64,000 nt of DNA from Kineosporia mesophila (lineage in GTDB: Bacteria > Actinomycetota > Actinomycetes > Actinomycetales > Kineosporiaceae). The DNA lies in contig NZ_JAJOMA010000012.1 in the NCBI RefSeq assembly GCF_021129235.1, positions 1 through 64,000 of the forward strand. The letters are read 5' to 3'. The position numbers and the translations under genes are program-made. The number at the start of each line of letters is the position of its first letter. The first letter of the stretch is position 1. Below are positions 1-64,000 of this stretch, in pieces. The notes under the pieces were generated by a model. It was not told where the DNA came from, did not search any database, and saw only the letters and a list, made by a program, of their open reading frames with translations.

Positions 1-443
1 GGAAGATCCGGCGGACATGAATGTGCGACCCTGGCCGGTGGGTTGATGATGTGAAGCCCTGAAGGCCTGATGCGGTCCCTGCGCGGGCCGTTGTCCGGGC
101 CAGATGGCACCTCTGGGCGCTGTCGGGGATCGGCCCCGGCACCCGGGGCCCGGCCCGGCTGCTTGCCTACGCAGAGCGAGCACCTCGTGCGTGCGTGGAA
201 CTTTTCGGCGGCCCCGGCCAAGAAGGCCCCTCGTGCCACCCGCAGCCACGCCGACAACGTGACAGCCAGGCCGGCAACGCATCCGACGGCTTGCCCCGCC
301 CCGCTGATGACCTGGCCGTGGGCAGCCCGCCGAACCATCGTCGACGTCTGCCAGATCGCCACGACGGACCCGGTCGGGCTGTCTTTCATCACCCGTCCGG
401 GCGCAGGCCGCGGGCGTCCAGCTGTTTCTGTTCGGCCGCTCGG
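1..443. other. No recognisable gene at left edge
   Basis: This stretch lies downstream of the small kinase-like gene on the minus strand. Reading frames are open on the plus strand, but their translations are arginine/proline/alanine-rich without family motifs, as expected from random high-GC sequence. I see no RNA gene, hairpin terminator or repeat. Confidence 0.4.
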
Positions 444-974
444 TCAGATCGATCGCAGCCCGGCCGGCGTCACCGCTTCCACGGCCTGACGGAGATCGGT
501 GACGCAGGTGGCCACGTCGCGGAGGGCCGTGTCGATCGTGAGGTGAGGGCGGTCCCAGGGTTCGTAGTCGCGGCCGACGATGGCGTCCCAGCCGGGTGGG
601 ACGAGGCCGGGGACGTCCACGGATCGATGTTCGGCGCGGTGGCGGTGCTGGGTCGTGTCGGTGCAGATGATCTCGGCTTCGAGGGCGCGGACCTGGGCTC
701 GGGCGGCGACGTCTCGCCAGGCCTGGCGGGTGACGGCGAGCGGGTTGACTGACTCGGCGATCACGGTGAGTCCCTGGCGTAGGTGTTCCTCGGTCAGGGC
801 GTAGGCCACGGCGTATCCGGCCACGCCCACGGGGTGGGTGGTCAGGCCGGAGCGGACGATGGCTTGTTCGACGGTGTCGACGCGCAGGTGGACGGCCTGG
901 GTCTGCCGGGCGAGAGCCTGGGCCAGGGTGGTCTTTCCCGTCGCCGGCAGACCGCACAGGATGATGAGCATCAT
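444..974 (-). CDS. P-loop AAA/kinase-like protein
   Basis: A 176-residue cytoplasmic P-loop protein. The N-terminus carries a clear Walker A motif, GLPATGKTT, at residues 8-16, followed by LRVDTVEQAI, where small-molecule kinases of the adenylylsulfate-kinase/zeta-toxin/AAA_33 type keep an aspartate near the substrate. The segment VIAESVNPLAVTR around residue 75 resembles the second strand and lid region of these kinases. The C-terminal third contains the phrase DRPHLTIDTA, common in AAA_33 phosphotransferases. The substrate cannot be deduced. The start is one of two adjacent ATG codons. It stands alone, divergent from the ferredoxin gene, and is probably outside the metallophore cluster. Confidence 0.75.
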   Translation of the reverse strand: MMLIILCGLPATGKTTLAQALARQTQAVHLRVDTVEQAIVRSGLTTHPVGVAGYAVAYALTEEHLRQGLTVIAESVNPLAVTRQAWRDVAARAQVRALEAEIICTDTTQHRHRAEHRSVDVPGLVPPGWDAIVGRDYEPWDRPHLTIDTALRDVATCVTDLRQAVEAVTPAGLRSI

Positions 975-1115
975 TCATCCTCCTGCACATCGGCCCCTGC
1001 GGGTGAGGGGAGTCCTTGGTGATCGCGCACAAGGTCTTGGCCATGGCGCGCACGGCATCGCAGGACCCGCAGGGGCAGGCCGGGGCGACCGGTGGGCGTG
1101 ATCCCATCCAGATTA

Positions 1116-1134
1116 AATGGGAATGATTACCATT
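1116..1134. promoter_or_regulatory. Zur-box-like palindrome upstream of ferredoxin
   Basis: The 19-base sequence AATGGGAATGATTACCATT is an almost perfect inverted repeat: outer arms AATGG/CCATT, inner arms AAT/ATT around a central G. Its core AATGATT is shared with two other palindromes in this cluster (9802-9816 and 23387-23401). Those two match the streptomycete Zur operator form TGAAAATGATTTTCA closely; this copy matches about 11 of 15 core positions. It lies about 100 bases before the ferredoxin start, so it probably controls that gene. Zur binding is inferred from sequence. Confidence 0.65.
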
Positions 1135-1236
1135 AGCCGACAAGAGGGCGAAGAAGCGACGAAGCCGCGTCCCACCGAGGGTGCGCGAGGCGAGGGTTGC
1201 CGAGTCCGCGGCCGGCCGACTGGAAGTGGATGCATC

Positions 1237-1431
1237 ATGAGGGTTTCCGTTGATCAGGACCGGTGCGTGGGTGCCGGGCAGTGCGTGCGATGGGCGCCGG
1301 AGCATTTCGAACAGGACGAGGAGACCGGGATCATCCGGCCGTTCGAGGGAGAATTGACGATCAAGATGGGGACCGGGGTCGAGGGAGCAGTCCGGGCCTG
1401 TCCGTCCGGTGCCCTGCGGTTACGGACCTGA
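1237..1431 (+). CDS. [3Fe-4S]-type ferredoxin
   Basis: A 64-residue ferredoxin of the kind that feeds electrons to actinobacterial cytochromes P450. The cluster ligands are visible: C10 and C16 in DRCVGAGQC, and C56 in RACPSGAL. This C-x5-C...C-P pattern, with alanine or glycine replacing the second cysteine, is typical of single [3Fe-4S] ferredoxins. The reading frame extends upstream, but the ATG at 1237 places the canonical MRVSVDQDRC at the N-terminus and has GGAAGTGGA upstream, so I take it as the start. It converges on the first NRPS gene across a strong terminator. The only P450 nearby is 17 kb away (18554-19813), and both lie within the same set of Zur-like boxes, so they are likely partners. 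Confidence 0.9.
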   Translation: MRVSVDQDRCVGAGQCVRWAPEHFEQDEETGIIRPFEGELTIKMGTGVEGAVRACPSGALRLRT

Positions 1432-1440
1432 AGCGATGAC

Positions 1441-1477
1441 AGAAGGGGGGCCGGCCGTGAAGGCCGGCCCCCCTTCT
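1441..1477. terminator. Bidirectional hairpin terminator
   Basis: A perfect 16-base-pair inverted repeat (arms 1441-1456 and 1462-1477) with a GTGAA loop lies between the convergent ferredoxin and NRPS genes. The stem is GC-rich and lacks a long T tract, as is usual in high-GC actinobacteria. Confidence 0.85.
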
Positions 1478-1488
1478 GCGGTCAAGGG

Positions 1489-4400
1489 CTACAGAACTCC
1501 TTCGTCCGCCTCCAGGTCGAGGTCGGCTCCCGAAACTTCGAGGTGGCGAGCCAGTCCGGCCAGGCTCGGGGTGGCGAACAGATCACGGGCCGACACCGGA
1601 ACGCCGAAACGCTCGCGCACCGCGGCCACCAGACGCAACGCGGCCAGGCTGTCGCCACCGGCGGTGAAGAAGCCTTCGTCGGGATCGATCGCGGTCGTTC
1701 CGACGGCTTCTGCCCACAAGGGACTCAGCGCCTGCTCGCACGAGGTCAGCGCACGTCTCCCGTCCTGTGCGGTCCTGGTCTGCTGCCCGCTCTCGGTGCT
1801 GATGGCCAGGGCCAGGAGCGCGCCGCGGTCGACCTTGCCGTTCGTGGTGAGCGGCAGCGATTCCACCCGGGTGATCCGGGTCGGGACGGCGTGAGCCGGC
1901 AGTACGGCCAGCAGAGCATCGCGGATCTCCTGGACCTCGTCGGGGGAACCGCTACCGGACTCCAGCACGGCGTGGAGGGTTCGGCGGTTGCGGGCTCCGG
2001 GAGCCACGACCACGGCCCGGTTGACGCCGGGCAGGCTCTCCAGGGCGGCCTCCACCTCGCCCAGCTCCAGGCGGTGACCGTTGATCTTGACCTGGTGGTC
2101 GGTGCGGCCCAGGAACTCCAGGGTGCCGTCGGGCCAGAAACGGCCCAGGTCGCCCGTCCGGTAAAAGCGTTCGCCGCCCACCGGGACAAAGCGTTGAGCC
2201 GTGCGATCCGGATCGCCGCGGTAGCCCCGGGCGACACCGCGTCCGCCGATCCACAGTTCCCCGGGCACCTGGTCGGGAGAGTCCTGACCAGACGGGCCGA
2301 CCACGCGGTAGTGCTGCCCGGTCAGTGCGAAACCGTACGGGATGGACGTCCACTGTCCCGGCACGTCGCGGACCTCGAAGGAGTTGGACCAGATGGCGGC
2401 CTCGGTGGCGCCGCCCAGGGCGATCAGCCGGGTGTGCGACGAGGTGGCGCGGCGCAGCCGGTCGGCCAGATCCAGGGGAACCCAGTCGCCGGAGACCAGG
2501 CCGAGGCGCAGGCTGCCCGGCAGTCCGCCGGTGCCCGCCTCGGTGATCAGGAGGTCCAGCAGGGCCGGCACGGTATTCCAGACGCTGACCCGGTGCGTCG
2601 TGAGGTGACTCAGCCAGCGAGCGGGGTGGCGGCGCGCCTCTTCCGAGGGGATGACCAGGGTGCCACCGGCGCCGAGCACCCCGAAGATGTCGAACACCGA
2701 CAGGTCGAACTCGAGCGAGGACAGGGCCAGAACCCTGTCCTGGGGGCCAACTCCGTAACGAGTGATGATGTCGCGGCAGGTGTTGGCCGCCGCGTCGTGC
2801 GTCATCTCCACCCCCTTCGGCTCGCCGGTGGAGCCGGAGGTGAAGATGACGTAGGCCAGGTCGGAGGGACTGACCGGTACCGGTGGCACCGAAACATTCG
2901 AAACATTCGAAACCACCGATGCGGCAAGGTTCTCGGTGATCACCTGGGCAACGCCCGCCAGCCGGTACAGCCGGTCCCGGCGTGCGGGGGGTGATGCCAC
3001 CGACACCGGGACGTAGGCAGCACCGGCGGCCAGCACCCCCAGAGTTGCGGCGATCTGCTGCGGACCCTTGGGCAGGGCCACCGCCACGAGATCGCCTCGC
3101 CGTACGCCCCGGCCGATCAGCAGACCGGCCCAGCGGCCGATGTCCTGAGCCAGTTGCCCGTAGGTGGTCACGGGCGCGCCGGGCTCATCGGCCGCGATCA
3201 GGGCGGGGTGATCCGGTGAGCGCCCGGCCCGTTCCAGGATCGGGGTCAGGAGAGTGGCGGGAGGACCGCCGGTGCCCGTGGCCGAGACCCGGTCGCGCAC
3301 CTCACGCTGGGCGGTGGGCAGCAGGTCGGGCAGGGGTTCGTTCCAGTCGTTGCCCGCCAGCCAGGTCAGCAGCGAGAGGTAGGCCTCGAACATGGCGTCC
3401 AGAACGCCCTCGCGCAGGAGGCCCTGAGCGCTGTCCCAGGTGACCTGCAGTCCGCCGCGGGAGGGCAGCACCTGATTGTCCAGGCACACCTGCGGTGACT
3501 GCGAGAGTCCCCAGATCGGCTGGGGGAAGCCGGGGGAGCGGTCCATGCTCACGCCGTCGCCCACGCCGATCGCGCTGGTGAACACCACGGGTACGGGCTG
3601 GACATCGCCCTGGGCGGTGGCCAGCCGGCGAAGCAGCCAGGAGGCGGGCACCTGGCTGTGGTCCAGGTCCTCACCGGTTCGCCGGTGTACCGCACGCACC
3701 GCCGCGGCGAAGGTGGTCTGTGCGTCGCGCCGGTACCCGGCCGGTGCCAGGGTGGTGAAGTCACCCACCGTGCGGTCGATCTCGGGGTGCACGGGGCGCC
3801 GGTCGAAGCGGGTCAGCGTGACGGTGACCCCGGTGGTTGCGCTCCAGCGGGCCAGGACCTCACCGTAGGCCGCCAGGAGCAGCGACGGCACGGTCACCTT
3901 CGAGATCCGCGCCCGGTGCCGCAGAGCCGCCCAGGTCGCGGGAGGCAGGAGCCGCTGGCGTCGTTCGAACCGCAAGCCCGACGTGGTCGCGGGCTGCTGC
4001 AGCAGCGGCAGTTCGGGTGCCGGAGGCAGATCGGCCAGACGTCGTTCCCAGTGGGCCAGGTCGTCGGGGTGAGGTTCGGAGTCCGCCTGGGCCAGGACGT
4101 AGTCGCGGAACGAGGGCCCGACCGGGCCGAGGTCGGCGCCGGGGTCGGTGTACAGGGTGTCCAGCTCGGTCAGCACCCGCATGATCGACAGGGCGTCGAG
4201 GACGATGTAGTCGTAACCGATCCCCAGCCGGGTGCGGGTTCGCCCGTCCTGCCGGTACCGGACGGCGGCGATCTCCACCAGTGGTCCCCGCTCCAGGTCG
4301 ACCAGGCGGTGCGACAGGCGTTCGCGCAGATCGGTCAGGGCCTGGCTCGGGTCGGTCTGGTCAGTGGCGTCGGCCACGTCAATCCGCACCGGTGCCGGCT

Positions 4401-7400
4401 GCTCGGGGATCCGCTGCTGTGCGTCCTCGATCACCGCGTGCAGCATGTCGTGGCGAGCGGCGACCGCGTCCCAGGCCGCCTGGAGGCGGTCCAGATCCAC
4501 GTCGACACCGTCGAACTCGTTGTACTGCCAGGTGCCCACGCCGCCCAGTGGCATCTCGGGGTTGCGGCCGGTCAGGTAGGCCCGCTGCACATCGGTCAGA
4601 GGGAAGGGGGAGTGACGCTCGGCGGACCCGTCGCCGGAGCCCAGCACCAGCGTCGGTGCAGTTCCCGATGAAGCACCCAGGGCCAGGCCCCGGCAGAAGT
4701 CGGCCAGGCGCGGGCGGGAGAAGACGGCACCCAGGCCGGCTCCGCCGGCGCCCAGCCGGTTCAGGGCCACGAGCAGGCGGGTGGCCAGCAGCGAGTCGCC
4801 ACCGAGGGCGAAGAAGTCGTCATCGCGGTGGACGGCGTCAAGACCCAGGACTTCCTGCCACGCGGTCGCGACGGTGCGCTCCAGGGGTGTTCTGGGTGCC
4901 TCCCCGGCGGGGGCTTCGGGGCCGGCCGTCAGCAGGAGGGTCCGGACGGCCTGACGATCCACCTTGCCGTTGCGGTTCAGGGGCAGGGCGTCGGTCGCGG
5001 TGAACCACGAGCAGCGCATGTGGGCAGGTAACCGCTCAGCCAGCCAATCGTCCAAAAGCAACGAATCATGGTGATGTACAACGACAACGAGGGCCGCCAG
5101 CTGTGTGCTCGCACCGGCCGGCACCGCCTGGACGGAGGCCGCGACCACTCCGGGGTGAGCCGTCAGCGCGGCCTCGACCTCGCCCAGTTCGATCCGGTGC
5201 CCGCTGACCTTGACCTGATGATCGGCCCGCCCGGCGAACTCGAGCCGGCCCCCGCTGCGCACCACGGCCAGGTCCCCGGTGCGGTACCAGCGTCGTCCGT
5301 CGCTCTCAACGAACCGCTCAGCTGTCCGTGAGGGATCACCACGGTAGCCGGCGGCCAGTCCGGCTCCACCCATCCACAGTTCGCCGACGACGTCGTCGGG
5401 CCGGTCGCGCCCCTCGTCATCGACGACCCGGCAGGCCACCCCGTCGAGCGGAACACCCCATGGCAGGCTGGGATTCGTCGCGTCCCGATGATCGGGAAAC
5501 ACGTCGAGGACGGTCGAATGGATGGCGGCCTCGGTCATTCCGCCGAGAGCGGCGAAACGGCAGGCGGGAGCGAGAACGTGCAGGCGAGTCGGTAGATCGC
5601 CGCTCACCCGGTCGCCACCCAGCAGCACGGTCCGCAACGGCAGAGGACTTCCCTGCGCGGCGCGGAGCAGGAGGTCGAACACGGCAGGCACGGTGTTCCA
5701 GACGGTGACGCCGTGCTGCCGGACGGCCCGGTGCCAGGCGACCGGGTCGGCCCGGTGTTCCTGCGGCAGGACGACCAAAGTTCCCCCGGCGCTCAGGAGC
5801 CCGAACACGTCGTACACCGAGAGGTCGAACTCCAGGGCCGAGACGGTCAGGACGCGGTCGTCCGGGCCGACACCGAAGTACCGGTTCAGGGCGTCGATGG
5901 TGTTCGCGGCCGCGGCGTGGGAGATCTCCACGCCCTTGGGCTCACCGGTGGATCCGGACGTGAACAGCACGTAGGCAATGTCGGAGGGTGCCGAACGAGC
6001 CGTCACCGGTGTCCCCGGGCGGCCGGTGCTCCCGGAAGCGACGAGCAGAGGACGCGCGCCCGCGGCGGTCACGTCGTCGATGTGGTCGGGGTCGGTGAGT
6101 GCCAGGTGCGCACCCGAGGCGGCGTGGATGCGGGCCCTGCGGACGGCCGGCTGGTCCACCCCGACGGGGACGTACGTGCACCCGGCCAGGAGGATGCCCA
6201 GCACCGCGATGACCTGTTCGGCCCCCTTGGGAAGGGTCACCACGACGCTGTCGCCGGGTTGTGCACCGGCCGCCAGGAGGTCCCGGGCGGTCTGCTGGGC
6301 GAGATCGTGCAGATCGCGGTAGGTCAGGGTGTTGTCGCCATGGATCAGCGCGGTTCGTAACGGGTGAAGTAGGGCGTGGTCGAGAAAGGGGGCCTGCAGT
6401 GTTCGGGGCGGATGGCGTCGTGAGGTGGCGTCGAGAGCCGGTCGTTGCGGCCGGGTCACCACGACGTCGGTGCACTGCCACGCTGCGGGATCCTCGGCCA
6501 GGGCCGTGACCAGCGTGCGGTAGGTCTCGAAGGCGGCGCGGGCCGGGCCCTCCCGCAGGGCGTCCAGCCGCACGTCCCAGTTCAGCAGCAGGCCACCCTC
6601 GTGCTCGGTGACCTGGGCGTCCAGCCAGACCTGCGGTCCTTGCGAGACCGTCCACACCGGCCGGCCGAAGCACTCGCGGACCTCGGGGCCGTAGATCTCG
6701 CCCAGGCCCACCGCGCTGGTGTAGACCACCGGCGCCAGCACCGGAGCGCCGTTCCGCCGGGCCAGGTCACGCAGAACCTCGACGCCGCCGTAACTTCCGT
6801 GCGCGACGGCGGCATGCAGATCGGCGCGCACCCGGGCCGCGCGCTGCGCGAACGGCCTGCTGCCGGAGACGTCGACACCCAGGAGCACCGAGGAGGAGAA
6901 GTCACCGACCAGCGACTCCATCTCGGCAACGATCGGCTGGCGCGCGAACAGCGGCAGGTTGAGCAGGAACCGGGGCTGCTCGCACCAGGCACCGATGCTC
7001 TCGGCGAAGGCGGTGGCCAGCGCGGCCGAGAGAGTGACGCCGTGGGCTGCGGCGGCCCGACCGAGGGCAGCCGTCGTCTCGGGACTGGCCCAGTGGTGGA
7101 ACCGGACGCTGCGGGCCAGGTTTCCGGGGGCGCCGGCGTCCGGGCGCAGTGGTAGTCCCGGAGCGCCGGGCAGGTCGTCAGCACGCTCGGACCACCAGGC
7201 CCGATCCCGCTCGCGGGCCACGGCGTCAGTCGCCTCCCGGGCCCTCAGGTACTGCCGGTAGGTAGCTGGTGGCTGCGGTGCCGTCCAGGTGTCGTCGGTG
7301 TAGGCGCGGGCCAGGTCGGACACCAGGACGCGAAGGCTCAGGGCGTCGGCGGCGATCATGTCCAGGTCGATGTGCAGCCGCGTCTGTCCCTGCGGCAGCC

Positions 7401-8043
7401 GGCTGAGCTGAATATCGAGAACCTGACCGGCATCGACGTTCATCCGCCGGTGGGTCAGACGATCGCGCATCCGCTGCAGGACGTCACCGCGCTCGTCCGC
7501 AGTCAGGTGCTGCAGATCGTGCACGGTGATGTCGGCCCGTTCGGAGACCGCCGGGGGCTCGGTCCACTGCCGGCCCTCGGGGCTGACCCGCATCCGGAGC
7601 ATGCTGTGGCGCCGGACGACGTTCCGGAACGCCGTCCGGAGCCGGTCGGGATCGACACCTTCGCCGTCGAGCTCGACGTAGAAGTGCGCCGCGACGCCTC
7701 CGTAGGGCTGTCCGTCCTGGCGGCCGACCCAATACGCGTGCTGCAGGGTGGCCAGGTCGAACAGCGAGCCGTCATCGGGGTCGCCCGGGGCGGGCCCCGG
7801 CGTGGTGGGGGTGGTGGCGCAGGACGCGTGGATCGCCTTGCGCCAGCCGGCGGGCGTGGGATTGCCGACGAGGTCGGAGAAACCTACGTCCAGCCCGGCC
7901 CGGCGCCATTGGCCCACCAGCCGGATCACGGTCAGGGAATCCAGGCCGACCTCGAAAAGGTCGGTGTCATCGGTCAGCTCGGCCGGATCGAGGTCCAGGG
8001 CGGCCGCCAGGGCGGTGACCGGATCCAGGGAGAGGGGGCTCAT
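1489..8043 (-). CDS. NRPS: ArCP-Cy-A-PCP-Cy-A-PCP
   Basis: A 2184-residue nonribosomal peptide synthetase that receives salicylate and adds two heterocyclised residues. Domains: aryl carrier protein (about 1-75, GLDSL serine 36); heterocyclisation domain 1 (95-525, DMIAAD at 228-233 plus S236); adenylation 1 (550-1040, FTSGSTGEPKG at 694, catalytic lysine near 1027); PCP 1 (S1084); heterocyclisation 2 (1145-1575, DYIVLD from 1278); adenylation 2 (1600-2080); PCP 2 (S2132). The specificity pocket of adenylation 2 reads DLFNLSLIWK, the standard cysteine code. Adenylation 1 reads DLYNLGLIHK, which departs at two positions toward threonine-type codes, so its substrate is less certain (Cys, Ser or Thr). 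There is no embedded methyltransferase or terminal thioesterase, so the chain passes to the second NRPS at 9923. The ATG overlaps the stop of the salicylate ligase gene by four bases, indicating translational coupling. Confidence 0.95.
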   Translation of the reverse strand: MSPLSLDPVTALAAALDLDPAELTDDTDLFEVGLDSLTVIRLVGQWRRAGLDVGFSDLVGNPTPAGWRKAIHASCATTPTTPGPAPGDPDDGSLFDLATLQHAYWVGRQDGQPYGGVAAHFYVELDGEGVDPDRLRTAFRNVVRRHSMLRMRVSPEGRQWTEPPAVSERADITVHDLQHLTADERGDVLQRMRDRLTHRRMNVDAGQVLDIQLSRLPQGQTRLHIDLDMIAADALSLRVLVSDLARAYTDDTWTAPQPPATYRQYLRAREATDAVARERDRAWWSERADDLPGAPGLPLRPDAGAPGNLARSVRFHHWASPETTAALGRAAAAHGVTLSAALATAFAESIGAWCEQPRFLLNLPLFARQPIVAEMESLVGDFSSSVLLGVDVSGSRPFAQRAARVRADLHAAVAHGSYGGVEVLRDLARRNGAPVLAPVVYTSAVGLGEIYGPEVRECFGRPVWTVSQGPQVWLDAQVTEHEGGLLLNWDVRLDALREGPARAAFETYRTLVTALAEDPAAWQCTDVVVTRPQRPALDATSRRHPPRTLQAPFLDHALLHPLRTALIHGDNTLTYRDLHDLAQQTARDLLAAGAQPGDSVVVTLPKGAEQVIAVLGILLAGCTYVPVGVDQPAVRRARIHAASGAHLALTDPDHIDDVTAAGARPLLVASGSTGRPGTPVTARSAPSDIAYVLFTSGSTGEPKGVEISHAAAANTIDALNRYFGVGPDDRVLTVSALEFDLSVYDVFGLLSAGGTLVVLPQEHRADPVAWHRAVRQHGVTVWNTVPAVFDLLLRAAQGSPLPLRTVLLGGDRVSGDLPTRLHVLAPACRFAALGGMTEAAIHSTVLDVFPDHRDATNPSLPWGVPLDGVACRVVDDEGRDRPDDVVGELWMGGAGLAAGYRGDPSRTAERFVESDGRRWYRTGDLAVVRSGGRLEFAGRADHQVKVSGHRIELGEVEAALTAHPGVVAASVQAVPAGASTQLAALVVVVHHHDSLLLDDWLAERLPAHMRCSWFTATDALPLNRNGKVDRQAVRTLLLTAGPEAPAGEAPRTPLERTVATAWQEVLGLDAVHRDDDFFALGGDSLLATRLLVALNRLGAGGAGLGAVFSRPRLADFCRGLALGASSGTAPTLVLGSGDGSAERHSPFPLTDVQRAYLTGRNPEMPLGGVGTWQYNEFDGVDVDLDRLQAAWDAVAARHDMLHAVIEDAQQRIPEQPAPVRIDVADATDQTDPSQALTDLRERLSHRLVDLERGPLVEIAAVRYRQDGRTRTRLGIGYDYIVLDALSIMRVLTELDTLYTDPGADLGPVGPSFRDYVLAQADSEPHPDDLAHWERRLADLPPAPELPLLQQPATTSGLRFERRQRLLPPATWAALRHRARISKVTVPSLLLAAYGEVLARWSATTGVTVTLTRFDRRPVHPEIDRTVGDFTTLAPAGYRRDAQTTFAAAVRAVHRRTGEDLDHSQVPASWLLRRLATAQGDVQPVPVVFTSAIGVGDGVSMDRSPGFPQPIWGLSQSPQVCLDNQVLPSRGGLQVTWDSAQGLLREGVLDAMFEAYLSLLTWLAGNDWNEPLPDLLPTAQREVRDRVSATGTGGPPATLLTPILERAGRSPDHPALIAADEPGAPVTTYGQLAQDIGRWAGLLIGRGVRRGDLVAVALPKGPQQIAATLGVLAAGAAYVPVSVASPPARRDRLYRLAGVAQVITENLAASVVSNVSNVSVPPVPVSPSDLAYVIFTSGSTGEPKGVEMTHDAAANTCRDIITRYGVGPQDRVLALSSLEFDLSVFDIFGVLGAGGTLVIPSEEARRHPARWLSHLTTHRVSVWNTVPALLDLLITEAGTGGLPGSLRLGLVSGDWVPLDLADRLRRATSSHTRLIALGGATEAAIWSNSFEVRDVPGQWTSIPYGFALTGQHYRVVGPSGQDSPDQVPGELWIGGRGVARGYRGDPDRTAQRFVPVGGERFYRTGDLGRFWPDGTLEFLGRTDHQVKINGHRLELGEVEAALESLPGVNRAVVVAPGARNRRTLHAVLESGSGSPDEVQEIRDALLAVLPAHAVPTRITRVESLPLTTNGKVDRGALLALAISTESGQQTRTAQDGRRALTSCEQALSPLWAEAVGTTAIDPDEGFFTAGGDSLAALRLVAAVRERFGVPVSARDLFATPSLAGLARHLEVSGADLDLEADEGVL

Positions 8044-9737
8044 CGGTGGTGTCCCTTCGGAACGGATGTCAGAAGCGCTCGCAGGGCCTGCTTGTCGACC
8101 TTGCCGACGGGGGTGAGCGGCAGCCGGCTGATGCTGTGGACCTGCTGGGGTGCCTTGTAGGCCGCCAGACCGCGCTCGCGCAGGTGGGTCGCCAGGGCGC
8201 GCACGCTCGGTGCGGGACCGTCGTGGACGAGGACGGCCACCGCGGCTTCACCCCAGTCCTGGTCCGGGATGCCGACAATGGCTACCGCACGGATCCCGGG
8301 CAGGTCGAGCAGGTGGTCCTCGATCTCGATGGCGGCGTACTTCTCGCCACCCCGGTTGATCTGGTCCTTTACCCGGCCGACCACGACGACGTGCCCGGTC
8401 GGAAGCCGGCGCACCAGGTCTCCGGAGCGGTAGTAACCGTCGGGGGTGAAGGCCGGGTCGGGCACCGGGCCGTTGTAATAGGCGCTCAGGGTGTAAGGCC
8501 CGCGCACCAGCAGCTCACCGGCCTGCCCGTCCGGGACCGGTGCACCGGATGCGGGATCGACGATCAGCAGATCGTCTTCCGGGCAGCTGGGCCGGCCCTG
8601 GGTGGTGGCGATCAGTTCCGGCTCGTCGTCCAGTGCGGTGTAGCAGATCAGTCCTTCGGCCATGCCGTAGACCTGCTGGATCCTTGCTCCCAGAGCCGGT
8701 CCGGCGACGCGGGCCAGCTCGTCGGGCAGCCGGGCGCCACCGACCTGCACCACCCGCAGGGAATGCAGGGCCTCGGGCCAGGTCTGGGCCTCGGCGAGCC
8801 AGTGGGGTACGAGGGCTGGGGTGAGCGCGGTGTGGGTCACACCCTCGGTCTCGATCAGGGCGAAGGCGGTGGCCGGGCTGGGATCGGGCGCCAGGACGAC
8901 GGTTCCGCCCGAGGCCAGGGTGCCCAGTACGCCGGGGCAGGCCAGAGTGAAGTTGAAGCCGATGGGCAGTACGGCCAGATAGACCGTGTCCGGACCGACG
9001 TCGGCCGCGGCTGCACCGAGTTCCGCAGTGAGCAGGTAGTCGGTGTGGCTTCGCGGGATGAGCTTCGGCCGGCCGGTGGTGCCACCGGAGATCAGCAGAA
9101 GGGCCAGGTCGCCGGGGGCCGGACCGTCGGGGTCGTCCGGATCGGGTCCCTCGACGGGCAGGAGCCGGCGACCCGGTCCGGGCGCGGGAACCGGGCCGTG
9201 ATCGAGTTCTTCGTCCAGATCGGCCAGCGAGACCCGATGCGGTGTGCCGGCCTTCCCGGCGACGATGACCGTGGGTGGGGCCAGGCCCCTTTCCCGGAGG
9301 GTCCGGCCTACCTGGTCGGCCATCTCACGCAGGTCGAAGCTTCCCTGCCGATCGGCCACCACCAGTGCCGATGCTCCTGAAGTCGCTGCCAGATGGACGA
9401 TCTCGTCCCGCCGGTGGGCCGGCATCGCATGCACCGGCACGGCTCCCAGGCGCTGCAGGCCGAACCACACCCGCAGAAAGTCGGCCCGGTTCGGTAGTTG
9501 CACCACGACCCGGTCGCCCCGGCGCAGCCCGATCCGGGCCAGACCTGCTGCTATTCGGTCGGCGGCGCCGTCCAGAGCGGCGAAGGTCAGCCTCTCCTGC
9601 GGGTCCACGACGGCGGTGCGGTGGGGCCAATGTCGCGCCCATCGGCGCAACTCGCCACTGAGAGTAGCGCTCTTCCATAGCTGTGAGTACCCGGAACTGA
9701 TGGTGAAGAAATCGTTCACCGGGGCGGGGTCCGTCAC
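8040..9737 (-). CDS. Salicylate-AMP ligase
   Basis: A stand-alone 565-residue adenylating enzyme of the DhbE/EntE/PchD/YbtE family. It activates an aryl acid as the adenylate and loads it on the aryl carrier protein of the downstream NRPS. The phosphate-binding loop ISGGTTGRPK is at 216-225, YGMAEG is present, and the catalytic C-terminal lysine lies in PVGKVDK (about 546). In the substrate pocket, PIGFNFTLACPG supplies the conserved asparagine (N262) and a cysteine five residues later (C267). In this family cysteine at that position indicates salicylate, and serine indicates 2,3-dihydroxybenzoate. The start is GTG (9735-9737), giving MTDPAPVNDFF. The gene leads a two-gene operon with the first NRPS and is transcribed divergently from the second, from a region carrying a Zur-like box. 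Confidence 0.94.
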   Translation of the reverse strand: MTDPAPVNDFFTISSGYSQLWKSATLSGELRRWARHWPHRTAVVDPQERLTFAALDGAADRIAAGLARIGLRRGDRVVVQLPNRADFLRVWFGLQRLGAVPVHAMPAHRRDEIVHLAATSGASALVVADRQGSFDLREMADQVGRTLRERGLAPPTVIVAGKAGTPHRVSLADLDEELDHGPVPAPGPGRRLLPVEGPDPDDPDGPAPGDLALLLISGGTTGRPKLIPRSHTDYLLTAELGAAAADVGPDTVYLAVLPIGFNFTLACPGVLGTLASGGTVVLAPDPSPATAFALIETEGVTHTALTPALVPHWLAEAQTWPEALHSLRVVQVGGARLPDELARVAGPALGARIQQVYGMAEGLICYTALDDEPELIATTQGRPSCPEDDLLIVDPASGAPVPDGQAGELLVRGPYTLSAYYNGPVPDPAFTPDGYYRSGDLVRRLPTGHVVVVGRVKDQINRGGEKYAAIEIEDHLLDLPGIRAVAIVGIPDQDWGEAAVAVLVHDGPAPSVRALATHLRERGLAAYKAPQQVHSISRLPLTPVGKVDKQALRALLTSVPKGHHR

Positions 9738-9801
9738 GGTCTCTGCCGCCTCCCTCTGGCGTCATCGTGCTCAGCTGTGCTTGCATGAGGCTACCTGATT
9801 G

Positions 9802-9816
9802 TGAAAATCATTCTCA
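9802..9816. promoter_or_regulatory. Zur-box-like palindrome in the divergent NRPS promoter
   Basis: TGAAAATCATTCTCA on the plus strand reads TGAGAATGATTTTCA on the minus strand. Six of seven base pairs of the inverted repeat are intact, and it differs from the streptomycete Zur operator consensus TGAAAATGATTTTCA at one base. It lies between the salicylate ligase (start 9737) and the second NRPS (start 9923), so one site could repress both main biosynthetic transcripts. Zur control of the coelibactin cluster is established in Streptomyces coelicolor; binding here is inference. Confidence 0.8.
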
Positions 9817-9922
9817 ATTGGTAGGCGGCGTGAAAGTGCCGGACGTGACTCCCGGACCGATGTCCGGGCCGCCGGCCAGGTTTCTCGCGGCATGGCCGCG
9901 GGTGTGAAAGGACGGCATCCAC

Positions 9923-12900
9923 GTGGGGCTTGACGAACTTGTGCGCGAACTCGACGAGGCCGGAGTGCGATTGTGGGTGGACGACGGGGCCCTGCGGTTC
10001 CGTGCCCCTCGCGGTGCCTTCGGCCAGAACCTCCGCGACCAGGTCGCGATGCATCGAGCGGCGCTGCTGGAGCGATGGGGTGCCTCGGGCGGTCTGGGTG
10101 GCGCGGACACGCTGCCCCGGGCCGTGCCGGATCCGGGTTCGGCCCATCGGCCCTTCCCGCTCACCGAGGTCCAGGTGGCCTACCTCGCCGGCCGCAGCGG
10201 GGCCTACGAGTACGGCGGGGTGTCCTGCTCGGCGTATGTCGAGATCAGGCACGCCGACCTCGATCCTGAGGCCGTACGCCAGGTCTGGACAGAACTGGTG
10301 CACCGGCACGGGGCCCTGCGCACCCTCGTCCACCCGGACGGGACGCAGCACGTGCTCGAACACGTTCCCGACCTGCCGATCGGCTACGACGACATCCGCG
10401 GGCAGGGCCCGGAGAGCTTCGAAAATGCCTTGACGGCGAACCGATCCCGGCTGGAAGGGCGCACGGCTGCGCCGGACCGGTGGCCACTGATCGACCTGCA
10501 TGTCACCCGCGGTGACCAGGCGGCCGTCCTGCATCTGGGGATCGACCTCCTGATTGCTGACTACGCCGGTGTGCAGCAGCTCCTGGCCGAGTACCAGGCG
10601 CTGCTCGATCCGGATTCGGCCGCGGTCAGCGCCGGAGAGAGCTCCGAACTGACCTTTCGCGACTACCTCACCGCGCGGCGCTCGATCACCGACACGGCCC
10701 GTTACCAGCGCGATCGTGCCTACTGGGCCAGGCGGGCCCAGGCCTTGCCCGGCGCCCCTGAACTGCCCTTGGCCACCGGAGTTTCGCGCGACGAAGGCCC
10801 CGCGACGTTCAGCCGTCGGGAGCGCACGCTCTCGGCCGGCCAGCTGGCCGGACTCGAACGCCGTTCTCGGGCCCGGGGGCTGACGGTGTCGTCGGTCCTG
10901 ATGACCGCCTACGCCCTGGCCATCGGCCGGTGGAGCCGTAAGCGCGCCTTCACCCTCACTGTTCCGACCTTCGGTCGCCTGCCGCTGCACGAGGACGTCG
11001 ACCGGCTGATCGGCGACTTCACCACCATCGAACTGCTCGAAGTCGACCTGAGTGAGCGTCTCGATGTCACCGGCCACGCCCGGGCCGTGGCCGGGCGCCT
11101 GCTGGAAGACCTTGACCACGCGCTGTTCCCGGGCACCGAGGTAGCGGCCGAGGTGGCCCGGCGGACCGGCCGACGGCCACTGCTGCCGGTGGTCTTCACC
11201 AGCACGCTCGACCTGCCGGTTTCCCCTGCGCCGGAGACGGTCGAAACCGTTGTCGTGGAATATGTCTCCACCCGAACCCCTCAGGTCTGGATCGACTGCC
11301 AGACCGTGCGCCGCGGAACCGACCTGATCCTGTCCTGGGACGTGCGCGACGGTGTCCTGGCCCCGGGGGTCGCCGAGGACGCCTTCGCCGGCTTCGCCGA
11401 TCTGGTGGCTTCCCTGGCCGGGGACGACACGGCCTGGGACCGGCGAACGCTCGCCGACCTTCCGGCCCACCAGGTGGCCCGGCGCGCCGAGATCAACGAC
11501 ACCGGGTCCTGGGTGCCGGATCGGCTCCTGCACGAAGACGTCCTCGCCCAGGCGGAACGCACACCCGACGCGGTGGCGATCGACGGCCCCGGCGGCGTTC
11601 TCACTTACGCGCAGCTGCTGAACCGGGCGCGTGCGGTCGCCTCTGCCCTGCGAGGGGTGCGACCCGGCGAACCGGTCGCCGTCTACGTGGACAAGAGCCC
11701 GGAGCAGATCACCGCAGTCCTCGGGGTCATGCTGGCCGGCGGTGCCTACCTGCCGGTGGAGATCAGCCAGCCGGCCGCCCGGCGGGCCGTGGTCCTGGAC
11801 AGCGCACAGGTGCGCAGCGTGGTGACCTCCGCCCAGCTGGCTGCCCACGCCGACCCCGCCCGGGACGGGGTGCGCCGGGTCGTCGTGGTGGACGAACTGC
11901 CGGACCGTGCCGACGAGGTGACCTCCCCGGACGTCAGGCCCGACGACCTGGCCTACGTGATCTACACGTCCGGATCCACCGGCGTGCCCAAGGGCGTCAT
12001 GATCAGCCACCGCGCAGCGCTGAACACTCTGGACGACGTCGCCGAGAGGGTCGGCCTGGGGGAGCAGGACGCCGTCCTGGGGCTGGCCGGACTGGGGTTC
12101 GACCTGTCGGTCTTCGACGTGTTCGCGGTGCTGGGACGAGGTGGCCGTCTGGTCCTGCCCGATCCCCAGCGCCGGGGGGACCCCTCGCACTGGGCTGAAC
12201 TGGCTGTTCGGCATCAGGTTTCGATCTGGAACTCGGTGCCCGGCCAGATGCAGATGCTCGTCGACCACCTGCGGACCGACCCTGCCGCCGTCCCGGGCGC
12301 CCTGAGGGTGGCCCTGCTCAGCGGGGACTGGATCCCGGTCACCCTGCCGGACGCCGCCCGGGCCCTGATGCCCGGCCTGACCGTCGTCAGCCTGGGCGGA
12401 GCCACCGAGGCCGCGGTCTGGTCGATCTGGCACACCATCGGCGAGGTCGACCCGCGGCGGCCCAGCATTCCCTACGGAAAACCGCTCAGGAACCAGACCT
12501 TCCATGTCCTGGATCAGGATCTGGAACCGGTTCCGGACTGGTGTCCCGGCGAACTGCTCATCGGTGGCATCGGGGTGGCCCTGGGATACCTGGGTGATCC
12601 GCAGCGCACGGCCGAGCGCTTCGTCATCCACCCGGTCAGCGGCGAACGGCTCTACCGCACCGGTGATCTCGGTCGCTACCGGCCCGACGGGGAGATCGAG
12701 TTCCTGGGCCGTGAGGACACGCAGGTGAAGATCCGCGGATACCGGATCGAGCTGGCCGAGGTGGAGGCCGCGATGCTGGCCCACCCCGCGGTCGGTGCCG
12801 CCGCCGCGGTCGTGGAGACCGAACCCTCCGGCGCCCGGCACATCGTCGGGGTCGTCGAACCGGCCGTCCTGGATGCCTCGCCGGACCCCTGGAGCCAGGA

Positions 12901-15463
12901 GTACCCGCTGGCTCTCAGTGCAGCGAAGGAGGCTTCCACCGAAGCCCAGAACCGTATCGACGAGGACGCTTTCGCCGCCTTCCGCGACGCCCTCGCCGAT
13001 GCTGCGGTGGCGGCCATGACCGCTCTGCTGCGCGAGCGCACGGCAGTGGGAACGAACAGCACGACCGAGGACGTCTGTGAGGCCGTGGGCGCGAGCCAAC
13101 AGTCAGCGCCGGTGGTTCGGCGCTGGTTGCCCGCCCTCGCCGCGTCCGGGGTGCTCGCCCGGGCGGTGGACGGAACGTGGCGCTGGACCGACCCGGCCGC
13201 TTCCGGCGACGGCGACGGCGACGGGGGCTTCGGTTCCGCTGTGACGCGGCTGCAGTCGGCGGCGGGTCAGCTGGAGTACGGCTCGGACCTCGCGCGCATC
13301 GTCACGACCTGTATCGAGAATCTCGGCGGGCTGGTGGACGGCAGCGTGGACGTGCGGGAACTGCTTTTCCCCGGAGCCCGTCCCGAGCTCATGATGGGTG
13401 CGTACCGGGACAACCTCGCCGTCGCCCACCTTCACGATGCTCTCGGGGCGGCGCTGGGCGCCATCGCCGGCCGGCGCTCGGCGCCGCTGCGGGTGCTCGA
13501 GGTCGGTGGGGGCGTGGCCGGCACGACGACCCGGCTGGTTCCGGCCCTGGCGGCCGACCGCCCCGCGTACCTGTTCACCGATCCCGCGGCGTTCTTCGTC
13601 GCCGAGACGGCGGACCGGTTCCCCGAGCATCCCTGGGTCCGCGCCGCCCGCCTCGACCTGAGGAAAGACCCGGCCGGCCAGGGATTCGCGGCCAACAGCG
13701 CGGACGTCGTGGTGGCGGGCAACCACCTGCACGCCCTGCCCGACATCGACGCGGCGCTGCGCCACGTGCACAGCCTCCTGGCGCCCGGGGGGTGGATCGC
13801 GGTGATCGAGCAGACCCACGACGAGGACCCGGCGCTGCTGGTCTCCACCGAGTTCCTGGAAGCTGCTGCCGGTCCCGTCCATGACGCCCGCGCCACCCAG
13901 GGGCAGGCCTTCCTCACCGCTGCCCAGTGGCACACCGGTCTGGAGGCGGCCGGCTTCGAACTGCGCGGGGAACTGCCGGGTGCGGGGGAACCGCTGTACC
14001 CCACCGGGCAGCGGCTGATCCTGGCTCAGGCCAAGACCACGCGGGCTGTCGTGGAACCGCAGGCCCTGACCCGTGCCGTGTCGGACCGGTTGCCGTCCTA
14101 CATGGTCCCCAGCCGCTGGACGGTCGTGGACCACCTGCCCCTGACCCGCAACGGCAAGGTCGACCGCACGGCTCTGACCGCACTGGTGGTCGCGGGATCG
14201 GCCGCCCCGTCGGCCGTCAGCGCGGGTGGCAGTCCGCAGGGTGCGCTGGAGAGCCAGCTGGCCGACCTGTGGGCCGAGCTGCTCGGCGTGGAAAAGGTCG
14301 GGCGGGAGGACGACTTCTTTGCCCTGGGCGGTGATTCGCTGCTGGTCGCCCGGCTGGTGGCGGCGCTGCGTGAGCGCGTGCCGGGCGTGGTCACGGCCGA
14401 GTGGGAGGTGGTGCTGCGGGAGATGCTGCGCCGTCCCACCGTCGCAGCGCTGGCGGCCTACCTGCGCGGCCTTTCGGGGGCGATGAAGGACGAGGTGGGC
14501 GCCACCGCGCAGAAACGGACGAACGCTGTGGTCGCGTTGCACGGTGATCCGGACGGGGCCGGACCGCTGACCGTGCTGGTGCACGCGGGCACGGGAACGG
14601 TCATGCCCTACCGGGCGCTGATCACCGAGATCCGGCGTCGCTCGGCCGGCACCGGGCACGTCGTGGGGGTGGAGGTGCCACACCTGCCGGACTTCCTGCA
14701 GGCCGATCCGGAAGGGCTGATCGAGGAGGTCTCGGCCCGCTACGTGAGGGAACTGGCTCCGCTGGCCCGCGGGCCCGTCCACGTCATCGGCTACTGCCTG
14801 GGTGGCCTGATCGCCACCGAGATCGCCCGGGGCCTGGCCGAGGCCGGGGCCGAGGTGGCCACCTTCACCGCGATCAGCAGTCACAGCCCGCGTTTCCGGC
14901 TGGACGACGAACTACTCAGCGAGTACTCGTTCGCGATCATGATGGGCATCGACCCGCAGGCCCTGGGGTTCCCGGCCGACGAGCTGCGCGTCGCCGCGGC
15001 CGCCGATGCCGCCCTGGTGGCGGGCGACGGCGTCATCGAGGAAGGAGCCTTCACCCGGCTGGGCGACGACTTCGCCGACGTGCGTGAGTGCTTCACCGAG
15101 CTGACGGCCCGGCCGAAGGCGGTGCGGGTGGAACGGATGTGCGAACTGGTCCCGGCCACGGCGGGCATGTACGAGCCCGAGCACATGGACCGCCTGCGTG
15201 AGACGTTCCGCCAGAGCGTCTTCGCCATCACGCGCTACCAGCCCGAGCCGTACGCCGGTGACATCACGTTCCTGCGCCACAGCGGCGCCTACCCCTTCCC
15301 GGGCAGCCGTGACGCGGTGACCCGGCACTGGTCCGACCTGTGCCTGGGTGACCTCAGCATCGTGGACGTTCCCGGTGACCACTTCACCTGCATCGACGTG
15401 GACCGTGCGGCCGGGCTGCTGGACTCGCTGATGGACATCACCGACGGGGCGGTGCTGCGATGA
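9923..15463 (+). CDS. NRPS: docking-Cy-A(MT)-PCP-TE
   Basis: A terminal NRPS of 1846 residues that adds the last heterocycle and releases the product. In order: a TubC-like N-terminal docking domain (1-52); heterocyclisation domain (75-515) with DLLIAD at 208-213, where the serine usually following at +3 is glycine 216; adenylation domain (535-955 and 1385-1420; YTSGSTGVPKG at 681) with a cysteine-type pocket DLFNLSLVWK; a methyltransferase inserted before the last adenylation motif (about 1110-1370, LEVGGGVAG at 1192), as in HMWP2 and PchF; PCP (LGGDSL, S1472); thioesterase (about 1535-1846). The thioesterase nucleophile motif is GYCLG, so cysteine 1625 replaces the usual serine, with H1820 as the likely general base. 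The GTG start has GAAAGGA ten bases upstream. It is the first gene of a long, tightly overlapping plus-strand operon. Confidence 0.94.
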   Translation: MGLDELVRELDEAGVRLWVDDGALRFRAPRGAFGQNLRDQVAMHRAALLERWGASGGLGGADTLPRAVPDPGSAHRPFPLTEVQVAYLAGRSGAYEYGGVSCSAYVEIRHADLDPEAVRQVWTELVHRHGALRTLVHPDGTQHVLEHVPDLPIGYDDIRGQGPESFENALTANRSRLEGRTAAPDRWPLIDLHVTRGDQAAVLHLGIDLLIADYAGVQQLLAEYQALLDPDSAAVSAGESSELTFRDYLTARRSITDTARYQRDRAYWARRAQALPGAPELPLATGVSRDEGPATFSRRERTLSAGQLAGLERRSRARGLTVSSVLMTAYALAIGRWSRKRAFTLTVPTFGRLPLHEDVDRLIGDFTTIELLEVDLSERLDVTGHARAVAGRLLEDLDHALFPGTEVAAEVARRTGRRPLLPVVFTSTLDLPVSPAPETVETVVVEYVSTRTPQVWIDCQTVRRGTDLILSWDVRDGVLAPGVAEDAFAGFADLVASLAGDDTAWDRRTLADLPAHQVARRAEINDTGSWVPDRLLHEDVLAQAERTPDAVAIDGPGGVLTYAQLLNRARAVASALRGVRPGEPVAVYVDKSPEQITAVLGVMLAGGAYLPVEISQPAARRAVVLDSAQVRSVVTSAQLAAHADPARDGVRRVVVVDELPDRADEVTSPDVRPDDLAYVIYTSGSTGVPKGVMISHRAALNTLDDVAERVGLGEQDAVLGLAGLGFDLSVFDVFAVLGRGGRLVLPDPQRRGDPSHWAELAVRHQVSIWNSVPGQMQMLVDHLRTDPAAVPGALRVALLSGDWIPVTLPDAARALMPGLTVVSLGGATEAAVWSIWHTIGEVDPRRPSIPYGKPLRNQTFHVLDQDLEPVPDWCPGELLIGGIGVALGYLGDPQRTAERFVIHPVSGERLYRTGDLGRYRPDGEIEFLGREDTQVKIRGYRIELAEVEAAMLAHPAVGAAAAVVETEPSGARHIVGVVEPAVLDASPDPWSQEYPLALSAAKEASTEAQNRIDEDAFAAFRDALADAAVAAMTALLRERTAVGTNSTTEDVCEAVGASQQSAPVVRRWLPALAASGVLARAVDGTWRWTDPAASGDGDGDGGFGSAVTRLQSAAGQLEYGSDLARIVTTCIENLGGLVDGSVDVRELLFPGARPELMMGAYRDNLAVAHLHDALGAALGAIAGRRSAPLRVLEVGGGVAGTTTRLVPALAADRPAYLFTDPAAFFVAETADRFPEHPWVRAARLDLRKDPAGQGFAANSADVVVAGNHLHALPDIDAALRHVHSLLAPGGWIAVIEQTHDEDPALLVSTEFLEAAAGPVHDARATQGQAFLTAAQWHTGLEAAGFELRGELPGAGEPLYPTGQRLILAQAKTTRAVVEPQALTRAVSDRLPSYMVPSRWTVVDHLPLTRNGKVDRTALTALVVAGSAAPSAVSAGGSPQGALESQLADLWAELLGVEKVGREDDFFALGGDSLLVARLVAALRERVPGVVTAEWEVVLREMLRRPTVAALAAYLRGLSGAMKDEVGATAQKRTNAVVALHGDPDGAGPLTVLVHAGTGTVMPYRALITEIRRRSAGTGHVVGVEVPHLPDFLQADPEGLIEEVSARYVRELAPLARGPVHVIGYCLGGLIATEIARGLAEAGAEVATFTAISSHSPRFRLDDELLSEYSFAIMMGIDPQALGFPADELRVAAAADAALVAGDGVIEEGAFTRLGDDFADVRECFTELTARPKAVRVERMCELVPATAGMYEPEHMDRLRETFRQSVFAITRYQPEPYAGDITFLRHSGAYPFPGSRDAVTRHWSDLCLGDLSIVDVPGDHFTCIDVDRAAGLLDSLMDITDGAVLR

Positions 15464-16671
15464 AGCCGATCGGAGTGCTGGGTGCTTCCGGCGCTGTGGG
15501 AGCCGCTGCCGTCGAGGCGCTGGTGCGTCTGCGGATCGGGCCCCTGAGGCTCGGCGCCCGCAATAGCGCCCAGGTAGCGAGGACCGCGCGGGAAGCCGGC
15601 CTCCGCGTCGTTGAAGGACCGTCCGGTGAGGAAGCCGTTGCCGAGGTGCTGGCGGTCGATGTCACCGACCAGCACCGGCTGCGGGAGTTCGTCCGTGGCT
15701 GCGTGGTGGTGCTGGACTGCACCGGGCCCAGTTATGAACTGGGAGAGGCGGTCCCGGTAGCGGCGCTGGCCGAGCAGGTGGCCTGTGTGCTGGTCACCGG
15801 GGAACAGCCGGTCCACGACGCCCTGCTGGCCCGCGGACCGGCACCGGTCCCCGTGGTGCTGTCGGCCGGGACGCTGCCCGGACTGTCCGGGCTGCTGCCG
15901 CGACTGCTGGCCGAGGCAGTCACGGGCCCGGACCCGAAGCCGACGGGGTCGGGGCCGGCCGGGCCCAGCGGTGACCAGAAGCATCCGGCTGTGGGTGCGA
16001 GCCTGGCGGTGTACACCGGTGGCCTGGAACGGGCGACCACGACCGTCGCGGCCGACCTGGTGCTCTCGCTCGGTGCTGCCGCCAGCGGAAACCTTTTCGG
16101 TGAGGCCGGTGCTGCGTGGCGCGAGGGTGCCCGGCGCTCGCGGGTCCTGACCGCGAACGAGGATGCCGAAGCACCGGGTTTCGAAGGTCGGGTCGGGATC
16201 CAGCCGTTCCTCAGCCGTGAGGCCGAGCGGGTGGCGGAGGCCCTGAACCTGCGCGACCTGGACTGGTATCACGTGCATCCGGGGGCCGCGGTCCGGGCCC
16301 GGCTGGCCACCCTGCCGGCCGCGCGGCACCGCGAGGTGCCGATGGAAGACCTGGTGGAGAGCATCCTGCGGGCTGCCGAGGTGGATCTCAGCGGTCGTAA
16401 TCCTCACTACCGCATGGTCTTCGAGATCACCCGGACCGATGGCCGTCAGCAGTCGCTGCTGGTGCGCAGTCCCGACAGCTACCGGCTGACCGGGGCCGTA
16501 GGTGCCTGTGCGGTCGCGCAGATTCTCAGCGGAATGGTCCGCTCAGGTTTACATTTCGCCGATCGCGGCCTGGATCCCCGGACACTGATCGAGCACCTGC
16601 GGCTGGCCGACCCGGGTACCCGTATCGACATCGTCGACGGTGGCGCCGAGGACGAAGAGGGAGTGCTGTGA
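15460..16671 (+). CDS. Saccharopine dehydrogenase-like NAD(P)-binding oxidoreductase
   Basis: A 403-residue protein starting with a Rossmann nucleotide-binding motif, GVLGASGAVG (residues 5-14), followed by LRLGARN and an acidic strand end (VVLDCTG). This matches the saccharopine dehydrogenase-like fold of putative oxidoreductases. Proteins of this type occur beside actinobacterial thiazoline-siderophore NRPS genes such as the coelibactin cluster. Its reaction is unknown; reduction or oxidation of a ring or of the released chain end is possible. The ATG overlaps the NRPS stop codon by four bases (ATGA), so it is co-translated with it. The C-terminal half (LSRNPHYRM-like region, RSPDSYRLTGAVGA) belongs to the catalytic/dimer domain seen in this family. 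Confidence 0.75.
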   Translation: MKPIGVLGASGAVGAAAVEALVRLRIGPLRLGARNSAQVARTAREAGLRVVEGPSGEEAVAEVLAVDVTDQHRLREFVRGCVVVLDCTGPSYELGEAVPVAALAEQVACVLVTGEQPVHDALLARGPAPVPVVLSAGTLPGLSGLLPRLLAEAVTGPDPKPTGSGPAGPSGDQKHPAVGASLAVYTGGLERATTTVAADLVLSLGAAASGNLFGEAGAAWREGARRSRVLTANEDAEAPGFEGRVGIQPFLSREAERVAEALNLRDLDWYHVHPGAAVRARLATLPAARHREVPMEDLVESILRAAEVDLSGRNPHYRMVFEITRTDGRQQSLLVRSPDSYRLTGAVGACAVAQILSGMVRSGLHFADRGLDPRTLIEHLRLADPGTRIDIVDGGAEDEEGVL

Positions 16672-18521
16672 CCGCGCGGGTCGTGGTCGTCGGCGGTGGC
16701 TTCGGGCGCATCCACGCCCGAGCGGTGGCTTCACGCCCCGACCGGTACCAGTTCGCAGGCGTCGCGGGACGAGGTGGTGCGGCATCCAGGGAACTGGCCG
16801 CCGTTCACGGTGTCCCGTACTTCGATCTGACGGACGGATGCGACGAGGCGGCCGAGGCCGCGGACGTGGCGTGTGTCGCGGTGGGCTCGGCCATCTCGGG
16901 TGGTGACGGCAGCGCTGTCGCCCAGAACTTTCTGGCCCGGAAGGTGCCCGTGCTCCAGGAACATCCGCTGCACCCGGACGAACTGCTGGCCTGCGCGCGG
17001 GTGGCCCGCGAGCACGGCGTGCAGCACCGGATGAACCTGCACTACCGGCACGTCCGTCCGGTCCGGGTTTTCATCGATGCGGCCCGGCGCCTGGCGCAGC
17101 GTTCCGAGATTCTGTTCGTGGACGCGGCCTCTCCGGTGCACGTGCTGCATCCACTCATCGACATCCTGGCGGCGGCGCTCGGTGGGGTCCGGCCGTGGTC
17201 CTGGAAGGATGTGGCGGGGTCGGGCCCCTTACGGTCGGTGACCGGCACGTTCGCCGGCGTCCCGGTGACGCTGCGCGTGCAGAACCAGCTCGATCCGCTC
17301 GACCGGGACAACCAGGCGCTGCTGTGGCACCGGATCGCGGTGGGTACGTCCGCCGGGGTGCTCACCCTCGCCGACACGCACGGCCCGGTGCTGTGGAGTC
17401 CTCGCTGGCATGCCGACCGGGACGAGCACCGGCGGCTGGTGACGGAAGGCCCGGGGGCTCAACGACTCGGGCAGTCCAGCACCACGGTGCTGCCCGGCAC
17501 CGACGCCGTGGCCATGGCCGAGGTCCTGGCGGACCGGTGGCCGGAGGCCGTGGATCAGGCCTTGAGCGGTCTGCTGGCGGCTGAGGGCTCCGATCCGCTA
17601 CGGCAGGCGCAACTCGATCTGTCCACCGCCAGGATCTGGAACGACGTGACCACGCATCTGGGCCCTCCGGAGAGGATCACTGCGCGGGCGCCGGTGAAGG
17701 TTGCGATCAGCGAACTGATGGACGATGTGGTCGCCGACGAAAGTGCCTCCGGTCAGCAGGAGGTTGCCGCATCGGGCTACTCCGTCGAGGCGGAGTTCTA
17801 CGACCTGATCGCCGGGCGGCGGACGACGTCGGCGAGCGAGGTGGTCAAGGCCCTGGCCGGGATCCGGCCGGAGGACGGGCCGGTCGTCGAGATCGGGGCC
17901 GGCACCGGCATCCTCACCATGGCCGTGGCGAAGGCCTGGCCCGGGGTGCGCATCATCGCGGCGGAGCCGGATCCACTGATGCGGGCCGTGCTCACTTCCA
18001 AGGTGGTGCGGGACGCGGACCTGCGCGAGCGCGTGAGCGTGACCGATGGATCCGCTCCGGACCTGGAGTTGCCCGAGCGCATCGGGGCGGCCCTGGTCTG
18101 TGGGGTGGCCGGGCACCTGGAACCTGAAGCACGGCAGACGTTGTGGCGCCGGCTGAAGGAAAGGATCGTCCCCGGAGGGCCACTCGTCGTGGAGCTGCTG
18201 TCCGTCACCGCCGGGGCCCGGTTCAGCGACCTGCGGCTCGGGCAGGCCCGGATCGGTCAGGACGACGTGCAGTGGTCGTTGTCCGTGGCTCCGGGCCGAA
18301 ACGGTGCCAGCCTGATGACGAGCAGCTGGCAGGTGTCGCGGGAGGGCTCGGTCCACCGGTCGGAAAGTGCCCATCACGTCTGGCGTCCGACCAGCCTTCG
18401 GGACATCGCCGCCGAGGCGGACCTGCCGCTGGTAACTCTCGTCGAGGGCGGCACGGAAGGTGCTGTACCGCTGGGGGTGCTGCGTTCGCCGCCCGACCCG
18501 GCCACCTCGTCCTCACTGTGA
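16668..18521 (+). CDS. Thiazolinyl imide reductase fused to SAM methyltransferase
   Basis: A 617-residue two-domain protein. Residues 1-355 form a Gfo/Idh/MocA-type NADPH reductase of the PchG/Irp3/YbtU kind, with VVVVGGGFGRIHARAV at the N-terminus and the QEHPLHPDEL segment at 97-106. Irp3/PchG homologues reduce one PCP-bound thiazoline to a thiazolidine during chain assembly. Residues 366-617 form a class I methyltransferase with motif I VEIGAGTGILT (407-417) and a motif II region AEPDPLMRAV. The C-terminal domain is clearly paralogous to the free-standing methyltransferase at 20589-21356; the shared stretches include VEIGAGTG, AGHLE/AGHLD and PPGG-type motifs. The GTG start overlaps the preceding stop. 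In characterised systems the reductase is a single domain, so the fusion is notable. N-methylation of the newly formed thiazolidine is a reasonable guess. Confidence 0.85.
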   Translation: MTARVVVVGGGFGRIHARAVASRPDRYQFAGVAGRGGAASRELAAVHGVPYFDLTDGCDEAAEAADVACVAVGSAISGGDGSAVAQNFLARKVPVLQEHPLHPDELLACARVAREHGVQHRMNLHYRHVRPVRVFIDAARRLAQRSEILFVDAASPVHVLHPLIDILAAALGGVRPWSWKDVAGSGPLRSVTGTFAGVPVTLRVQNQLDPLDRDNQALLWHRIAVGTSAGVLTLADTHGPVLWSPRWHADRDEHRRLVTEGPGAQRLGQSSTTVLPGTDAVAMAEVLADRWPEAVDQALSGLLAAEGSDPLRQAQLDLSTARIWNDVTTHLGPPERITARAPVKVAISELMDDVVADESASGQQEVAASGYSVEAEFYDLIAGRRTTSASEVVKALAGIRPEDGPVVEIGAGTGILTMAVAKAWPGVRIIAAEPDPLMRAVLTSKVVRDADLRERVSVTDGSAPDLELPERIGAALVCGVAGHLEPEARQTLWRRLKERIVPGGPLVVELLSVTAGARFSDLRLGQARIGQDDVQWSLSVAPGRNGASLMTSSWQVSREGSVHRSESAHHVWRPTSLRDIAAEADLPLVTLVEGGTEGAVPLGVLRSPPDPATSSSL

Positions 18522-18553
18522 TCGTCTCTGCCCGAACCAGCACTGAAGGAGCC

Positions 18554-19813
18554 ATGACCACCACACCCGACCCCACCACCGCCGGCCTCGCTGATCAGCA
18601 GGTGCGTTGCCCGGTCACCGGGGCGTCCCTCGATGATTTTCCGTTCAGCCGCGAGCAGCCGTTCGCCCCACCGGCGCGCTACGCGCAGCTGCGGGAGAGT
18701 GATCCGGTGCCTCAGGTACGTATCCCCACCGGCAAGACCCCGCACCTGATCACGCGTTACGCCGATGTGCGGGCCGCTCTGGCGAATCCGGCGGTCAGCT
18801 CGGACGTGCGGATCCCGGCCTTCCCCGCCATGGGAGCAGGGGAGCAGGAGGCGGCCGCGCGGGCGCGTCCGTTCATCCGTACCGACCCGCCGGACCACAC
18901 GAAGATCCGCCGTATGCTCGTGGCCGAGTTCACCATGCGTCGCACCGAGGCCCTGCGCCCGCGGATCCGGGCCACGGCCGAGCGCCGGCTGGATCGGATG
19001 GAGGAGACCGGTGCCCCGGCCGACCTGGTGGCCGACTACGCGAACGTGCTGTCGACCACGACGGTCCTGGAGCTGTTCGGTGCTCCGGCGCAGGACGTGG
19101 AGTTCTTCCGCGACGTCACCCGGGTCTCGGGTGGTCGTGACAGTACCGCCGCGGAAGTGAATGCCGCGCTGGGACGGTTGTTCGGCGTCCTCAATGCCCT
19201 CGTCGACGCGCGGCTGGCGAATCCGGGTGAGGACCTGCTCTCGGCCCTCGTGGCCCGCTATCTGGTGCCGGAACTGATCACCCGGCAGGAACTGCTCTCC
19301 ACGGTGGGCATCACGATCGTGGCCGGGCGCGAGACCACCACCAGCATGATCACGCTCGGTGCGCTGTACCTCAGCCGGAACCCGGGCCTGCGCGAGCGGG
19401 TGCTGGCCGACCCGTCACTGTGGCCCTCGGTGATCGAGGAGCTGTTGCGGGTGCTGTCGGTGGCCGACACCATCCCGCTGCGCGTGGCCAAGGCCCCGGT
19501 CGAGCTCTCCGGCGGAACGGTGCCGGCCGGGGAGGGCATCATCGCGCTGCTGGGCGCGGCCAACCACGACCCGGACGAGTTCCCCGATCCCGGGCTGGTC
19601 GATCCCGACCGGGCCCAGAAGCATCACCTGGCGTTCGGGCACGGCATTCACCAGTGCCTGGGGCAGAACCTGGCCCGGGTCGAGCTGCACGAGGCCCTCT
19701 CGGCCCTGTTCACCCGGCTGCCGGGCCTGCGCGAGGCCGACCCGCAGGGATCCCTGGACGTGAAACCCGACTCCGCCACCTACGGCCTGGAATCACTGCG
19801 GGTGGCCTGGTGA
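18554..19813 (+). CDS. Cytochrome P450
   Basis: A soluble bacterial P450 of 419 residues, likely an oxidative tailoring enzyme of the metallophore. The heme-binding signature FGHGIHQCLG has its cysteine thiolate at about residue 368. The I-helix oxygen-activation motif is AGRETT, and the K-helix ExxR is EELLR. The ATG at 18554 has GAAGGAG seven bases upstream and gives an N-terminus of usual length, so the longer open frame upstream is not used. It follows the reductase-methyltransferase fusion by 32 bases, one of the few non-overlapping junctions in this operon, and its stop overlaps the thioesterase start. Electrons probably come from the ferredoxin encoded at 1237-1431, because no ferredoxin gene lies beside it. 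Confidence 0.93.
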   Translation: MTTTPDPTTAGLADQQVRCPVTGASLDDFPFSREQPFAPPARYAQLRESDPVPQVRIPTGKTPHLITRYADVRAALANPAVSSDVRIPAFPAMGAGEQEAAARARPFIRTDPPDHTKIRRMLVAEFTMRRTEALRPRIRATAERRLDRMEETGAPADLVADYANVLSTTTVLELFGAPAQDVEFFRDVTRVSGGRDSTAAEVNAALGRLFGVLNALVDARLANPGEDLLSALVARYLVPELITRQELLSTVGITIVAGRETTTSMITLGALYLSRNPGLRERVLADPSLWPSVIEELLRVLSVADTIPLRVAKAPVELSGGTVPAGEGIIALLGAANHDPDEFPDPGLVDPDRAQKHHLAFGHGIHQCLGQNLARVELHEALSALFTRLPGLREADPQGSLDVKPDSATYGLESLRVAW

Positions 19814-20592
19814 CCGGCTCGTGGGTGCGGCGATTTCGCGAGCGTCCCGCGGCAGCGGTGCGCCTGGTCTGCTTCCCGCACGCCGGAGGGGGTCCTTCGT
19901 CGTTCCGGGCCTGGGACACCCTGCTGCCGGACTCGGTGGAACTCCTGGTCGCGGGCTATCCCGGCCGCGAGGACCGCTTCGGTGAACCGGCCGCGGGCAG
20001 CCTGGACGAGATGGGCCAGGCCCTGGCCGAGGCTCTGGTGCCGGTCCTGGACCGGCCGTGGATCGCCTTCGGGCACAGCATGGGCACCATCGTCGCGTGC
20101 GAGACGCTCCGGCACCTGCGGGAACTGGGTGTCCCGGAGCCGACCTGGCTGTATCTGTCCGGCCGGCGGTCGCTCGACCGGGGCCTGGGTGGTGCGGTGC
20201 ATCGGCAGGACGAGAACGGTCTGCGGGGCGAGCTCGAGCGTCTGGGGGGCACGCCGCCCGAGGTCCTGGACGATCCGGTGCTGCGGGCGGCGGTGCTGAA
20301 CAGTGTGCGTGAGGACTACCGTCTGGTCGAGACCTACCGGCCGACTCCCGTGCCACCGCTGGACTGCCCGATCCGGGTCCTGGGCGGGACGGACGACCCG
20401 GAACTGCAGGGTCCGGACGATGACGGCGCCTTCGGCTGGACCCGCTTCACCACCGGCCCGGTCAGCACCCGGATGTTTCCCGGCGACCACTTCTATCTCG
20501 TGCCCCGGCGGCGGGACGTGGTGAACGACGTGCTGTCCGTGCTGGATCCGGCCCTGAGGAGTTTGCGCTCGGCCTGGCTGGACGCCCCGTGA
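19810..20592 (+). CDS. Type II (editing) thioesterase
   Basis: A stand-alone alpha/beta-hydrolase thioesterase of 260 residues, the kind that clears mis-primed carrier proteins in NRPS systems (family of GrsT, PchC, YbtT). The N-terminus LVCFPHAGGG is characteristic. The nucleophile motif is GHSMG with S90, and the catalytic histidine is H227 in FPGDHFYL. The GTG start at 19810 overlaps the P450 stop (GTGA). The strongest use here would be to hydrolyse wrongly loaded aryl or aminoacyl groups from the PCPs of the two NRPS proteins. Confidence 0.92.
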   Translation: MTGSWVRRFRERPAAAVRLVCFPHAGGGPSSFRAWDTLLPDSVELLVAGYPGREDRFGEPAAGSLDEMGQALAEALVPVLDRPWIAFGHSMGTIVACETLRHLRELGVPEPTWLYLSGRRSLDRGLGGAVHRQDENGLRGELERLGGTPPEVLDDPVLRAAVLNSVREDYRLVETYRPTPVPPLDCPIRVLGGTDDPELQGPDDDGAFGWTRFTTGPVSTRMFPGDHFYLVPRRRDVVNDVLSVLDPALRSLRSAWLDAP

Positions 20593-21356
20593 CGGCGCTG
20601 AACCAGGAGGTGAGCGCCTACGGGGACATGGCCGAGTTCTACGAACTGGTCGCCGAGCAGCAGGCCGCCCGCAGCGGCCCGCTGCTGCGGCAGGCCCTGT
20701 CCGGACTCCAGGACGTGCCCGGCACGGTGGTCGAGATCGGCGCCGGAACCGGCCGGATCACCGAGATCATCGCTGAATCCGTGCCCGGGGCGCCGATTCT
20801 GGCGGTGGAGCCGGCGCCGGGGATGCGAGCGGTGCTGGTCTCGCGTCTGGCCGCGGACCCGGGCCTGCTCGCGCGCGTCACCGTCGCCACCGATGCCGCA
20901 CCCGATCTGGCTCTGCCGGAACGCATCCGGGCCGCGGTCGTGTTCGGCGTGGCCGGGCACCTGGACACCGACAGCCGCACCCGACTGTGGTCGAGGCTGC
21001 GGGAGCGGCTGTCGCCGGGCGGGGTCATCGTGGTCGAACTGATGGGGGTGCGCGGCGCCCGCGCACTCCCCGAAGCGCGGCAGTTGCGCGCCGGCATCGG
21101 CGATCACGTCTACGAGTGGTGGGTCAGCGGGAGGGCGGAGGAGGCGGGCGGCATGCGTTTCGCCTCGCGCTGGACGGTCAGCGACCAGACCGGACGCGTG
21201 CTGCGGGAGGTGCGCGGCGGGTACCTCTGGCACACCGTCGGGATGGAGGAATTGGCCCGGGAGTCGCGACTGCGGGTCACGGCGCTCGGTGGCCGCACCG
21301 GATCCGGGCTTCCCGAGGTCGCGGTTCTGCACCGGCACCGGGAAGGACAGTCATGA
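20589..21356 (+). CDS. SAM-dependent methyltransferase
   Basis: A class I methyltransferase of 255 residues with motif I VEIGAGTGRIT at 48-58, followed by an acidic strand (LAVEPAPGMRAVL). It is closely similar along its length to the C-terminal domain of the 16668-18521 fusion protein, including AEFYEL/AEFYDL, LPERI, FGVAGHL and the C-terminal W-H/W-R segments. A gene duplication inside the cluster is therefore likely. With the methyltransferase inserted in the second NRPS, this makes three candidate methyltransferase domains. The target (thiazoline C2-alpha carbon, thiazolidine nitrogen, or oxygen) cannot be read from sequence. The GTG start overlaps the thioesterase stop, and its stop overlaps the salicylate synthase ATG. 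Confidence 0.88.
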   Translation: MTALNQEVSAYGDMAEFYELVAEQQAARSGPLLRQALSGLQDVPGTVVEIGAGTGRITEIIAESVPGAPILAVEPAPGMRAVLVSRLAADPGLLARVTVATDAAPDLALPERIRAAVVFGVAGHLDTDSRTRLWSRLRERLSPGGVIVVELMGVRGARALPEARQLRAGIGDHVYEWWVSGRAEEAGGMRFASRWTVSDQTGRVLREVRGGYLWHTVGMEELARESRLRVTALGGRTGSGLPEVAVLHRHREGQS

Positions 21357-22663
21357 CGGACACCCTGACCTCAAGGACCATCCCGGCCGGACCCGGCGGC
21401 ATCGACGCCGTGGTCGAGGCCGCCGTGCGCCTGGCTGACGGTGGGCCGGTGGTGGTCTACGAGAACGGCGGCACGCTGCGCTGCGCGGTCGGCCTGCGGG
21501 CTGAACTGGTTTTCTGCGCGGACGTTCTCACCACCACCTGGTCCGACCCGGTGCCGCATCCGGATCTGGCCGATGTCGCGGGCGCCCTGTCGGCCTGCCC
21601 GTATCCGCTGTGGCGGGCCTTCGGGTGGGCGCGGTTCGAGCTGGCCCTGCACCGGGCGGGCCAGGAGAGCGGGGTCAGCGGGCAGGAACCGCTGCTTCAC
21701 CTGGTCCTGCCCCAGGTGGAGCTGGTCGTCGAGCGCGATGGCGGCCAGGTCGAGATCCGGGCCGCTGAGCCGGATCAGCAGCATTCGGCTCGGCAGGCGC
21801 TCGAACAGACGGTTCCGGTGGCCCCGCGCGGACCCGGACCCATCGAGGCCGACCTCCTGGCGGGGGCCGGCCCCTATCGGGCCGCGGTCGCCCGGGCGGT
21901 GCAGGACATTGCCACGACGCGGCTGGAGAAGGTCATCCTGTCCCGCGAGGTGCCGCTCGCCTCGGCCCCCGACCTGGTGGCCACGTTCCTGGCGGGACGC
22001 CGGGTGGTGACGGCGGCCCGGTCCTTCCATCTGGACCTGGGTGGCTGGCGAGCTACGGGGTTCAGCCCGGAGACGGTGGTCGAGGTGCAGGCGGACGGCC
22101 GGGTCAGCACCCAGCCGCTGGCGGGGACCAGGGCTCTGGGGCTGGGATCGGAGCGGGACGAGGCCAATCGGCTCGACCTGCTGTCGGATCTGAAGGAGAT
22201 CGCCGAGCACGCCACCAGCGTGCGGCTGGCCGTGCAGGAGGCGGAGTCGATCTGCGAGCCGGGATCGGTGCGGGTGGAGGACTTCATGAGCGTGCTCCCG
22301 CGCGGTGCCGTGCAGCACCTGGCCTCGCGGGTGGCCGGTCGTCTGGCGCCGGGCCGGGGTGCCTGGGACGCCTTCGGCACGTTCTTCCCGGCCGTCACCG
22401 CGTCGGGGATCCCGAAGGCCGAGGCCTATGAGGCGCTCGTGCGCCTGGAAGGTTCTGCGCGCGGGCTCTACTCAGGTGCGGTGATCGTCGCGGACCACAC
22501 CGGGGCCCTGGACGCGGCGCTGGTGCTGCGCAGCGTCTTCACCCAGCAGGGACGGTCCTGGTTGCGTGCGGGGGCCGGGGTGGTGGCGGCCTCGACTCCG
22601 GAGCGGGAGCTGGAGGAGACCTGCGAGAAGCTGCGGAGTGTGGCGCCTCATCTGGTGAGCTGA
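21353..22663 (+). CDS. Salicylate synthase
   Basis: A chorismate-using enzyme of 436 residues in the MbtI/Irp9/YbtS group, which converts chorismate via isochorismate to salicylate and pyruvate. Diagnostic pieces include LEKVILSRE with lysine 193 (equivalent to the catalytic base of MbtI), GFSPETVVEV (236-245), QPLAGTRALG (254-263), the magnesium-binding KEIAEHA (281-287) and GIPKAEA. It supplies the starter unit for the salicylate ligase at 8040-9737. The ATG at 21353 overlaps the methyltransferase stop; GGAAGGACAG lies just upstream. It is the last gene of the 9923-22663 operon and converges on the TetR gene. A tandem 19-base repeat covers its stop codon. Confidence 0.93.
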   Translation: MTDTLTSRTIPAGPGGIDAVVEAAVRLADGGPVVVYENGGTLRCAVGLRAELVFCADVLTTTWSDPVPHPDLADVAGALSACPYPLWRAFGWARFELALHRAGQESGVSGQEPLLHLVLPQVELVVERDGGQVEIRAAEPDQQHSARQALEQTVPVAPRGPGPIEADLLAGAGPYRAAVARAVQDIATTRLEKVILSREVPLASAPDLVATFLAGRRVVTAARSFHLDLGGWRATGFSPETVVEVQADGRVSTQPLAGTRALGLGSERDEANRLDLLSDLKEIAEHATSVRLAVQEAESICEPGSVRVEDFMSVLPRGAVQHLASRVAGRLAPGRGAWDAFGTFFPAVTASGIPKAEAYEALVRLEGSARGLYSGAVIVADHTGALDAALVLRSVFTQQGRSWLRAGAGVVAASTPERELEETCEKLRSVAPHLVS

Positions 22664-22687
22664 TCAGGATCTGGTGAGCTGGTCAGG
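22650..22687. repeat. Tandem 19-base direct repeat at a gene junction
   Basis: Two adjacent 19-base units (22650-22668 and 22669-22687) are identical except for one base. The first contains the last codons and stop of the salicylate synthase; the second contains the stop of the convergent TetR gene. It looks like a recent small duplication. No function is evident. Confidence 0.75.
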
Positions 22688-23384
22688 TCGCTGCGGCGTC
22701 GGCTCCCAGACCGGCCAGGATCCAGTTCAGGCCGGTCTCGAAGATCTCCTCGTCGTCGAGGGTGAAGAACTCCTGGCCGATCCGGGCCGTGACCGGGTGC
22801 CGTTCGGGGTCGATCGTGGTGAGTCCGCCGACGAAGGTGTCGGCGCGCTCGCCGCGGGGTGGGCCGGCCCGGTCCTCCACGGCCACCCGGCTGAAGGTCC
22901 AGCTCATGATCAGGGCCGTGCCGCGGGCCGTGCGGGCGTCATCGAGACCGGACCCGGCCAGGGCGGCGGCCAGGTTCTCGAGGAGGCGGTAGGCCTGCGG
23001 GCCGGCCGGGCCGTTCTCGATCAGCCAGGCGGCGGTGCCGGGGTACTGGCGCAGGACCGTCCGCTGGGCCCGGGCCCAGGCCCGCGCCCGATCGTCCCAG
23101 TCCGCGTGATCGGTCGTGTGGTCGCCGGCCACATCGTCCTCCCGTGCATCGCCCTGGGGTGCGGCGGGACGAATGTGGGAACCGATGCGGTCGACGACCA
23201 GGCGGGCGAGTTCCTCCCGGTCCGCGACGTGGCGGTACAGGGCCATCGCCGTCACCCCGAAGTGGCCGGCGACCGCTCGCATCGTCACCGCGGGCAGACC
23301 TTTCTGCCGGGCGATGTCGAGGGCGACCAGCACGATCGCCTCCTGGTTGAGGGTTTTCACCACCGAATCGTAACCGCCGGGCAT
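22683..23384 (-). CDS. TetR-family regulator
   Basis: A 233-residue regulator. The N-terminal helix-turn-helix is clear: ALDIARQKGLPAVTMRAVAG, then FGVTAMALYRHVADREEL (residues about 15-60). The C-terminal half fits the TetR ligand-binding fold (YRLLENLAAALAGSG, FETGLNWILAGL). The ATG at 23384 begins only two bases from the Zur-like palindrome at 23387-23401 and has no room for a ribosome site, so a leaderless transcript is possible. Alternatively one of the adjacent GTG codons at 23363/23360 is used. It is convergent with the biosynthetic operon and divergent from the importer operon, so it could respond to the metallophore or its metal complex. What it controls is not shown by the sequence. 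Confidence 0.88.
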   Translation of the reverse strand: MPGGYDSVVKTLNQEAIVLVALDIARQKGLPAVTMRAVAGHFGVTAMALYRHVADREELARLVVDRIGSHIRPAAPQGDAREDDVAGDHTTDHADWDDRARAWARAQRTVLRQYPGTAAWLIENGPAGPQAYRLLENLAAALAGSGLDDARTARGTALIMSWTFSRVAVEDRAGPPRGERADTFVGGLTTIDPERHPVTARIGQEFFTLDDEEIFETGLNWILAGLGADAAAT

Positions 23385-23386
23385 AT

Positions 23387-23401
23387 TGAAAATGATTCTC
23401 A
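23387..23401. promoter_or_regulatory. Zur-box-like palindrome between TetR and importer operon
   Basis: TGAAAATGATTCTCA differs from the streptomycete Zur consensus TGAAAATGATTTTCA at one base. It is the exact reverse complement of TGAGAATCATTTTCA, the same half-site arrangement as the copy at 9802-9816. It lies directly before the TetR start and 67 bases before the importer lipoprotein start, within an AT-rich patch (TATACATAGTA), so it could control both directions. Confidence 0.8.
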
Positions 23402-23468
23402 GTAGCGTGGTATACATAGTAAACATCCGGCCGTCGGCCGGATCTGATCGAGGAGATGAAGGGGTCGC

Positions 23469-24983
23469 ATGATGGCCACGAGAAGCCGCAGACGGGGTAC
23501 CGGGGTCGCCGCGGCGCTGGCCGTGTCGCTGGTGCTGGGGGCCTGCGGGGGAGAGTCGGAAGCCGGCGCCGAGCAGGGCGCCGATGCCACCGGCGGGACG
23601 CTGCGGGCAGCGTTCGCGGGCGGGGCGTCGGAGACACTGAACTACCTGCAGGGCCCGACCGGTCTGGACTACGTGCGGGCCAAGCTCGTCCACGCCCCGC
23701 TGTGCGAGCTGGATGCCTCGGCCGAGGCCGGCGTCTCCTACGGCGTGCTGAAATCGATCGACGTCTCCGACGACCTGTCCGAGTACACCCTCAGCGTGCG
23801 CGACGGCGTGAAGTTCACCGACGGCTCGGCCCTGACCAGTAAGGACGTGCTGTATTCGCTGCGGGCGCCGCAGTTGCTGAAGGGGCTGCCGTTCACCCAG
23901 CTGGTGGCCCGCGGTTTCGACCTGGAGAAGGCCACCGCTCCCGACGCCTCGACGGTCGTCCTGCCCACGCTGTCGCCGATCGCCGACGGCCGGGACCTGA
24001 TCTGCCAGAGCATGCTGGCGATCAAGGACGGGACGACCGAGTTCACGCCGCAGACCCCCTCGTCCGGTCCGTTCACGATCACTGCGTTCGAGGCGGGCCG
24101 GTCCACCACGCTGCGGCGCAACGAGACCTACTACGGCCAGGCGCCGTCGCTGGACTCGATCGAACTGGTCTCCATCCCGGACGGTACGGCCCGGGTCAAC
24201 GCCCTGCGCCAGGGCCAGGTCGACTACATCAGTGGCCTCACCCCCGCCCAGGCCCAGACCCTGGAGGGGGTGGACGGCACCGCGGTCAGCACCGGCGAAC
24301 TGCCCTACGCCTCGTACCTGCAGTTCACCATGAGTCCGGCGGCCCAGCCGTTCGACGACGTGCGCGTGCGGGAAGCCTTCCGGCTGGCGGTCAATCGCGA
24401 ACGCATCCGGGAGAACGTCTACTACGGGCACGCGTTCATCGGCAACGATGTTCCCGGCCTGGGGTTCCCGAACTACGACACCTCGCTGGAGCAGCGCGCC
24501 TACGACCCGCGACGGGCCAGGGAACTGCTCGCCGAGGCCGGGGCCGCCGGCATCGAGGTGGAACTGACCGCCGGGCCGGAACTGGCCGGCATGGTCGAGA
24601 CCGCCACCCTGGTCGTGGAGGACCTGCAGGCCATCGGCGTCAAGGCGAAGCTTCGGGAACTGGCCGCGGGTGAGCTGTACGCCGACTTCGGGGCCTACGC
24701 GAAGCTGCCGTTCAAGGCGGGCTACACGCCGCCGGCAACGTTCGAGCCGAACTGGACGCCGGGCGCGTTCCCGGACGTGGACGCGCTGGTGCAGACGGCC
24801 CGCAGCGCCACCTCGGCGGAGGAGCGTCTGAGCGCCTCGCACCAGGCGCAGCAACTGCTGTGGAAGGAAGGCAGTCAGCTCGGGGTGATGTTCGTGCCGA
24901 ACATCAGTGCCGCGGTCGAGGGTGTGTCCGGGATCAGGGAACTGCAGTTCCCCGATCTGGCGCAGGCGACCGTGTCGCAGTGA
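23469..24983 (+). CDS. ABC substrate-binding lipoprotein, peptide/nickel (SBP family 5) type
   Basis: A secreted lipoprotein of 504 residues. The signal sequence has an RSRRR start, a hydrophobic stretch and a lipobox LVLGAC ending at C26, followed by a GGE-rich linker. The rest matches SBP_bac_5 proteins (OppA/DppA/NikA/CntA): LRAAFAGGASETLNYLQGP, LTSKDVLYSL, FRLAVNRERI and YDPRRARELLAEAG. It probably captures the metal-loaded product, as CntA does for staphylopine, though a peptide or free nickel complex cannot be excluded. Two ATG codons are adjacent; AAGGGG lies upstream. It heads an operon with two permeases and a double ATPase, all overlapping by four bases, and sits just after a Zur-like box. 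Confidence 0.9.
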   Translation: MMATRSRRRGTGVAAALAVSLVLGACGGESEAGAEQGADATGGTLRAAFAGGASETLNYLQGPTGLDYVRAKLVHAPLCELDASAEAGVSYGVLKSIDVSDDLSEYTLSVRDGVKFTDGSALTSKDVLYSLRAPQLLKGLPFTQLVARGFDLEKATAPDASTVVLPTLSPIADGRDLICQSMLAIKDGTTEFTPQTPSSGPFTITAFEAGRSTTLRRNETYYGQAPSLDSIELVSIPDGTARVNALRQGQVDYISGLTPAQAQTLEGVDGTAVSTGELPYASYLQFTMSPAAQPFDDVRVREAFRLAVNRERIRENVYYGHAFIGNDVPGLGFPNYDTSLEQRAYDPRRARELLAEAGAAGIEVELTAGPELAGMVETATLVVEDLQAIGVKAKLRELAAGELYADFGAYAKLPFKAGYTPPATFEPNWTPGAFPDVDALVQTARSATSAEERLSASHQAQQLLWKEGSQLGVMFVPNISAAVEGVSGIRELQFPDLAQATVSQ

Positions 24984-25927
24984 GCTGGCTCGCGGTGAGG
25001 GTTGCCGTGTGCGCGGTGACCCTCACCGTGCTGTCGGTGCTGGTGTTCTGGGCCACCGACATCCTTCCCGGGGACGCGGTGGGCGCGGTGTCGGGCCCGG
25101 ACGCCACGGACGCCGAGCGTGAGGCGGTGCGCCTCGCGCTCGGGCTGGACCGTCCGCCCCTGGAGCGGTACCTGGACTGGGGCGGCGGTGTGCTGCACGG
25201 TGATCTGGGGACGTCGATGGTGTCGGGCACGGACGTCACGGACATCGTCGGCGCCCGGCTGGAAGCCAGCTTCGCGGTGATCCTGCCGGCGGCCGGGTTG
25301 CTGCTCGTGCTCGCCGGAGGGCTCGGCACCTGGGCCGGACTGCGGGCGGGAAGCCGCCTGGACCGGGCGCTCTCGGGCACCACGCTGGGGCTGATCGGGA
25401 CCCCGGACTTCCTGATCGCGACCGGCCTGCTGTTGGTGTTCACGCTCTGGTGGCCGGTGCTGCCGGCCGTGGCGATCGTTCCCCTGGGTCAGTCGTTGTG
25501 GCAGCAGCCCGAGCTGATCGTGCTGCCCGCCGCGGCCTTGGCCCTGGGCGGCTTCGGGTCGACCATGCGCCTGCTGCGGGCCTGTGTGGTGCAGTCCGCG
25601 GCCTCGCCGTACGCCGAGTTCGCCCGGCTGAACGGGGTGCGCGGCGCACGGTACGTCTGGACGGTGGTCTCCAACGCGGCCGGCCCGGCCGTGCACGCGT
25701 TCACGATCATGCTGGCTGGTCTGCTCGGTGGTGGCGTCGTCGTGGAGACCCTCTTCAACGTGCCCGGTCTGGGCTATGAGCTGACCCGTGCGGTGGGAAC
25801 CCGGGATGTCCCGCTGATCCAGGCGATCAGCCTGCTGCTGGGAGGCGCCACCCTGCTGGTGCTGCTGGCCGGGGACGTGCTCGTGCGCCTGCTGGATCGC
25901 CGTCATCCCCGGGAGGGACAGCCGTGA
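24980..25927 (+). CDS. ABC permease, DppB/NikB type
   Basis: A 315-residue inner-membrane permease. The first helix (AVRVAVCAVTLTVLSVLVFW) is followed by the family-typical LPGDAV segment and LGLDRPPLERYLDW. Several further helices and the binding-protein-dependent transport EAA-like loop YAEFARLNGVRGARYVW follow. NVPGLGYELTRAVGTRD is the usual C-terminal DppB signature. The GTG at 24980 overlaps the lipoprotein stop (GTGA). A longer in-frame opening reaches back into the lipoprotein gene but lacks sense as a signal region. It forms the channel with the next permease. Confidence 0.92.
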   Translation: MSWLAVRVAVCAVTLTVLSVLVFWATDILPGDAVGAVSGPDATDAEREAVRLALGLDRPPLERYLDWGGGVLHGDLGTSMVSGTDVTDIVGARLEASFAVILPAAGLLLVLAGGLGTWAGLRAGSRLDRALSGTTLGLIGTPDFLIATGLLLVFTLWWPVLPAVAIVPLGQSLWQQPELIVLPAAALALGGFGSTMRLLRACVVQSAASPYAEFARLNGVRGARYVWTVVSNAAGPAVHAFTIMLAGLLGGGVVVETLFNVPGLGYELTRAVGTRDVPLIQAISLLLGGATLLVLLAGDVLVRLLDRRHPREGQP

Positions 25928-26745
25928 GCGGCCTTCGCCGATGGGTTTTCGCCCTGCCGGTGGGCGCCGTCGTGACGGTGGCGGTGATCGGTCCCTGGCT
26001 CGCCCCGGGCAGCATCACCGCGCCGGTGGGCCGTCCCTTCGAACCCGGCGGCACCGCTCACCTCCTGGGGACCGACGTGCTGGGCCGGGACGTCCTGGCC
26101 CGCGTCCTGGCGGGTGGCCGCACCCTGGTCCTGCAGGCGATCGCCGCGACCCTGCTGGGCAGCCTGGCCGGCCTGAGCGTCGGGATCGGGACCGCGCGGA
26201 CCTGTCACCGCCGCACCGCCGCCGCCGGGCAACGCGCGGTGGATGCTTTCGCCGCCGTCCCCGCCGTGCTGGTCCTGCTGCTGGCGGCCTCGGGCTCGGC
26301 GGGCAGCGATGTCGTGGTGGCCGTGGCGATCACGGCGGTGAGCATTCCCTTCTCGGTCCGCATCATCCACGAGCGGACCTCCCGATTGATCACCACCGAC
26401 TATGTGTGCGACGCCCGCGCCCGGGGAGAATCCGGGTGGGCCGTGATCCGGTACGACCTCCTGCCGGGTATCGCCCCGGTGGCCCTGGCCGAGGGCGGGA
26501 TCCGGTTCGTGGCCGCCACCCAGCTCGCGGCCACCGCCGGATTCCTCGGCCTCGGAGCCGGGGCACCGACGGCGAACTGGGGCCGGATGGTCCGCGAGAA
26601 CAGCACCGGCCTGAACGCCAACCCGCTGCCGGTCATCGTCCCGGCCGTCCTGCTGGTCGTGCTCGCCGTCGGGATGAGCGCGCTGCTGGACCGGCTCGCG
26701 GTGGAACGAGCCGGTGGCCTGGAACAGACAGGACAGCTGGCATGA
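25924..26745 (+). CDS. ABC permease, DppC/NikC type
   Basis: A 273-residue permease, partner of the preceding gene. The N-terminus has one helix (WVFALPVGAVVTVAVIGPWL) and then the DppC hallmark LLGTDVLGRDVLARVLAGGRT. The EAA loop region is DYVCDARARGESGWAVIRYDLLPGIAP. C-terminal motifs include AATAGFLGLGA and NWGRMVRE. The GTG start overlaps the previous stop, and its stop overlaps the ATPase ATG. The pair probably moves the chelate or peptide ligand of the lipoprotein across the membrane. Confidence 0.92.
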   Translation: MSGLRRWVFALPVGAVVTVAVIGPWLAPGSITAPVGRPFEPGGTAHLLGTDVLGRDVLARVLAGGRTLVLQAIAATLLGSLAGLSVGIGTARTCHRRTAAAGQRAVDAFAAVPAVLVLLLAASGSAGSDVVVAVAITAVSIPFSVRIIHERTSRLITTDYVCDARARGESGWAVIRYDLLPGIAPVALAEGGIRFVAATQLAATAGFLGLGAGAPTANWGRMVRENSTGLNANPLPVIVPAVLLVVLAVGMSALLDRLAVERAGGLEQTGQLA

Positions 26746-28127
26746 CCGGGGTTCAGGGACTGAGCGTGCTCACCCCACAAGGCCGAAAAATCCTGGACGG
26801 CGTAGATCTCGACCTGCGCCCCGGCAGCGTCACCGCCCTGATCGGACCCTCCGGGAGTGGCAAGAGCACCCTGGCCCAGGCCCTGGTCGGACACCTGGGC
26901 CCCGGACTACGGCGTACCGCCGGCACGGTCGAGGTGAGGGGGCACGACCCGTTCACCGCCTCAGGAAGAGCCCAGATCCGCGGTCGGCTGGCCGGCTACC
27001 TGCCGCAGGACCCGGCCAGTGCGCTGGACCCCCGACGGCGGGTGCTGGCCCAGTTACTGACGGCCGCGCGCACCGCCCACCCGAAGACCGGTCGCGAGCA
27101 CCGCAACCAGCTGGTGCGGACAGCCATCGCGACAGCGTCCTTCGACCCGAACCTGCTGCGGCGACATCCCGCCCAGCTGTCCGGCGGGCAGGCGCAGCGC
27201 GCCCTTCTGGCCTGGACGTTCGTGACCCGTCCGGGGCTGCTGATCCTGGACGAGCCCACGAGCGGACTGGATCCCGGGACCGCCGCCCAGGTCCAGGCCG
27301 CCTTCACCACCCTTCCCTGGCAGCCGGCGGTCCTGGTGATCAGCCACGATCACGACCTCGTGGCCGCAAGAGCCGACCAGATCCTGGAACTGGACGACGG
27401 CCACCGACGGGTGCCCGCCGCGTCCCCCAAGCTCCGGCAACCGCAAGCGATCACGCTAGGCTCCCGGCCCCGGTCCGTCGTCCTGGAAGCCTCCGGCATC
27501 GTCATCGAACGCGGCGGACGGCGCTTGCTGGACGACGTCACGCTCACCGTCGGCACGGCCGAGATGATCGCTGTCCAAGGCATCTCCGGCAGCGGGAAAA
27601 CCTCCCTCGCCCGCGCCCTGTGCGGCTTCGCTCCACCAGCCCGGGGGACCCTGAGAGTGCACGGGACGCAAATAAACTGGGACGCCGCGGTGCGTGCGCG
27701 CCGACGCCAGCCCTTCATCGCCTACGTGGGGCAGGACGCGCTCGCGGCACTGAACCCGCACGAGACCGTCCGCCGCACCCTCCATCGCGCCATGAACGCA
27801 GCGGCCCGGGCCGGGCGCCCGGCCGGCGCCGATCCGATCAGCGACCTCGCCTTGCCGCAGGACGTTCTCGATCGCACCCCGGCCCGGCTCAGCGGTGGCC
27901 AGCGGCACCGGGTGGCGCTGGCCCGGGCCCTCGCGTCCGCTCCCGACGTCCTCGTGTGCGACGAGACCACCGCCGCGCTCGACGCGACCACCACGTCCCA
28001 CATTCTCGACGCCCTGGACGGCTGGCGGGAAAAACACCGCACCCCCATGGTCCTGATCACCCACACCCCGAGCGTCGCCGCCCGAGCCGGGCGCGTCCTC
28101 ACCATCACCGGAGGCCGACTGCGATGA
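26742..28127 (+). CDS. Fused double ATPase (DppD-DppF type)
   Basis: One 461-residue protein carries two ABC nucleotide-binding domains, so it powers the importer alone. Domain 1: Walker A GPSGSGKST (35-43), Q-loop LPQDP, signature LSGGQAQRALLA, Walker B LLILDEP. Domain 2: Walker A GISGSGKTS (about 280), signature LSGGQRHRVALA, Walker B VLVCDETTAAL and a switch histidine in LITHTPS. Both domains keep their catalytic glutamates. The ATG overlaps the permease stop. Fused pairs of this kind are common with peptide/nickel importers in actinobacteria. Confidence 0.92.
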   Translation: MTGVQGLSVLTPQGRKILDGVDLDLRPGSVTALIGPSGSGKSTLAQALVGHLGPGLRRTAGTVEVRGHDPFTASGRAQIRGRLAGYLPQDPASALDPRRRVLAQLLTAARTAHPKTGREHRNQLVRTAIATASFDPNLLRRHPAQLSGGQAQRALLAWTFVTRPGLLILDEPTSGLDPGTAAQVQAAFTTLPWQPAVLVISHDHDLVAARADQILELDDGHRRVPAASPKLRQPQAITLGSRPRSVVLEASGIVIERGGRRLLDDVTLTVGTAEMIAVQGISGSGKTSLARALCGFAPPARGTLRVHGTQINWDAAVRARRRQPFIAYVGQDALAALNPHETVRRTLHRAMNAAARAGRPAGADPISDLALPQDVLDRTPARLSGGQRHRVALARALASAPDVLVCDETTAALDATTTSHILDALDGWREKHRTPMVLITHTPSVAARAGRVLTITGGRLR

Positions 28128-29821
28128 CCGTCCCCGACCTGCTCCGGCCCGTACGAACCGCCCTGGGTGCCGCCCTGACCCTTCAGGCGCTGGCCGGGCT
28201 GCTGACCCTGGTCCCGCTGATCACACTGATCGAGTTCGCCGGCGCGTCGCTGAACGAGGACCCCCTACCGGGCCGGACCGTGGTGATGGCCGCCGTGTTC
28301 GCAACGATCGGCTCCGCCCTGAGTTCCGCTGCCGCCACCTGGATCTCGCACCGCGCTGATGCGAAGCTGACCTGGCAACTGCAGACCCGGCTGGCCGGCA
28401 CCGTCCGGCGGCTACCGCTGCCCCACGTCAGCGGCGCCGGTGCGGCCCGGATCAAGAAGGTCGTACAGGACGACACCGAGGCCCTGCACTACCTCATCGC
28501 GCACACGCTGCTGGACATCACCGGATTCGTCGTCACGCCCCTGGCCGGACTGGTGGCGCTCGCCGTCATCCAATGGCAACTGGCGCTGGTGGCCCTGATC
28601 CCTCTGCTCCTGGGCATCACCTGGTACCTCACGGCACTCAACGCCTCGGGCGGCGGCTTCGCCGAGTTCGGCCGCACGCAGCAGGCCATCAACACCAGCG
28701 TCGTCGACTACGTGCACGGCCTGCCCGGAGCCAAGGTCTACGGCGGCGCCGGGGGAGCGCACACCCGTTATCTCGATGCCGTGCACGCCTTTCACGACTT
28801 CTTCCGGGGCTGGTCGAAGGGCACCTCCGTGGTCACCACCGCCTCCTGGCTGATCGTCACCCCGGGCCTGAGCGTCAGTATGTTCGTCCTGGTCGGCTGG
28901 GTGGGCCGAGAAGGGGGATGGGTGGACGCCCAGGGGCTGGTCGCGGGAGCCCTGCTCGGCCCGGCCATCGGTGCACCGGTCGCGGTGATCGGCCCGCGTC
29001 TTCAGGCCCTGCGCTCGGGACTGGCCGCCGTCGGGTCCATCACTGAGTTCCTCGGCCAGGAGACGCTTTCGTGGGGTCATGCGTCGGCCCGTGGTGTTGT
29101 GGCCCTGGAAGGTGTGAGCCACCGTTACGACGGCGGACGGGCCGCGCTCACGGACATCACCCTGGAGCTCCCGCCGCGAGGGCTGGTGGCGCTGGTCGGA
29201 ACCTCGGGCAGCGGCAAGAGCACGATCGTGGCCCTGCTGGCCAGATTCACCGACCCCAGCCAGGGCCGGGTCCGGCTGGGCGGCAGCGACCTTCGCGAGA
29301 TGCCCGAGGACGAGCTCTACCGGCGGATCGCCTTCGTCTTCCAGGACACCGGCCTGCGCCGGGCCAGTATCACCGACAACCTCACCGGTGGAAGGGCACT
29401 GGCTCATGAGGAGGTGATGGAAGCTACTCGGGCAGCCGCCGTCCACGACGAGATCATGGCGTTGCCGAAGGGTTACGACACCGTCCTGGGCCTCGACACC
29501 GACCTTTCCGGAGGTCAGCGCCAGCGCGTCTGCCTGGCCCGGGCCCTGCTGCGCCACCCTGATCTTCTCGTCCTGGACGAAGCGCTCTCCGCGGTCGACG
29601 CCCAGACCCGGCGCGATCTGATCGGCACCCTGCGGGCCGAGGCCTCACAACGCACCGTTCTGCTCATCACCCACGAGATGCGCATGGCCAAGAACGCCGA
29701 CCTGATCCTCGTGCTGCAGGAGGGACGTCTGGCCGGGCAGGGCACCCACGACGAACTCCTGGCCTCCTGCCCCGCCTACACCGCACTTCTGACCGATGAA
29801 TCTTCCCTCTCGCGGAGCTGA
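28124..29821 (+). CDS. ABC half-transporter, exporter fold (Irp6/YbtP type)
   Basis: A 565-residue protein with an N-terminal six-helix type I exporter domain (about 1-320) and a C-terminal ATPase. Walker A is GTSGSGKST, the signature LSGGQRQRVCLARALL, Walker B LLVLDEALSAVD, and the switch histidine is in LLITHEM. It pairs with the next gene to make a heterodimer. In Yersinia the homologous YbtP/YbtQ pair, and in mycobacteria IrtAB, are siderophore importers despite exporter architecture, so import of the metal chelate is as likely as export here. The ATG at 28124 overlaps the stop of the double ATPase gene, which links both transport systems on one mRNA. Confidence 0.9.
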   Translation: MTVPDLLRPVRTALGAALTLQALAGLLTLVPLITLIEFAGASLNEDPLPGRTVVMAAVFATIGSALSSAAATWISHRADAKLTWQLQTRLAGTVRRLPLPHVSGAGAARIKKVVQDDTEALHYLIAHTLLDITGFVVTPLAGLVALAVIQWQLALVALIPLLLGITWYLTALNASGGGFAEFGRTQQAINTSVVDYVHGLPGAKVYGGAGGAHTRYLDAVHAFHDFFRGWSKGTSVVTTASWLIVTPGLSVSMFVLVGWVGREGGWVDAQGLVAGALLGPAIGAPVAVIGPRLQALRSGLAAVGSITEFLGQETLSWGHASARGVVALEGVSHRYDGGRAALTDITLELPPRGLVALVGTSGSGKSTIVALLARFTDPSQGRVRLGGSDLREMPEDELYRRIAFVFQDTGLRRASITDNLTGGRALAHEEVMEATRAAAVHDEIMALPKGYDTVLGLDTDLSGGQRQRVCLARALLRHPDLLVLDEALSAVDAQTRRDLIGTLRAEASQRTVLLITHEMRMAKNADLILVLQEGRLAGQGTHDELLASCPAYTALLTDESSLSRS

Positions 29822-29826
29822 CTTTC

Positions 29827-31584
29827 ATGCTGCTGGACCTGATGCGCATCCTGCCCCGCCGGGAGCGCCGGGACCTGCTCCGCCTGGCCGCCTGGCTGGG
29901 CGCTGCGGCCATCCTTCACGGACTGGCCCTCGGAGCCGCCGGTCTCGCCGTCGCTGCCCTTCTGGACACCGGTTCCCTGACCTGGCTCATGGCCTTGGCG
30001 GTGCTCGCCACGGTGTTCGTCGTCGTGCAGTGGATCGCCCAGATGATCGCCTTCCGCGTCGGCAGCGAATCCGCGCGGGCCCTGCACGTGCGGCTCGGCG
30101 AGCACCTGGCGGTTCTGCCGCTGGGCTGGTTCACTCCCACCCGCCAGGCTGACGTCGTGACCAGCGCCAGTTCGGGCGTGACGGCGCTCATGTCCTACCC
30201 GGCCCTCCTGCTGCGCCCAGCGCTCTCGGCCGTCGTCACCCCGGTGGCCGCTGCTCTCGTCCTGGCGCTCCTGGACTGGCGTTACCCGATCGCGGCCCTT
30301 CTGGCCGTCGGCATCGCCTGGCTGGTCAGCGGGTACAGCACCCGACTGGCTGCTTCCGTCGACTCCCGCCGCCACCAGGCCGCCGCCGAAGGCACCAGCC
30401 GATTGCTGGAGTACGCGACCCGCCAGCACCTGATCCGGACCGACACCGGGCCGGACGACACCGGAGACCTTCAGCAGGCCCTGGCCCGCGTCCGCGACAC
30501 ATCCCTGCGCTCGGCCGGCACCGTGCTCCCGGGGCTGCTGCTGTTCAGCGTCACCCTCAACGCGCTGTTCGCCGCCCTGATCGCCCTGGGCGTCCTGGGG
30601 GTGGCCGCCGGTAGCCTCGAAGTCACTGCGTTCATCGGTGCCCTGATCGTGCTCACCCGCCTCAGCGCGGTGGCCGCCACCGGGGCCGAGCTCGCCGCCG
30701 GCCTCAGGATGCAACGCGGCGCCCTCACCCGGCTGGCCGGCATCCTGAACAGCCCTCCTCTCCTGACCGGCGAGGGCTCGGAAGAGACACGGACTGGCGT
30801 CGTCGAAGTCCGGAAGGTGTCTTTCCGGTACGGGGAAACTCTTGTTCTGGAGGATGTCTCGTTCACGCTGCCACCGCGGGGTCTGACGGCCCTGGTGGGG
30901 CCGTCCGGTGCCGGGAAGACCTCCCTGATCCGGCTGCTGGCCCGCTTCTGGGACCCCACCTCCGGATCGATCACCCGGGCGGGCCACGACCTGCGCATCC
31001 TGACACCGGAACACCTCTACGCCGGCCTGGGCACCGTCCTGCAGGAGGACTACCTGCTGGATGCCACCATCGGCGACAACATCCGGGCCGGGCGCCCCGG
31101 CGCGTCGGAGACCGAAGTGGCGGCGGCGGTGGAGGAAGCCGGCCTGGCGCAGACCATCCGGGACCTGCCCGCAGGCCTGAGCACCCCGTGCGGCCCGGGT
31201 GGCAGCCGCCTGTCCGGAGGGCAACGTCAGCGCGTCTGCATCGCCCGGGCCCTGCTCAAGAAGGCCCCGCTCACGCTGATGGACGAGGCCACCTCGGCGC
31301 TGGATCCGGAGAACCGCCGCCTGGTGATCGAGACGGCCCACCGCCTGGCCCGCTCCGGCAGTGTCGTGCTCGTGGCCCACGACCTGGAATCGGTCACCGA
31401 CGCCGATCAGATCCTGGTCATCGAAGGAGGCCGGGTCGTTCAGCGAGGCACACACCGGGAACTGGCTGAGCACGAAGGTCTGTACCAGCGGCTTCTGAAC
31501 GATCAGGCACGGGTGACAGGACGAACATCTGGCGACAGCTCGCTTCCGGGTGCAGATGATCACGAAGTGTCCCCGCAGTACTGA
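29827..31584 (+). CDS. ABC half-transporter, exporter fold (Irp7/YbtQ type)
   Basis: A 585-residue partner half-transporter. Membrane helices occupy about residues 15-300 and the ATPase about 325-570. Walker A is GPSGAGKTS, the signature LSGGQRQRVCIARALL, Walker B LTLMDEATSALD, and the switch histidine is in LVAHDLES. Both half-transporters keep the Walker B glutamate, so neither ATP site is obviously degenerate. The gene starts five bases after the previous stop and ends the cluster before a strong hairpin. The C-terminal tail after the ATPase is short and hydrophilic. Confidence 0.9.
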   Translation: MLLDLMRILPRRERRDLLRLAAWLGAAAILHGLALGAAGLAVAALLDTGSLTWLMALAVLATVFVVVQWIAQMIAFRVGSESARALHVRLGEHLAVLPLGWFTPTRQADVVTSASSGVTALMSYPALLLRPALSAVVTPVAAALVLALLDWRYPIAALLAVGIAWLVSGYSTRLAASVDSRRHQAAAEGTSRLLEYATRQHLIRTDTGPDDTGDLQQALARVRDTSLRSAGTVLPGLLLFSVTLNALFAALIALGVLGVAAGSLEVTAFIGALIVLTRLSAVAATGAELAAGLRMQRGALTRLAGILNSPPLLTGEGSEETRTGVVEVRKVSFRYGETLVLEDVSFTLPPRGLTALVGPSGAGKTSLIRLLARFWDPTSGSITRAGHDLRILTPEHLYAGLGTVLQEDYLLDATIGDNIRAGRPGASETEVAAAVEEAGLAQTIRDLPAGLSTPCGPGGSRLSGGQRQRVCIARALLKKAPLTLMDEATSALDPENRRLVIETAHRLARSGSVVLVAHDLESVTDADQILVIEGGRVVQRGTHRELAEHEGLYQRLLNDQARVTGRTSGDSSLPGADDHEVSPQY

Positions 31585-31605
31585 AGTTTCCGTGACCCGG
31601 GACCG

Positions 31606-31655
31606 GTGTCCAGGGGGTGTCTCGGTCCGGCCGGGCCGAGGCACCCCCTGGACAC
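31606..31655. terminator. Bidirectional hairpin terminator, end of cluster
   Basis: An inverted repeat with 20-base arms (31606-31625 and 31636-31655) shows one internal wobble. It lies between the last ABC gene and the convergent ABM-fold gene. It marks the right-hand border of the metallophore transport operon. Confidence 0.88.
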
Positions 31656-31673
31656 GTCACTGCTCCCCTGTGG

Positions 31674-32387
31674 TCAGGGCTGATCGATGACAGCCAGGAC
31701 AGCGAAGAAGTAGTTCCGGAAGCTGGCCAATCCCTGGTACCACTTCTCGTCGGCCGAGAAGCCTGGCCGCTGGAAGAGTTCGCGGAAGTGGGCGAAGGTG
31801 GTCCAGGCGCCGAAGTTGATGACTTCGCTGCCATCCAGGCTGCGATGGAAGTTGATGGCCTCCAGTCCCGGCGTTCCGATGGACCGGGGGGCCGAGACCC
31901 GGGCTGCCTCCAGAAGTTCGTCCTGGGCGTGGGGCGGCATTGTGAAGACGCCGAAATGAGCGTGCGGGGTTGCGGTCCGGGAGAAGAGGGTCTGCTGACC
32001 GGGCGCGACGAAGTCGACGCTGAACGTGCGGGCATCGACCAGCTGGATGTCGTTGGCGTCGGTGAACGCGGTTCGTAGGGACCATTCGGGACGCACCTGG
32101 GTGACGGCGGGGTCTGTCGTATTCCACTGGGAGTACAGGGCGATCTCGCCGCCCTGCCCTTGCAGGAGAGTGGCCGAGACGAAACCCTCGGTGTGGCGGA
32201 GGGATTTCTCGAGGTGGTCGCGGGCGGCCCGGGTGGCGGCCGACGGCACGGCTGACGCGGTCGGATCGGGTGGGGTATTGGTCACCTGGAACTTTCCGTC
32301 GGTCGGCAGGCCGCTCTCGGTATGGGTCGCAAAGCGCTCGATCACGGTGATGACGCCGCTGTCAGGGCGCACGATCATGGTGTTCAT
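31674..32387 (-). CDS. Antibiotic biosynthesis monooxygenase (ABM)-fold protein
   Basis: A 237-residue protein that looks like two dimeric alpha/beta-barrel (ABM-like) halves. The first runs from ITVIERFATHT through FVSATLLQGQGGEIALYSQW; the second runs from FVAPGQQTLFSRTATPHAHFGVFTM through EAINFHRSLDGSEVINFGAW. Such domains occur in small monooxygenases and heme-degrading or unknown proteins; its substrate is unknown. The ATG at 32387 has AGGAGA correctly placed, so the further 20 codons upstream are rejected. It is divergent from a MarR gene across a region with two nested palindromes and is probably that regulator's target. Confidence 0.75.
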   Translation of the reverse strand: MNTMIVRPDSGVITVIERFATHTESGLPTDGKFQVTNTPPDPTASAVPSAATRAARDHLEKSLRHTEGFVSATLLQGQGGEIALYSQWNTTDPAVTQVRPEWSLRTAFTDANDIQLVDARTFSVDFVAPGQQTLFSRTATPHAHFGVFTMPPHAQDELLEAARVSAPRSIGTPGLEAINFHRSLDGSEVINFGAWTTFAHFRELFQRPGFSADEKWYQGLASFRNYFFAVLAVIDQP

Positions 32388-32422
32388 GGTTCTCCTCGGA
32401 TCGTTGACAGGTGTTCGGACCG

Positions 32423-32461
32423 TACAACAATGTGCGTGCGCACGCAAATATTAATGTTGTA
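32423..32461. promoter_or_regulatory. Nested palindromes, probable MarR operator
   Basis: The 84-base gap between the ABM gene and the MarR gene holds a perfect 14-base palindrome TGCGTGCGCACGCA (32433-32446). It is flanked by an outer inverted repeat TACAACA (32423-32429) and TGTTGTA (32455-32461). A TTGACA hexamer lies at 32404. MarR proteins typically bind such sites in their own divergent promoter. Confidence 0.65.
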
Positions 32462-32471
32462 GGCTGTCCTC

Positions 32472-32933
32472 ATGCAGAAAGACGGTAGGGCCCGGTCGCT
32501 GGAGGCCGACGATGACGAGTTGTGGCGTTCGTTCGGTCGGCTCATGCAGCGTCTTCCCCGTGAGATCGACGAGGACATGATGCGCGAAACCGGCCTCACT
32601 ATGACGGAATTCGCTGTCTTGCACGCCCTCAGCGCTCAGGCCGGGGGGACCTTGAGGGTCACCGGCATCGCCGCCGACATCGGGCTGTCCAGCAGTCGTG
32701 TCAGTAGGGTCGTGACCGCACTCAGTGCGCGTGGCTGGTGCCGGCGCACGGTTGACAGCAGTGACGGCCGGGCGGCCCTGGCCGAACTGACCTCCTCGGG
32801 CCGGGCGAAGGTCGAGGAGGCGCTGCCGCATCACACGGTGCTGGCTCGCCGCCGCATCCTTGATCACATTCCCTCGGGAGAACGCGACATCGTGCTCAGG
32901 GCCCTGAAAACCATCTTGGAAGCCCCACAGTGA
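32472..32933 (+). CDS. MarR-family regulator
   Basis: A 153-residue winged-helix regulator. The DNA-binding core is LRVTGIAADIGLSSSRVSRVVTALSARGWCRRTVDSSDGRAAL split over residues about 60-105: recognition helix SSSRVSRVV, then a DGRA wing. The N-terminal helix LTMTEFAVLHALS is also typical. It probably represses the divergent ABM gene and itself through the palindromes at 32423-32461, releasing on binding a phenolic or other small ligand. No clear ribosome site precedes the ATG. Confidence 0.9.
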   Translation: MQKDGRARSLEADDDELWRSFGRLMQRLPREIDEDMMRETGLTMTEFAVLHALSAQAGGTLRVTGIAADIGLSSSRVSRVVTALSARGWCRRTVDSSDGRAALAELTSSGRAKVEEALPHHTVLARRRILDHIPSGERDIVLRALKTILEAPQ

Positions 32934-33182
32934 CCCGGCTCGGCCCCGGCGAGCCGCCCCCGAGTGTCCGGAGACTCACGCGGTTGACTCAATCGGCCTG
33001 GTGAATCTCGTTGCCCATCAGTTCATCGCGTCATTCCGCATCGGACCGGTGGGCGTTCAGGACGCGGGCGTGTTGCTCGTGATCGGACGACTGCTGCACC
33101 ATGCGCACCGCGCGTTCGCGACGTTCCCCCATGGCTCCCTCTTCTCGAGAACTGGAGCGCCCGAACATGCCGGGGCGGTTCG

Positions 33183-34049
33183 TTATTCGGACTGCTGAGC
33201 CTCCTGAGCAGGCAAGCGCTCAAAGAGGTCGAAGGCTTTCCCGGCGATTGCCCGGAGCTGGTCGGCCTCCACCGCGCGCGACCGGACCAGGGCATCGAAT
33301 GCCTGAAGGTCCTTGGCCGCGATTCGGGTGGCCAGCTCCCTGAACTCAGGCTCCTCGGACATCCGGCCGGACACCAGGTCCAGACCGACACTGGCGCCGG
33401 TTGCCGAGATCATGGTTCTGGCGACCGAGGAACGGTTCAGTCCTAGCCGTTCTCCAGCCTCCAGCGCAAGGCACGCAGTGGCCATGTTGGCAACCAGCAA
33501 CACCTGGTTGAGCGCCTTGGCCTGCAAACCCGATCCCACCTCACCGTGGCGATGCACGTGCGACCCCATCGCCTTCAGCATGGGCAGCACAGTCCGATAG
33601 GCCTCGGTGGGCCCGCCCGCCATGACCGTCAGTTCACCGGTGAGGGCGCGGGCCCGCAGCCCGCTGACGGGCACGTCCATGACGACTATGCCGAAGGCCC
33701 GGCACTGCTCGGCCAGACGTTCTGCGAACTCGATCGTCACGGTGGAATGGATCAGGATGATCCCGCCCGCCGCCATGCCTTCGACAATTCCGCCGGCGCC
33801 GAGCACCACCTCGTGGACGTCGTCCTCACTGAATACCGCCACGCCCACCACATCGCTGAACGAACCCATTTCGGCGGCTGTTTCGGTCTGCCGGTAGGAA
33901 TGCTCGGTGAACTGAGCGAAAGTCTCCTGGCGCCGGGCCCACAAGGTGACCTCAAAGCCGGCCGCCATGCAGCGGCTCGCCATGGGGCCGCCGATGTCAC
34001 CGAGGCCCACGAAGCCGATGCGTATGCGGTCACTGTGTTGATTGCTCAC
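33183..34049 (-). CDS. NAD(P)-dependent 3-hydroxyisobutyrate/6-phosphogluconate dehydrogenase-like protein
   Basis: A 288-residue beta-hydroxyacid dehydrogenase family member. The NAD(P) site is GFVGLGDIGGPMA (12-24), followed by VTLWARR, where a basic residue after the second strand favours NADPH. The substrate-binding signature is DVPVSGLRARALTGELTVMAGG, and the catalytic lysine region is GLQAKALNQVLLVANM. Imine reductases share this architecture, so that is an alternative. It lies 48 bases downstream of an XRE regulator on the same strand, suggesting an operon. The substrate is not deducible. Confidence 0.88.
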   Translation of the reverse strand: MSNQHSDRIRIGFVGLGDIGGPMASRCMAAGFEVTLWARRQETFAQFTEHSYRQTETAAEMGSFSDVVGVAVFSEDDVHEVVLGAGGIVEGMAAGGIILIHSTVTIEFAERLAEQCRAFGIVVMDVPVSGLRARALTGELTVMAGGPTEAYRTVLPMLKAMGSHVHRHGEVGSGLQAKALNQVLLVANMATACLALEAGERLGLNRSSVARTMISATGASVGLDLVSGRMSEEPEFRELATRIAAKDLQAFDALVRSRAVEADQLRAIAGKAFDLFERLPAQEAQQSE

Positions 34050-34097
34050 CAGGACACCTTCCCTCAGAACGGCCCTGCCAGCCTGCCCGAGAAATGG

Positions 34098-34943
34098 TCA
34101 CCCACCGTTCTGAGGCGAGGTGGCCAATCGCCGCAGTGCCTTTTCCGAGGCCGACCCACTGACAGCGGTCATCACGATCAATCGCATGGCCGGGTCATGG
34201 GGAATGGACAGCGAGTGATGCACCACGTCGAGCTTCCCGAGCACCGGGTGCCGCATGCGATACGTCGCCACGTCCCACGCGTGTACGCCGTGTTCGGACC
34301 ACATTTCCGCGAATTCGACACTCTGGGCGTTCATCTCGTTGATCAGCGTGATCAGCCGGGGATCGTCCGGATACGTTCCGACGGCCAACCGCAATCGCCC
34401 GACCACGTCGCGAGCCTTGTGCGCCCAGTCCGGGTAGAGCGCCCGGACGTACGGGTCCAGAAACACCATGCGGACGACGTTGGGACGAGTGGGGAGCGAA
34501 TCCGGAGCGCTACGGTCCGCCTGCGGGCCGATCAGCGCGTGCCCGGCGGCATTCCAGGCCAGCAGGTCGGCGCACAACCCGGTGAGAACCACCGGCGTCG
34601 TACCGAAGGAGTCCATCAACTGCCGAATTTCGGAGGTGACACAGTCGACCTCAGTCGACCGGCGGCCCCTGGACGTCTGCCTCCGGGCGAGCGTGTGCAG
34701 GTGCAGTCGCTCAGTCTCACTCAGCCGTAGGGCCTGAGCCAGGGCATCGAGTACCTGTGGCGAGGCGATCAGCGATCCCTGCTCCAGCCGGGTCAGATAA
34801 CTGGTGCTGACTCCGGCTTCCTGCGCAACCTCGTCACGGCGCAGACCCGGCACCCGGCGGCCCTGATGGATATCCCGAAGACCCAGGTCGGCCGGCTGCA
34901 GACGCCCCCTCCGCGCAGCGAGGAACTCTCCTAATGAATTCAC
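34098..34943 (-). CDS. XRE-family regulator with MmyB-like ligand domain
   Basis: A 281-residue regulator common in actinobacteria. The N-terminus NSLGEFLAARRGRLQPADLG is followed by the helix-turn-helix GLRRDEVAQEAGVSTSYLTRLEQG. The C-terminal domain has the MmyB-like sequence TPVVLTGLCADLLAWNAAG, NVVRMVFLDPYVRALYPDW and DVATYRMRHPVLGKLDVVHHSL. The GTG at 34943 gives the family's usual N-terminus, although the GGAGG before it is unusually close. Such regulators usually control a neighbouring dehydrogenase gene, here 33183-34049. Confidence 0.88.
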   Translation of the reverse strand: MNSLGEFLAARRGRLQPADLGLRDIHQGRRVPGLRRDEVAQEAGVSTSYLTRLEQGSLIASPQVLDALAQALRLSETERLHLHTLARRQTSRGRRSTEVDCVTSEIRQLMDSFGTTPVVLTGLCADLLAWNAAGHALIGPQADRSAPDSLPTRPNVVRMVFLDPYVRALYPDWAHKARDVVGRLRLAVGTYPDDPRLITLINEMNAQSVEFAEMWSEHGVHAWDVATYRMRHPVLGKLDVVHHSLSIPHDPAMRLIVMTAVSGSASEKALRRLATSPQNGG

Positions 34944-35316
34944 CCCTCCAACTCTGCCGCACGTCCGTAGGGGCCCGGAGGGCAGTGCCGCCCGGCCCGG
35001 GACTGTCTCATCAGCGGTGGAACCAGGAACCGGCTGCGCACCGTCGGTCCGTGTGAGCCGGGCGCGTGCACGAAACCGCTGGGCGTCCATCACCCGCACG
35101 CCACTGGCCTGCTGCGACGGGATCAATGGGTGATCAGACGTCGGCTCGGTCTCGCCCTGCAGCGGACGAGACCGAGCCGACGCCGAGGTACGTGCCCGGG
35201 CTTTCTCCCTTTCGGTGACCAGCGGGCCGACCGGCGCAGCGGCCGTAGGTCAGCCCGGTTCAGCCGGCCTGGTGGGACCGTCACCGAACTGTCGACGCGG
35301 CACGCGTACGGGGTTG
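34944..35316. other. Intergenic region with a terminator hairpin
   Basis: These 373 bases separate the XRE regulator from the membrane protein gene upstream on the same strand. Apart from the hairpin at 35139-35182 I see no gene. The open frame that extends the regulator upstream has no family similarity. Confidence 0.5.
35139..35182. terminator. Hairpin terminator
   Basis: A perfect 16-base-pair stem (35139-35154 with 35167-35182) with a 12-base loop lies downstream of the minus-strand gene ending at 35317. It is the natural terminator for that gene. Confidence 0.8.
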
Positions 35317-36000
35317 TTACTTCTCCAGGGTCACGGCGCTCGTGGCGACCGTGATGTGCTGACCCTGGGCGTTGAGAAGCTTTTCGCCCTCGGCGTCGGT
35401 GACACCGGCCGACTTCGCAAAGCCGGCTGCGTTCTGGGCGACCTGACCGGTGAAGGACACGGCGTCGCCCTTCTCCACCGTGAACGGCGATTCCCCGGCC
35501 TTTCCGGTGAGCTGGACCCAGACGCGGTCGGTGTCGCCGGCGCCGACCCAGAACCCCTCGTCGGCCGGGACCGACTGCACTCGCACCGCCGTGGCTGTCG
35601 CCTCGGTACCGGTGTACGCGGACAGGTCGCCGTCGGCACCGATGTCCGTGGCGTCGGCCAGCGGAAGCAGGAGTGCCTGGTCGGTGGTGATGGTCCCAGC
35701 CCCGTTGGCCGAGGTGCCCCCGGCCGTCGTGGCTGCCGCGCTCGAGGCATCGCTCGATGCCGGGCTGGGCGTGGACGCCCCGGCGGGCGCCGTCGTTGTG
35801 GCCGTCGGCGCGGACGGGGTGGCGGTGCTGCCGGCGCTGCTGGGGTCGTCATCGCCCCCCGCGCAGCGGCTCAGCAACAGGAGAAGAAGAACGAGTAGCA
35901 CGATGAAGACCAGCAGGGGGATCAGCCAGGCCGGACGCTTGCCGGCCGGGCCCCCGACGGGACGGGCGCCTGGGGATGAGTGGGGGTTGTGCTCTGCCAC
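35317..36000 (-). CDS. Single-pass membrane protein with extracytoplasmic domain
   Basis: A 227-residue protein: short cytoplasmic tail, one strong helix rich in leucine and valine (about 26-44), then a Ser/Thr/Ala-rich linker and a folded C-terminal domain (about 105-227). That domain contains ADEGFWVGAG, RVWVQL and LLNAQGQHITV. It closely resembles the C-terminal domain of the sigma-factor fusion at 37417-38652 (NEGFWV, KVWVQL, LLTAEHAHLTV). I do not recognise a named family; a sensor or ligand-binding role outside the membrane is inference. The GTG at 36000 has GGAGACA eight bases upstream. Confidence 0.8.
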   Translation of the reverse strand: MAEHNPHSSPGARPVGGPAGKRPAWLIPLLVFIVLLVLLLLLLSRCAGGDDDPSSAGSTATPSAPTATTTAPAGASTPSPASSDASSAAATTAGGTSANGAGTITTDQALLLPLADATDIGADGDLSAYTGTEATATAVRVQSVPADEGFWVGAGDTDRVWVQLTGKAGESPFTVEKGDAVSFTGQVAQNAAGFAKSAGVTDAEGEKLLNAQGQHITVATSAVTLEK

Positions 36001-36189
36001 AGCAGTGTCTCCTGAACATGGGATGGATCTGGACCGGGTCGTGCCACGTAGGTGCCAGACGGCCGCACCCTTACCCCGCTCTCTCACGACAGCGGGTGTC
36101 TGTGCATAAATGCGGGGTGCTGATGGGCTCCCTCCCGAGGTCGGCGCGGCGTGGTGGTAGCACGAGTGGTGATGGCGGTTTCGGTGGTG

Positions 36190-36236
36190 CTGCCTGGCCG
36201 CCCTGGTCCTCGTAGCCGTTGCGGCCAGGCAGTTTT
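36190..36236. terminator. Hairpin with T tract
   Basis: A 12-base-pair stem (36190-36201 with 36221-36232) and a 19-base loop are followed on the plus strand by TTTT. The hairpin lies just downstream of the channel-like gene on the minus strand and probably ends its transcript. Confidence 0.5.
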
Positions 36237-36256
36237 CGGGTTCGGCAGTGACGCCC

Positions 36257-37054
36257 TCAGTAGTGGGAGCTTCCCGGGTTCTGGTCCCAGGTGGTGTCGG
36301 TCCGGACCCGGGCGCGGGCACTGTCGGCCTGGGCCTGCACGTTCGGCGCCGAGGCGACCTGCTGGCCGATGTTGCGCTTCTCGGCGTCGTACGTGGCCAG
36401 CGTGTTCTCCCAGCGGGCCTGCATCGGCTTGATCCCGCCGCCGCCGACCGCCACCACGACCACTCCGACCACCGCGGCCAAGGTGGCGTACAGGATGCCG
36501 TCAACGACGTTCTGCGCGATCTGCAACTGGTCCAGAGCGGCGATGATGCCGAACGCGAGGATGAGGACCGACGCCGCGCCGGCCAGGACCCGCCCGTAGG
36601 ACAGGCCGCCGAGGCTGCCTTCGATCAGGGTCTTGGCGCCGGCCGCGATCGCCGAGGCGATCACGACGATGACGATGGCCACGAACACCTTCGGCAGGTA
36701 CGCGATGACTGCCTGTAGGTACCCGCTGATCGGGTTGGGACCGAACACCCCGAACGCGGTGGACAACACGAACAGCATGATCGTGTAGAACACCAGCTTG
36801 GCCAGGATGTCCGAGGCATCGTACTTCGACTGCTCCAGCGCCCGCCCGACCCCGCCGCGCTCGACCGCCCGGTCGAACCCAACTCTTTCCAGGACGCCGT
36901 TCAGGACCTTGGCCAGGACCTTGGCAATGATGTACCCGACGATCAGGATCAGGAGGAAAACCACGAACTTGGGCACGAACGTGGCGATCGTCGACCAGGC
37001 GCTGTTGACACCCGATTCGTAGTCGATCTTGGACAGCGGCGCTAGGGCGTGCAT
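36257..37054 (-). CDS. Channel-like integral membrane protein (conserved TM-helix repeat family)
   Basis: A 265-residue protein with about five membrane helices: FVPKFVVFLLILIVGYIIAK, LAKLVFYTIMLFVLSTAFGV, YLPKVFVAIVIVVIASAIAA, LAGAASVLILAFGIIAAL and ILYATLAAVVGVVVVAVGGG. The repeated pattern of helix followed by basic amphipathic stretch matches the conserved TM-helix family related to small mechanosensitive channels (CmpX-like). It lacks the soluble MscS beta domain. A role in osmotic balance is plausible. The ATG at 37054 has GGAAGGA about nine bases upstream. The hydrophilic C-terminal 50 residues are probably cytoplasmic. Confidence 0.78.
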   Translation of the reverse strand: MHALAPLSKIDYESGVNSAWSTIATFVPKFVVFLLILIVGYIIAKVLAKVLNGVLERVGFDRAVERGGVGRALEQSKYDASDILAKLVFYTIMLFVLSTAFGVFGPNPISGYLQAVIAYLPKVFVAIVIVVIASAIAAGAKTLIEGSLGGLSYGRVLAGAASVLILAFGIIAALDQLQIAQNVVDGILYATLAAVVGVVVVAVGGGGIKPMQARWENTLATYDAEKRNIGQQVASAPNVQAQADSARARVRTDTTWDQNPGSSHY

Positions 37055-37416
37055 GAGTGGTAGTCCTTCCGTGGCAGAAACGAGGAAAAGCCGACGAGGG
37101 GCGGCCGGGACAGAGCTGGACGACGGCTGCGGACGCCGTTGAGCTGCTCGTACGGTGAAGAAGACCCGGGTCGGGCGCGACCATGACGCACAAATTTCGA
37201 ACGTTTTCGCCGGCGTCCGGGCCGGTGCGACAGCAGCCCTGGCCCATCCTGCGGACGGGGCAGCCCTCACCTCGATGTCTGGCTGGTGAGCCGCCGCGAG
37301 TGCACCTGACCAGGGGACGGGTGAAGCTGGGGGACGGGCCGTAGGCTCGGCCCCTGCGGGCCGGATGGTGGCCGTGACTGTGCCACGGGCAGGATGCTGA
37401 CGATTCGGGAGCGCTC
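37055..37416. other. Divergent intergenic region
   Basis: These 362 bases lie between the divergent channel-like gene and the sigma-factor fusion gene, so promoters in both directions are expected. I see no recognisable ECF promoter pair, RNA gene or strong palindrome. Confidence 0.4.
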
Positions 37417-38652
37417 TTGAGCACGAACATGCACGATGATCTGACTGACCTGATGGCCCCGCTCCGCCGGTACGTGGGAGCGCGTGTTCGGGTTGATGAT
37501 CGGGAGGACATCGTTCAGGAGACCCTGACCCGGATGCTGAAAGCCCGGGCCCGGGTCGAGCCCGGTACGGAGATTGCGTACGCCCTGGTGGTGGCTCGTC
37601 ACGTGATCATCGACCGGGCCGCACAGGAGTCCAGGGCCCGGGACAACCGGCCCCGGCTGATCGACCTGACCGCCCCACCGCTACCGGACGACATCTTGCT
37701 CGGGGTCGAGGAACGCTACGCCATTCGTGAGGCGCTGGAGCAGCTGCCCGATTCCCAGCGGGCGATGTTCCTCGCGCATGTGCTGAACGACGAACCGCTG
37801 ACCAGCCTGGCGAACGATTCCGAGACGACCAGCGGGTCAATCGGGTCCTTGATGGCCCGGACCCGTGCTCGTCTGCGGGTGGATTACGTTCTGGCGCTGC
37901 GGGGAATCAGCGAATTGCCGTCCCCCCGCTGCCGGCCGGTTCTGCTGGCGCTCTCCGGCGCGGACACTCGACGGCAGCAGGCGCTACGCGCCGGGCATCA
38001 TCTGCTGACCTGCCCGGTCTGCGATTCGATCGCCGAACCGCTGATGCGTCGCCGGAGCGCGCTGGCGGCATTCCTGCCCTGGCTGGGGCTGGGGCCGATC
38101 GTCGCGTGGTTGCGTCGTTCCCTGCGTACGGGCGCCGGGCAGGCCACAGCCGCCGCGACCGGGACAGCTCTGGCGGGCGTGGTGTTGGTCAGCGTCGTAC
38201 ATACGCTCGACAGCAGCCCTTCGGCATCAGCTGCGGCCACGGCCGGCGCCCCGGTAACGGCGCCGGTGTCCTCGCAGCCGGCAGACGGTGTTGCCGCGAT
38301 CACGCGGCTGACCGACGACCGGTCCTTGTCCGCGGGAAACGTTCCTCTGGCGTCCCTGGCCGGTACACGGGTCCGCGGATCGTCGGTCACCGTGCTGGAG
38401 GTGGCCGCCAACGAGGGGTTCTGGGTCAAGAACCCAGGTGGCACGAAGGTCTGGGTCCAGCTGTCGGACTTCGGGACCGAGTCCGCGGTCAAGGTGCGCC
38501 GCGATGACACCGTCAATTTCGTCGCCACAGTGACAGCTCACGGGTCTGACTTCGCTGATCGAGTAGGGGTCAGCGCAGCTGAGGGCGCCGCCTTGCTCAC
38601 CGCTGAGCACGCGCATCTGACGGTCCGGGAGCGGGACCTTCACCACTCCTGA
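37417..38652 (+). CDS. ECF sigma factor fused to zinc finger, TM helix and extracytoplasmic domain
   Basis: A 411-residue one-piece regulator. Residues 10-75 form sigma region 2 (DDREDIVQETLTRML) and about 100-165 region 4 (ALEQLPDSQRAMFLAHV, then a helix-turn-helix ending SLMARTRARLRV). C172, H195, C199 and C202 (HHLLTCPVC) reproduce the zinc-binding pattern of ZAS anti-sigma factors. A hydrophobic segment (about 245-263) follows. The outer domain (about 290-411) matches that of the membrane protein at 35317-36000. Sigma factor and anti-sigma are therefore one chain, as in a few ECF groups with C-terminal extensions. The TTG start has GGGAG nearby; an ATG four codons later (37429) is an alternative. 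Confidence 0.85.
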   Translation: MSTNMHDDLTDLMAPLRRYVGARVRVDDREDIVQETLTRMLKARARVEPGTEIAYALVVARHVIIDRAAQESRARDNRPRLIDLTAPPLPDDILLGVEERYAIREALEQLPDSQRAMFLAHVLNDEPLTSLANDSETTSGSIGSLMARTRARLRVDYVLALRGISELPSPRCRPVLLALSGADTRRQQALRAGHHLLTCPVCDSIAEPLMRRRSALAAFLPWLGLGPIVAWLRRSLRTGAGQATAAATGTALAGVVLVSVVHTLDSSPSASAAATAGAPVTAPVSSQPADGVAAITRLTDDRSLSAGNVPLASLAGTRVRGSSVTVLEVAANEGFWVKNPGGTKVWVQLSDFGTESAVKVRRDDTVNFVATVTAHGSDFADRVGVSAAEGAALLTAEHAHLTVRERDLHHS

Positions 38653-38731
38653 CTCGTCGCCGGCTGATCCACCTGGCCTGTCGTGGGTAATGGCGGCCGG
38701 GTCGGGACCGGGGTGCCCCCGGGGCGGTCAC

Positions 38732-40705
38732 TCACACTCGGAACGTGCTCACCAGTGACTGCAATCGGGCCGCCAGCTGCTCGAGCTGCAGCGCGGCGTC
38801 CTGGGTGGCCTTGGCATCGGCGGTCGTTCGGGCCGCCACGGCCGAAACGCTTTCCACCGTGGTGTGAATCTCCTGGGCGCTGTGGGCCGCATCGGCGCTG
38901 CTGCGACTCATTTCCTGGGTGGTGGCGCTCTGTTGTTCGACAGCGCCCGCGATGCTGGCGCTCACTTCGTCGATCTGCTGGACCACGCCCTGGATCTGGC
39001 CGATCGAGCCGGCGGCGGATGCCGTGCTGGTGCGGATCGCGTCGACCCGGTTGGAGATCTCGTCGGTGGCCCGTGCTGTCTGCAGGGCCAGCTCCTTGAC
39101 CTCGGTGGCGACCACGGCGAAGCCCTTACCGGCTTCTCCGGCCCGGGCCGCTTCGATCGTCGCGTTCAGGGCCAGCAGGTTGGTCTGCTCGGCGATCGCG
39201 GTGATCAGCTGAACCGCTACGCCCACCTCGGCCGCCGTCGACTCCAGGTCGGCGACCTCGTCCCGGGCGGTACCGGCCACGGCGACGGCCTCCGCCACCA
39301 CCTGAGCGGCCCGGCCCGCGTTGCGGGCGATCTCCCCGATCGCGGCGTTCAGCTCGTCGCTGCCGTTGGCCAGGCCGTGTATGCCCTGGGTCACCTGTCC
39401 TGTAGCGGTCGAGGCCTGACCGGCCCGCGCGGCGGTCTCGTCCGCGGCCACGCGCAGCCGGTCGGCCAGCACGGTCAGTCCGCCGGCGGAGCTGGACAGC
39501 GAGCCGGAGGCGTCGTTGATGGACGACACGGCGGTGGCCACCTTGGAGCAGAACCGGTTGAACGCCGCGCCGAGCTGACCGGCTTCGTCGGGCCGGTCCT
39601 CGTCCAGCCGGGCGGTGAGATCGCCGTCCCCGTCGGCGATCTGGCTCATCCGGTCGCGGGCTCGTTCGAAGGGGCGCAACACCCACCGGCCGATCAGGAA
39701 GGTCACCGTGCCGGCGATCAGCAGGGTGACCAGAGCCATGATGATGATCATCGTTCGCAGCCGGTGCGCGTTCGCCAGTACCGAGGCCGCCGGAACGGTG
39801 ACCACCAGCGTCCACCGATCCTGCGGGCCCAGCGTGAGCTGACTGGCGACCACCAGTTCGCTGTCTCCGTTGCGGGTGATCCACCGGGTGACGCCGGAAC
39901 TGCTCGCGGTCCGGTCGACGATGTCGGCCAGCTGCGGGGAGTCCTCGCGCAGTGAGGAGGTGGCCTTGAATCCGGCACCGCTGGCCGCCACCGTCCCGGC
40001 CGTGCTGACCAGGGTCGCCCGGCCGGTTCCGTAGGGGGTGATGCCGGAGACCAGACGCTGTTGTTCGTCCAGGGCCACGTCGACGCCGGCCACCCCGACG
40101 CTCTTGCCGTCGATGATGATGGGGACGGCCACGGACGTCACCAGCATGTTCGTGCCCCCGATGTCGTACGAGTAGGGCTCGAGCACGAGCTCCTTGCCCG
40201 TGCTCAGCGGCTTGGTGTAGTAGTCGCCGCCCGCGCCGGTATCGGTGTATCCGGCAATCGCCCGGGATCCGTACCCGCCGTCTGCCGGGAAGTAATAGGT
40301 GAGGTACCGCCCGGTCTTGTCACTGTGCTTCGTGTTCACGTACGCGGCGTCCTGCCCGTCGAACGCGTTCGGTTCCCAGCCCGTCCAGGCTCCGTACAAC
40401 CCCGAATGTGTCTTCAAGGTGGCGAAAATGGTCTTGTCCCCGACCAGTCGCCCGTTCGGTGCGGACCGGTCGGCCACTAGAGCGTTGGCCAGGTCCTTGG
40501 CGATCTGCAGACCGCCACTCAGCTGCTCGGCGGCGGCATCGGCACCGCGACCGGACAGTTGCTGCGCGTACAGCTCGGCATCGGACCGGGCCCGGCTCTG
40601 GACCTGCACCGTGACGACAGCCGTCAGGGCGCCCAGGGCTATCACCAGGGTGATGACAATTCCCAGGACCAGCCGGGCCTTGAGGGTGATGAACAGCCTG
40701 TGCAT
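38732..40705 (-). CDS. Methyl-accepting chemotaxis protein with dCACHE sensor
   Basis: A 657-residue chemoreceptor. TM1 is [21 protein letters not shown] large periplasmic dCACHE-like domain includes [33 protein letters not shown] and [12 protein letters not shown]2 is [25 protein letters not shown] domain follows ([16 protein letters not shown]), then a coiled-coil signalling domain with the hairpin tip [19 protein letters not shown] and [13 protein letters not shown]. dCACHE domains of this sequence type usually bind amino acids or other small acids; the ligand is not determined. The ATG at 40705 has GAGGCGG upstream. There are no che genes nearby, so it is an orphan receptor implying motility elsewhere in the genome. 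Confidence 0.93.
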
Positions 40706-40842
40706 CGAACCGCCTCGGGTAAGGAACACCTGCTGCCTGTATCGGCCCGGGCGGGGTTCCGGTTGAGGCTCGGATGGCGTGCTCGGCGGCAAGATCGGGC
40801 TGACGGAAGATCAGGAGGGCGAGTCCCACCCCTGAGGGTGGT

Positions 40843-41358
40843 GTGCGGTGGGGGTGCCTCGTGCACGATGCAGCAGATGATCATTCGTCACCTTCCCCCA
40901 GGCCGGGTTCAGGGTCCCCAAGCATCGGTACGCCCGTGAGTGAGATTTCGGCGAGGCCGGTATCCGAGCCGGTGCCGGGCGGACCCCGCGATCGCACCGG
41001 TGTGAGAGACGACGGAGGTGCGCTGTCGTCACCGGGTGGTCTGAGCGATCCGGAGGACGACGGTCTGCGACAGGAAATATTGCACCTGAGAACGGCTTTG
41101 GAATCACGGGATGTGATTGGTCAGGCCAAGGGGGTGGTGCGGATGCTGACCGGCTGTGGCACATCGGCGGCGTTCGAGGTGCTGGCCGCGATCTCCCAGG
41201 ACAGCAACCGTAAACTTCGCGACATAGCAGCGCTCATTGCCGACAGTGCCGCCGCCCGCACTCCGCTCCCCGCCGAGGTGAGCTCCAGCTGGAAGAGCCA
41301 CACAGCCGCCGCTACGGCTGCGGCGGCCGGCGGGGGCGAATCACTCCCGGGCTGCTGA
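40843..41358 (+). CDS. ANTAR-domain protein
   Basis: About 171 residues with a disordered, proline/serine-rich N-terminus and a C-terminal ANTAR RNA-binding domain (LRTALESRDVIGQAKGVVRM, then ISQDSNRKLRDIAALI). ANTAR proteins bind paired-hairpin RNA and prevent termination. It has no receiver or GAF domain, so its signal input is unclear. A paralogue with the same core lies at 46096-46449, so the two bracket the Asp23 locus. The start is uncertain: GTG codons at 40843, 40861 and 40936 are all possible. Its 3-prime end overlaps the convergent Asp23-like gene by 18 bases. Confidence 0.75.
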   Translation: MRWGCLVHDAADDHSSPSPRPGSGSPSIGTPVSEISARPVSEPVPGGPRDRTGVRDDGGALSSPGGLSDPEDDGLRQEILHLRTALESRDVIGQAKGVVRMLTGCGTSAAFEVLAAISQDSNRKLRDIAALIADSAAARTPLPAEVSSSWKSHTAAATAAAAGGGESLPGC

Positions 41359-41916
41359 GTCCGTCGGACGGTTCACCACGGATGGCCCTGGCTGGGTGGT
41401 CGGTGGTGCTTCCTGAGGGTCCTGGGTGGTGATGTCGCTGACGTGGATGTGGCTGGTCTGGACATTGATGGCGGTGGCGGCGGGACCGAGGAGCTCCAGG
41501 AGGACGGTGGCGGCCTGGGCGCGGATGCGGTCGGCGGCGGGCAGGATGGCAGTGCCGTACTGAACGATGAGCTCGATCAGGACCCCGGTGAAGGTGTCCT
41601 GCCCGGCAATGTTGACGTGAATGCCGGCCACGGCGGTACCGGGTGTGTGTCCGTCGAGGGCGTCGTGCAGGTAGGCGACGATGACTTGCTCGCTGACGTG
41701 GACGGTGCCGCCGGGGGCGTGGGCCCGGACCGGGAGAGAGCGGCGGGTGGCGCGCAGTGCAGTGCTCAGGACGCGGGGGGCGACCTCCACCCAGCGCTGG
41801 TCGGCGTGCTCGGTCAGGGCCCGGCTGGCCAGGTCGATGAGGGTCTGAGTGTTCGCCGGTGAGCCAGAAGCGGCGTCGGCACGGCGTGGTTCCTGGGTGG
41901 GTTCGTGGGTGGTCAT
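41341..41916 (-). CDS. Asp23/Gls24-family protein
   Basis: A 191-residue member of the alkaline-shock protein Asp23 family. Features are VEVAPRVLSTALRATRRSLPVRA, then AGIHVNIAGQDTFTGVLIELIVQYGTAI with alternating beta strands, and ending in INVQTSHIHVSDI. These proteins associate with the membrane through AmaP-type anchors and are linked to envelope stress. The ATG overlaps the stop of the ECF sigma gene by four bases, so the sigma factor and this protein are co-translated. The C-terminus is proline-rich. Confidence 0.78.
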   Translation of the reverse strand: MTTHEPTQEPRRADAASGSPANTQTLIDLASRALTEHADQRWVEVAPRVLSTALRATRRSLPVRAHAPGGTVHVSEQVIVAYLHDALDGHTPGTAVAGIHVNIAGQDTFTGVLIELIVQYGTAILPAADRIRAQAATVLLELLGPAATAINVQTSHIHVSDITTQDPQEAPPTTQPGPSVVNRPTDSAARE

Positions 41917-42566
41917 CGCCACGTCTCCATCCTGGTGGCCAGTGTGGTTCTGGCGCGGTGCAGCTGGCCGCGGATCACAGTGGGCGTGGTGTCGAGGATC
42001 TGGGCGATGTCCTCGTAGGACTGTCCTTCCATCTCCCGCAGGATCCAGCTGGCTCGCTGGCGCCACGGCAATTCTGTCAGAGCCGCCGAGAGAGCCTCCT
42101 GGAGTTGTCGCTGGTCCAGTTGCGCGGCGGGTGCGAGATGGGCCTTCTCCGGCCGGGGAATGAGCAGGGTGTCGTCGACGGGGACGGGCCGGCGTCGGCG
42201 GCGCTGGTTGAGGACCTCGTTCGCGGTCACCGTGAAGAGCCAGGTACGCAAGGCCGACCGGCCGTGGAAGGTCTCGATGTTCACCCAGACCTTGGTCCAG
42301 GTGGCCTGGAGGGCGTCCTCGGCGTCCTGGGTATTGCCCTCGAGCATGTTCAGGGCGTAGCGGAACATCGCGGGACCGTGCCGATGGAAGATCGTGGTGA
42401 AGGCCGAGCGGTCCCCGAGGACGGCACGGCGCACGAGCACCGCATCAGCGGCGGGCTCATCGGCGACCTCGGCGTTGCCTTCCGGTCGCGGGCCGCGACC
42501 CACATCTGTTTCCGGGGAATCGGGAGGCCCGGAAACAGCCGGCGATTCACACTCGGGCCGTGCCAT
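41913..42566 (-). CDS. ECF-type RNA polymerase sigma factor
   Basis: A 217-residue ECF sigma factor. Region 2 contains AFTTIFHRHGPAMFRYALNM and DAEDALQATWTKVW; the region 2.3-2.4 segment includes ALRTWLFTVTANEVLNQRRR. Region 4 is LPWRQRASWILREMEGQSYE followed by DIAQILDTTPTVIRGQLHRART. The chosen ATG at 42566 has GGAG upstream; a GTG 16 codons earlier would add a poorly conserved extension. It is translationally coupled to the Asp23-like gene at 41341-41916 and divergent from the main Asp23 operon, which it probably activates. No anti-sigma gene is adjacent. Confidence 0.88.
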   Translation of the reverse strand: MARPECESPAVSGPPDSPETDVGRGPRPEGNAEVADEPAADAVLVRRAVLGDRSAFTTIFHRHGPAMFRYALNMLEGNTQDAEDALQATWTKVWVNIETFHGRSALRTWLFTVTANEVLNQRRRRRPVPVDDTLLIPRPEKAHLAPAAQLDQRQLQEALSAALTELPWRQRASWILREMEGQSYEDIAQILDTTPTVIRGQLHRARTTLATRMETWR

Positions 42567-42848
42567 GTCGTATCCGCTCCGTCGGTGTCCTGCTCGTGCG
42601 GTGGCCCCACCCACAGCCTGACCTGCTTTCCCGGGTCGGTCCGATCATGGATGATCGCCGCGCCGGGCGCCTTTCGGCAGCGACCCGAGGTGTGTCCACG
42701 GGTCGAACGGGCCATCCGGCAGTGTGACGGCTGTCACTATATATCGAGCGTGACGATTGGGATCGGACCGTGTCTAACAGGGTGCGTCGCTACGACGTGA
42801 TGACCTGAGGCACCAGGTCATGCGACATCTACGAAGGAGCTGTTTCTC

Positions 42849-43322
42849 ATGGCTGACATCGTCTCTTCCTCGGCATCGAGCCAGGTGACCGGCTCCTCGT
42901 CGGCACTGTCCACCTCCGCGCTGGCCAGCGAACAGGGCAAGACCTCCATCGCCGACACCGTGGTGGCCAAGATCGCGGGAATCGCCGCCCGTGAGGTGAG
43001 TGGCGTGCATGCCCTGGGCGGTGGCACCGCTCGCGCGGTCGGTGCGCTGCGCAGCCGTATCCCCGGAGGTAGCACCAACCACAGCCAGGGCGTCACCGTG
43101 GAGGTCGGCGAACGCCAGGCCGCGGTCGACGTGCAGCTGGTGGCCGAGTACGGCGTGTCGATCGCCGACCTGGCCGCCGGGATCCGCCGTAACGTCATCG
43201 GCTCGATCGAGGGGATGACCGGTCTGCAGGTCACCGAGGTCAACATCGAGGTCCAGGACGTCTACGTACCCTCCGAGGACAACGACAACGACCAGGACGA
43301 CAGCGCTCCCCGCGTCCAGTGA
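42849..43322 (+). CDS. Asp23/Gls24-family protein
   Basis: A 157-residue Asp23-type protein and first gene of a plus-strand operon. The conserved core is TSIADTVVAKIAGIAAREV, SGVHALGG, VTVEVGERQAAVDVQLVAEY and IADLAAGIRRNVI, ending in VTEVNIEVQDVYV. This is the best-conserved Asp23 copy in the window. AAGGAG lies nine bases before the ATG. The stop overlaps the next gene's GTG. It is divergent from the ECF sigma gene across about 280 bases. Confidence 0.88.
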   Translation: MADIVSSSASSQVTGSSSALSTSALASEQGKTSIADTVVAKIAGIAAREVSGVHALGGGTARAVGALRSRIPGGSTNHSQGVTVEVGERQAAVDVQLVAEYGVSIADLAAGIRRNVIGSIEGMTGLQVTEVNIEVQDVYVPSEDNDNDQDDSAPRVQ

Positions 43323-43801
43323 CGTCGGCCGGGGCACCGCGCCCTGCGCCTGTCCCTGTCGGCCGTCCCCCTGAGCCCACGGGCCGTAACGACCAGAGGG
43401 CGGCACCGGCCGGGCCGGCGGACGCAAGGGTCGGCGATCAGGGGGTCGCCGGGCGGGTGCCGGACATCAGCGAGGTCATCGCCACGGCGGTGCTGGCGGT
43501 ACCGGGAGTGGCCGATCTGCACAGTGGCAGCTTCGGGCAGGTGGCCAGCTATCTGCCCGGGCGGTCCGTCACCGGTGTGCGGGTTCGTCCGGACGTCACC
43601 GACATTCATGTGGTGCTGTTCTGGGGTGTCCCCGTCCTGGAGGCTGCCGAGCGGGTCCGCACGGCGGTCGTACCGCTGATCGAGGGGGTGAGCGCCCGGA
43701 TCGACGTCACCGTCGAGGATGTCATCGGCCGGGAACCGGGCGGCCCGGGCACCAGCATCGCGCTCCCGGCAGATCCGGGAACACGACCAGCGACACCGTG
43801 A
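43319..43801 (+). CDS. Asp23-like protein, divergent
   Basis: About 160 residues. The N-terminal 45 residues are proline/alanine-rich and probably disordered. The remainder (VPDISEVIATAVLAVPGVAD, GVRVRPDVTDIHVVLFWGVP, ISARIDVTVEDV-like end) follows the Asp23 strand pattern with the typical VPGV motif. It is more divergent than its neighbours. The GTG start overlaps the preceding stop (GTGA), and the next gene's GTG overlaps its own stop. It is likely part of the same membrane-associated assembly. Confidence 0.7.
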   Translation: MTSAGAPRPAPVPVGRPPEPTGRNDQRAAPAGPADARVGDQGVAGRVPDISEVIATAVLAVPGVADLHSGSFGQVASYLPGRSVTGVRVRPDVTDIHVVLFWGVPVLEAAERVRTAVVPLIEGVSARIDVTVEDVIGREPGGPGTSIALPADPGTRPATP

Positions 43802-44127
43802 ATGCTGCGGCCTTCGACCCCGGGGACCCGCAGGCGGTACCGCGGCGTGAGCAATGGCGACGCGAGCAGCGACAGATCGCCCGGTTGCATCATCCCGACG
43901 TGGGCGGTGACCCGAAGCGGTTCCTTCGTCTGATGCGGGAGCTGGACCAGCGCCATGGCATCACCGCCGCCGGGTCACCGGGAACGGCGGGGCCGGACGC
44001 CCCGGTCCTGGTCGTGACGAGAACGGGTACGGCCGCTCTGTGGCGCCGGCTGCGCCGGTACGAGCGGGTCGTGCGGTCCCGTCTTCCCCGGCGGGTGCCG
44101 GGCTCGCGACGTCACATCGACCTGTAG
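43798..44127 (+). CDS. Small protein with J-domain-like HPD motif
   Basis: A 109-residue basic protein. The segment RQIARLHHPDVGGDPKRFLRLMREL resembles helices II-III and the HPD loop of a DnaJ J-domain, but the first helix is short and there is no zinc-finger or C-terminal substrate domain. It may recruit or stimulate an Hsp70, or the resemblance may be only structural. The C-terminus is arginine-rich. The GTG start overlaps the previous gene, so it belongs to the Asp23 operon. Confidence 0.6.
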   Translation: MNAAAFDPGDPQAVPRREQWRREQRQIARLHHPDVGGDPKRFLRLMRELDQRHGITAAGSPGTAGPDAPVLVVTRTGTAALWRRLRRYERVVRSRLPRRVPGSRRHIDL

Positions 44128-44188
44128 GCCTCGTCCCTGGGCTTGAAAACTCTCTCTTTCATTCTGTTTTTGTTCTGGAGGACATGAC

Positions 44189-44368
44189 ATGGCTACCTCG
44201 ACCATCGGTCTGATCGCCGGATTGCTGCTAGGTATTGCCGCGGCGGCCGGGGGTTTCTGGGGTTTCCTCATCGCCCTGGTGCTAGGGGTCGTCGGCTACG
44301 CCGTGGGTGGCCACTACGACGGTGAGGTCGACCTGAGCCAGTTGCTGGGCGGGCGCCGACGTGGATGA
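44189..44368 (+). CDS. Small two-helix membrane protein, DUF2273-like
   Basis: A 59-residue peptide starting MATSTIGLIAG. Two short hydrophobic helices (IGLIAGLLLGIAAAAGG and FWGFLIALVLGVVGYAVGG) are followed by an acidic loop (HYDGEVDLSQLL) and a basic end. Small DUF2273-type membrane proteins with this layout regularly accompany Asp23 and AmaP genes. GGAGG lies eight bases before the ATG. Its stop overlaps the next gene's GTG by eight bases. Confidence 0.8.
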   Translation: MATSTIGLIAGLLLGIAAAAGGFWGFLIALVLGVVGYAVGGHYDGEVDLSQLLGGRRRG

Positions 44369-44822
44369 CATCGGCACCGACACCCCGAACGCCACGCATC
44401 GGCCACCGGCCAACGGTGGTATCGACGCGATCGCCGAGCGGCAGATGCAGGAGCTGGATCGGCGCGCTCGCCGGGATCCGGCCCAGCGCGGTGATCTGAG
44501 CATCGCTGACCGGGTGGTGGAGCAGGTGGCGGTCCTGGCCACCCGCCAGGTGCCCGGTGTGGCGGTCACCGGCTCCGGTCTGGAACGGGCGGTGGGGCGT
44601 CAGTTCCCCCGGGCCCAGGCCCACGTCGCCGGCAGGCGCGCGCGGCTGGTGATCCAGGTCGCGGTGATCTGGCCGGCGGCCCTGCCCGAGGTCACGGCCG
44701 CGGTCCGCGACAGCGTCCACGAACGCGTCAGCACGCTGGTCGGCATGCATGTCGACGCCGTCGACGTGAGCGTCGTCAAGATTGTGCACACTCAGACACA
44801 TCAGGACCGGAGGGTCTCATGA
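44361..44822 (+). CDS. Asp23-like protein, divergent
   Basis: A 153-residue protein. The C-terminal two thirds follow the Asp23 pattern: SIADRVVEQVAVLATRQVPG, VTGSGLERAV, ARLVIQVAVIWPAALPEVTA, and RERV-type helix then GMHVDAVDVSVVKI. The first 40 residues are hydrophilic. GTG at 44361 overlaps the previous stop, and its stop overlaps the following ATG (ATGA). It is one of at least four Asp23-like paralogues within 4 kb. Confidence 0.75.
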   Translation: MDDIGTDTPNATHRPPANGGIDAIAERQMQELDRRARRDPAQRGDLSIADRVVEQVAVLATRQVPGVAVTGSGLERAVGRQFPRAQAHVAGRRARLVIQVAVIWPAALPEVTAAVRDSVHERVSTLVGMHVDAVDVSVVKIVHTQTHQDRRVS

Positions 44823-45448
44823 GCGCCCCCGCACCCGAGCAGCCCGCCGGGTCCGGTGTCCCGGTCGTCCCGTCCTCGGGTCCGCCGGTGCGCTGGCCGG
44901 ACCAGCAGGCGCCGGTGATGCCCCAGGCCAAGACCCCGATCGGGGCGGGCCGGATCACGGTGGTGGGTATCGCGCTGGCTGCGCTGACCGGCGCCCTGGG
45001 GGTGATCGGCGTTCACGACGGGCTGGCTTCCGGCGGCATCATCGACGGCCGCTCGTGGATCGACTCCGGCATCGATACGTTCGACGGTCTCAAGCCCTCA
45101 TGGTGGGCCGTGCCTGTGGGTGTGGCCATGGTGCTGGCCGGGCTGTGGCTGCTGACGGTCGCCGTGCTCCGGCGCCCTCGTACCGCCGTGGCCCTGACGT
45201 CCCGGACCGGCGTGTTCCTGCGCCCGGCCGATGTCAGGAAACTGGCGGCCCGGGCCGCCGACGACGTCGACGGAGTCACCAGCGCCCAGGTGAGCAGCTC
45301 GCGCCGCGCCGCGAAGGTCACCGTGGTCGTGACCGGCGACGACGGGCGGATCGGCCAGGACGTTCAGGACGCCGTCGCCGAGCGTCTGGCCGCCCTGCAG
45401 TCCCCGCCCCGCCTGACCGTCAAGACCCGGACTGGAGTGGCACCGTGA
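44819..45448 (+). CDS. Two-TM membrane protein, DUF6286-like
   Basis: A 209-residue protein. A proline-rich cytoplasmic N-terminus of about 45 residues precedes TM1 (ITVVGIALAALTGALGVIGV). An external loop carries DGRSWIDSGIDTFDGLKPSW, TM2 is VPVGVAMVLAGLWLLTVAVL, and a C-terminal alpha/beta domain of about 90 residues (LRPADVRKLAARAADDVDGV, KVTVVVTGDD) resembles an Asp23-like strand/helix unit. This layout fits actinobacterial DUF6286 proteins found in Asp23 operons. It could tether Asp23 paralogues to the membrane. Both ends overlap neighbours by four bases. Confidence 0.72.
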   Translation: MSAPAPEQPAGSGVPVVPSSGPPVRWPDQQAPVMPQAKTPIGAGRITVVGIALAALTGALGVIGVHDGLASGGIIDGRSWIDSGIDTFDGLKPSWWAVPVGVAMVLAGLWLLTVAVLRRPRTAVALTSRTGVFLRPADVRKLAARAADDVDGVTSAQVSSSRRAAKVTVVVTGDDGRIGQDVQDAVAERLAALQSPPRLTVKTRTGVAP

Positions 45449-46014
45449 GCCGCCTGACCATCACCGTCGACCGCTGCGTAGCGTTCCTGCTGGCCCTGAT
45501 CCTGATCTTCGGGGGCATCGTCACCACCGTGTGGGGTGTGGACCGGGTCGATCCGTTCACCGGGGCCCTCGACCTCGGTCCGGTCGCGGAGGCCACGGAC
45601 AAGTCGTGGTGGCCCTGGGCCGTCGGCGGTACGGGAGCCGTTCTGCTTCTCCTGGCCCTGCGCTGGCTGTTCTCCCACCTGCCGCGCCGCGGCATCGGGC
45701 CGCTGAAACTGGCCGGGACCGGGCGGGCGGGCCGCTTGCTGGCCGACGGGAACTCGGTGGCCCAAGCCGCCGCTGTGGCCCTGAAGGGGGTTCCCGGGGT
45801 GCGGTCCGCGCACGGGCGGGTTCTGCGCGAGCGGGGCCAGACCGTTGCCCGGCTGGATGCCAGCATCGACGCTGATGCCGACCTGGCCGGTATCGCCGAA
45901 GGCGCCGACATCGTCAGCTCGCAACTGCGCCATGTCCTGGGCCGCGACGACCTGGTCTGCCAGGTCCAGCTGCGCCTGGCCGCCCGGGACCAGACCCGTG
46001 CCCGCGTCCACTGA
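45445..46014 (+). CDS. AmaP-like alkaline-shock membrane anchor
   Basis: A 189-residue protein. TM1 (CVAFLLALILIFGGIVTTVW) and TM2 (AVGGTGAVLLLLALRWLFSHL) are separated by an external loop. The C-terminal cytoplasmic domain contains VAQAAAVALKGVPGVRSAHG and VARLDASIDADADLAG. The architecture matches AmaP, which anchors Asp23 to the membrane in Firmicutes. GTG at 45445 overlaps the preceding stop. It is the last gene of the overlapping run; an 81-base gap leads to the second ANTAR gene. Confidence 0.75.
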   Translation: MSRLTITVDRCVAFLLALILIFGGIVTTVWGVDRVDPFTGALDLGPVAEATDKSWWPWAVGGTGAVLLLLALRWLFSHLPRRGIGPLKLAGTGRAGRLLADGNSVAQAAAVALKGVPGVRSAHGRVLRERGQTVARLDASIDADADLAGIAEGADIVSSQLRHVLGRDDLVCQVQLRLAARDQTRARVH

Positions 46015-46095
46015 CAGATCTGTGCCAGGCCCCTCGAATCCTGTTCAACTCGCCGCCCCCGGAACCGGCGGGCCGACTCATGAAGGACCAGCCGG

Positions 46096-46449
46096 ATGAG
46101 CAATTGGGTGACGAGCGGTGCTGCACTCGAACCCCCGCAGGTGCTCCATGAGCCCAGCCGGGAGCAGCTTCTCGAGGAGATCGAGGATCTGCGCGCGGCG
46201 CTGGAGACCCGAGACATCATTGGTCAGGCGAAGGGCATCATCCGGTTGCTGGCCGCCACCGACGACGACCGGGCCTTCACCCTGCTGTGCCAGATCTCCC
46301 AGGACACCAATCGGCCCGTGCGCGAACTGGCTGTTGTGATCGCCGAACGGGCCGGCATCGGCCAGCTCCTGCCTGCCGATGTCATGACAAGCTGGCAACG
46401 CCGCACCGACTCCACCACGCAGACCTCCGCAGCATCTCCTCCGCTGTGA
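46096..46449 (+). CDS. ANTAR-domain protein
   Basis: A compact 117-residue ANTAR protein. LLEEIEDLRAALETRDIIGQ begins the coiled-coil and is followed by AKGIIRLLAATDDDRAF and ISQDTNRPVRELAVVIAERA. The core matches the ANTAR protein at 40843-41358. ANTAR domains act as RNA-binding antiterminators, usually signal-gated by a receiver or GAF domain, but none is present. It lies downstream of the Asp23 operon and is followed by a strong hairpin at 46768. The ATG at 46096 follows GGACCAGCCGG without a strong ribosome site. Confidence 0.8.
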   Translation: MSNWVTSGAALEPPQVLHEPSREQLLEEIEDLRAALETRDIIGQAKGIIRLLAATDDDRAFTLLCQISQDTNRPVRELAVVIAERAGIGQLLPADVMTSWQRRTDSTTQTSAASPPL

Positions 46450-46547
46450 GGGTTGGCCACCAAGTTGTTCGATCCAAAGCTTTTCCGGTTCATCCACGAG
46501 CGGTCCAGTCCACTTTTCCTTCCACACCGGCAAGGGCGTGTCAGCGT

Positions 46548-46754
46548 ATGAGCATTCAAGATCAGCCCGAGCAGAACCGTCGGCAACGTCACGAGCTGCA
46601 CAATGCGTCCGTCGACGAGTCCGCTGCGGCCGCTGGAGCCTGCGCACAGGTTCATCTACCGACCGGCCGCATCTGCGTCCGCGGACACGGGCACGACGGG
46701 TCCTGCGACTTCACCTCACCGGACCAGGCGCCCAGCAACCATTCCCGCAACTGA
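46548..46754 (+). CDS. Small cysteine/histidine-containing protein
   Basis: A 68-residue hydrophilic protein. Its C-terminal half (HLPTGRICVRGHGHDGSCDF) is a cysteine/histidine motif seen in several short actinobacterial proteins of unknown function and could bind a metal. AAGGGCG lies ten bases before the ATG. It is followed by the terminator at 46768. Function unknown. Confidence 0.5.
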   Translation: MSIQDQPEQNRRQRHELHNASVDESAAAAGACAQVHLPTGRICVRGHGHDGSCDFTSPDQAPSNHSRN

Positions 46755-46767
46755 ACCACCATCACGA

Positions 46768-46806
46768 GATCTGGCCGGTGGACGGGTCCACCGGCCAGAT
46801 CTTTTT
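46768..46806 (+). terminator. Rho-independent terminator
   Basis: A perfect 15-base-pair stem (46768-46782 with 46787-46801) with a CGGG loop is followed directly by TTTTT on the plus strand. This is the clearest intrinsic terminator in the window and ends the Asp23/ANTAR transcription unit. Confidence 0.93.
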
Positions 46807-46869
46807 GGACGGTTCATCGGAAGCCGTCAACCGGGACGAGGTCGTGATCACTTCTCACGGGCGCAGCCG

Positions 46870-47331
46870 ATGATGCGTGACGGTACTGGGCGGGATCTGA
46901 CGGAACGTGCGAGGCCGGCTGGTTCCTTGCTCAGGACGACGACATCCTGTTCCCGGGTGGCCCCGGCTCCCGCCTACGCGGTGTCCGGCGGGAACGGCAA
47001 GGAAATCACCGTGAAGATCACTCGGCTGGAAGGTGCTCCGGCCCTGCAGAAGGCGTTGCGCGAGCACGGCATTGCCGCGGACATCACGTATCTGCCGCCC
47101 GGCCGGGCCTGTGGACCTGGACGGTACTCCGAGGTCGACACCCCCGGCCTGTCACTCAAGACCAGTGCGGACGACCTTGAGGTGACCATCCCGGTCGGCG
47201 CAGTGGGGGAAGGAGACACGTTCGTCCTCTCGGCCGCCGTGACTCCTCTTCCGAACGGTGTTCAGGCCAACGTCCACTTCGGTGTCGCCCAGGGCGCGGT
47301 GGCCCCATGTACCGTCATCGACGCGCCCTGA
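46870..47331 (+). CDS. Extracytoplasmic-type domain protein, probably truncated
   Basis: About 153 residues. From residue 35 the sequence (APAYAVSGGN, ITVKITRLEGAPALQKALRE, HGIAADITYLPPGRACGPGR) matches a domain that commonly ends larger actinobacterial membrane proteins, where it follows an N-terminal cytoplasmic region and a TM helix. Those N-terminal parts are absent: the region before it is a short basic stretch without a membrane segment. It may be a decayed gene or use another start. Function unknown; confidence that it is expressed as drawn is low. Confidence 0.45.
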   Translation: MMRDGTGRDLTERARPAGSLLRTTTSCSRVAPAPAYAVSGGNGKEITVKITRLEGAPALQKALREHGIAADITYLPPGRACGPGRYSEVDTPGLSLKTSADDLEVTIPVGAVGEGDTFVLSAAVTPLPNGVQANVHFGVAQGAVAPCTVIDAP

Positions 47332-47398
47332 GCTGGTCGACGGCACCAGCGGCCGCGCCAAGATCGCAGGCAGGTGCGGAGGAGCTGCTGGAACTGCG

Positions 47399-47431
47399 GG
47401 CAGGCCCCACCGGAGAAGGGTGGGGCCTGCC
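47399..47431. terminator. Bidirectional hairpin terminator
   Basis: A 13-base-pair stem (47399-47411 with 47419-47431) with a seven-base loop lies between the convergent domain protein and catalase genes. Confidence 0.8.
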
Positions 47432-47448
47432 GGTTCCTGCGCCTCGGG

Positions 47449-48972
47449 TCAGGCCTTGCTCTGCATGCTGGAACGAGCGGGGTTGCCCTGTTCGTCCTTC
47501 TTGGGGTCCTTCTCGTCCTGCTTCGCCCTGACACCGGCCTCGATCTTGGCGCCCAGATCCGCGTCCACCTGACGCCAATAAGCAAAAGCCCTGGTCAAGA
47601 TCGGCTCGCTGACCCCGTTCAGCAGATGGCCCACAATGTTGGTGACCAGTCGATCCCGGGCCGCGTCGTCCAGCACCTCGCGCACCAGCGTGCGCGCCTG
47701 CCCGAAGTCGTCGTCCTCGGCATGCAAAGTGGCTGCCGACCGCACCATTTCACCGTCGGAGGACCAGGTACCGCCGTCGTCGGTCCGCGACGGGTCGGCC
47801 GCCGGGCCGCCGTAGGAGTTGGGTGCGTACACCGGGTCGGCGACGTTCTTCATCCGCATCGCCCCGTCCTTGGAGTATGCGTGTGTCTCCACCTTGGCCG
47901 CATTGACGGGTATCTGCTTGTAATTCACGCCCAGTCGCGCCCGGTGAGCGTCCGCGTAGCTGAATCCCCTGGCCAGGAGCATCTTGTCAGGAGAGAGGCC
48001 GGTGCCGGGAACGACATTGTTGGGCTCGAAGGCTGCCTGCTCAATCTCGGTGTGGTAGTCGGTGATGTTGCGGTCGAGTGTCAGCCGCCCGACCTCCTGG
48101 AGCGGGTAGTCGCCGTGCGGCCAGACCTTGGTCAGGTCGAACGGGTTGAAGCGATAGGTCTTCGCGTCCTCGAACGGCATCACCTGCACCTTCAGCGTCC
48201 AGGACGGGAACTGGCTGTCGCGGATGTGCTCGTAGAGGTCACGCTGGTGGTAATCGGTGTCCACGGCGGCCATCTGGTCGGCCTCGTCCTGGGTGAAGGT
48301 CTCGATACCCTGATCCGTGATGAAGTGATATTTCACCCAGTACCGTTCACCGGCGGCATTGATCCACAGGTAGGTGTGGCTGCCGTACCCGTTCATGTGC
48401 CGCCACGTGCGCGGGATCCCGCGGTCACCCATCAGCCAGGTGACCTGGTGCGCGGACTCCGGTGACAGGGACCAGAAGTCCCACTGCATGTCGTGGTCGC
48501 GCAAGTTGTTGTCCTGGCGTCGCTTCTGCGAGCGGATGAAGTGCTGGAACTTCATCGGGTCGCGGATGAAGAACACCGGTGTGTTGTTGCCGACCAGATC
48601 CAGGTTGCCGTCGCGGGTGTAGAACTTCACCGCGAAGCCGCGCGGATCACGCCAGGTGTCGGGTGAACCACGCTCGCCGGCAACGGTGGAGAAGCGGATC
48701 AGGACGTCGGTCTTCTCACCGGGGGAGAAGACCGCGGCCCTGGTCCACCGGCTGACGTCGGCCGTCACCTGGAACGAGCCAAATGCACCGCCGCCCTTGG
48801 CGTGCGGCTGACGCTCGGGGATGCGCTCGCGATTGAAGTTCGCCATCTGCTCGATCAGGTAGTGATCCTGCAGGAGCAGCGGCCCGTCCGGTCCGACGGT
48901 CAGAGAGTGTTCGTCACTGGCCACCGGGATCCCGGCGTCAGTGGTCGTCACGGGGCGTTCTGTGCTGGACAT
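47449..48972 (-). CDS. Monofunctional heme catalase
   Basis: A 507-residue small-subunit catalase that breaks hydrogen peroxide down to water and oxygen. The distal histidine H57 lies in [16 protein letters not shown], the distal asparagine in [15 protein letters not shown], and the proximal heme-ligand tyrosine in [25 protein letters not shown] and [13 protein letters not shown] are also diagnostic. The lysine-rich C-terminus ([12 protein letters not shown]) is typical of cytosolic catalases of this clade. The start at 48972 has GGAGG eight bases upstream; the open frame continues further but is not needed. An inverted repeat at 48991-49007 lies directly upstream. Confidence 0.96.
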
Positions 48973-48990
48973 GCCCGAAACCTCCATTAA

Positions 48991-49007
48991 TCTTGAACCA
49001 TTCAAGA
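48991..49007. promoter_or_regulatory. Inverted repeat upstream of catalase
   Basis: TCTTGAA CCA TTCAAGA is a perfect 7+3+7 inverted repeat, 19 bases before the catalase ATG. Its size and position suit an operator for a peroxide-sensing Fur/PerR-type or other repressor. Which protein binds is unknown; no regulator gene is adjacent. Confidence 0.6.
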
Positions 49008-49294
49008 ATGCCTGAGTCCAGCTAGCTCGCCACCGCAGGTGGACAGGTCTTGACGTGATGTCTTTTACGTCCCTGTTGATGCCCCGACCGCCGGCGGTGA
49101 CCGTGGCTACGACAGGAACCCCGGCTGCCGCAACATCGGCACTCGGCACGACACCCTGCGGCCGTACCGCCAACTCCGGCCTGACCGGTCGCGCGGGGGC
49201 GCGGCGGCGGGTCGCGGGCTTGGCCGAGCCCTCAGGGGCGCTGGCCACAGGTCGGTCAACTGTGTTTCCAGCCGGTGCATCTCAGGATCCCGGC

Positions 49295-49801
49295 CTAGGC
49301 GGGATGCCGGGTGAGGTTGCCGGACAAAGGACGCGTCGCTCCCCAGAGGACCGCACCGGCCACCAGGGCGGCCAGGACGAGAGCCGGCATGTCACGCCGG
49401 TGGATCCAGAGTGTGGGCAGCCCGGCGTAGGGAATGCGGATCACGCCCACACCCCGCACTCGCTCGCGAGCCACCGGCGGGTCGGCGACCCGACCGGCGT
49501 CCCCCCTCGTCACCAGGTCCCCGTCGTCCTCGGTCCGGACCAGGCGGTGCGTCACCGACCCGGACCCGGAAGACGACGCCACCACGAGGATCTGGCCGGG
49601 CCGCAGGTCCCGCCCGGGTGATCGGCTCAGCACCACGTCTCCCGCGCGCAGAGACGGCTCCATGCTCGTGCCGGTCACCACGTGGACGCCGTGCCCGGTC
49701 AGGACCAGTGCGCACACCGTGAGAACGGTCAGTACGATCACGGCGAGCGCGGTCCGGGCCAGCTGGACCAGGGCCGGCCGCAGCCACGGGGGTACGGTCA
49801 T
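49295..49801 (-). CDS. Signal peptidase I, SipW/ER type
   Basis: A 168-residue membrane protease. An N-terminal helix (LARTALAVIVLTVLTVCALVL) precedes the nucleophile motif TSMEPSLRAGDVV with S46. The base is a histidine, H85 in SVTHRLV, with D101 in TRGDAG, as in the SipW/ER subfamily rather than the Ser-Lys type. A C-terminal helix (ALVLAALVAGAVLWGA) follows. The ATG overlaps the stop of the TasA-like gene, so enzyme and substrate are co-translated. In Bacillus, SipW processes TasA and TapA. A longer minus-strand frame is not required. Confidence 0.9.
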   Translation of the reverse strand: MTVPPWLRPALVQLARTALAVIVLTVLTVCALVLTGHGVHVVTGTSMEPSLRAGDVVLSRSPGRDLRPGQILVVASSSGSGSVTHRLVRTEDDGDLVTRGDAGRVADPPVARERVRGVGVIRIPYAGLPTLWIHRRDMPALVLAALVAGAVLWGATRPLSGNLTRHPA

Positions 49802-50391
49802 GAGTTCGTCGCGGCCCAGGTGAAGGTGACCGCGGCAGTTTTTCCCTGCGCCGTGTTGTCGTCGGCCAGCGTGTAGGTGAACCGGTAGGTGCGGGTGCGG
49901 GCGGTGACGTTACCGGCGTCCGGGGACCAGCTGCCCAGGCCGTTGGCCGCGCCGTCGTGCGTGGCGATGGACGACAGTGTCTCGTCGCCGGCCAGCGTGG
50001 TCTCGGCGCTGAAACCGCTGCAGTCCGAGAAGGAGCCGCTGGTTCCTTGCACCACGGTGAGTTTCAGGGTCGAGGCCAGGCCGCTGCCGGACAGGTCGCC
50101 GGGGGCCACGTACATCTTGACGTCCGCCGGCAGGGATCCGGTGTAGCTCACCCGGATGCATCGGCTGCCGGTCCGGCCGGGGTAGAGATTGTCCACGGTG
50201 AACAGGGCGCTGCCGGTGTCGTCGTCGGTGAGGGTCACGACGGCTGAGCGGAATGCGTTCGGCCCGTTGCCGGTCGAGCCGGAGAACGCCGCGCCGGTGC
50301 TGTTCACGGTCAGCCCGAACACGATCACCGCGCCGATGGCGACCGCACTCAGGACGGACCAGATCCGCAGGGTGCGGGGTGGGATACGCAT
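49798..50391 (-). CDS. TasA/camelysin-like secreted protein
   Basis: A 197-residue exported protein. The signal segment LRIWSVLSAVAIGAVIVFGL leads to NSTGAAFSGSTGNGPNAFRS, which resembles the A-x-F/S-D region where SipW-type enzymes cut TasA and camelysin. The mature part is beta-rich (VTLTDDDTGSALFTVDNLYPG, CIRVSYTGSLPADVKMYV) with two cysteines. A structural cell-surface or matrix role is inferred from the family. The stop overlaps the signal peptidase ATG by four bases, and the RCC1-repeat gene ends five bases upstream, so the three genes form an operon. Confidence 0.8.
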   Translation of the reverse strand: MRIPPRTLRIWSVLSAVAIGAVIVFGLTVNSTGAAFSGSTGNGPNAFRSAVVTLTDDDTGSALFTVDNLYPGRTGSRCIRVSYTGSLPADVKMYVAPGDLSGSGLASTLKLTVVQGTSGSFSDCSGFSAETTLAGDETLSSIATHDGAANGLGSWSPDAGNVTARTRTYRFTYTLADDNTAQGKTAAVTFTWAATNS

Positions 50392-50396
50392 CGCGG

Positions 50397-52631
50397 TCAG
50401 GAGTTCAGGTCGGTGACGTAGGTCCCGAACGGCGCCGTGGTGACCAGCGAGGTGACGACCCCCGATACCTGGGTGGGCGACGTGCGGTCGGTGAGGTCGC
50501 CGAGCCCCAGCTGCCCGATGCTGTTGAGGCCCCAGCACCAGAGCGTGTTGTCGGTCCGGGTGGCGCAGGTGTGGGCGACGCCGGTGCTCACGCCGGTCCA
50601 GGCGGTGCCGGTGCCGACCTGGACCGGGCTGAGGCGTTCGGTGGTGTCTGCCTGGCCGAGCTGGCCGTTGGCTCCGGCGCCCCAGCACCAGAGGCTGCGG
50701 TCGTTCTTCACGGCGCAGGCGTGCCAGCGTCCGGTGGCGACGGTGTTCCAGTCCGAGGCCGTGCCGACCCGCACCGGGGAGGTCTGCGGCGTGGCCGACT
50801 TGGTGCCCTGGCCCAGCTGTCCGCTGTCGTTCGTCCCCCAGCACCACAGCGTGCCGTCGGTGCGCACCGCGCAACCGAAGGCCTGACGCGCGTCCACCTG
50901 TTTCCAGGTACTGAGCGAACCGACCTGGGTGGGTGACGTCTGCGACGTGGTGCTGCCCAGGCCGAGCTGCCCGGACGAGTTCAGGCCCCAGCACCAGAGC
51001 GTGCCCGTGGACCGGACGGCGCAGGTGGTCTGCAGGCCGGAGGTGACGTCGCTCCAGCTGGTGGCCGAGCCGACCTGAGTGGCTGAAGAACGCTGGGTGG
51101 TGTCGCCGAGACCGAGCTCGCCCTGGCCGTTCTCGCCCCAGCACCAGAGCGTTCCGTCGTCCCGGACTCCGCACACGTGCTTCTGGCCGATGCTCACCGA
51201 CGACCAGGTGGCCGTCGAGGAGGAGGGGACGACGGTGAGGCTCGTGCGTGCGGTGGTGTCACCCTGCCCGAGCTGGCCCAGGGAGTTGTCGTCCTTGCAC
51301 CACAGCTGCCCGGTGTTGCGCACCGCGCACAGGTTGCTGCGGCCCGGCCCCAGCCGCTGCCAGCGCGTGCCGGTCACGAGTTTCACCGGTGCGGTGGACC
51401 ACTGGCCGAGCTGATCGTCGAAACTGTAGCCCCAGCACCAGATCGTGGTGTCGGACCGGAGGCCGCAGGTGTGTTTGACCCCGGTGCTGACGGCTGTCCA
51501 GTCGGCCCCGGTGCCGACCTGGGTGGGCACGGGCCGGTCGGTGACGTCACCGGTCCCGAGGACACCGTTGGCGCCCAGTCCCCAGCAGAAGAGCTGTTTG
51601 GTGGTCTTCAGGGCGCAGCCGTGGTTCTCGTTGATGTCGACGTCGGACCAGTTGGTGTCGGTCCCGACACGCACCGGAACATTCTGGTCGGCGGTGTTGG
51701 AACCCTGCGCGAGCCGCCCTCCGGCGCCCCGGCCCATGCACCACAGCTGTCCGGAGCGGATGCCGCAGGTGTAGTCGAAACCGGCCCGGATCCGCGTCCA
51801 GTCCGCGTCGGTGCCGACCCGGACCGGGTCGGCGTTCGTGCCCACGGAGCCCCGGCCCTGCTGCCCGTTGCTGTTGCTGCCCCAGCACCACAGCGAGTTG
51901 TCGGTCTTGCGGGCGCAGCCGTGGAAGTAGTGGATGTCGACGTCGGCCCAGTCGGTGGCGGTGCCGACCTGGAGCGGAGCGGTGTTGCTCTCGCTGAAGC
52001 CGCCCTGGGCGTTCTGGCCGTAGATGTTGCGGCCCCAGCACCACATCGTGCCGGTGGTCCGGAGCCCGCACAGGGCCCAGTCGCTCTGCGAGACCATCTT
52101 CCAGTCGGTCGCCGTGCCCACCTGGGTCGGTACCGCCCGGGCGGTCGTGTCGCCCAGGCCCAGCTGCCCGTACTCGTTGCGGCCCCAGCACCACAACGTG
52201 CCCGCGGTCTGGACGCCGCAGGTCAGGCCTCGTCCCGCGGCGATGTACGTCCAGGTCTGGGTGCCGACCCGGAACGGCGCGTAGGGCACGTCGCCGGTGG
52301 TTCCGTTGCCCAGTTCGCTGCGGATCGGGGATCCCCAGCACCACAGTTCGCCACCCGACCGCAGACCGCAGGTGTGCGCGTCCCCACTGGAGATCTGCGT
52401 CCACCCGGTGAGCGTGCCGACCTGCACCGGTGACAGCGCGGGGGTGCTGTCGTACCCCCAGCGGTACAGGCTGCCGATGGCGAGGTTGGCCCGGGCCGTG
52501 AACTGCGAGCCGGGATTGCCGGTGGTGCCGGTGAAGCTGGTCTCGGTGACCGGTAACAGCGCCGCGACGACACCGATGAGAAACACGACGGGAGCCACCG
52601 CCCAGGCCTCAAGCGCCTTCCGTCTGCCCAT
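50397..52631 (-). CDS. Secreted RCC1-repeat beta-propeller protein
   Basis: A 744-residue exported protein. The N-terminal helix (AVAPVVFLIGVVAALL) is followed by ETSFTGTTGNPGSQFTARA, which parallels the export/cleavage region of the TasA-like neighbour. The rest consists of about 13 RCC1-type repeats of 50 residues, each with a pattern like CGLRSGGELWCWG then GQLGLGDTT and VQVGTATDW. Nearly every repeat has a pair of cysteines spaced nine to ten residues apart, suited to disulfides outside the cell. This predicts one 13-14-blade array or two seven-blade propellers. The ligand is unknown. It is the first gene of the SipW/TasA-like operon. Confidence 0.9.
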   Translation of the reverse strand: MGRRKALEAWAVAPVVFLIGVVAALLPVTETSFTGTTGNPGSQFTARANLAIGSLYRWGYDSTPALSPVQVGTLTGWTQISSGDAHTCGLRSGGELWCWGSPIRSELGNGTTGDVPYAPFRVGTQTWTYIAAGRGLTCGVQTAGTLWCWGRNEYGQLGLGDTTARAVPTQVGTATDWKMVSQSDWALCGLRTTGTMWCWGRNIYGQNAQGGFSESNTAPLQVGTATDWADVDIHYFHGCARKTDNSLWCWGSNSNGQQGRGSVGTNADPVRVGTDADWTRIRAGFDYTCGIRSGQLWCMGRGAGGRLAQGSNTADQNVPVRVGTDTNWSDVDINENHGCALKTTKQLFCWGLGANGVLGTGDVTDRPVPTQVGTGADWTAVSTGVKHTCGLRSDTTIWCWGYSFDDQLGQWSTAPVKLVTGTRWQRLGPGRSNLCAVRNTGQLWCKDDNSLGQLGQGDTTARTSLTVVPSSSTATWSSVSIGQKHVCGVRDDGTLWCWGENGQGELGLGDTTQRSSATQVGSATSWSDVTSGLQTTCAVRSTGTLWCWGLNSSGQLGLGSTTSQTSPTQVGSLSTWKQVDARQAFGCAVRTDGTLWCWGTNDSGQLGQGTKSATPQTSPVRVGTASDWNTVATGRWHACAVKNDRSLWCWGAGANGQLGQADTTERLSPVQVGTGTAWTGVSTGVAHTCATRTDNTLWCWGLNSIGQLGLGDLTDRTSPTQVSGVVTSLVTTAPFGTYVTDLNS

Positions 52632-52901
52632 CGAAACCCGCCCCGCCTGCTCGATCCAGCACCGCTACAGGCGTATCGGCCGATCGGGGTGCGGCCTGAA
52701 CCGGAACGGGTCAGGGCCTTCTCGTCCCCGGGGTCAGACCTCCGGTCCGGGGAGCCGGGGCACTCGCCCGTCCTGAGTCATTCATCCAGGCGGGAAAGGA
52801 TGCTGGCTGTTTAGGTGAGCGTGGCCGTCCCGTCGCTGATGTTCACCTCACCGTTGTTCCAGGCCATGGTCACGTCCGAGCTTTCGCCGCACCTGTCGTG
52901 A

Positions 52902-53330
52902 GCCGACGACCTGGGCCGGCAGTTCCTCGTGGGCGTGGCCGAGGCTCCCGAGGGGTCGACCGCGCTGGAGATTGCCGCCTCGGCACTGCGCCGTGCAAGC
53001 AGTTTCTTCCCGAAGGAGCGGCGGGAGTTCTCGATCCGGCGGGCCGCCGTGGTCACGGCTAATCCCGCGCTGCACGAACGGGAACTGCTGAAGATGGCCG
53101 GCCTGGCCGTGTCCCTGACGGCGGCGATTCACGATCGCGGCATCCCCCACGCCACCGCCCGGCTGGCCGCCGAGTCCTGCCTGACGGTGCTCGGCGTGAG
53201 TTTCGAACGCTGGATCCAGGAGGGCGAGACCGCCGCGTTCCACGACCTGGCCATCGCCATCCTGGCCGAGCTGGTCGCGGCACTCACCCCGCCGTCGTCC
53301 TCTGACCGGCGTCCCCGACAGGCCGATTGA
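52902..53330 (+). pseudogene. TetR-family regulator, C-terminal fragment
   Basis: About 140 codons encode a TetR-type C-terminal ligand domain: LGRQFLVGVAEAPEG, FSIRRAAVVTANPALHEREL, AARLAAESCLTVLG and VSFERWIQEGE. The DNA-binding N-terminus is missing: an in-frame stop lies at 52899 and no helix-turn-helix is visible in the other upstream frames. A GTG at 52929 could start a shortened product without DNA-binding ability. It is therefore probably a decayed regulator. The 270 bases before it contain no other gene. Confidence 0.7.
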
Positions 53331-53483
53331 GGACGACGCCTGCGCGCCGACAGGGCGAGGACGAGGACGCCTGTCGGCGGAGCCCGTAGGAGCTTCTGGA
53401 TCGCCCCGGCCCCGATGACCACGCTCGTTCAGGCCCGGTAGAAGGCCGGCGAGGAGGAATCCGCTGGGACGGGCTGGTGGCCT

Positions 53484-54557
53484 TCAGCCCGGGACCCTCT
53501 GGCGGCGCCCACTCTGCGCGGCCCGGGTCACCGCCGCGATGAGTGTGGAGTTATGCGTGGCGAGCGCGAAGTCCGGCACCGTCCGGGAACCTGTCCTGAG
53601 ATCCTGGGCGATCCGGGTGTACACCTCGGCGACGTTCAGGGCGGGCCCGCCTCCCGGAACGACGGGCGCGTCGGGTTCCGCGAACCCGACGCTGGCGGTG
53701 AGGGTCAGGTCGCCGCCCTGCACGCCGTACAGGGAGCCACCGCGCAGGCGCAGCCATCCCTGCGTGCCCCGGACCACGAAGTCGAACTCGGCCTCTTCGG
53801 GTGCTACGCCCCCGATGACCGAGGCGTTGAACACCGTGCCGTCCCCGACGCCGCCGAGAATGTCGGCGTGGTCGGGTACTTCGCGCTTCGCCGTGCTCCG
53901 AGTGTCCAGGACCTGAACCGTCGGGAAGAGGATGGGGGTCCGGGCCTCGACCTCGGACACCTCACCCAGGAGAGCCTCCAGCAGGTCCAGGGTGTGCCCG
54001 GCGGTGATCGTCAGGAGATTGGCTCCGGCGGCGGCCTCGTCGAAGTACCGGTAGGACGAAAGGGTGGCGGGCCCCATGCCACTCGTCGTGGAGACGATCC
54101 TGGCGGTCAGGGGACGCCCGATGGCCCCGTCGGCGATCATCTGCGCGGCCCGGCGCACCGACGGGTTGAGCCGGCCCTGGAGCCCGATCACGGTCAGCGC
54201 CCCCTCACCGGCGGCCTGCAGGGACTGGACCTCGGCCAGATCGACCCCGAGCGGGGCCTCGCAGTAGACCGTCTTACCCGCCTTCAGGGCCGCCTCGACC
54301 AGTGAACGGTGCGCCGGCACCCGCACGGCGACCGTGACGATGTCGATGTCGTCGTCCTCGATCAGCGCCGGGGGATCGGCGTACCAGCGGCGGGCCCCGA
54401 ACGCTTCGGCGGCCGCTCGCGCGCTGTCCTCGTGCCGGGTGGCGACCGCGGCCAGCTCGACGTCGGCCAGTGCGTTGATCGCGGGTACGTGGGACAGCTG
54501 CGCCCAGCTGGCCTTGGTGTCGGCCCCGATGATCCCGACCCGGAATGCGCGGTTCAT
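53484..54557 (-). CDS. Gfo/Idh/MocA-family oxidoreductase
   Basis: A 357-residue NAD(P)-dependent oxidoreductase. The Rossmann motif is RVGIIGADTKASWAQLSHVP, followed by VELAAVATRHEDSARAAAEAFG. The position normally reading EKP reads CEAPLG (about 106), so the usual lysine is alanine. The substrate domain has TSGMGPATLSSYRYFDEAAAGANLL and ITAGHTLDLLEALLG. Sugar or galactose-1-dehydrogenase-like substrates are typical of the group but unproved here. The ATG at 54557 has GGAGG five bases upstream. It is downstream of the TetR gene and may be co-regulated with the divergent MFS transporter. Confidence 0.85.
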   Translation of the reverse strand: MNRAFRVGIIGADTKASWAQLSHVPAINALADVELAAVATRHEDSARAAAEAFGARRWYADPPALIEDDDIDIVTVAVRVPAHRSLVEAALKAGKTVYCEAPLGVDLAEVQSLQAAGEGALTVIGLQGRLNPSVRRAAQMIADGAIGRPLTARIVSTTSGMGPATLSSYRYFDEAAAGANLLTITAGHTLDLLEALLGEVSEVEARTPILFPTVQVLDTRSTAKREVPDHADILGGVGDGTVFNASVIGGVAPEEAEFDFVVRGTQGWLRLRGGSLYGVQGGDLTLTASVGFAEPDAPVVPGGGPALNVAEVYTRIAQDLRTGSRTVPDFALATHNSTLIAAVTRAAQSGRRQRVPG

Positions 54558-54812
54558 GTCGTCCTCCAGCGGTGGTGGTCCCTCCAGGCAACCCCGGCCC
54601 GCTCCGGCCGGCCAGGCCCGGTCGAACCTGGGCACCCGGTGACCAGGTTCGATCGGGTTCGACGGTGGTCGTTGCCGGCCGGTAGATCCTGGTCGCCACC
54701 CACGTTCCTCGGCCCGCGAGCGTTTCGCGCGCGTCGTGGTGGATGCGGACGGCCCGATCGGCGCACGGATGGTTGCCGGCGCGCCACGACCCGGAATGGC
54801 GCCGACCGGGCG

Positions 54813-55532
54813 TCAACGGGTTTTTGGTCCCTCGTGAATCTGGCGCAACTCCAAGGCCACTGCAGGAGGTAGCGGTTCGTCGATGCCGACGTGAAAAGCC
54901 TGCAGGAAATAGGCGGCCAGCCGCCGGGACGCTTCCACGGAGCCTTCCTGGGTGGCGGCGACGAGGCCGCTGTTGGCCAGGAGAGCCATGGTGACGTCGG
55001 CCGGGTCGAAATCTGGCCGTAGCTGCCCGGTTTCCTGGGCGCGCCGGACCAGGTGAGCGACACCGTCTTCGGCATAGGTGCGACTGCGCTCGTAATCGAC
55101 AGCCTCGGGGAACTGGGCAAGGAACGCGGTGGTGAAACCTCGATCGGTGGCCTGCATGACGAAGACCTCCTCGATCACACGACAGAACCCACGCCAGGGA
55201 TCGGGGTCGTTCAGCGCGCTTTCCAGCACCTCCACACAGTGCGCCATCTGCTCGCTGAAAGCCTCGGTGACGAGCGCGGCCCGCGAGGGGAAATGACGGT
55301 AGAGCGTGGCCGTGCCCACCCCGGCACGGTTGGCGATGGCCGTGACCGGGACGTCGATCCCCCGGGCCGAGAAGGCTGCGCGAGCGGCCTGGAGGATGCG
55401 CTCACGATTGCGGCGCGCATCCGTTCGCAGAGCGGCAGCCGGGATCGTCCCGACGTGTTCGTCGGCGGGCTCAGCCGGCCGGCCGGCCGAGGGCTGGCGG
55501 TCAGCATTTTTGTGAGACGACCGAGGAGCCAT
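54813..55532 (-). CDS. TetR-family regulator
   Basis: A 239-residue regulator. A hydrophilic N-terminal extension of about 35 residues precedes the DNA-binding domain RRNRERILQAARAAFSARGI, VTAIANRAGVGTATLYRHFP (about 40-85). The C-terminal domain includes FVMQATDRGFTTAFLAQFPE and a helical end typical of efflux regulators. It is divergent from an MFS transporter across a 140-base region with a perfect palindrome at 55550-55571, and it most likely represses that transporter. The ATG has a nearby GGAG-poor leader, so the start could lie slightly downstream. Confidence 0.9.
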   Translation of the reverse strand: MAPRSSHKNADRQPSAGRPAEPADEHVGTIPAAALRTDARRNRERILQAARAAFSARGIDVPVTAIANRAGVGTATLYRHFPSRAALVTEAFSEQMAHCVEVLESALNDPDPWRGFCRVIEEVFVMQATDRGFTTAFLAQFPEAVDYERSRTYAEDGVAHLVRRAQETGQLRPDFDPADVTMALLANSGLVAATQEGSVEASRRLAAYFLQAFHVGIDEPLPPAVALELRQIHEGPKTR

Positions 55533-55549
55533 GTCTCCCAGTTTAGCTC

Positions 55550-55571
55550 AAGTGGGCGGTGCCGCCCACTT
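55550..55571. promoter_or_regulatory. Perfect palindrome, probable TetR operator
   Basis: AAGTGGGCGG and CCGCCCACTT form a perfect 10-base inverted repeat separated by TG. It lies 17 bases from the TetR start and about 100 bases before the MFS start, the expected place for a TetR operator controlling both genes. Confidence 0.8.
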
Positions 55572-55672
55572 CTCGGGCTACGGTGAATGCGCTTGAGGGG
55601 CAGTCAGTGTCGACAGCGCCCGGCCGCACTCCCACCATCCTTTCCTGATTCACCAAGCTCTGCGAGGGTTCT

Positions 55673-57259
55673 GTGACCACTCAACGCCATTCGCTGGCAG
55701 AAGCCCCGGCCGGCTCCGGGAACGCGCCCGACACCCGGCAATTGCGTCTGATCCTGATCGCGGTCTCGGTCGCACTCATGGCGGTGATTGCCTCGGTCTC
55801 CGGCCTGAATGTGGCGCAGAACGAGCTGTCCGTCGCCTTCGGGGCCTCGCAGAGCGGCGTGCTGTGGATCATCAACATCTACACACTGGCCCTGGCTTCC
55901 CTGCTCCTGCCTCTGGGTGCCATCGGCGACCGCTGGGGACGCCGGACGATGCTGCTGGCGGGGCTGGTCGTGTTCGGCATCGCGAGCGCTGCCGGTGCGG
56001 TCGCCCCGAGCGCCGAGTTGATGCTCGCGGCAAGGCTTATGGCAGGAGTCGGGGCCGCAATGGTCATGCCCGTCACGCTGGCGATCATCACGTCCACGTT
56101 CCCGGAGGAGCAGCGGGGCAGGGCCATCGGGGTGTGGACCGGTGTCGGTGGTAGCGGCGGGGTGGTGGGCCTGTTCCTGTCCGCATTCCTGGTGGATGCG
56201 GCCGACTGGCGCTGGCTCTTCGTCCTTCCCGTGGTGCTGGCCGCGGTGTCGATGGTCATGACGCTGAAAGTCATTCCCAACTCTGTCGAGCAATCCGAGC
56301 ACGGCTTCGACGTCGTCGGTGCTCTGAGCTCCGTCGTAGCCGTGGCCGGGCTCATCTTCGCTTTGCAGGAGGGCCCCGAACGCGGCTGGAGCGACGTGAC
56401 GACGCTGGTCGGTTCGGCGGTCGGCGTCCTGAGCGCGGCGCTCTTCGTGGTCTGGCAGCTGCGTCGCCGAGATGCCGCCCTGCTGGACGTGCGGCTGTTC
56501 CGCGAGCGCGGTCTCAGTGCCGGGTCGATCACGCTGGTGACCGCCTTCGGGGTTCAGGCGGGCATCATGGTGGCTCTTCTGCCGTTCCTGCAGGCCGTCC
56601 TGGGCTGGTCCGCGCTGGTTTCCTCGCTGGGCATGCTTCCCATGGCCGTGATGCTGGTCGTGGCAGCGGGCCTGGCCCCTGGCCTCGGCGTCCGGATCGG
56701 TACGCGGGGGGCCCTGACCATCGGAATCGCGGTGATGACAACGGGGTTGGTGCTCTTGGCCCTACGCGTGTCGGCCGACGGCGGCTACCTGGCGGTCTTG
56801 CCGGGTCTGCTCGCCCTGGGATTCGGCTCGGGTCTGGTGATGACCCCGTCGACCGAGGCCATCACCGGGGCCTTGCCGCCGGAGAAGCAGGGTGTCGCCT
56901 CCGCCCTGAACGATGTCACCCGCGAGTTCGGCACCGCCCTGGGAGTCGCGTTGCTAGGAGCCCTCCTGTCTTCCGGCTACCGCAAGGCCATGGCCGGCCA
57001 AGCCCTCAACCTCCCGCCCGACATCGCGCAGACCGCTGGGGACGGCATCGCCAACGCTCTGGCCGTTGCGAACGGGGCCGGCGCATCGACGCAGGAGCTG
57101 GTCCTGGCAGCTCAGCAGTCCTTCGTCGAGGGATGGCAACAGGCCATGTGGGTGGGCGCCGCCATCACCGGTGTCCTGCTCTTGGCCGTGGCCATTCTGG
57201 GGCCCCGGGCATCAGCTGACCCCGACCACGAACCAGTGCCCTCGTCCCTCCCGGGGTGA
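55673..57259 (+). CDS. MFS drug efflux transporter, DHA2 (14-TM) type
   Basis: A 528-residue transporter of the EmrB/QacA family, which exports drugs with proton exchange. TM1 is LILIAVSVALMAVIASVSGL, then NVAQNELSVAFGASQSGVLW, with the motif A-like GAIGDRWGRRTMLL. Motif C is seen in TGVGGSGGVVGLFLSAFLVD and the later DHA2 motif in PSTEAITGALPPEKQGVASA. About 14 helices are visible. The GTG start at 55673 follows GCGAGGG. It is divergent from the TetR gene and its operator. The substrate is unknown; nothing here ties it to the metallophore cluster. Confidence 0.92.
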   Translation: MTTQRHSLAEAPAGSGNAPDTRQLRLILIAVSVALMAVIASVSGLNVAQNELSVAFGASQSGVLWIINIYTLALASLLLPLGAIGDRWGRRTMLLAGLVVFGIASAAGAVAPSAELMLAARLMAGVGAAMVMPVTLAIITSTFPEEQRGRAIGVWTGVGGSGGVVGLFLSAFLVDAADWRWLFVLPVVLAAVSMVMTLKVIPNSVEQSEHGFDVVGALSSVVAVAGLIFALQEGPERGWSDVTTLVGSAVGVLSAALFVVWQLRRRDAALLDVRLFRERGLSAGSITLVTAFGVQAGIMVALLPFLQAVLGWSALVSSLGMLPMAVMLVVAAGLAPGLGVRIGTRGALTIGIAVMTTGLVLLALRVSADGGYLAVLPGLLALGFGSGLVMTPSTEAITGALPPEKQGVASALNDVTREFGTALGVALLGALLSSGYRKAMAGQALNLPPDIAQTAGDGIANALAVANGAGASTQELVLAAQQSFVEGWQQAMWVGAAITGVLLLAVAILGPRASADPDHEPVPSSLPG

Positions 57260-57364
57260 CACCGACTCCGCCTGAGGTGACGTCGTGCATGGCGGCTGCC
57301 GACCCTCACCGAGAGCAAGGGCCGGCCGGCCTACCGCGGGTCGCACCGACGAGCGGGGTTCGCG

Positions 57365-59005
57365 TCACCCGTTCTCCCGGGGTCCGACGACCCGGTTACG
57401 GCCGAGGGCCTTGGCGCTGAGCAGGCGGTGGTCGGCCAGCGCCAGGAGCTCGATGCTGGTGTCCGCCTCGGTGCCCAGGGCCACGCCGAAGCTCGCGGTC
57501 ACCTTCAGCCCGGGAGACAGCGCCTGCCACCCGTGGTTCTGCACGGCGGCTCGCACCCGCTCGGCCGTGGCCAGCGCCCCGTCGAGCGGGATGCCCGGCA
57601 TGACCAGGGCGAATTCCTCGCCGCCGAAGCGGGTGGGGGTATCGGTGTCGCGGCAGTTGGCGCGCAGTATGTTGCCCAGTTCCCGCAGGACGGCATCTCC
57701 CACCAGATGGGTGTGAGCGTCGTTGACCCATTTGAAGTGGTCGACATCGAGCAGGATCAGGGAGCACGAGCGCAGGTCGGAGGCCAGCAGCTGGTCCAGG
57801 CGGCGGCGGTTGGGCAGACCGGTCAGCGGATCTTCGAGGGCCTGGCGGCGCAGGTCCTCGGAGTGACGGTTGAGATCATCGTTCGTGCGCTGCAGATCGG
57901 AGGCCTGCATCCGCAGCATCGCGGCCTGGGCCTGCGCCTGGACGGTCTCCAGCCGTACCGCGGCCACGCTCGCGGCGCGCTGGGCCTGTTCGGAGATCTG
58001 CTCGGTGACCAGGACGAACAGGCGCTTATGGGCGTCCAGGGCACCGCGCAGGTCACCCAGTTCCTCCAGGGCCATCGCCAGCGATCGGGAGGCGGAGATC
58101 TCGTACTGCCGGGTCGGCGCCTCGGCGACCCCCAGCGCCATCAGCTCGGCCGCTTCGCGAAAACGTCCCAGCCCGATGAGGATGGCCCCCCGGGCCTCCC
58201 GGTGGTGCGCGATCATTTTCCCGGTGTCGAGGGCGGGGTCGACCGTCCAGCTGTCGAGCAGGTGCAGTCCTTCCTCAGGCCGGCCGATCTCCGACAGCAT
58301 CTCGGCGAGGTTGCCGAGACTGGTGTTCTCGGTCAGCCGGTTGCCTGACTTCCGGGACGTCAGCATGGCCGTCCTGGACAGCGAGACGCTCTGTTCGCCC
58401 CAGGCCTGGGCCTGCTCGGTATCGCCCCGGTCGATCGCGTCGGAAGACATCGCGGCGTAGACGTAGGCGAGGGTGGCCAGGGCGACGCATTCGTCCGCCG
58501 GGTTGCCCAGCAATTGCGCTGCCTTGCAGTAGTTGTCACCGAACTCCAGGGCGGTGTCCCATTGCCGCAGGGCCGCGTAGATGTTGGTCATGGCCCGCAG
58601 GGCCGACACGCTGGCGGCCAGGTCGCCGCTCGCCTCGGCGGCCCTGGTCGCGGCCAGGCCTTCTTCCAGAGCCGCAGCCATGTCGCCGATGTCCAGGAAG
58701 ATCCGGGCCGCCACCTCGTGGGCCTGGACGGCCGAGGCCAGGTCGTCCACCTCCTCGCACAGGGTGATCGCCCTCAGCGCCTGGGTCAGGGCGTCGGCCA
58801 TCTCGTTGCGCAGATGCAGGACCCGGGCCACCAGCGCGACGGCGCGCGCTCGCATCAGCTGATCGCCCACGGCCTCGGCCAGGGTCTCGGCCTGCCGGGC
58901 CCGGGCCTGGGCGCCGTCCAGGTCGGAGGCGAGCATGGCTGAGCGCGCCGCGACCAGCAGCGTGGCCGGTGTCGATCTCTTCGGTACAAGGGGTGACAGG
59001 GGCAC
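57365..59005 (-). CDS. GGDEF protein with TPR-like N-terminus
   Basis: A 546-residue cytoplasmic protein. The first 340 residues are repeated helix pairs (for example AQARARQAETLAEAVG, ALEEGLAATRAAEASGDLAA, ALATLAYVYAAM), typical of TPR-like protein-binding arrays. A coiled-coil (SEQAQRAASVAAVRLETVQA) leads into the GGDEF diguanylate cyclase domain from about 385: DPLTGLPNRRRLDQLLA, SLILLDVDHFKWVND, RFGGEEFALV. The active-site GGEEF signature and metal-binding aspartate are intact, so cyclic di-GMP synthesis is likely. No EAL domain or membrane segment is present. It is divergent from the GTPase pair. Confidence 0.9.
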   Translation of the reverse strand: MPLSPLVPKRSTPATLLVAARSAMLASDLDGAQARARQAETLAEAVGDQLMRARAVALVARVLHLRNEMADALTQALRAITLCEEVDDLASAVQAHEVAARIFLDIGDMAAALEEGLAATRAAEASGDLAASVSALRAMTNIYAALRQWDTALEFGDNYCKAAQLLGNPADECVALATLAYVYAAMSSDAIDRGDTEQAQAWGEQSVSLSRTAMLTSRKSGNRLTENTSLGNLAEMLSEIGRPEEGLHLLDSWTVDPALDTGKMIAHHREARGAILIGLGRFREAAELMALGVAEAPTRQYEISASRSLAMALEELGDLRGALDAHKRLFVLVTEQISEQAQRAASVAAVRLETVQAQAQAAMLRMQASDLQRTNDDLNRHSEDLRRQALEDPLTGLPNRRRLDQLLASDLRSCSLILLDVDHFKWVNDAHTHLVGDAVLRELGNILRANCRDTDTPTRFGGEEFALVMPGIPLDGALATAERVRAAVQNHGWQALSPGLKVTASFGVALGTEADTSIELLALADHRLLSAKALGRNRVVGPRENG

Positions 59006-59134
59006 AGTCCCGACGGCCTCCGATCAGGGATCGGGAGTGTATCGACAGCTCGCCCGGGAAACTTGAACCCGAGTGAGTCGTCTCCACAGCGCAGGGGGTT
59101 GGCGCCTGCAGTGGTGCAATTGGTGCGGCCACCC

Positions 59135-60946
59135 ATGATGAGCTCCATGACCGCCCTCTCCCTGGCCGAGGCGCTGGAAGCGCTGCGCCCCCGCATCGGT
59201 GGCCTCCGGCTGGACCTGCCCGTGCCCGGCGCCGACCGCGCCCGCCAGGCGCAGACCGAGCTCGTGGGTCAGGTGGACGACTACCTCCTACCGCGCCTGC
59301 GCCAGCTGGACGCCCCGCTCCTGGCCGTGGTCGGGGGATCCACCGGGGCCGGAAAGTCCACCCTGGTCAACACGCTGATCGGCGACAACGTCACCAAGGC
59401 GGGTTGGCTGCGCCCGACCACCCGCGGGCCGGTCCTGGTGTGCAGCCCGCACGACCTGCGCTGGTTCAGCGAAGACCGGATCCTGCCCGAGCTGGCCCGC
59501 ACCAGCGGCGACGGCAGCCAGGGCGGCGGACGCAGCCTGCACGTGGTGCCTCACGCCGGCGTCCCGGCCGGCCTGGCCCTGCTGGACGCCCCCGACATCG
59601 ACTCGGTCGTCGCCGAGAACCGCCAGCTGGCCGGCCAGCTCCTGGCCGCCGCCGACCTGTGGATCTTCTGCACCACCGCCGCCCGGTACGCCGACGCCGT
59701 CCCCTGGGAGTTACTGCACACCGCGCAACAGCGCAGCACCGCGCTCGCGGTGGTGATCAACCGGGTGCCCCCGGAGGGCCTGCGGGAGATCAGCTCCCAC
59801 CTGGCGGCCATGCTCGACCAGAACGGCCTGGCCCGGGCCACCCTGTTCGCCATCCCGGAAACCGGGCTGCACGGCGCCGACGACCGGCTGCCGGAAGAGA
59901 TCGTCGCACCCCTGCGAGCCTGGCTGGATCGTCTCGCCGGCGACGCCGACGCCCGGTCCGAGGTCATCCGCACCACCCTGGACGGCGCTTTGCAGAGCAT
60001 GCGCGCGCGAGTCTCGTCGCTGGCCCGGGAGGTCGACGAGCAACTGGCCGCGGCGGCGTTGCTGCGCGATGCGGCCGAGGACCTCTATGCCGATGCGGTG
60101 CGCGAGTTCGACGACGGCATCCGCAGCGGCAGCGTCCTGCGGGGTGAGGTCCTCAGCCGCTGGCAGGAGTTCGTCGGGACCGGGCAGCTGACCCGCGACC
60201 TGGAACAGCGCGTGGGGCGGCTGCGCGACCGGGTCACCGCTTTCCTGACCGGTCGCCAGGCACCGACCACGCCGGTGCAGGAGGCCCTGGAGAGCAGCGT
60301 GCAGACGCTGCTGCGGTCGGCCGCCGAGCGCGCCGCCGAACGCACCGTCGATGCCTGGCGCGACGGCCCGGCCGGGCGGGCCCTGCTGACCGATCACGCC
60401 CAGACCCTCGGTCACACCTCCGGCGAGTTCGAAGCCGCCCTGGAGCACGAGATCCGGGCGTGGCAGGGCCGCGTCCTGGAACTGGTGGCAGCCGAGGGCG
60501 GGCAGAAACGCTCCATGGCCCGGCTGGCCTCCTTCGGCACCAACGGCGCCGGACTGGTGCTCATGCTGGCCGTGTTCGCGCAGACCGGGGGACTGAGCGG
60601 GATCGAGGTCCTGGTGGCCGGTGGCACCTCGGCGGCCGGTCAGAAGGTGCTCGAGGCCGTGTTCGGTGACAGCGCCGTGCGCACGCTCGCCGCCCGGGCC
60701 CGCGCCGACCTTCTGGAGCGGGTCGAGGTCTTGCTGGCGAGCGAACAGCAGCGATTTGTGGACGTGGTGGACGCCGCCGCACCCGACCTGGACTCTGCGC
60801 TCGGGTTGCGTACAGAGCTGGAGACCTTCGAGAGGGCCCGCCGATCCATGCGGTCGCTGACGCGCCCGGGCGCGGCCGAGACCGTCGAGCCCGGCCCGGC
60901 ACCGGTCGCGGCCACCCTTCCCCTGAGCACCCGGGGAAGGAACTGA
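59135..60946 (+). CDS. Dynamin/YfjP-type GTPase
   Basis: A GTPase of about 603 residues. G1 is GGSTGAGKST (67-76). A threonine-rich switch I region follows (LRPTTRGPVLVC), G3 is DAPDID, and the G4-like motif is NRVP rather than NKxD. Long helical segments follow with a hydrophobic glycine-rich patch (NGAGLVLMLAVFAQTGGL) that may touch membrane. It pairs with the next gene, whose ATG overlaps its stop in TGATG; tandem bacterial dynamin-like or YfjP GTPases often act as partners. Membrane remodelling or envelope assembly is inference. Two ATG codons are adjacent at 59135/59138, and a third lies at 59147. Confidence 0.82.
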   Translation: MMSSMTALSLAEALEALRPRIGGLRLDLPVPGADRARQAQTELVGQVDDYLLPRLRQLDAPLLAVVGGSTGAGKSTLVNTLIGDNVTKAGWLRPTTRGPVLVCSPHDLRWFSEDRILPELARTSGDGSQGGGRSLHVVPHAGVPAGLALLDAPDIDSVVAENRQLAGQLLAAADLWIFCTTAARYADAVPWELLHTAQQRSTALAVVINRVPPEGLREISSHLAAMLDQNGLARATLFAIPETGLHGADDRLPEEIVAPLRAWLDRLAGDADARSEVIRTTLDGALQSMRARVSSLAREVDEQLAAAALLRDAAEDLYADAVREFDDGIRSGSVLRGEVLSRWQEFVGTGQLTRDLEQRVGRLRDRVTAFLTGRQAPTTPVQEALESSVQTLLRSAAERAAERTVDAWRDGPAGRALLTDHAQTLGHTSGEFEAALEHEIRAWQGRVLELVAAEGGQKRSMARLASFGTNGAGLVLMLAVFAQTGGLSGIEVLVAGGTSAAGQKVLEAVFGDSAVRTLAARARADLLERVEVLLASEQQRFVDVVDAAAPDLDSALGLRTELETFERARRSMRSLTRPGAAETVEPGPAPVAATLPLSTRGRN

Positions 60947-62541
60947 TGCTGCTCACCGGGCGGCGCACCGGAATTGCCGAGCAGCTCGAGGCTTTGGACG
61001 AGGTGCTGACGCTCTCGCGCGAGCGCCTCGATCCGGACATGATGGCCGGCGCGGAGCAGATCGCGGCCAAGGCCGGTGACCGGCTGCGGTTCGGTGAGGC
61101 CCACACGGTGGTGGCGCTGGCCGGGGCGACCGGCAGCGGCAAGTCGTCGCTGTTCAACACGCTGGTGGGTGAACCTCTTTCGCAGGTCGGGATGCGCCGC
61201 CCGACCACCGCGGCGGCCCACGCGGCGGTCTGGGGCCAGGACGACGCGACGTCGTTGCTGGACTGGCTGGAGGTGCCCCGCCGTCATCTGCTGGGCGCCG
61301 GAACCGACGCCGAGCTCGAGGGCCTGATTCTGCTGGACCTTCCCGACGTCGATTCGGTCGAGCGCAGCAACCGGCTGGAGGCCGAACGGCTGGTCGAGCG
61401 CGTGGACCTCCTGGTCTGGGTCCTCGATCCGCAGAAATACGCCGATGCCGCCCTGCACGAACGGTATCTGGCCCCGCTGGCCGCGCACGCAGATGTCATG
61501 CTCGTCGTCCTCAATCAGATCGATCGTCTCCCACCGGAGGCCGGCGCCGGGTGCGTGGACGACCTGACCGCCCTTCTGGCATCCGAGGGCCTGGCCGCCG
61601 CGCCGGTGCTGTCCGCCTCGGCCCGCACGGGTGAGGGCATCCAGGCGTTGCGAGCGGTCCTGGCCCGGAACGTGGCGGCCAAACAGGCCGCCGTGCGCCG
61701 TCTCGCCGCGGACCTCTCGGCGATGGCCGAACGTCTGGACGACGTCTGCGCCGGTGTGACGAATCAGGTCGTCACGACCGCCGACCGCACGTCGTTGACC
61801 GACGCCCTGAGTGCGGCAGCCGGCGTGGACGTGGTGAGCGAGGCCGTGGCCGGGGCCTACCGGTTGCGCGCCCGCCGGGCCACCGGCTGGCCGGTGAGCG
61901 CCTGGACCTCGCGTCTGCGCCTGGATCCGGCCCGTCGCCTGGGGCTGCGTGACGAACCTTCTGATCTGGTGCGTACGTCGTTGCCCGGACCCTCGGCGCT
62001 GCAGCGCGCTCACGTGGACAACGCGTTGCGCCGGATCAGCGATCGCGCGTCGTCGGGGTTGCCGCAGCCGTGGCCGCAGGCCATTCGCCGGGCCGCCACC
62101 AGTTCCCAGAACGAGATGCCGGACCTGCTCGATCGAGCCGTGGCCGGCACCGACCTCGGCCTGGGCCGGCGTCCGCACTGGTGGCGGGCGGCTGGAACGG
62201 TGCAATGGCTCTTCCTGGCCGCCGCGGTGGCCGGGCTTGTCTGGCTGGGGGTGCTGTTCGTCGTGGCCTGGCTACAGCTGCCGCAGCCTCCGCTGCCGCA
62301 CTGGGGTCGGCTCCCCGTGCCGACCCTGCTGCTGGTGCTCGGGCTGGTGAGTGGATTCGTCCTGGCTCAGATCTGCGGGATGTTCGCCCGCACCGGAGCC
62401 CGGCGACGGGCCGGGCAGGCACGCCGCCGGCTCAACAGCCGGATCAGTCAGCTCGCTGCCGACACGGTGATCGCGCCGGTCGAGCGTGAACTGTCCACGC
62501 ACGTGCTGATCCGCTCGGCGTTGGCACGGATGCGTGGCTGA
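60946..62541 (+). CDS. YfjP-type membrane-associated GTPase
   Basis: A 531-residue GTPase. G1 is GATGSGKSS (60-68), switch I MRRPTTAAAH, G3 DLPDVDS, G4 NQID and G5-like LSASARTGEG. A helical region follows, then two membrane helices (TVQWLFLAAAVAGLVWLGVL and LPVPTLLLVLGLVSGFVLAQ) and a basic C-terminal helix. It is translationally coupled to the preceding GTPase by a one-base overlap, with GGGGAAGG just before. The two probably form a hetero-oligomer at the membrane. Tandem hairpins follow downstream. Confidence 0.88.
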   Translation: MLLTGRRTGIAEQLEALDEVLTLSRERLDPDMMAGAEQIAAKAGDRLRFGEAHTVVALAGATGSGKSSLFNTLVGEPLSQVGMRRPTTAAAHAAVWGQDDATSLLDWLEVPRRHLLGAGTDAELEGLILLDLPDVDSVERSNRLEAERLVERVDLLVWVLDPQKYADAALHERYLAPLAAHADVMLVVLNQIDRLPPEAGAGCVDDLTALLASEGLAAAPVLSASARTGEGIQALRAVLARNVAAKQAAVRRLAADLSAMAERLDDVCAGVTNQVVTTADRTSLTDALSAAAGVDVVSEAVAGAYRLRARRATGWPVSAWTSRLRLDPARRLGLRDEPSDLVRTSLPGPSALQRAHVDNALRRISDRASSGLPQPWPQAIRRAATSSQNEMPDLLDRAVAGTDLGLGRRPHWWRAAGTVQWLFLAAAVAGLVWLGVLFVVAWLQLPQPPLPHWGRLPVPTLLLVLGLVSGFVLAQICGMFARTGARRRAGQARRRLNSRISQLAADTVIAPVERELSTHVLIRSALARMRG

Positions 62542-62623
62542 CGCCCCACCTTCTCGTATCTCCGCCAGGCCCTGGTGCCGGCGCCCGACCGAGGAGGACG
62601 GTCCATCGTCTCGTGACGCAGAA

Positions 62624-62655
62624 ACCGGGACCGGATAAAAACTTCCGGTCCCGGT
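62624..62655. terminator. Hairpin, first of two
   Basis: A 12-base-pair perfect stem (62624-62635 with 62644-62655) and a TAAAAACT loop lie 82 bases after the second GTPase stop. With the next hairpin it separates two convergent genes. Confidence 0.7.
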
Positions 62656-62666
62656 CCGGTCAGCAG

Positions 62667-62702
62667 CCGGACACCGGGCCTAGGTCACGGCCCGGTGTCC
62701 GG
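62667..62702. terminator. Hairpin, second of two
   Basis: A 14-base-pair perfect stem (62667-62680 with 62689-62702) and an eight-base loop lie immediately after the minus-strand stress-protein gene, serving as its terminator. Confidence 0.82.
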
Positions 62703-62713
62703 TGCGATCTCTG

Positions 62714-63565
62714 TCAGCGACGCTTGCGCCCCGTGGTGCCGGTGGTGGTGTCGTCGTCCAGAGAAATGCGCTCCTTGCGCACGTCCTGCTCGACGGTCTG
62801 GCTGGACTCCTCCACGGTCTTGTCGAGGCGGACCCGCTCGACCGGGACGGCTTCGACATTGACCACCGGACGTTCGGTGTTGAGCACGACTTCGTGTTCG
62901 GCTTCGCTGATGGCCGGGCCGTCGAAGGCATCCCCACGATTGGTGTCGGTGATGGGTTCACTCACCAGCCGCGCCTTCTCGGTCCGGATCGGGACTTCGA
63001 CCTGCTGGGTCTCGGTCTCTACCCACTTGTGCAGACGCGCACGGCCGGCCTGAACCTGCTCGGTGCCCACATTCACGCGCTCCTCCGAGCGGGTCATGCT
63101 CCCCTGATCGCTGCGGTCGCCGTCGTCGTAGGCGGGCCGGTCAGTGGTGTTGCCGTACTGCTCGTCGCTGTACGGCTGCCTGGTGCCACTGGCGGCGGTA
63201 CCGGCCCGGTTTCCCAGACGGCTGACGTCGGCGAAGGTCGAGCCTTCCGTCGTGTACGGCACGCCATAGTGCTCGTAGAGCTTTCGCTCCTCGGCCTCGC
63301 TCAGGTGCTGCTCGGCGCTGACGTTGGGGGCGTCCTTGATGGCGTCCTTGGTGTAAGGGACGCGCAGGCCACCGTCGGTCATGGAGGCTTCCGCGAGCGG
63401 GACGAACGACTCATTCTTGCCGAAAAGGCCGGTGTTCACGGTGACCCACTCGGGCTGGTCGTGGACCTCGTCCACGTACACCTGGCCGATCTTGCCGATC
63501 TTGGTGCCGTCCTCGGCGTACAGGGACTGGCCGATGACACTGGCGATCTGAGACTTGTCGAACAT
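62714..63565 (-). CDS. PRC-barrel / DUF2382 stress protein
   Basis: A 283-residue acidic protein. The N-terminal PRC-barrel (about 1-80) contains VIGQSLYAEDGTKIGKIGQV and PEWVTVNTGLFGKNESFVPL. A hydrophilic linker follows (NRAGTAASGTRQPYSDEQY). The C-terminal DUF2382 domain (about 160-275) contains RSEERVNVGTEQVQAGRARL, VPIRTEKARLV and the repeated ERVRLDK-like signature. This pair is common in actinobacterial and deinococcal proteins linked to stress tolerance; biochemical function is unknown. The ATG at 63565 has GAAGGA seven bases upstream. The C-terminus is basic (GTTGRKRR). Confidence 0.92.
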   Translation of the reverse strand: MFDKSQIASVIGQSLYAEDGTKIGKIGQVYVDEVHDQPEWVTVNTGLFGKNESFVPLAEASMTDGGLRVPYTKDAIKDAPNVSAEQHLSEAEERKLYEHYGVPYTTEGSTFADVSRLGNRAGTAASGTRQPYSDEQYGNTTDRPAYDDGDRSDQGSMTRSEERVNVGTEQVQAGRARLHKWVETETQQVEVPIRTEKARLVSEPITDTNRGDAFDGPAISEAEHEVVLNTERPVVNVEAVPVERVRLDKTVEESSQTVEQDVRKERISLDDDTTTGTTGRKRR

Positions 63566-64000
63566 GAAGATCCTTCTTCCATTCGTGTTCTTCATTGCGG
63601 GGAAACGTCTTCGGGCAACAAGGCGACGACGAGTGAGCCTTTCTCTTTCAGGAGAAGAGGTTCGGAAAAGGTCGAGGTGCGAACGGTTGCTGACCTCGGA
63701 TATGCAGATGGTCCTTAACCACCTGAAACTCTGTCGCCCACGGGTAGATGCAGATCCGGTGATCGGCTGGACCGCGCTGCCGTCGCTCACGGTCGTCCCT
63801 CACCCACCATCGCTGCTGTCACTGGCAGCGCCATTCGAGATGGGCTCTGATGCAAGGATATCCGTCCGGTGGTCATGCCATCGGACGGTGTTGAGATGGT
63901 AAACGCCGCACGGCCGCGATCACGAGAAGGAAATCCGGCTGGATCGCCGACCCCTGTCCTCCCGTCGATACGACAACCGGAACGGGATCGGCAATCCGTT
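63566..64000. other. No recognisable gene at right edge
   Basis: This is upstream of the PRC-barrel gene and should contain its promoter. The base composition is less GC-rich in places. I see no conserved protein, RNA gene or strong palindrome. Confidence 0.45.

Follow-up and report, generated by a model that had tools for sequence, protein, structure and literature searches.

A coelibactin-type gene cluster of Kineosporia mesophila with Zur-like boxes in three promoters and its predicted repression by zinc

The window, the whole analysed stretch of 64,000 nucleotides from Kineosporia mesophila, carries a nonribosomal peptide synthetase (NRPS) gene cluster which begins with a 4Fe-4S ferredoxin gene (1237–1431, plus strand; Pfam Fer4_15, 1.4e-10). 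The minus strand then encodes NRPS 1 (1489–8043), with two condensation-type, two adenylation, and three carrier domains according to Pfam, and an aryl-acid AMP ligase (8040–9737; Pfam AMP-binding, 1.3e-73), whose substrate is probably salicylate because the cluster also holds a salicylate synthase (21353–22663, plus strand; TIGR03494, 4.1e-128, over the cut-off). The remaining biosynthetic genes lie on the plus strand: NRPS 2 (9923–15463; a TubC docking domain and C-A(MT)-PCP-TE in Pfam), an open reading frame of 403 amino acids (15460–16671), a thiazolinyl imide reductase whose C-terminal part is a methyltransferase domain (16668–18521; TIGR01761, 1.1e-80, over the cut-off, and Pfam Methyltransf_25), a cytochrome P450 (18518–19813), a stand-alone thioesterase (19840–20592, start estimated; Pfam Thioesterase, 2.8e-36), and a methyltransferase (20589–21356; Pfam Methyltransf_12, 9.2e-10). 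The 403-residue frame, which matches Pfam NAD_binding_10 below the cut-off and whose homologues in related genomes adjoin the reductase, is possibly a candidate saccharopine-dehydrogenase-like (SrbE-type) tailoring gene.

The transport part is preceded by a gene for a TetR-family repressor (22683–23381, minus strand, start codon uncertain; TetR_C_1 and TetR_N), whose best PDB match is an ActII/ActR protein (3e-12). On the plus strand follow a family-5 substrate-binding protein of the NikA/Opp/CntA kinship (23469–24983; SBP_bac_5, 1.6e-62), for which no NCBIfam model reached its cut-off, two importer permeases (24860–25927 and 25924–26745; BPD_transp_1), a double ATPase (26742–28127; ABC_tran in two stretches), and a pair of fused permease-ATPase ABC proteins (28124–31584). 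The first of this pair is by its matches (IrtA, 4.8e-86; YbtPQ chain, 7.9e-68) an IrtA/YbtP-like protein of siderophore-importer type, and the second contains ABC_tran and ABC_membrane domains. The cluster probably serves both the synthesis and the uptake of a small metal-binding compound.

By sequence the cluster is assigned to the coelibactin type, since the closest solved relative of its P450 is CYP105N1 (3tyw, 4.3e-136; next best 3.8e-81). In the excerpts of PMC3430247 the structure 3TYW is CYP105N1, and some coelibactin-like clusters are without that P450. The other members of the set, for which the feature list was drawn from the legend of PMC3430247 and general knowledge, were found as well, namely, an aryl-acid ligase, two NRPSs, an imine reductase, a thioesterase, an ABC pair, and a ferredoxin; the same legend lists for the coelibactin cluster a pair of ABC transporters together with transport genes of metal type, as here. 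In contrast to S. coelicolor, where SCO7677-80 are listed beside the ferredoxin, the importer genes here form a separate unit, to which a Zur box and the TetR gene belong, and the reductase, unlike that of the coelibactin cluster (the S. coelicolor side being known by description), is fused to a methyltransferase domain. The sorangibactin cluster of a myxobacterium likewise combines a coelibactin-like NRPS, a P450, and a saccharopine-dehydrogenase-like protein; however, its production is suppressed by iron, an iron adduct was seen, and the word Zur is absent from the text (PMC10127202).

The importer components have relatives of their own. In combining a binding protein of family 5 with ATPases and two permeases, the importer resembles the staphylopine importer CntABCDF, but the match to the CntA model (1.8e-18) is far under its cut-off (66 versus 800 bits), and the NikA and Opp models fit better. 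Among solved structures IrtA of the mycobactin system (IrtAB) is closest to the first ABC protein, YbtP of the yersiniabactin system (YbtPQ) being matched too; both systems are iron-regulated. An excerpt of PMC8636617 adds that yersiniabactin is able to act as a zincophore.

Three palindromes, at 1116–1134, 9802–9816, and 23387–23401, were located exactly where the sequence-only reading had put them (the boxes are given without strand). Two of them are strong Zur boxes: TGAAAATCATTCTCA in the divergent AMP-ligase/NRPS promoter region (9802–9816) and TGAAAATGATTCTCA between the TetR and importer genes (23387–23401). As had been claimed, each differs by one base from the Zur consensus TGAAAATGATTTTCA, the former in its minus-strand reading, and both match 11 of 11 specified positions of tGaNNatSatNNtCa. 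Scanned with the sigma-70 consensus, neither of the two intergenic regions yielded promoter-like hexamers. The third box, TGGGAATGATTACCA (1118–1132), is weak, matching 9 of the 11 positions; it lies within the 19-bp palindrome 1116–1134, in which, by eye, 8 of the 9 arm pairs are complementary, between the ferredoxin on one side and a divergent kinase-like frame (444–974, minus strand) on the other.

For comparison across the genome a Zur matrix was built; its four source sites all lie beyond the window and precede znuA, an MRF-like GTPase with type-B L31, an L33-like gene, and zur. These sites were chosen by likeness to the motif and the genes behind them were identified separately. The ranking is based on degenerate pattern searches and a 220 kb background sample and covers 47 places, which are the matches of two pattern searches, the listed exact matches of TGANNATSATNNTCA, and the place C17:16313; one-mismatch places were scored only among those listed of 312 matches, and matrix-like sites outside the patterns may escape. 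Reversed-pattern controls returned 4, 28, and 6 rows versus 36, 312, and 46 for the real patterns. Both strong boxes share the top rank with 28.1 each, a score expected about 0.001 times per genome under an independent-base model, and their only equal among the 47 places stands before the MRF-like GTPase and type-B L31, genes that Zur typically controls. Among the matches listed, the 7.78 Mb carry exact TGANNATSATNNTCA, the motif published for Zur of S. coelicolor, 8 times. Four of these matches are outside predicted coding frames: two belong to the window, another lies 50 bp upstream of znuA, and the last 20 bp upstream of the MRF-like GTPase and L31; the other four lie inside frames called coding by a simple codon-bias ORF caller. 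Zur-type boxes also precede the L33-like gene and zur, and a weak one lies at a divergent ABC-3 permease/ATPase pair, while the 5.8 kb of DNA around a second ZnuA-like gene (contig C42) contain no site above 9/11. Zur itself is encoded by a frame of 130 amino acids on contig C17 with best PDB matches to S. coelicolor Zur (3mwm, 1.3e-48) and to M. tuberculosis FurB (2o03, 2.3e-40).

The box before the ferredoxin scores 18.0, a value reached by 18 of the 47 places, so that 17 of the 46 others equal or exceed it. About 3 such sites are expected by chance per genome (0.025 per 64 kb, independent-base model), and thus the box is unexceptional on its sequence alone; the window has a better-scoring site (19.0) at 56265, within a coding frame. 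As judged by the pattern searches, the proposal that the sites are not some of many equals in the genome stands for 9802 and 23387 and would fail for 1118; a box lies where stated at each of the three promoters, with strength beyond chance at two of them.

Credit for the weak box comes from conservation, as stronger boxes occupy its position in three other Kineosporia genomes. The cluster is present in 3 of 5 other genomes of the genus examined, and all three carry boxes upstream of the ferredoxin (scores 26.0, 25.2, and 20.5), placed directly before a methyltransferase gene, which the ferredoxin gene follows, whereas K. mesophila is without the intervening gene. The box at 9802 is identical in all four cluster-bearing genomes, with 15/15 invariant columns versus 73/134 gap-free columns outside; the importer box is found in all four as well (28.1, 18.0, 28.1, and 21.6), with 11/15 invariant columns versus 41/83 outside. 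Thus boxes scoring at least 18.0 occupy 12 of 12 combinations of three promoter positions and four genomes. Sites of similar score occur elsewhere: K. rhizophila has one of 18.5 outside the three promoters, above its own importer box at 18.0.

Outside Kineosporia the box count took 24 actinobacterial loci from 41, leaving out one Kineosporia locus (L053), handled separately, and 16 non-actinobacterial ones. Among the 12 loci with homologues of both the P450 and the methyltransferase MT2, 8 have a box scoring at least 16, against a mean of 0.25 per 12 loci for 300 column-permuted matrices, one of which also reached 8; among the 12 lacking one or both homologues a box was found in one, which 25 of the 300 permuted matrices equalled or exceeded. 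This 12/12 division was drawn post hoc, when the sites were already known.

Iron-repressor boxes of the TTAGGTTAGGCTAACCTAA type give a different picture. None was found in the 64-kb window at up to 3 or up to 4 mismatches, which agrees with what had been read from the letters, while the identical search found two in a second salicylate NRPS cluster (C61) of the same genome. At up to 3 mismatches the consensus occurs at 8 places in the genome, the genes behind 2 having been inspected; iron boxes also stand before a FecCD permease and a Peripla_BP_2 protein. A Zur-like site (18.5) lies 85 bp from an iron box of the second cluster.

Taken together, the Zur gene, the motif at znuA and L31, and the iron boxes on other genes support the zinc control proposed earlier, and the locus is very probably an NRPS metallophore cluster of the coelibactin type that Zur represses in response to zinc. 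Because its promoter boxes are shared with the zinc-uptake genes of this genome, zinc starvation, rather than a lack of iron, would most likely switch it on. For comparison, SCO7681 of S. coelicolor is the AMP ligase. In the Zur-repressed coelibactin cluster of that species (SCO7676-7692), Zur reportedly binds the promoters of SCO7676, the ferredoxin gene, and of SCO7681/7682 (excerpts of PMC5472717), which correspond to the first two box positions here; the boxed importer promoter comes in addition to these.

The sequence itself gives the sites and their conservation, the Zur gene, the boxes at expected Zur targets, and the lack of iron boxes in the window, whereas Zur binding, the direction of regulation, zinc as the cargo, and the TetR operator are inferred. 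The model that follows would work in two states. With sufficient zinc, Zn-loaded Zur would bind a 7-1-7 palindrome at the TetR/importer promoter and another in the region where the ligase and NRPS promoters diverge, with weaker binding ahead of the ferredoxin, so that all units would be shut; with low zinc it would leave, a salicyl-thiazoline-type metallophore would be made, and its metal complex would enter through the family-5 importer, the IrtA/YbtP-like pair, or both. Beside the importer Zur box lies an imperfect palindrome GTATACATAGTAAAC (23410–23424, no strand assigned), invariant in all four Kineosporia genomes, which is probably the own operator of the local TetR, a link that we infer; exact GTWTACNNNGTAWAC has a single match in the genome, at this place. 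Bound by TetR, it would form a second lock, for which the metallophore or an intermediate of its pathway may be the opening signal. The importer promoter would then need two keys, Zur reporting zinc hunger and TetR awaiting the metallophore or intermediate, and the family-5 importer would be made only if both agree. The full picture of two salicylate NRPS metallophores in one genome, one wired to Zur with such a two-key Zur and TetR importer promoter and one to an iron repressor, is offered tentatively.

The product may serve zinc; an unlikely but serious alternative is that the cluster is controlled by Zur as a stress cue and the product acts mainly on another metal, scavenging copper or iron, or has a different role such as signalling. 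Compounds of the salicyl-thiazoline kind bind a range of metals. Furthermore, the coelibactin predicted before tailoring would fall short of zinc coordination (excerpts of PMC3430247). Against this, the Zur-boxed unit contains both transporter types, and an ArsR-type regulator gene and a His-rich frame adjoin the K. rhizophila cluster, which would suggest a zinc link.

It is very unlikely that another Fur-family protein (the Nur-like one on C13 or a paralogue on C35 or C21) or an iron regulator acts at the boxes with a response to iron, nickel, or peroxide, although the 7-1-7 palindrome is common to Fur-family operators, the genome encodes four Fur-family and two Fe_dep_repr_C proteins, and production of sorangibactin is iron-responsive (excerpts of PMC10127202); the motif marks genes of zinc type (znuA, type-B L31, the L33-like gene, and weakly the ABC-3 permease/ATPase pair), and the examined iron boxes belong to other genes. 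That the palindromes are operators of the TetR of the cluster for all units, their likeness to Zur sites being coincidental, is hardly credible and was rejected: palindromes in their own promoters are frequent targets of TetR repressors and the TetR gene start adjoins the 23387 box, but like boxes stand elsewhere before znuA, MRF-L31, the L33-like gene, and zur, and the separate invariant palindrome at 23410–23424, exactly matched nowhere else in the genome, is the better operator candidate.

[S,S]-EDDS differs in its chemistry from the coelibactin type. The metallophore cluster for it in Amycolatopsis japonicum was likewise recognised through Zur sites (excerpts of PMC12161575). A literature search on Kineosporia and zincophore found nothing, and among the matches listed on Kineosporia gene clusters and on Zur/zincophore genome mining none concerns this cluster, as judged by title.

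According to papers of 2012 and 2023 coelibactin itself was still to be isolated, and its metal is assigned from regulation. Kineosporia would be a second genus with a coelibactin-type cluster, one that keeps Zur boxes at three promoter positions (four cluster-bearing genomes). The iron-boxed salicylate cluster in the same genome would provide an internal control, making this a clean system for asking whether coelibactin-type compounds are zincophores, and zinc starvation is the growth condition expected to switch the product on.

The gene cluster spans about 1.2 to 31.6 kb of the window. It encodes two NRPSs, an aryl-acid AMP ligase, a salicylate synthase, a thiazolinyl imide reductase that carries a fused methyltransferase domain, and a further methyltransferase, along with a ferredoxin, a P450 and a thioesterase; the remaining genes are for a TetR repressor, a family-5 ABC importer and two fused ABC proteins that form a pair. 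The best PDB match of the P450 is 3tyw (4.3e-136 versus 3.8e-81 for the next), described as CYP105N1, the coelibactin P450 (PMC3430247), which by sequence is its nearest relative among solved structures. The first fused ABC protein is nearest to the siderophore importer IrtA and also matched YbtP.

The palindromes at 1116-1134, 9802-9816 and 23387-23401, taken by the sequence-only reading for Zur operators of a siderophore-like cluster, were all found as described. They were scored with a matrix built from the boxes of znuA, MRF-L31, an L33-like gene and zur, with no window site used. The ligase/NRPS box (9802-9816) and the importer box (23387-23401) scored 28.1 each, and the ferredoxin-side box (core 1118-1132) scored 18.0. 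In 220 kb of background a single site reached at least 16, and this one may be genuine, as an ORF follows 22 bp downstream. Among 47 places from pattern searches the ligase/NRPS and importer boxes tie with the MRF-L31 site for the top score, while at least 18.0 is reached by 18 places, including the ferredoxin-side box and a place at 56265 in the window within a coding frame. By score, then, two of the sites stand out and the third does not. Eight places in the genome match the published S. coelicolor motif of 15 bp exactly: the same two boxes, those of znuA and MRF-L31, and four within predicted coding frames.

The genome holds four Fur-family matches. The protein on contig C17, with top PDB matches to 3mwm (1.3e-48), which we take to be S. 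coelicolor Zur, and to M. tuberculosis FurB (2.3e-40), is by homology clearly Zur; the one on C13 matches best 3eyy, presumably the nickel sensor Nur, and the remaining two match best Fur or PerR chains. Several genes of kinds that Zur controls elsewhere have a box in front of them. These are znuA, of the ZnuA family (TGAGAATGATCCTCA, 50 bp upstream), an MRF-like GTPase (top model MRF, under cut-off) with type-B L31 behind it (TGAGAATCATTTTCA, 20 bp upstream), an L33-like gene that lacks Cys and was identified by eye (TGAGAATCGTTCTCT), and zur itself (TGGGACTCATTCTCA). A weaker box (16.0) stands between a divergent ABC-3 permease of ZnuB type and an ABC ATPase. Another gene that Zur may control lies on G000:C1 (L042 1980-2450), where a perfect palindrome, TGAGAACCGTTCTCA (22.4), precedes by 22 bp an ORF of 156 aa that contains Cys and has no Pfam match.

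The cluster is present in three of five other Kineosporia genomes (ligase at 72%), with the same gene order and 57-89% protein identity, whereas the other two gave only 43-45% ligase matches. The ligase/NRPS box is identical in all four genomes, with 15/15 columns invariant versus 73/134 gap-free columns outside. A block around CTTGCATGA at 9770-9800, upstream of it, is invariant in the four species too and may be a promoter element or the site of another regulator. The importer box is likewise present in four of four (28.1, 18.0, 28.1 and 21.6; 11/15 columns invariant versus 41/83 outside), and the best-conserved stretch of this promoter is a neighbouring palindrome. Eight bases past the Zur box, within a stretch that is invariant across the four species, lies GTATACATAGTAAAC, the natural candidate for the operator of the cluster TetR; the exact GTWTACNNNGTAWAC occurs in the genome only there. 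An inverted repeat, ATCCGGCCGACGGCCGGAT, lies in the importer operon leader at 23425-23443 and, read on the minus strand, was marked as resembling a terminator. Upstream of the ferredoxin all four genomes carry a box, scoring 18.0 in the window and 26.0, 25.2 and 20.5 in the relatives; the most fitting reading of the weak window site is therefore that the ferredoxin-side promoter has kept its box. Between box and ferredoxin the three relatives have a methyltransferase gene (presumably the same one in G006), and in the window no such gene stands there. Since its frame also looks interrupted in G008 (L119), it is as if this gene were being lost. In K. rhizophila (G007:C7, L114 2149-2996) the cluster is adjoined by a gene for an ArsR-type regulator and by an ORF remarkably rich in His; the two may act together as a zinc buffer or sensor. 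One more Zur-like site, scoring 18.5, lies there at 2202.

Beyond Kineosporia 24 further actinobacterial loci were surveyed. A box scoring at least 16 occurs in 8 of the 12 with homologues of both the P450 and the methyltransferase query MT2, each of these 8 having at least one box outside predicted coding frames; with column-permuted matrices the count averaged 0.25 of 12, and 1 of 300 such matrices reached 8. Among the 12 loci lacking one or both homologues one has a box, a difference that is only descriptive because the grouping was drawn up after the sites had been seen. In Parafrankia soli the box (17.5) lies again in the ligase/NRPS intergenic region. Three gammaproteobacterial loci (L066, L068 and L074; Symbiopectobacterium, Enterobacter) carry homologues of the reductase, thioesterase, ligase and salicylate synthase, and also of the family-5 substrate-binding protein and permease; their top matrix matches are AT-rich and Fur-like by eye.

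As for iron control, the earlier observation that the window has no iron-repressor site was confirmed, the consensus giving no match there with up to 3 or 4 mismatches; the 220 kb of background likewise gave none when up to 4 were allowed. DmdR1 sites are reported as absent from the S. coelicolor coelibactin cluster (PMC12161575). The genome has two iron-dependent repressor-type genes and, with up to 3 mismatches, eight consensus places, of which the two inspected precede a Peripla_BP_2 protein and a FecCD permease. It also holds a second siderophore-type (salicylate) cluster on contig C61 (L120, L121; G000:C61:240001-276440), where a 1589-aa ORF opens with a salicylate synthase (over cut-off) and the other members are MbtH, an AMP ligase, an ORF of 6008 aa that from its size is a putative NRPS, and an ABC-type pair read by eye. 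Two iron-repressor-like boxes (up to 4 mismatches) lie there, at C61:265723 and C61:269168, one directly in front of MbtH, the other in front of an ABC gene; however, one of them has a weakly Zur-like sequence (18.5) only 85 bp away, which counts against a clean zinc/iron split.

SCO7681 we take to be the ligase of the coelibactin cluster. The Zur-bound sites described in S. coelicolor include the SCO7676 and SCO7681/7682 promoters of that cluster (PMC5472717), SCO7676 being given as a ferredoxin (PMC3430247), and therefore two of the three window sites reproduce a known arrangement. Three features are new relative to coelibactin: the host belongs to another genus, the importer forms a separate unit that has a Zur box and a TetR of its own, and this genome also carries a sister cluster with iron boxes. 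Two cautions apply: the production of sorangibactin, which is coelibactin-like, is described as suppressed by iron (PMC10127202), and a metal has been inferred from regulatory sites before now (PMC12161575). Overall, Zur very probably controls the cluster, and zinc is the likely, but unproven, metal of its product.
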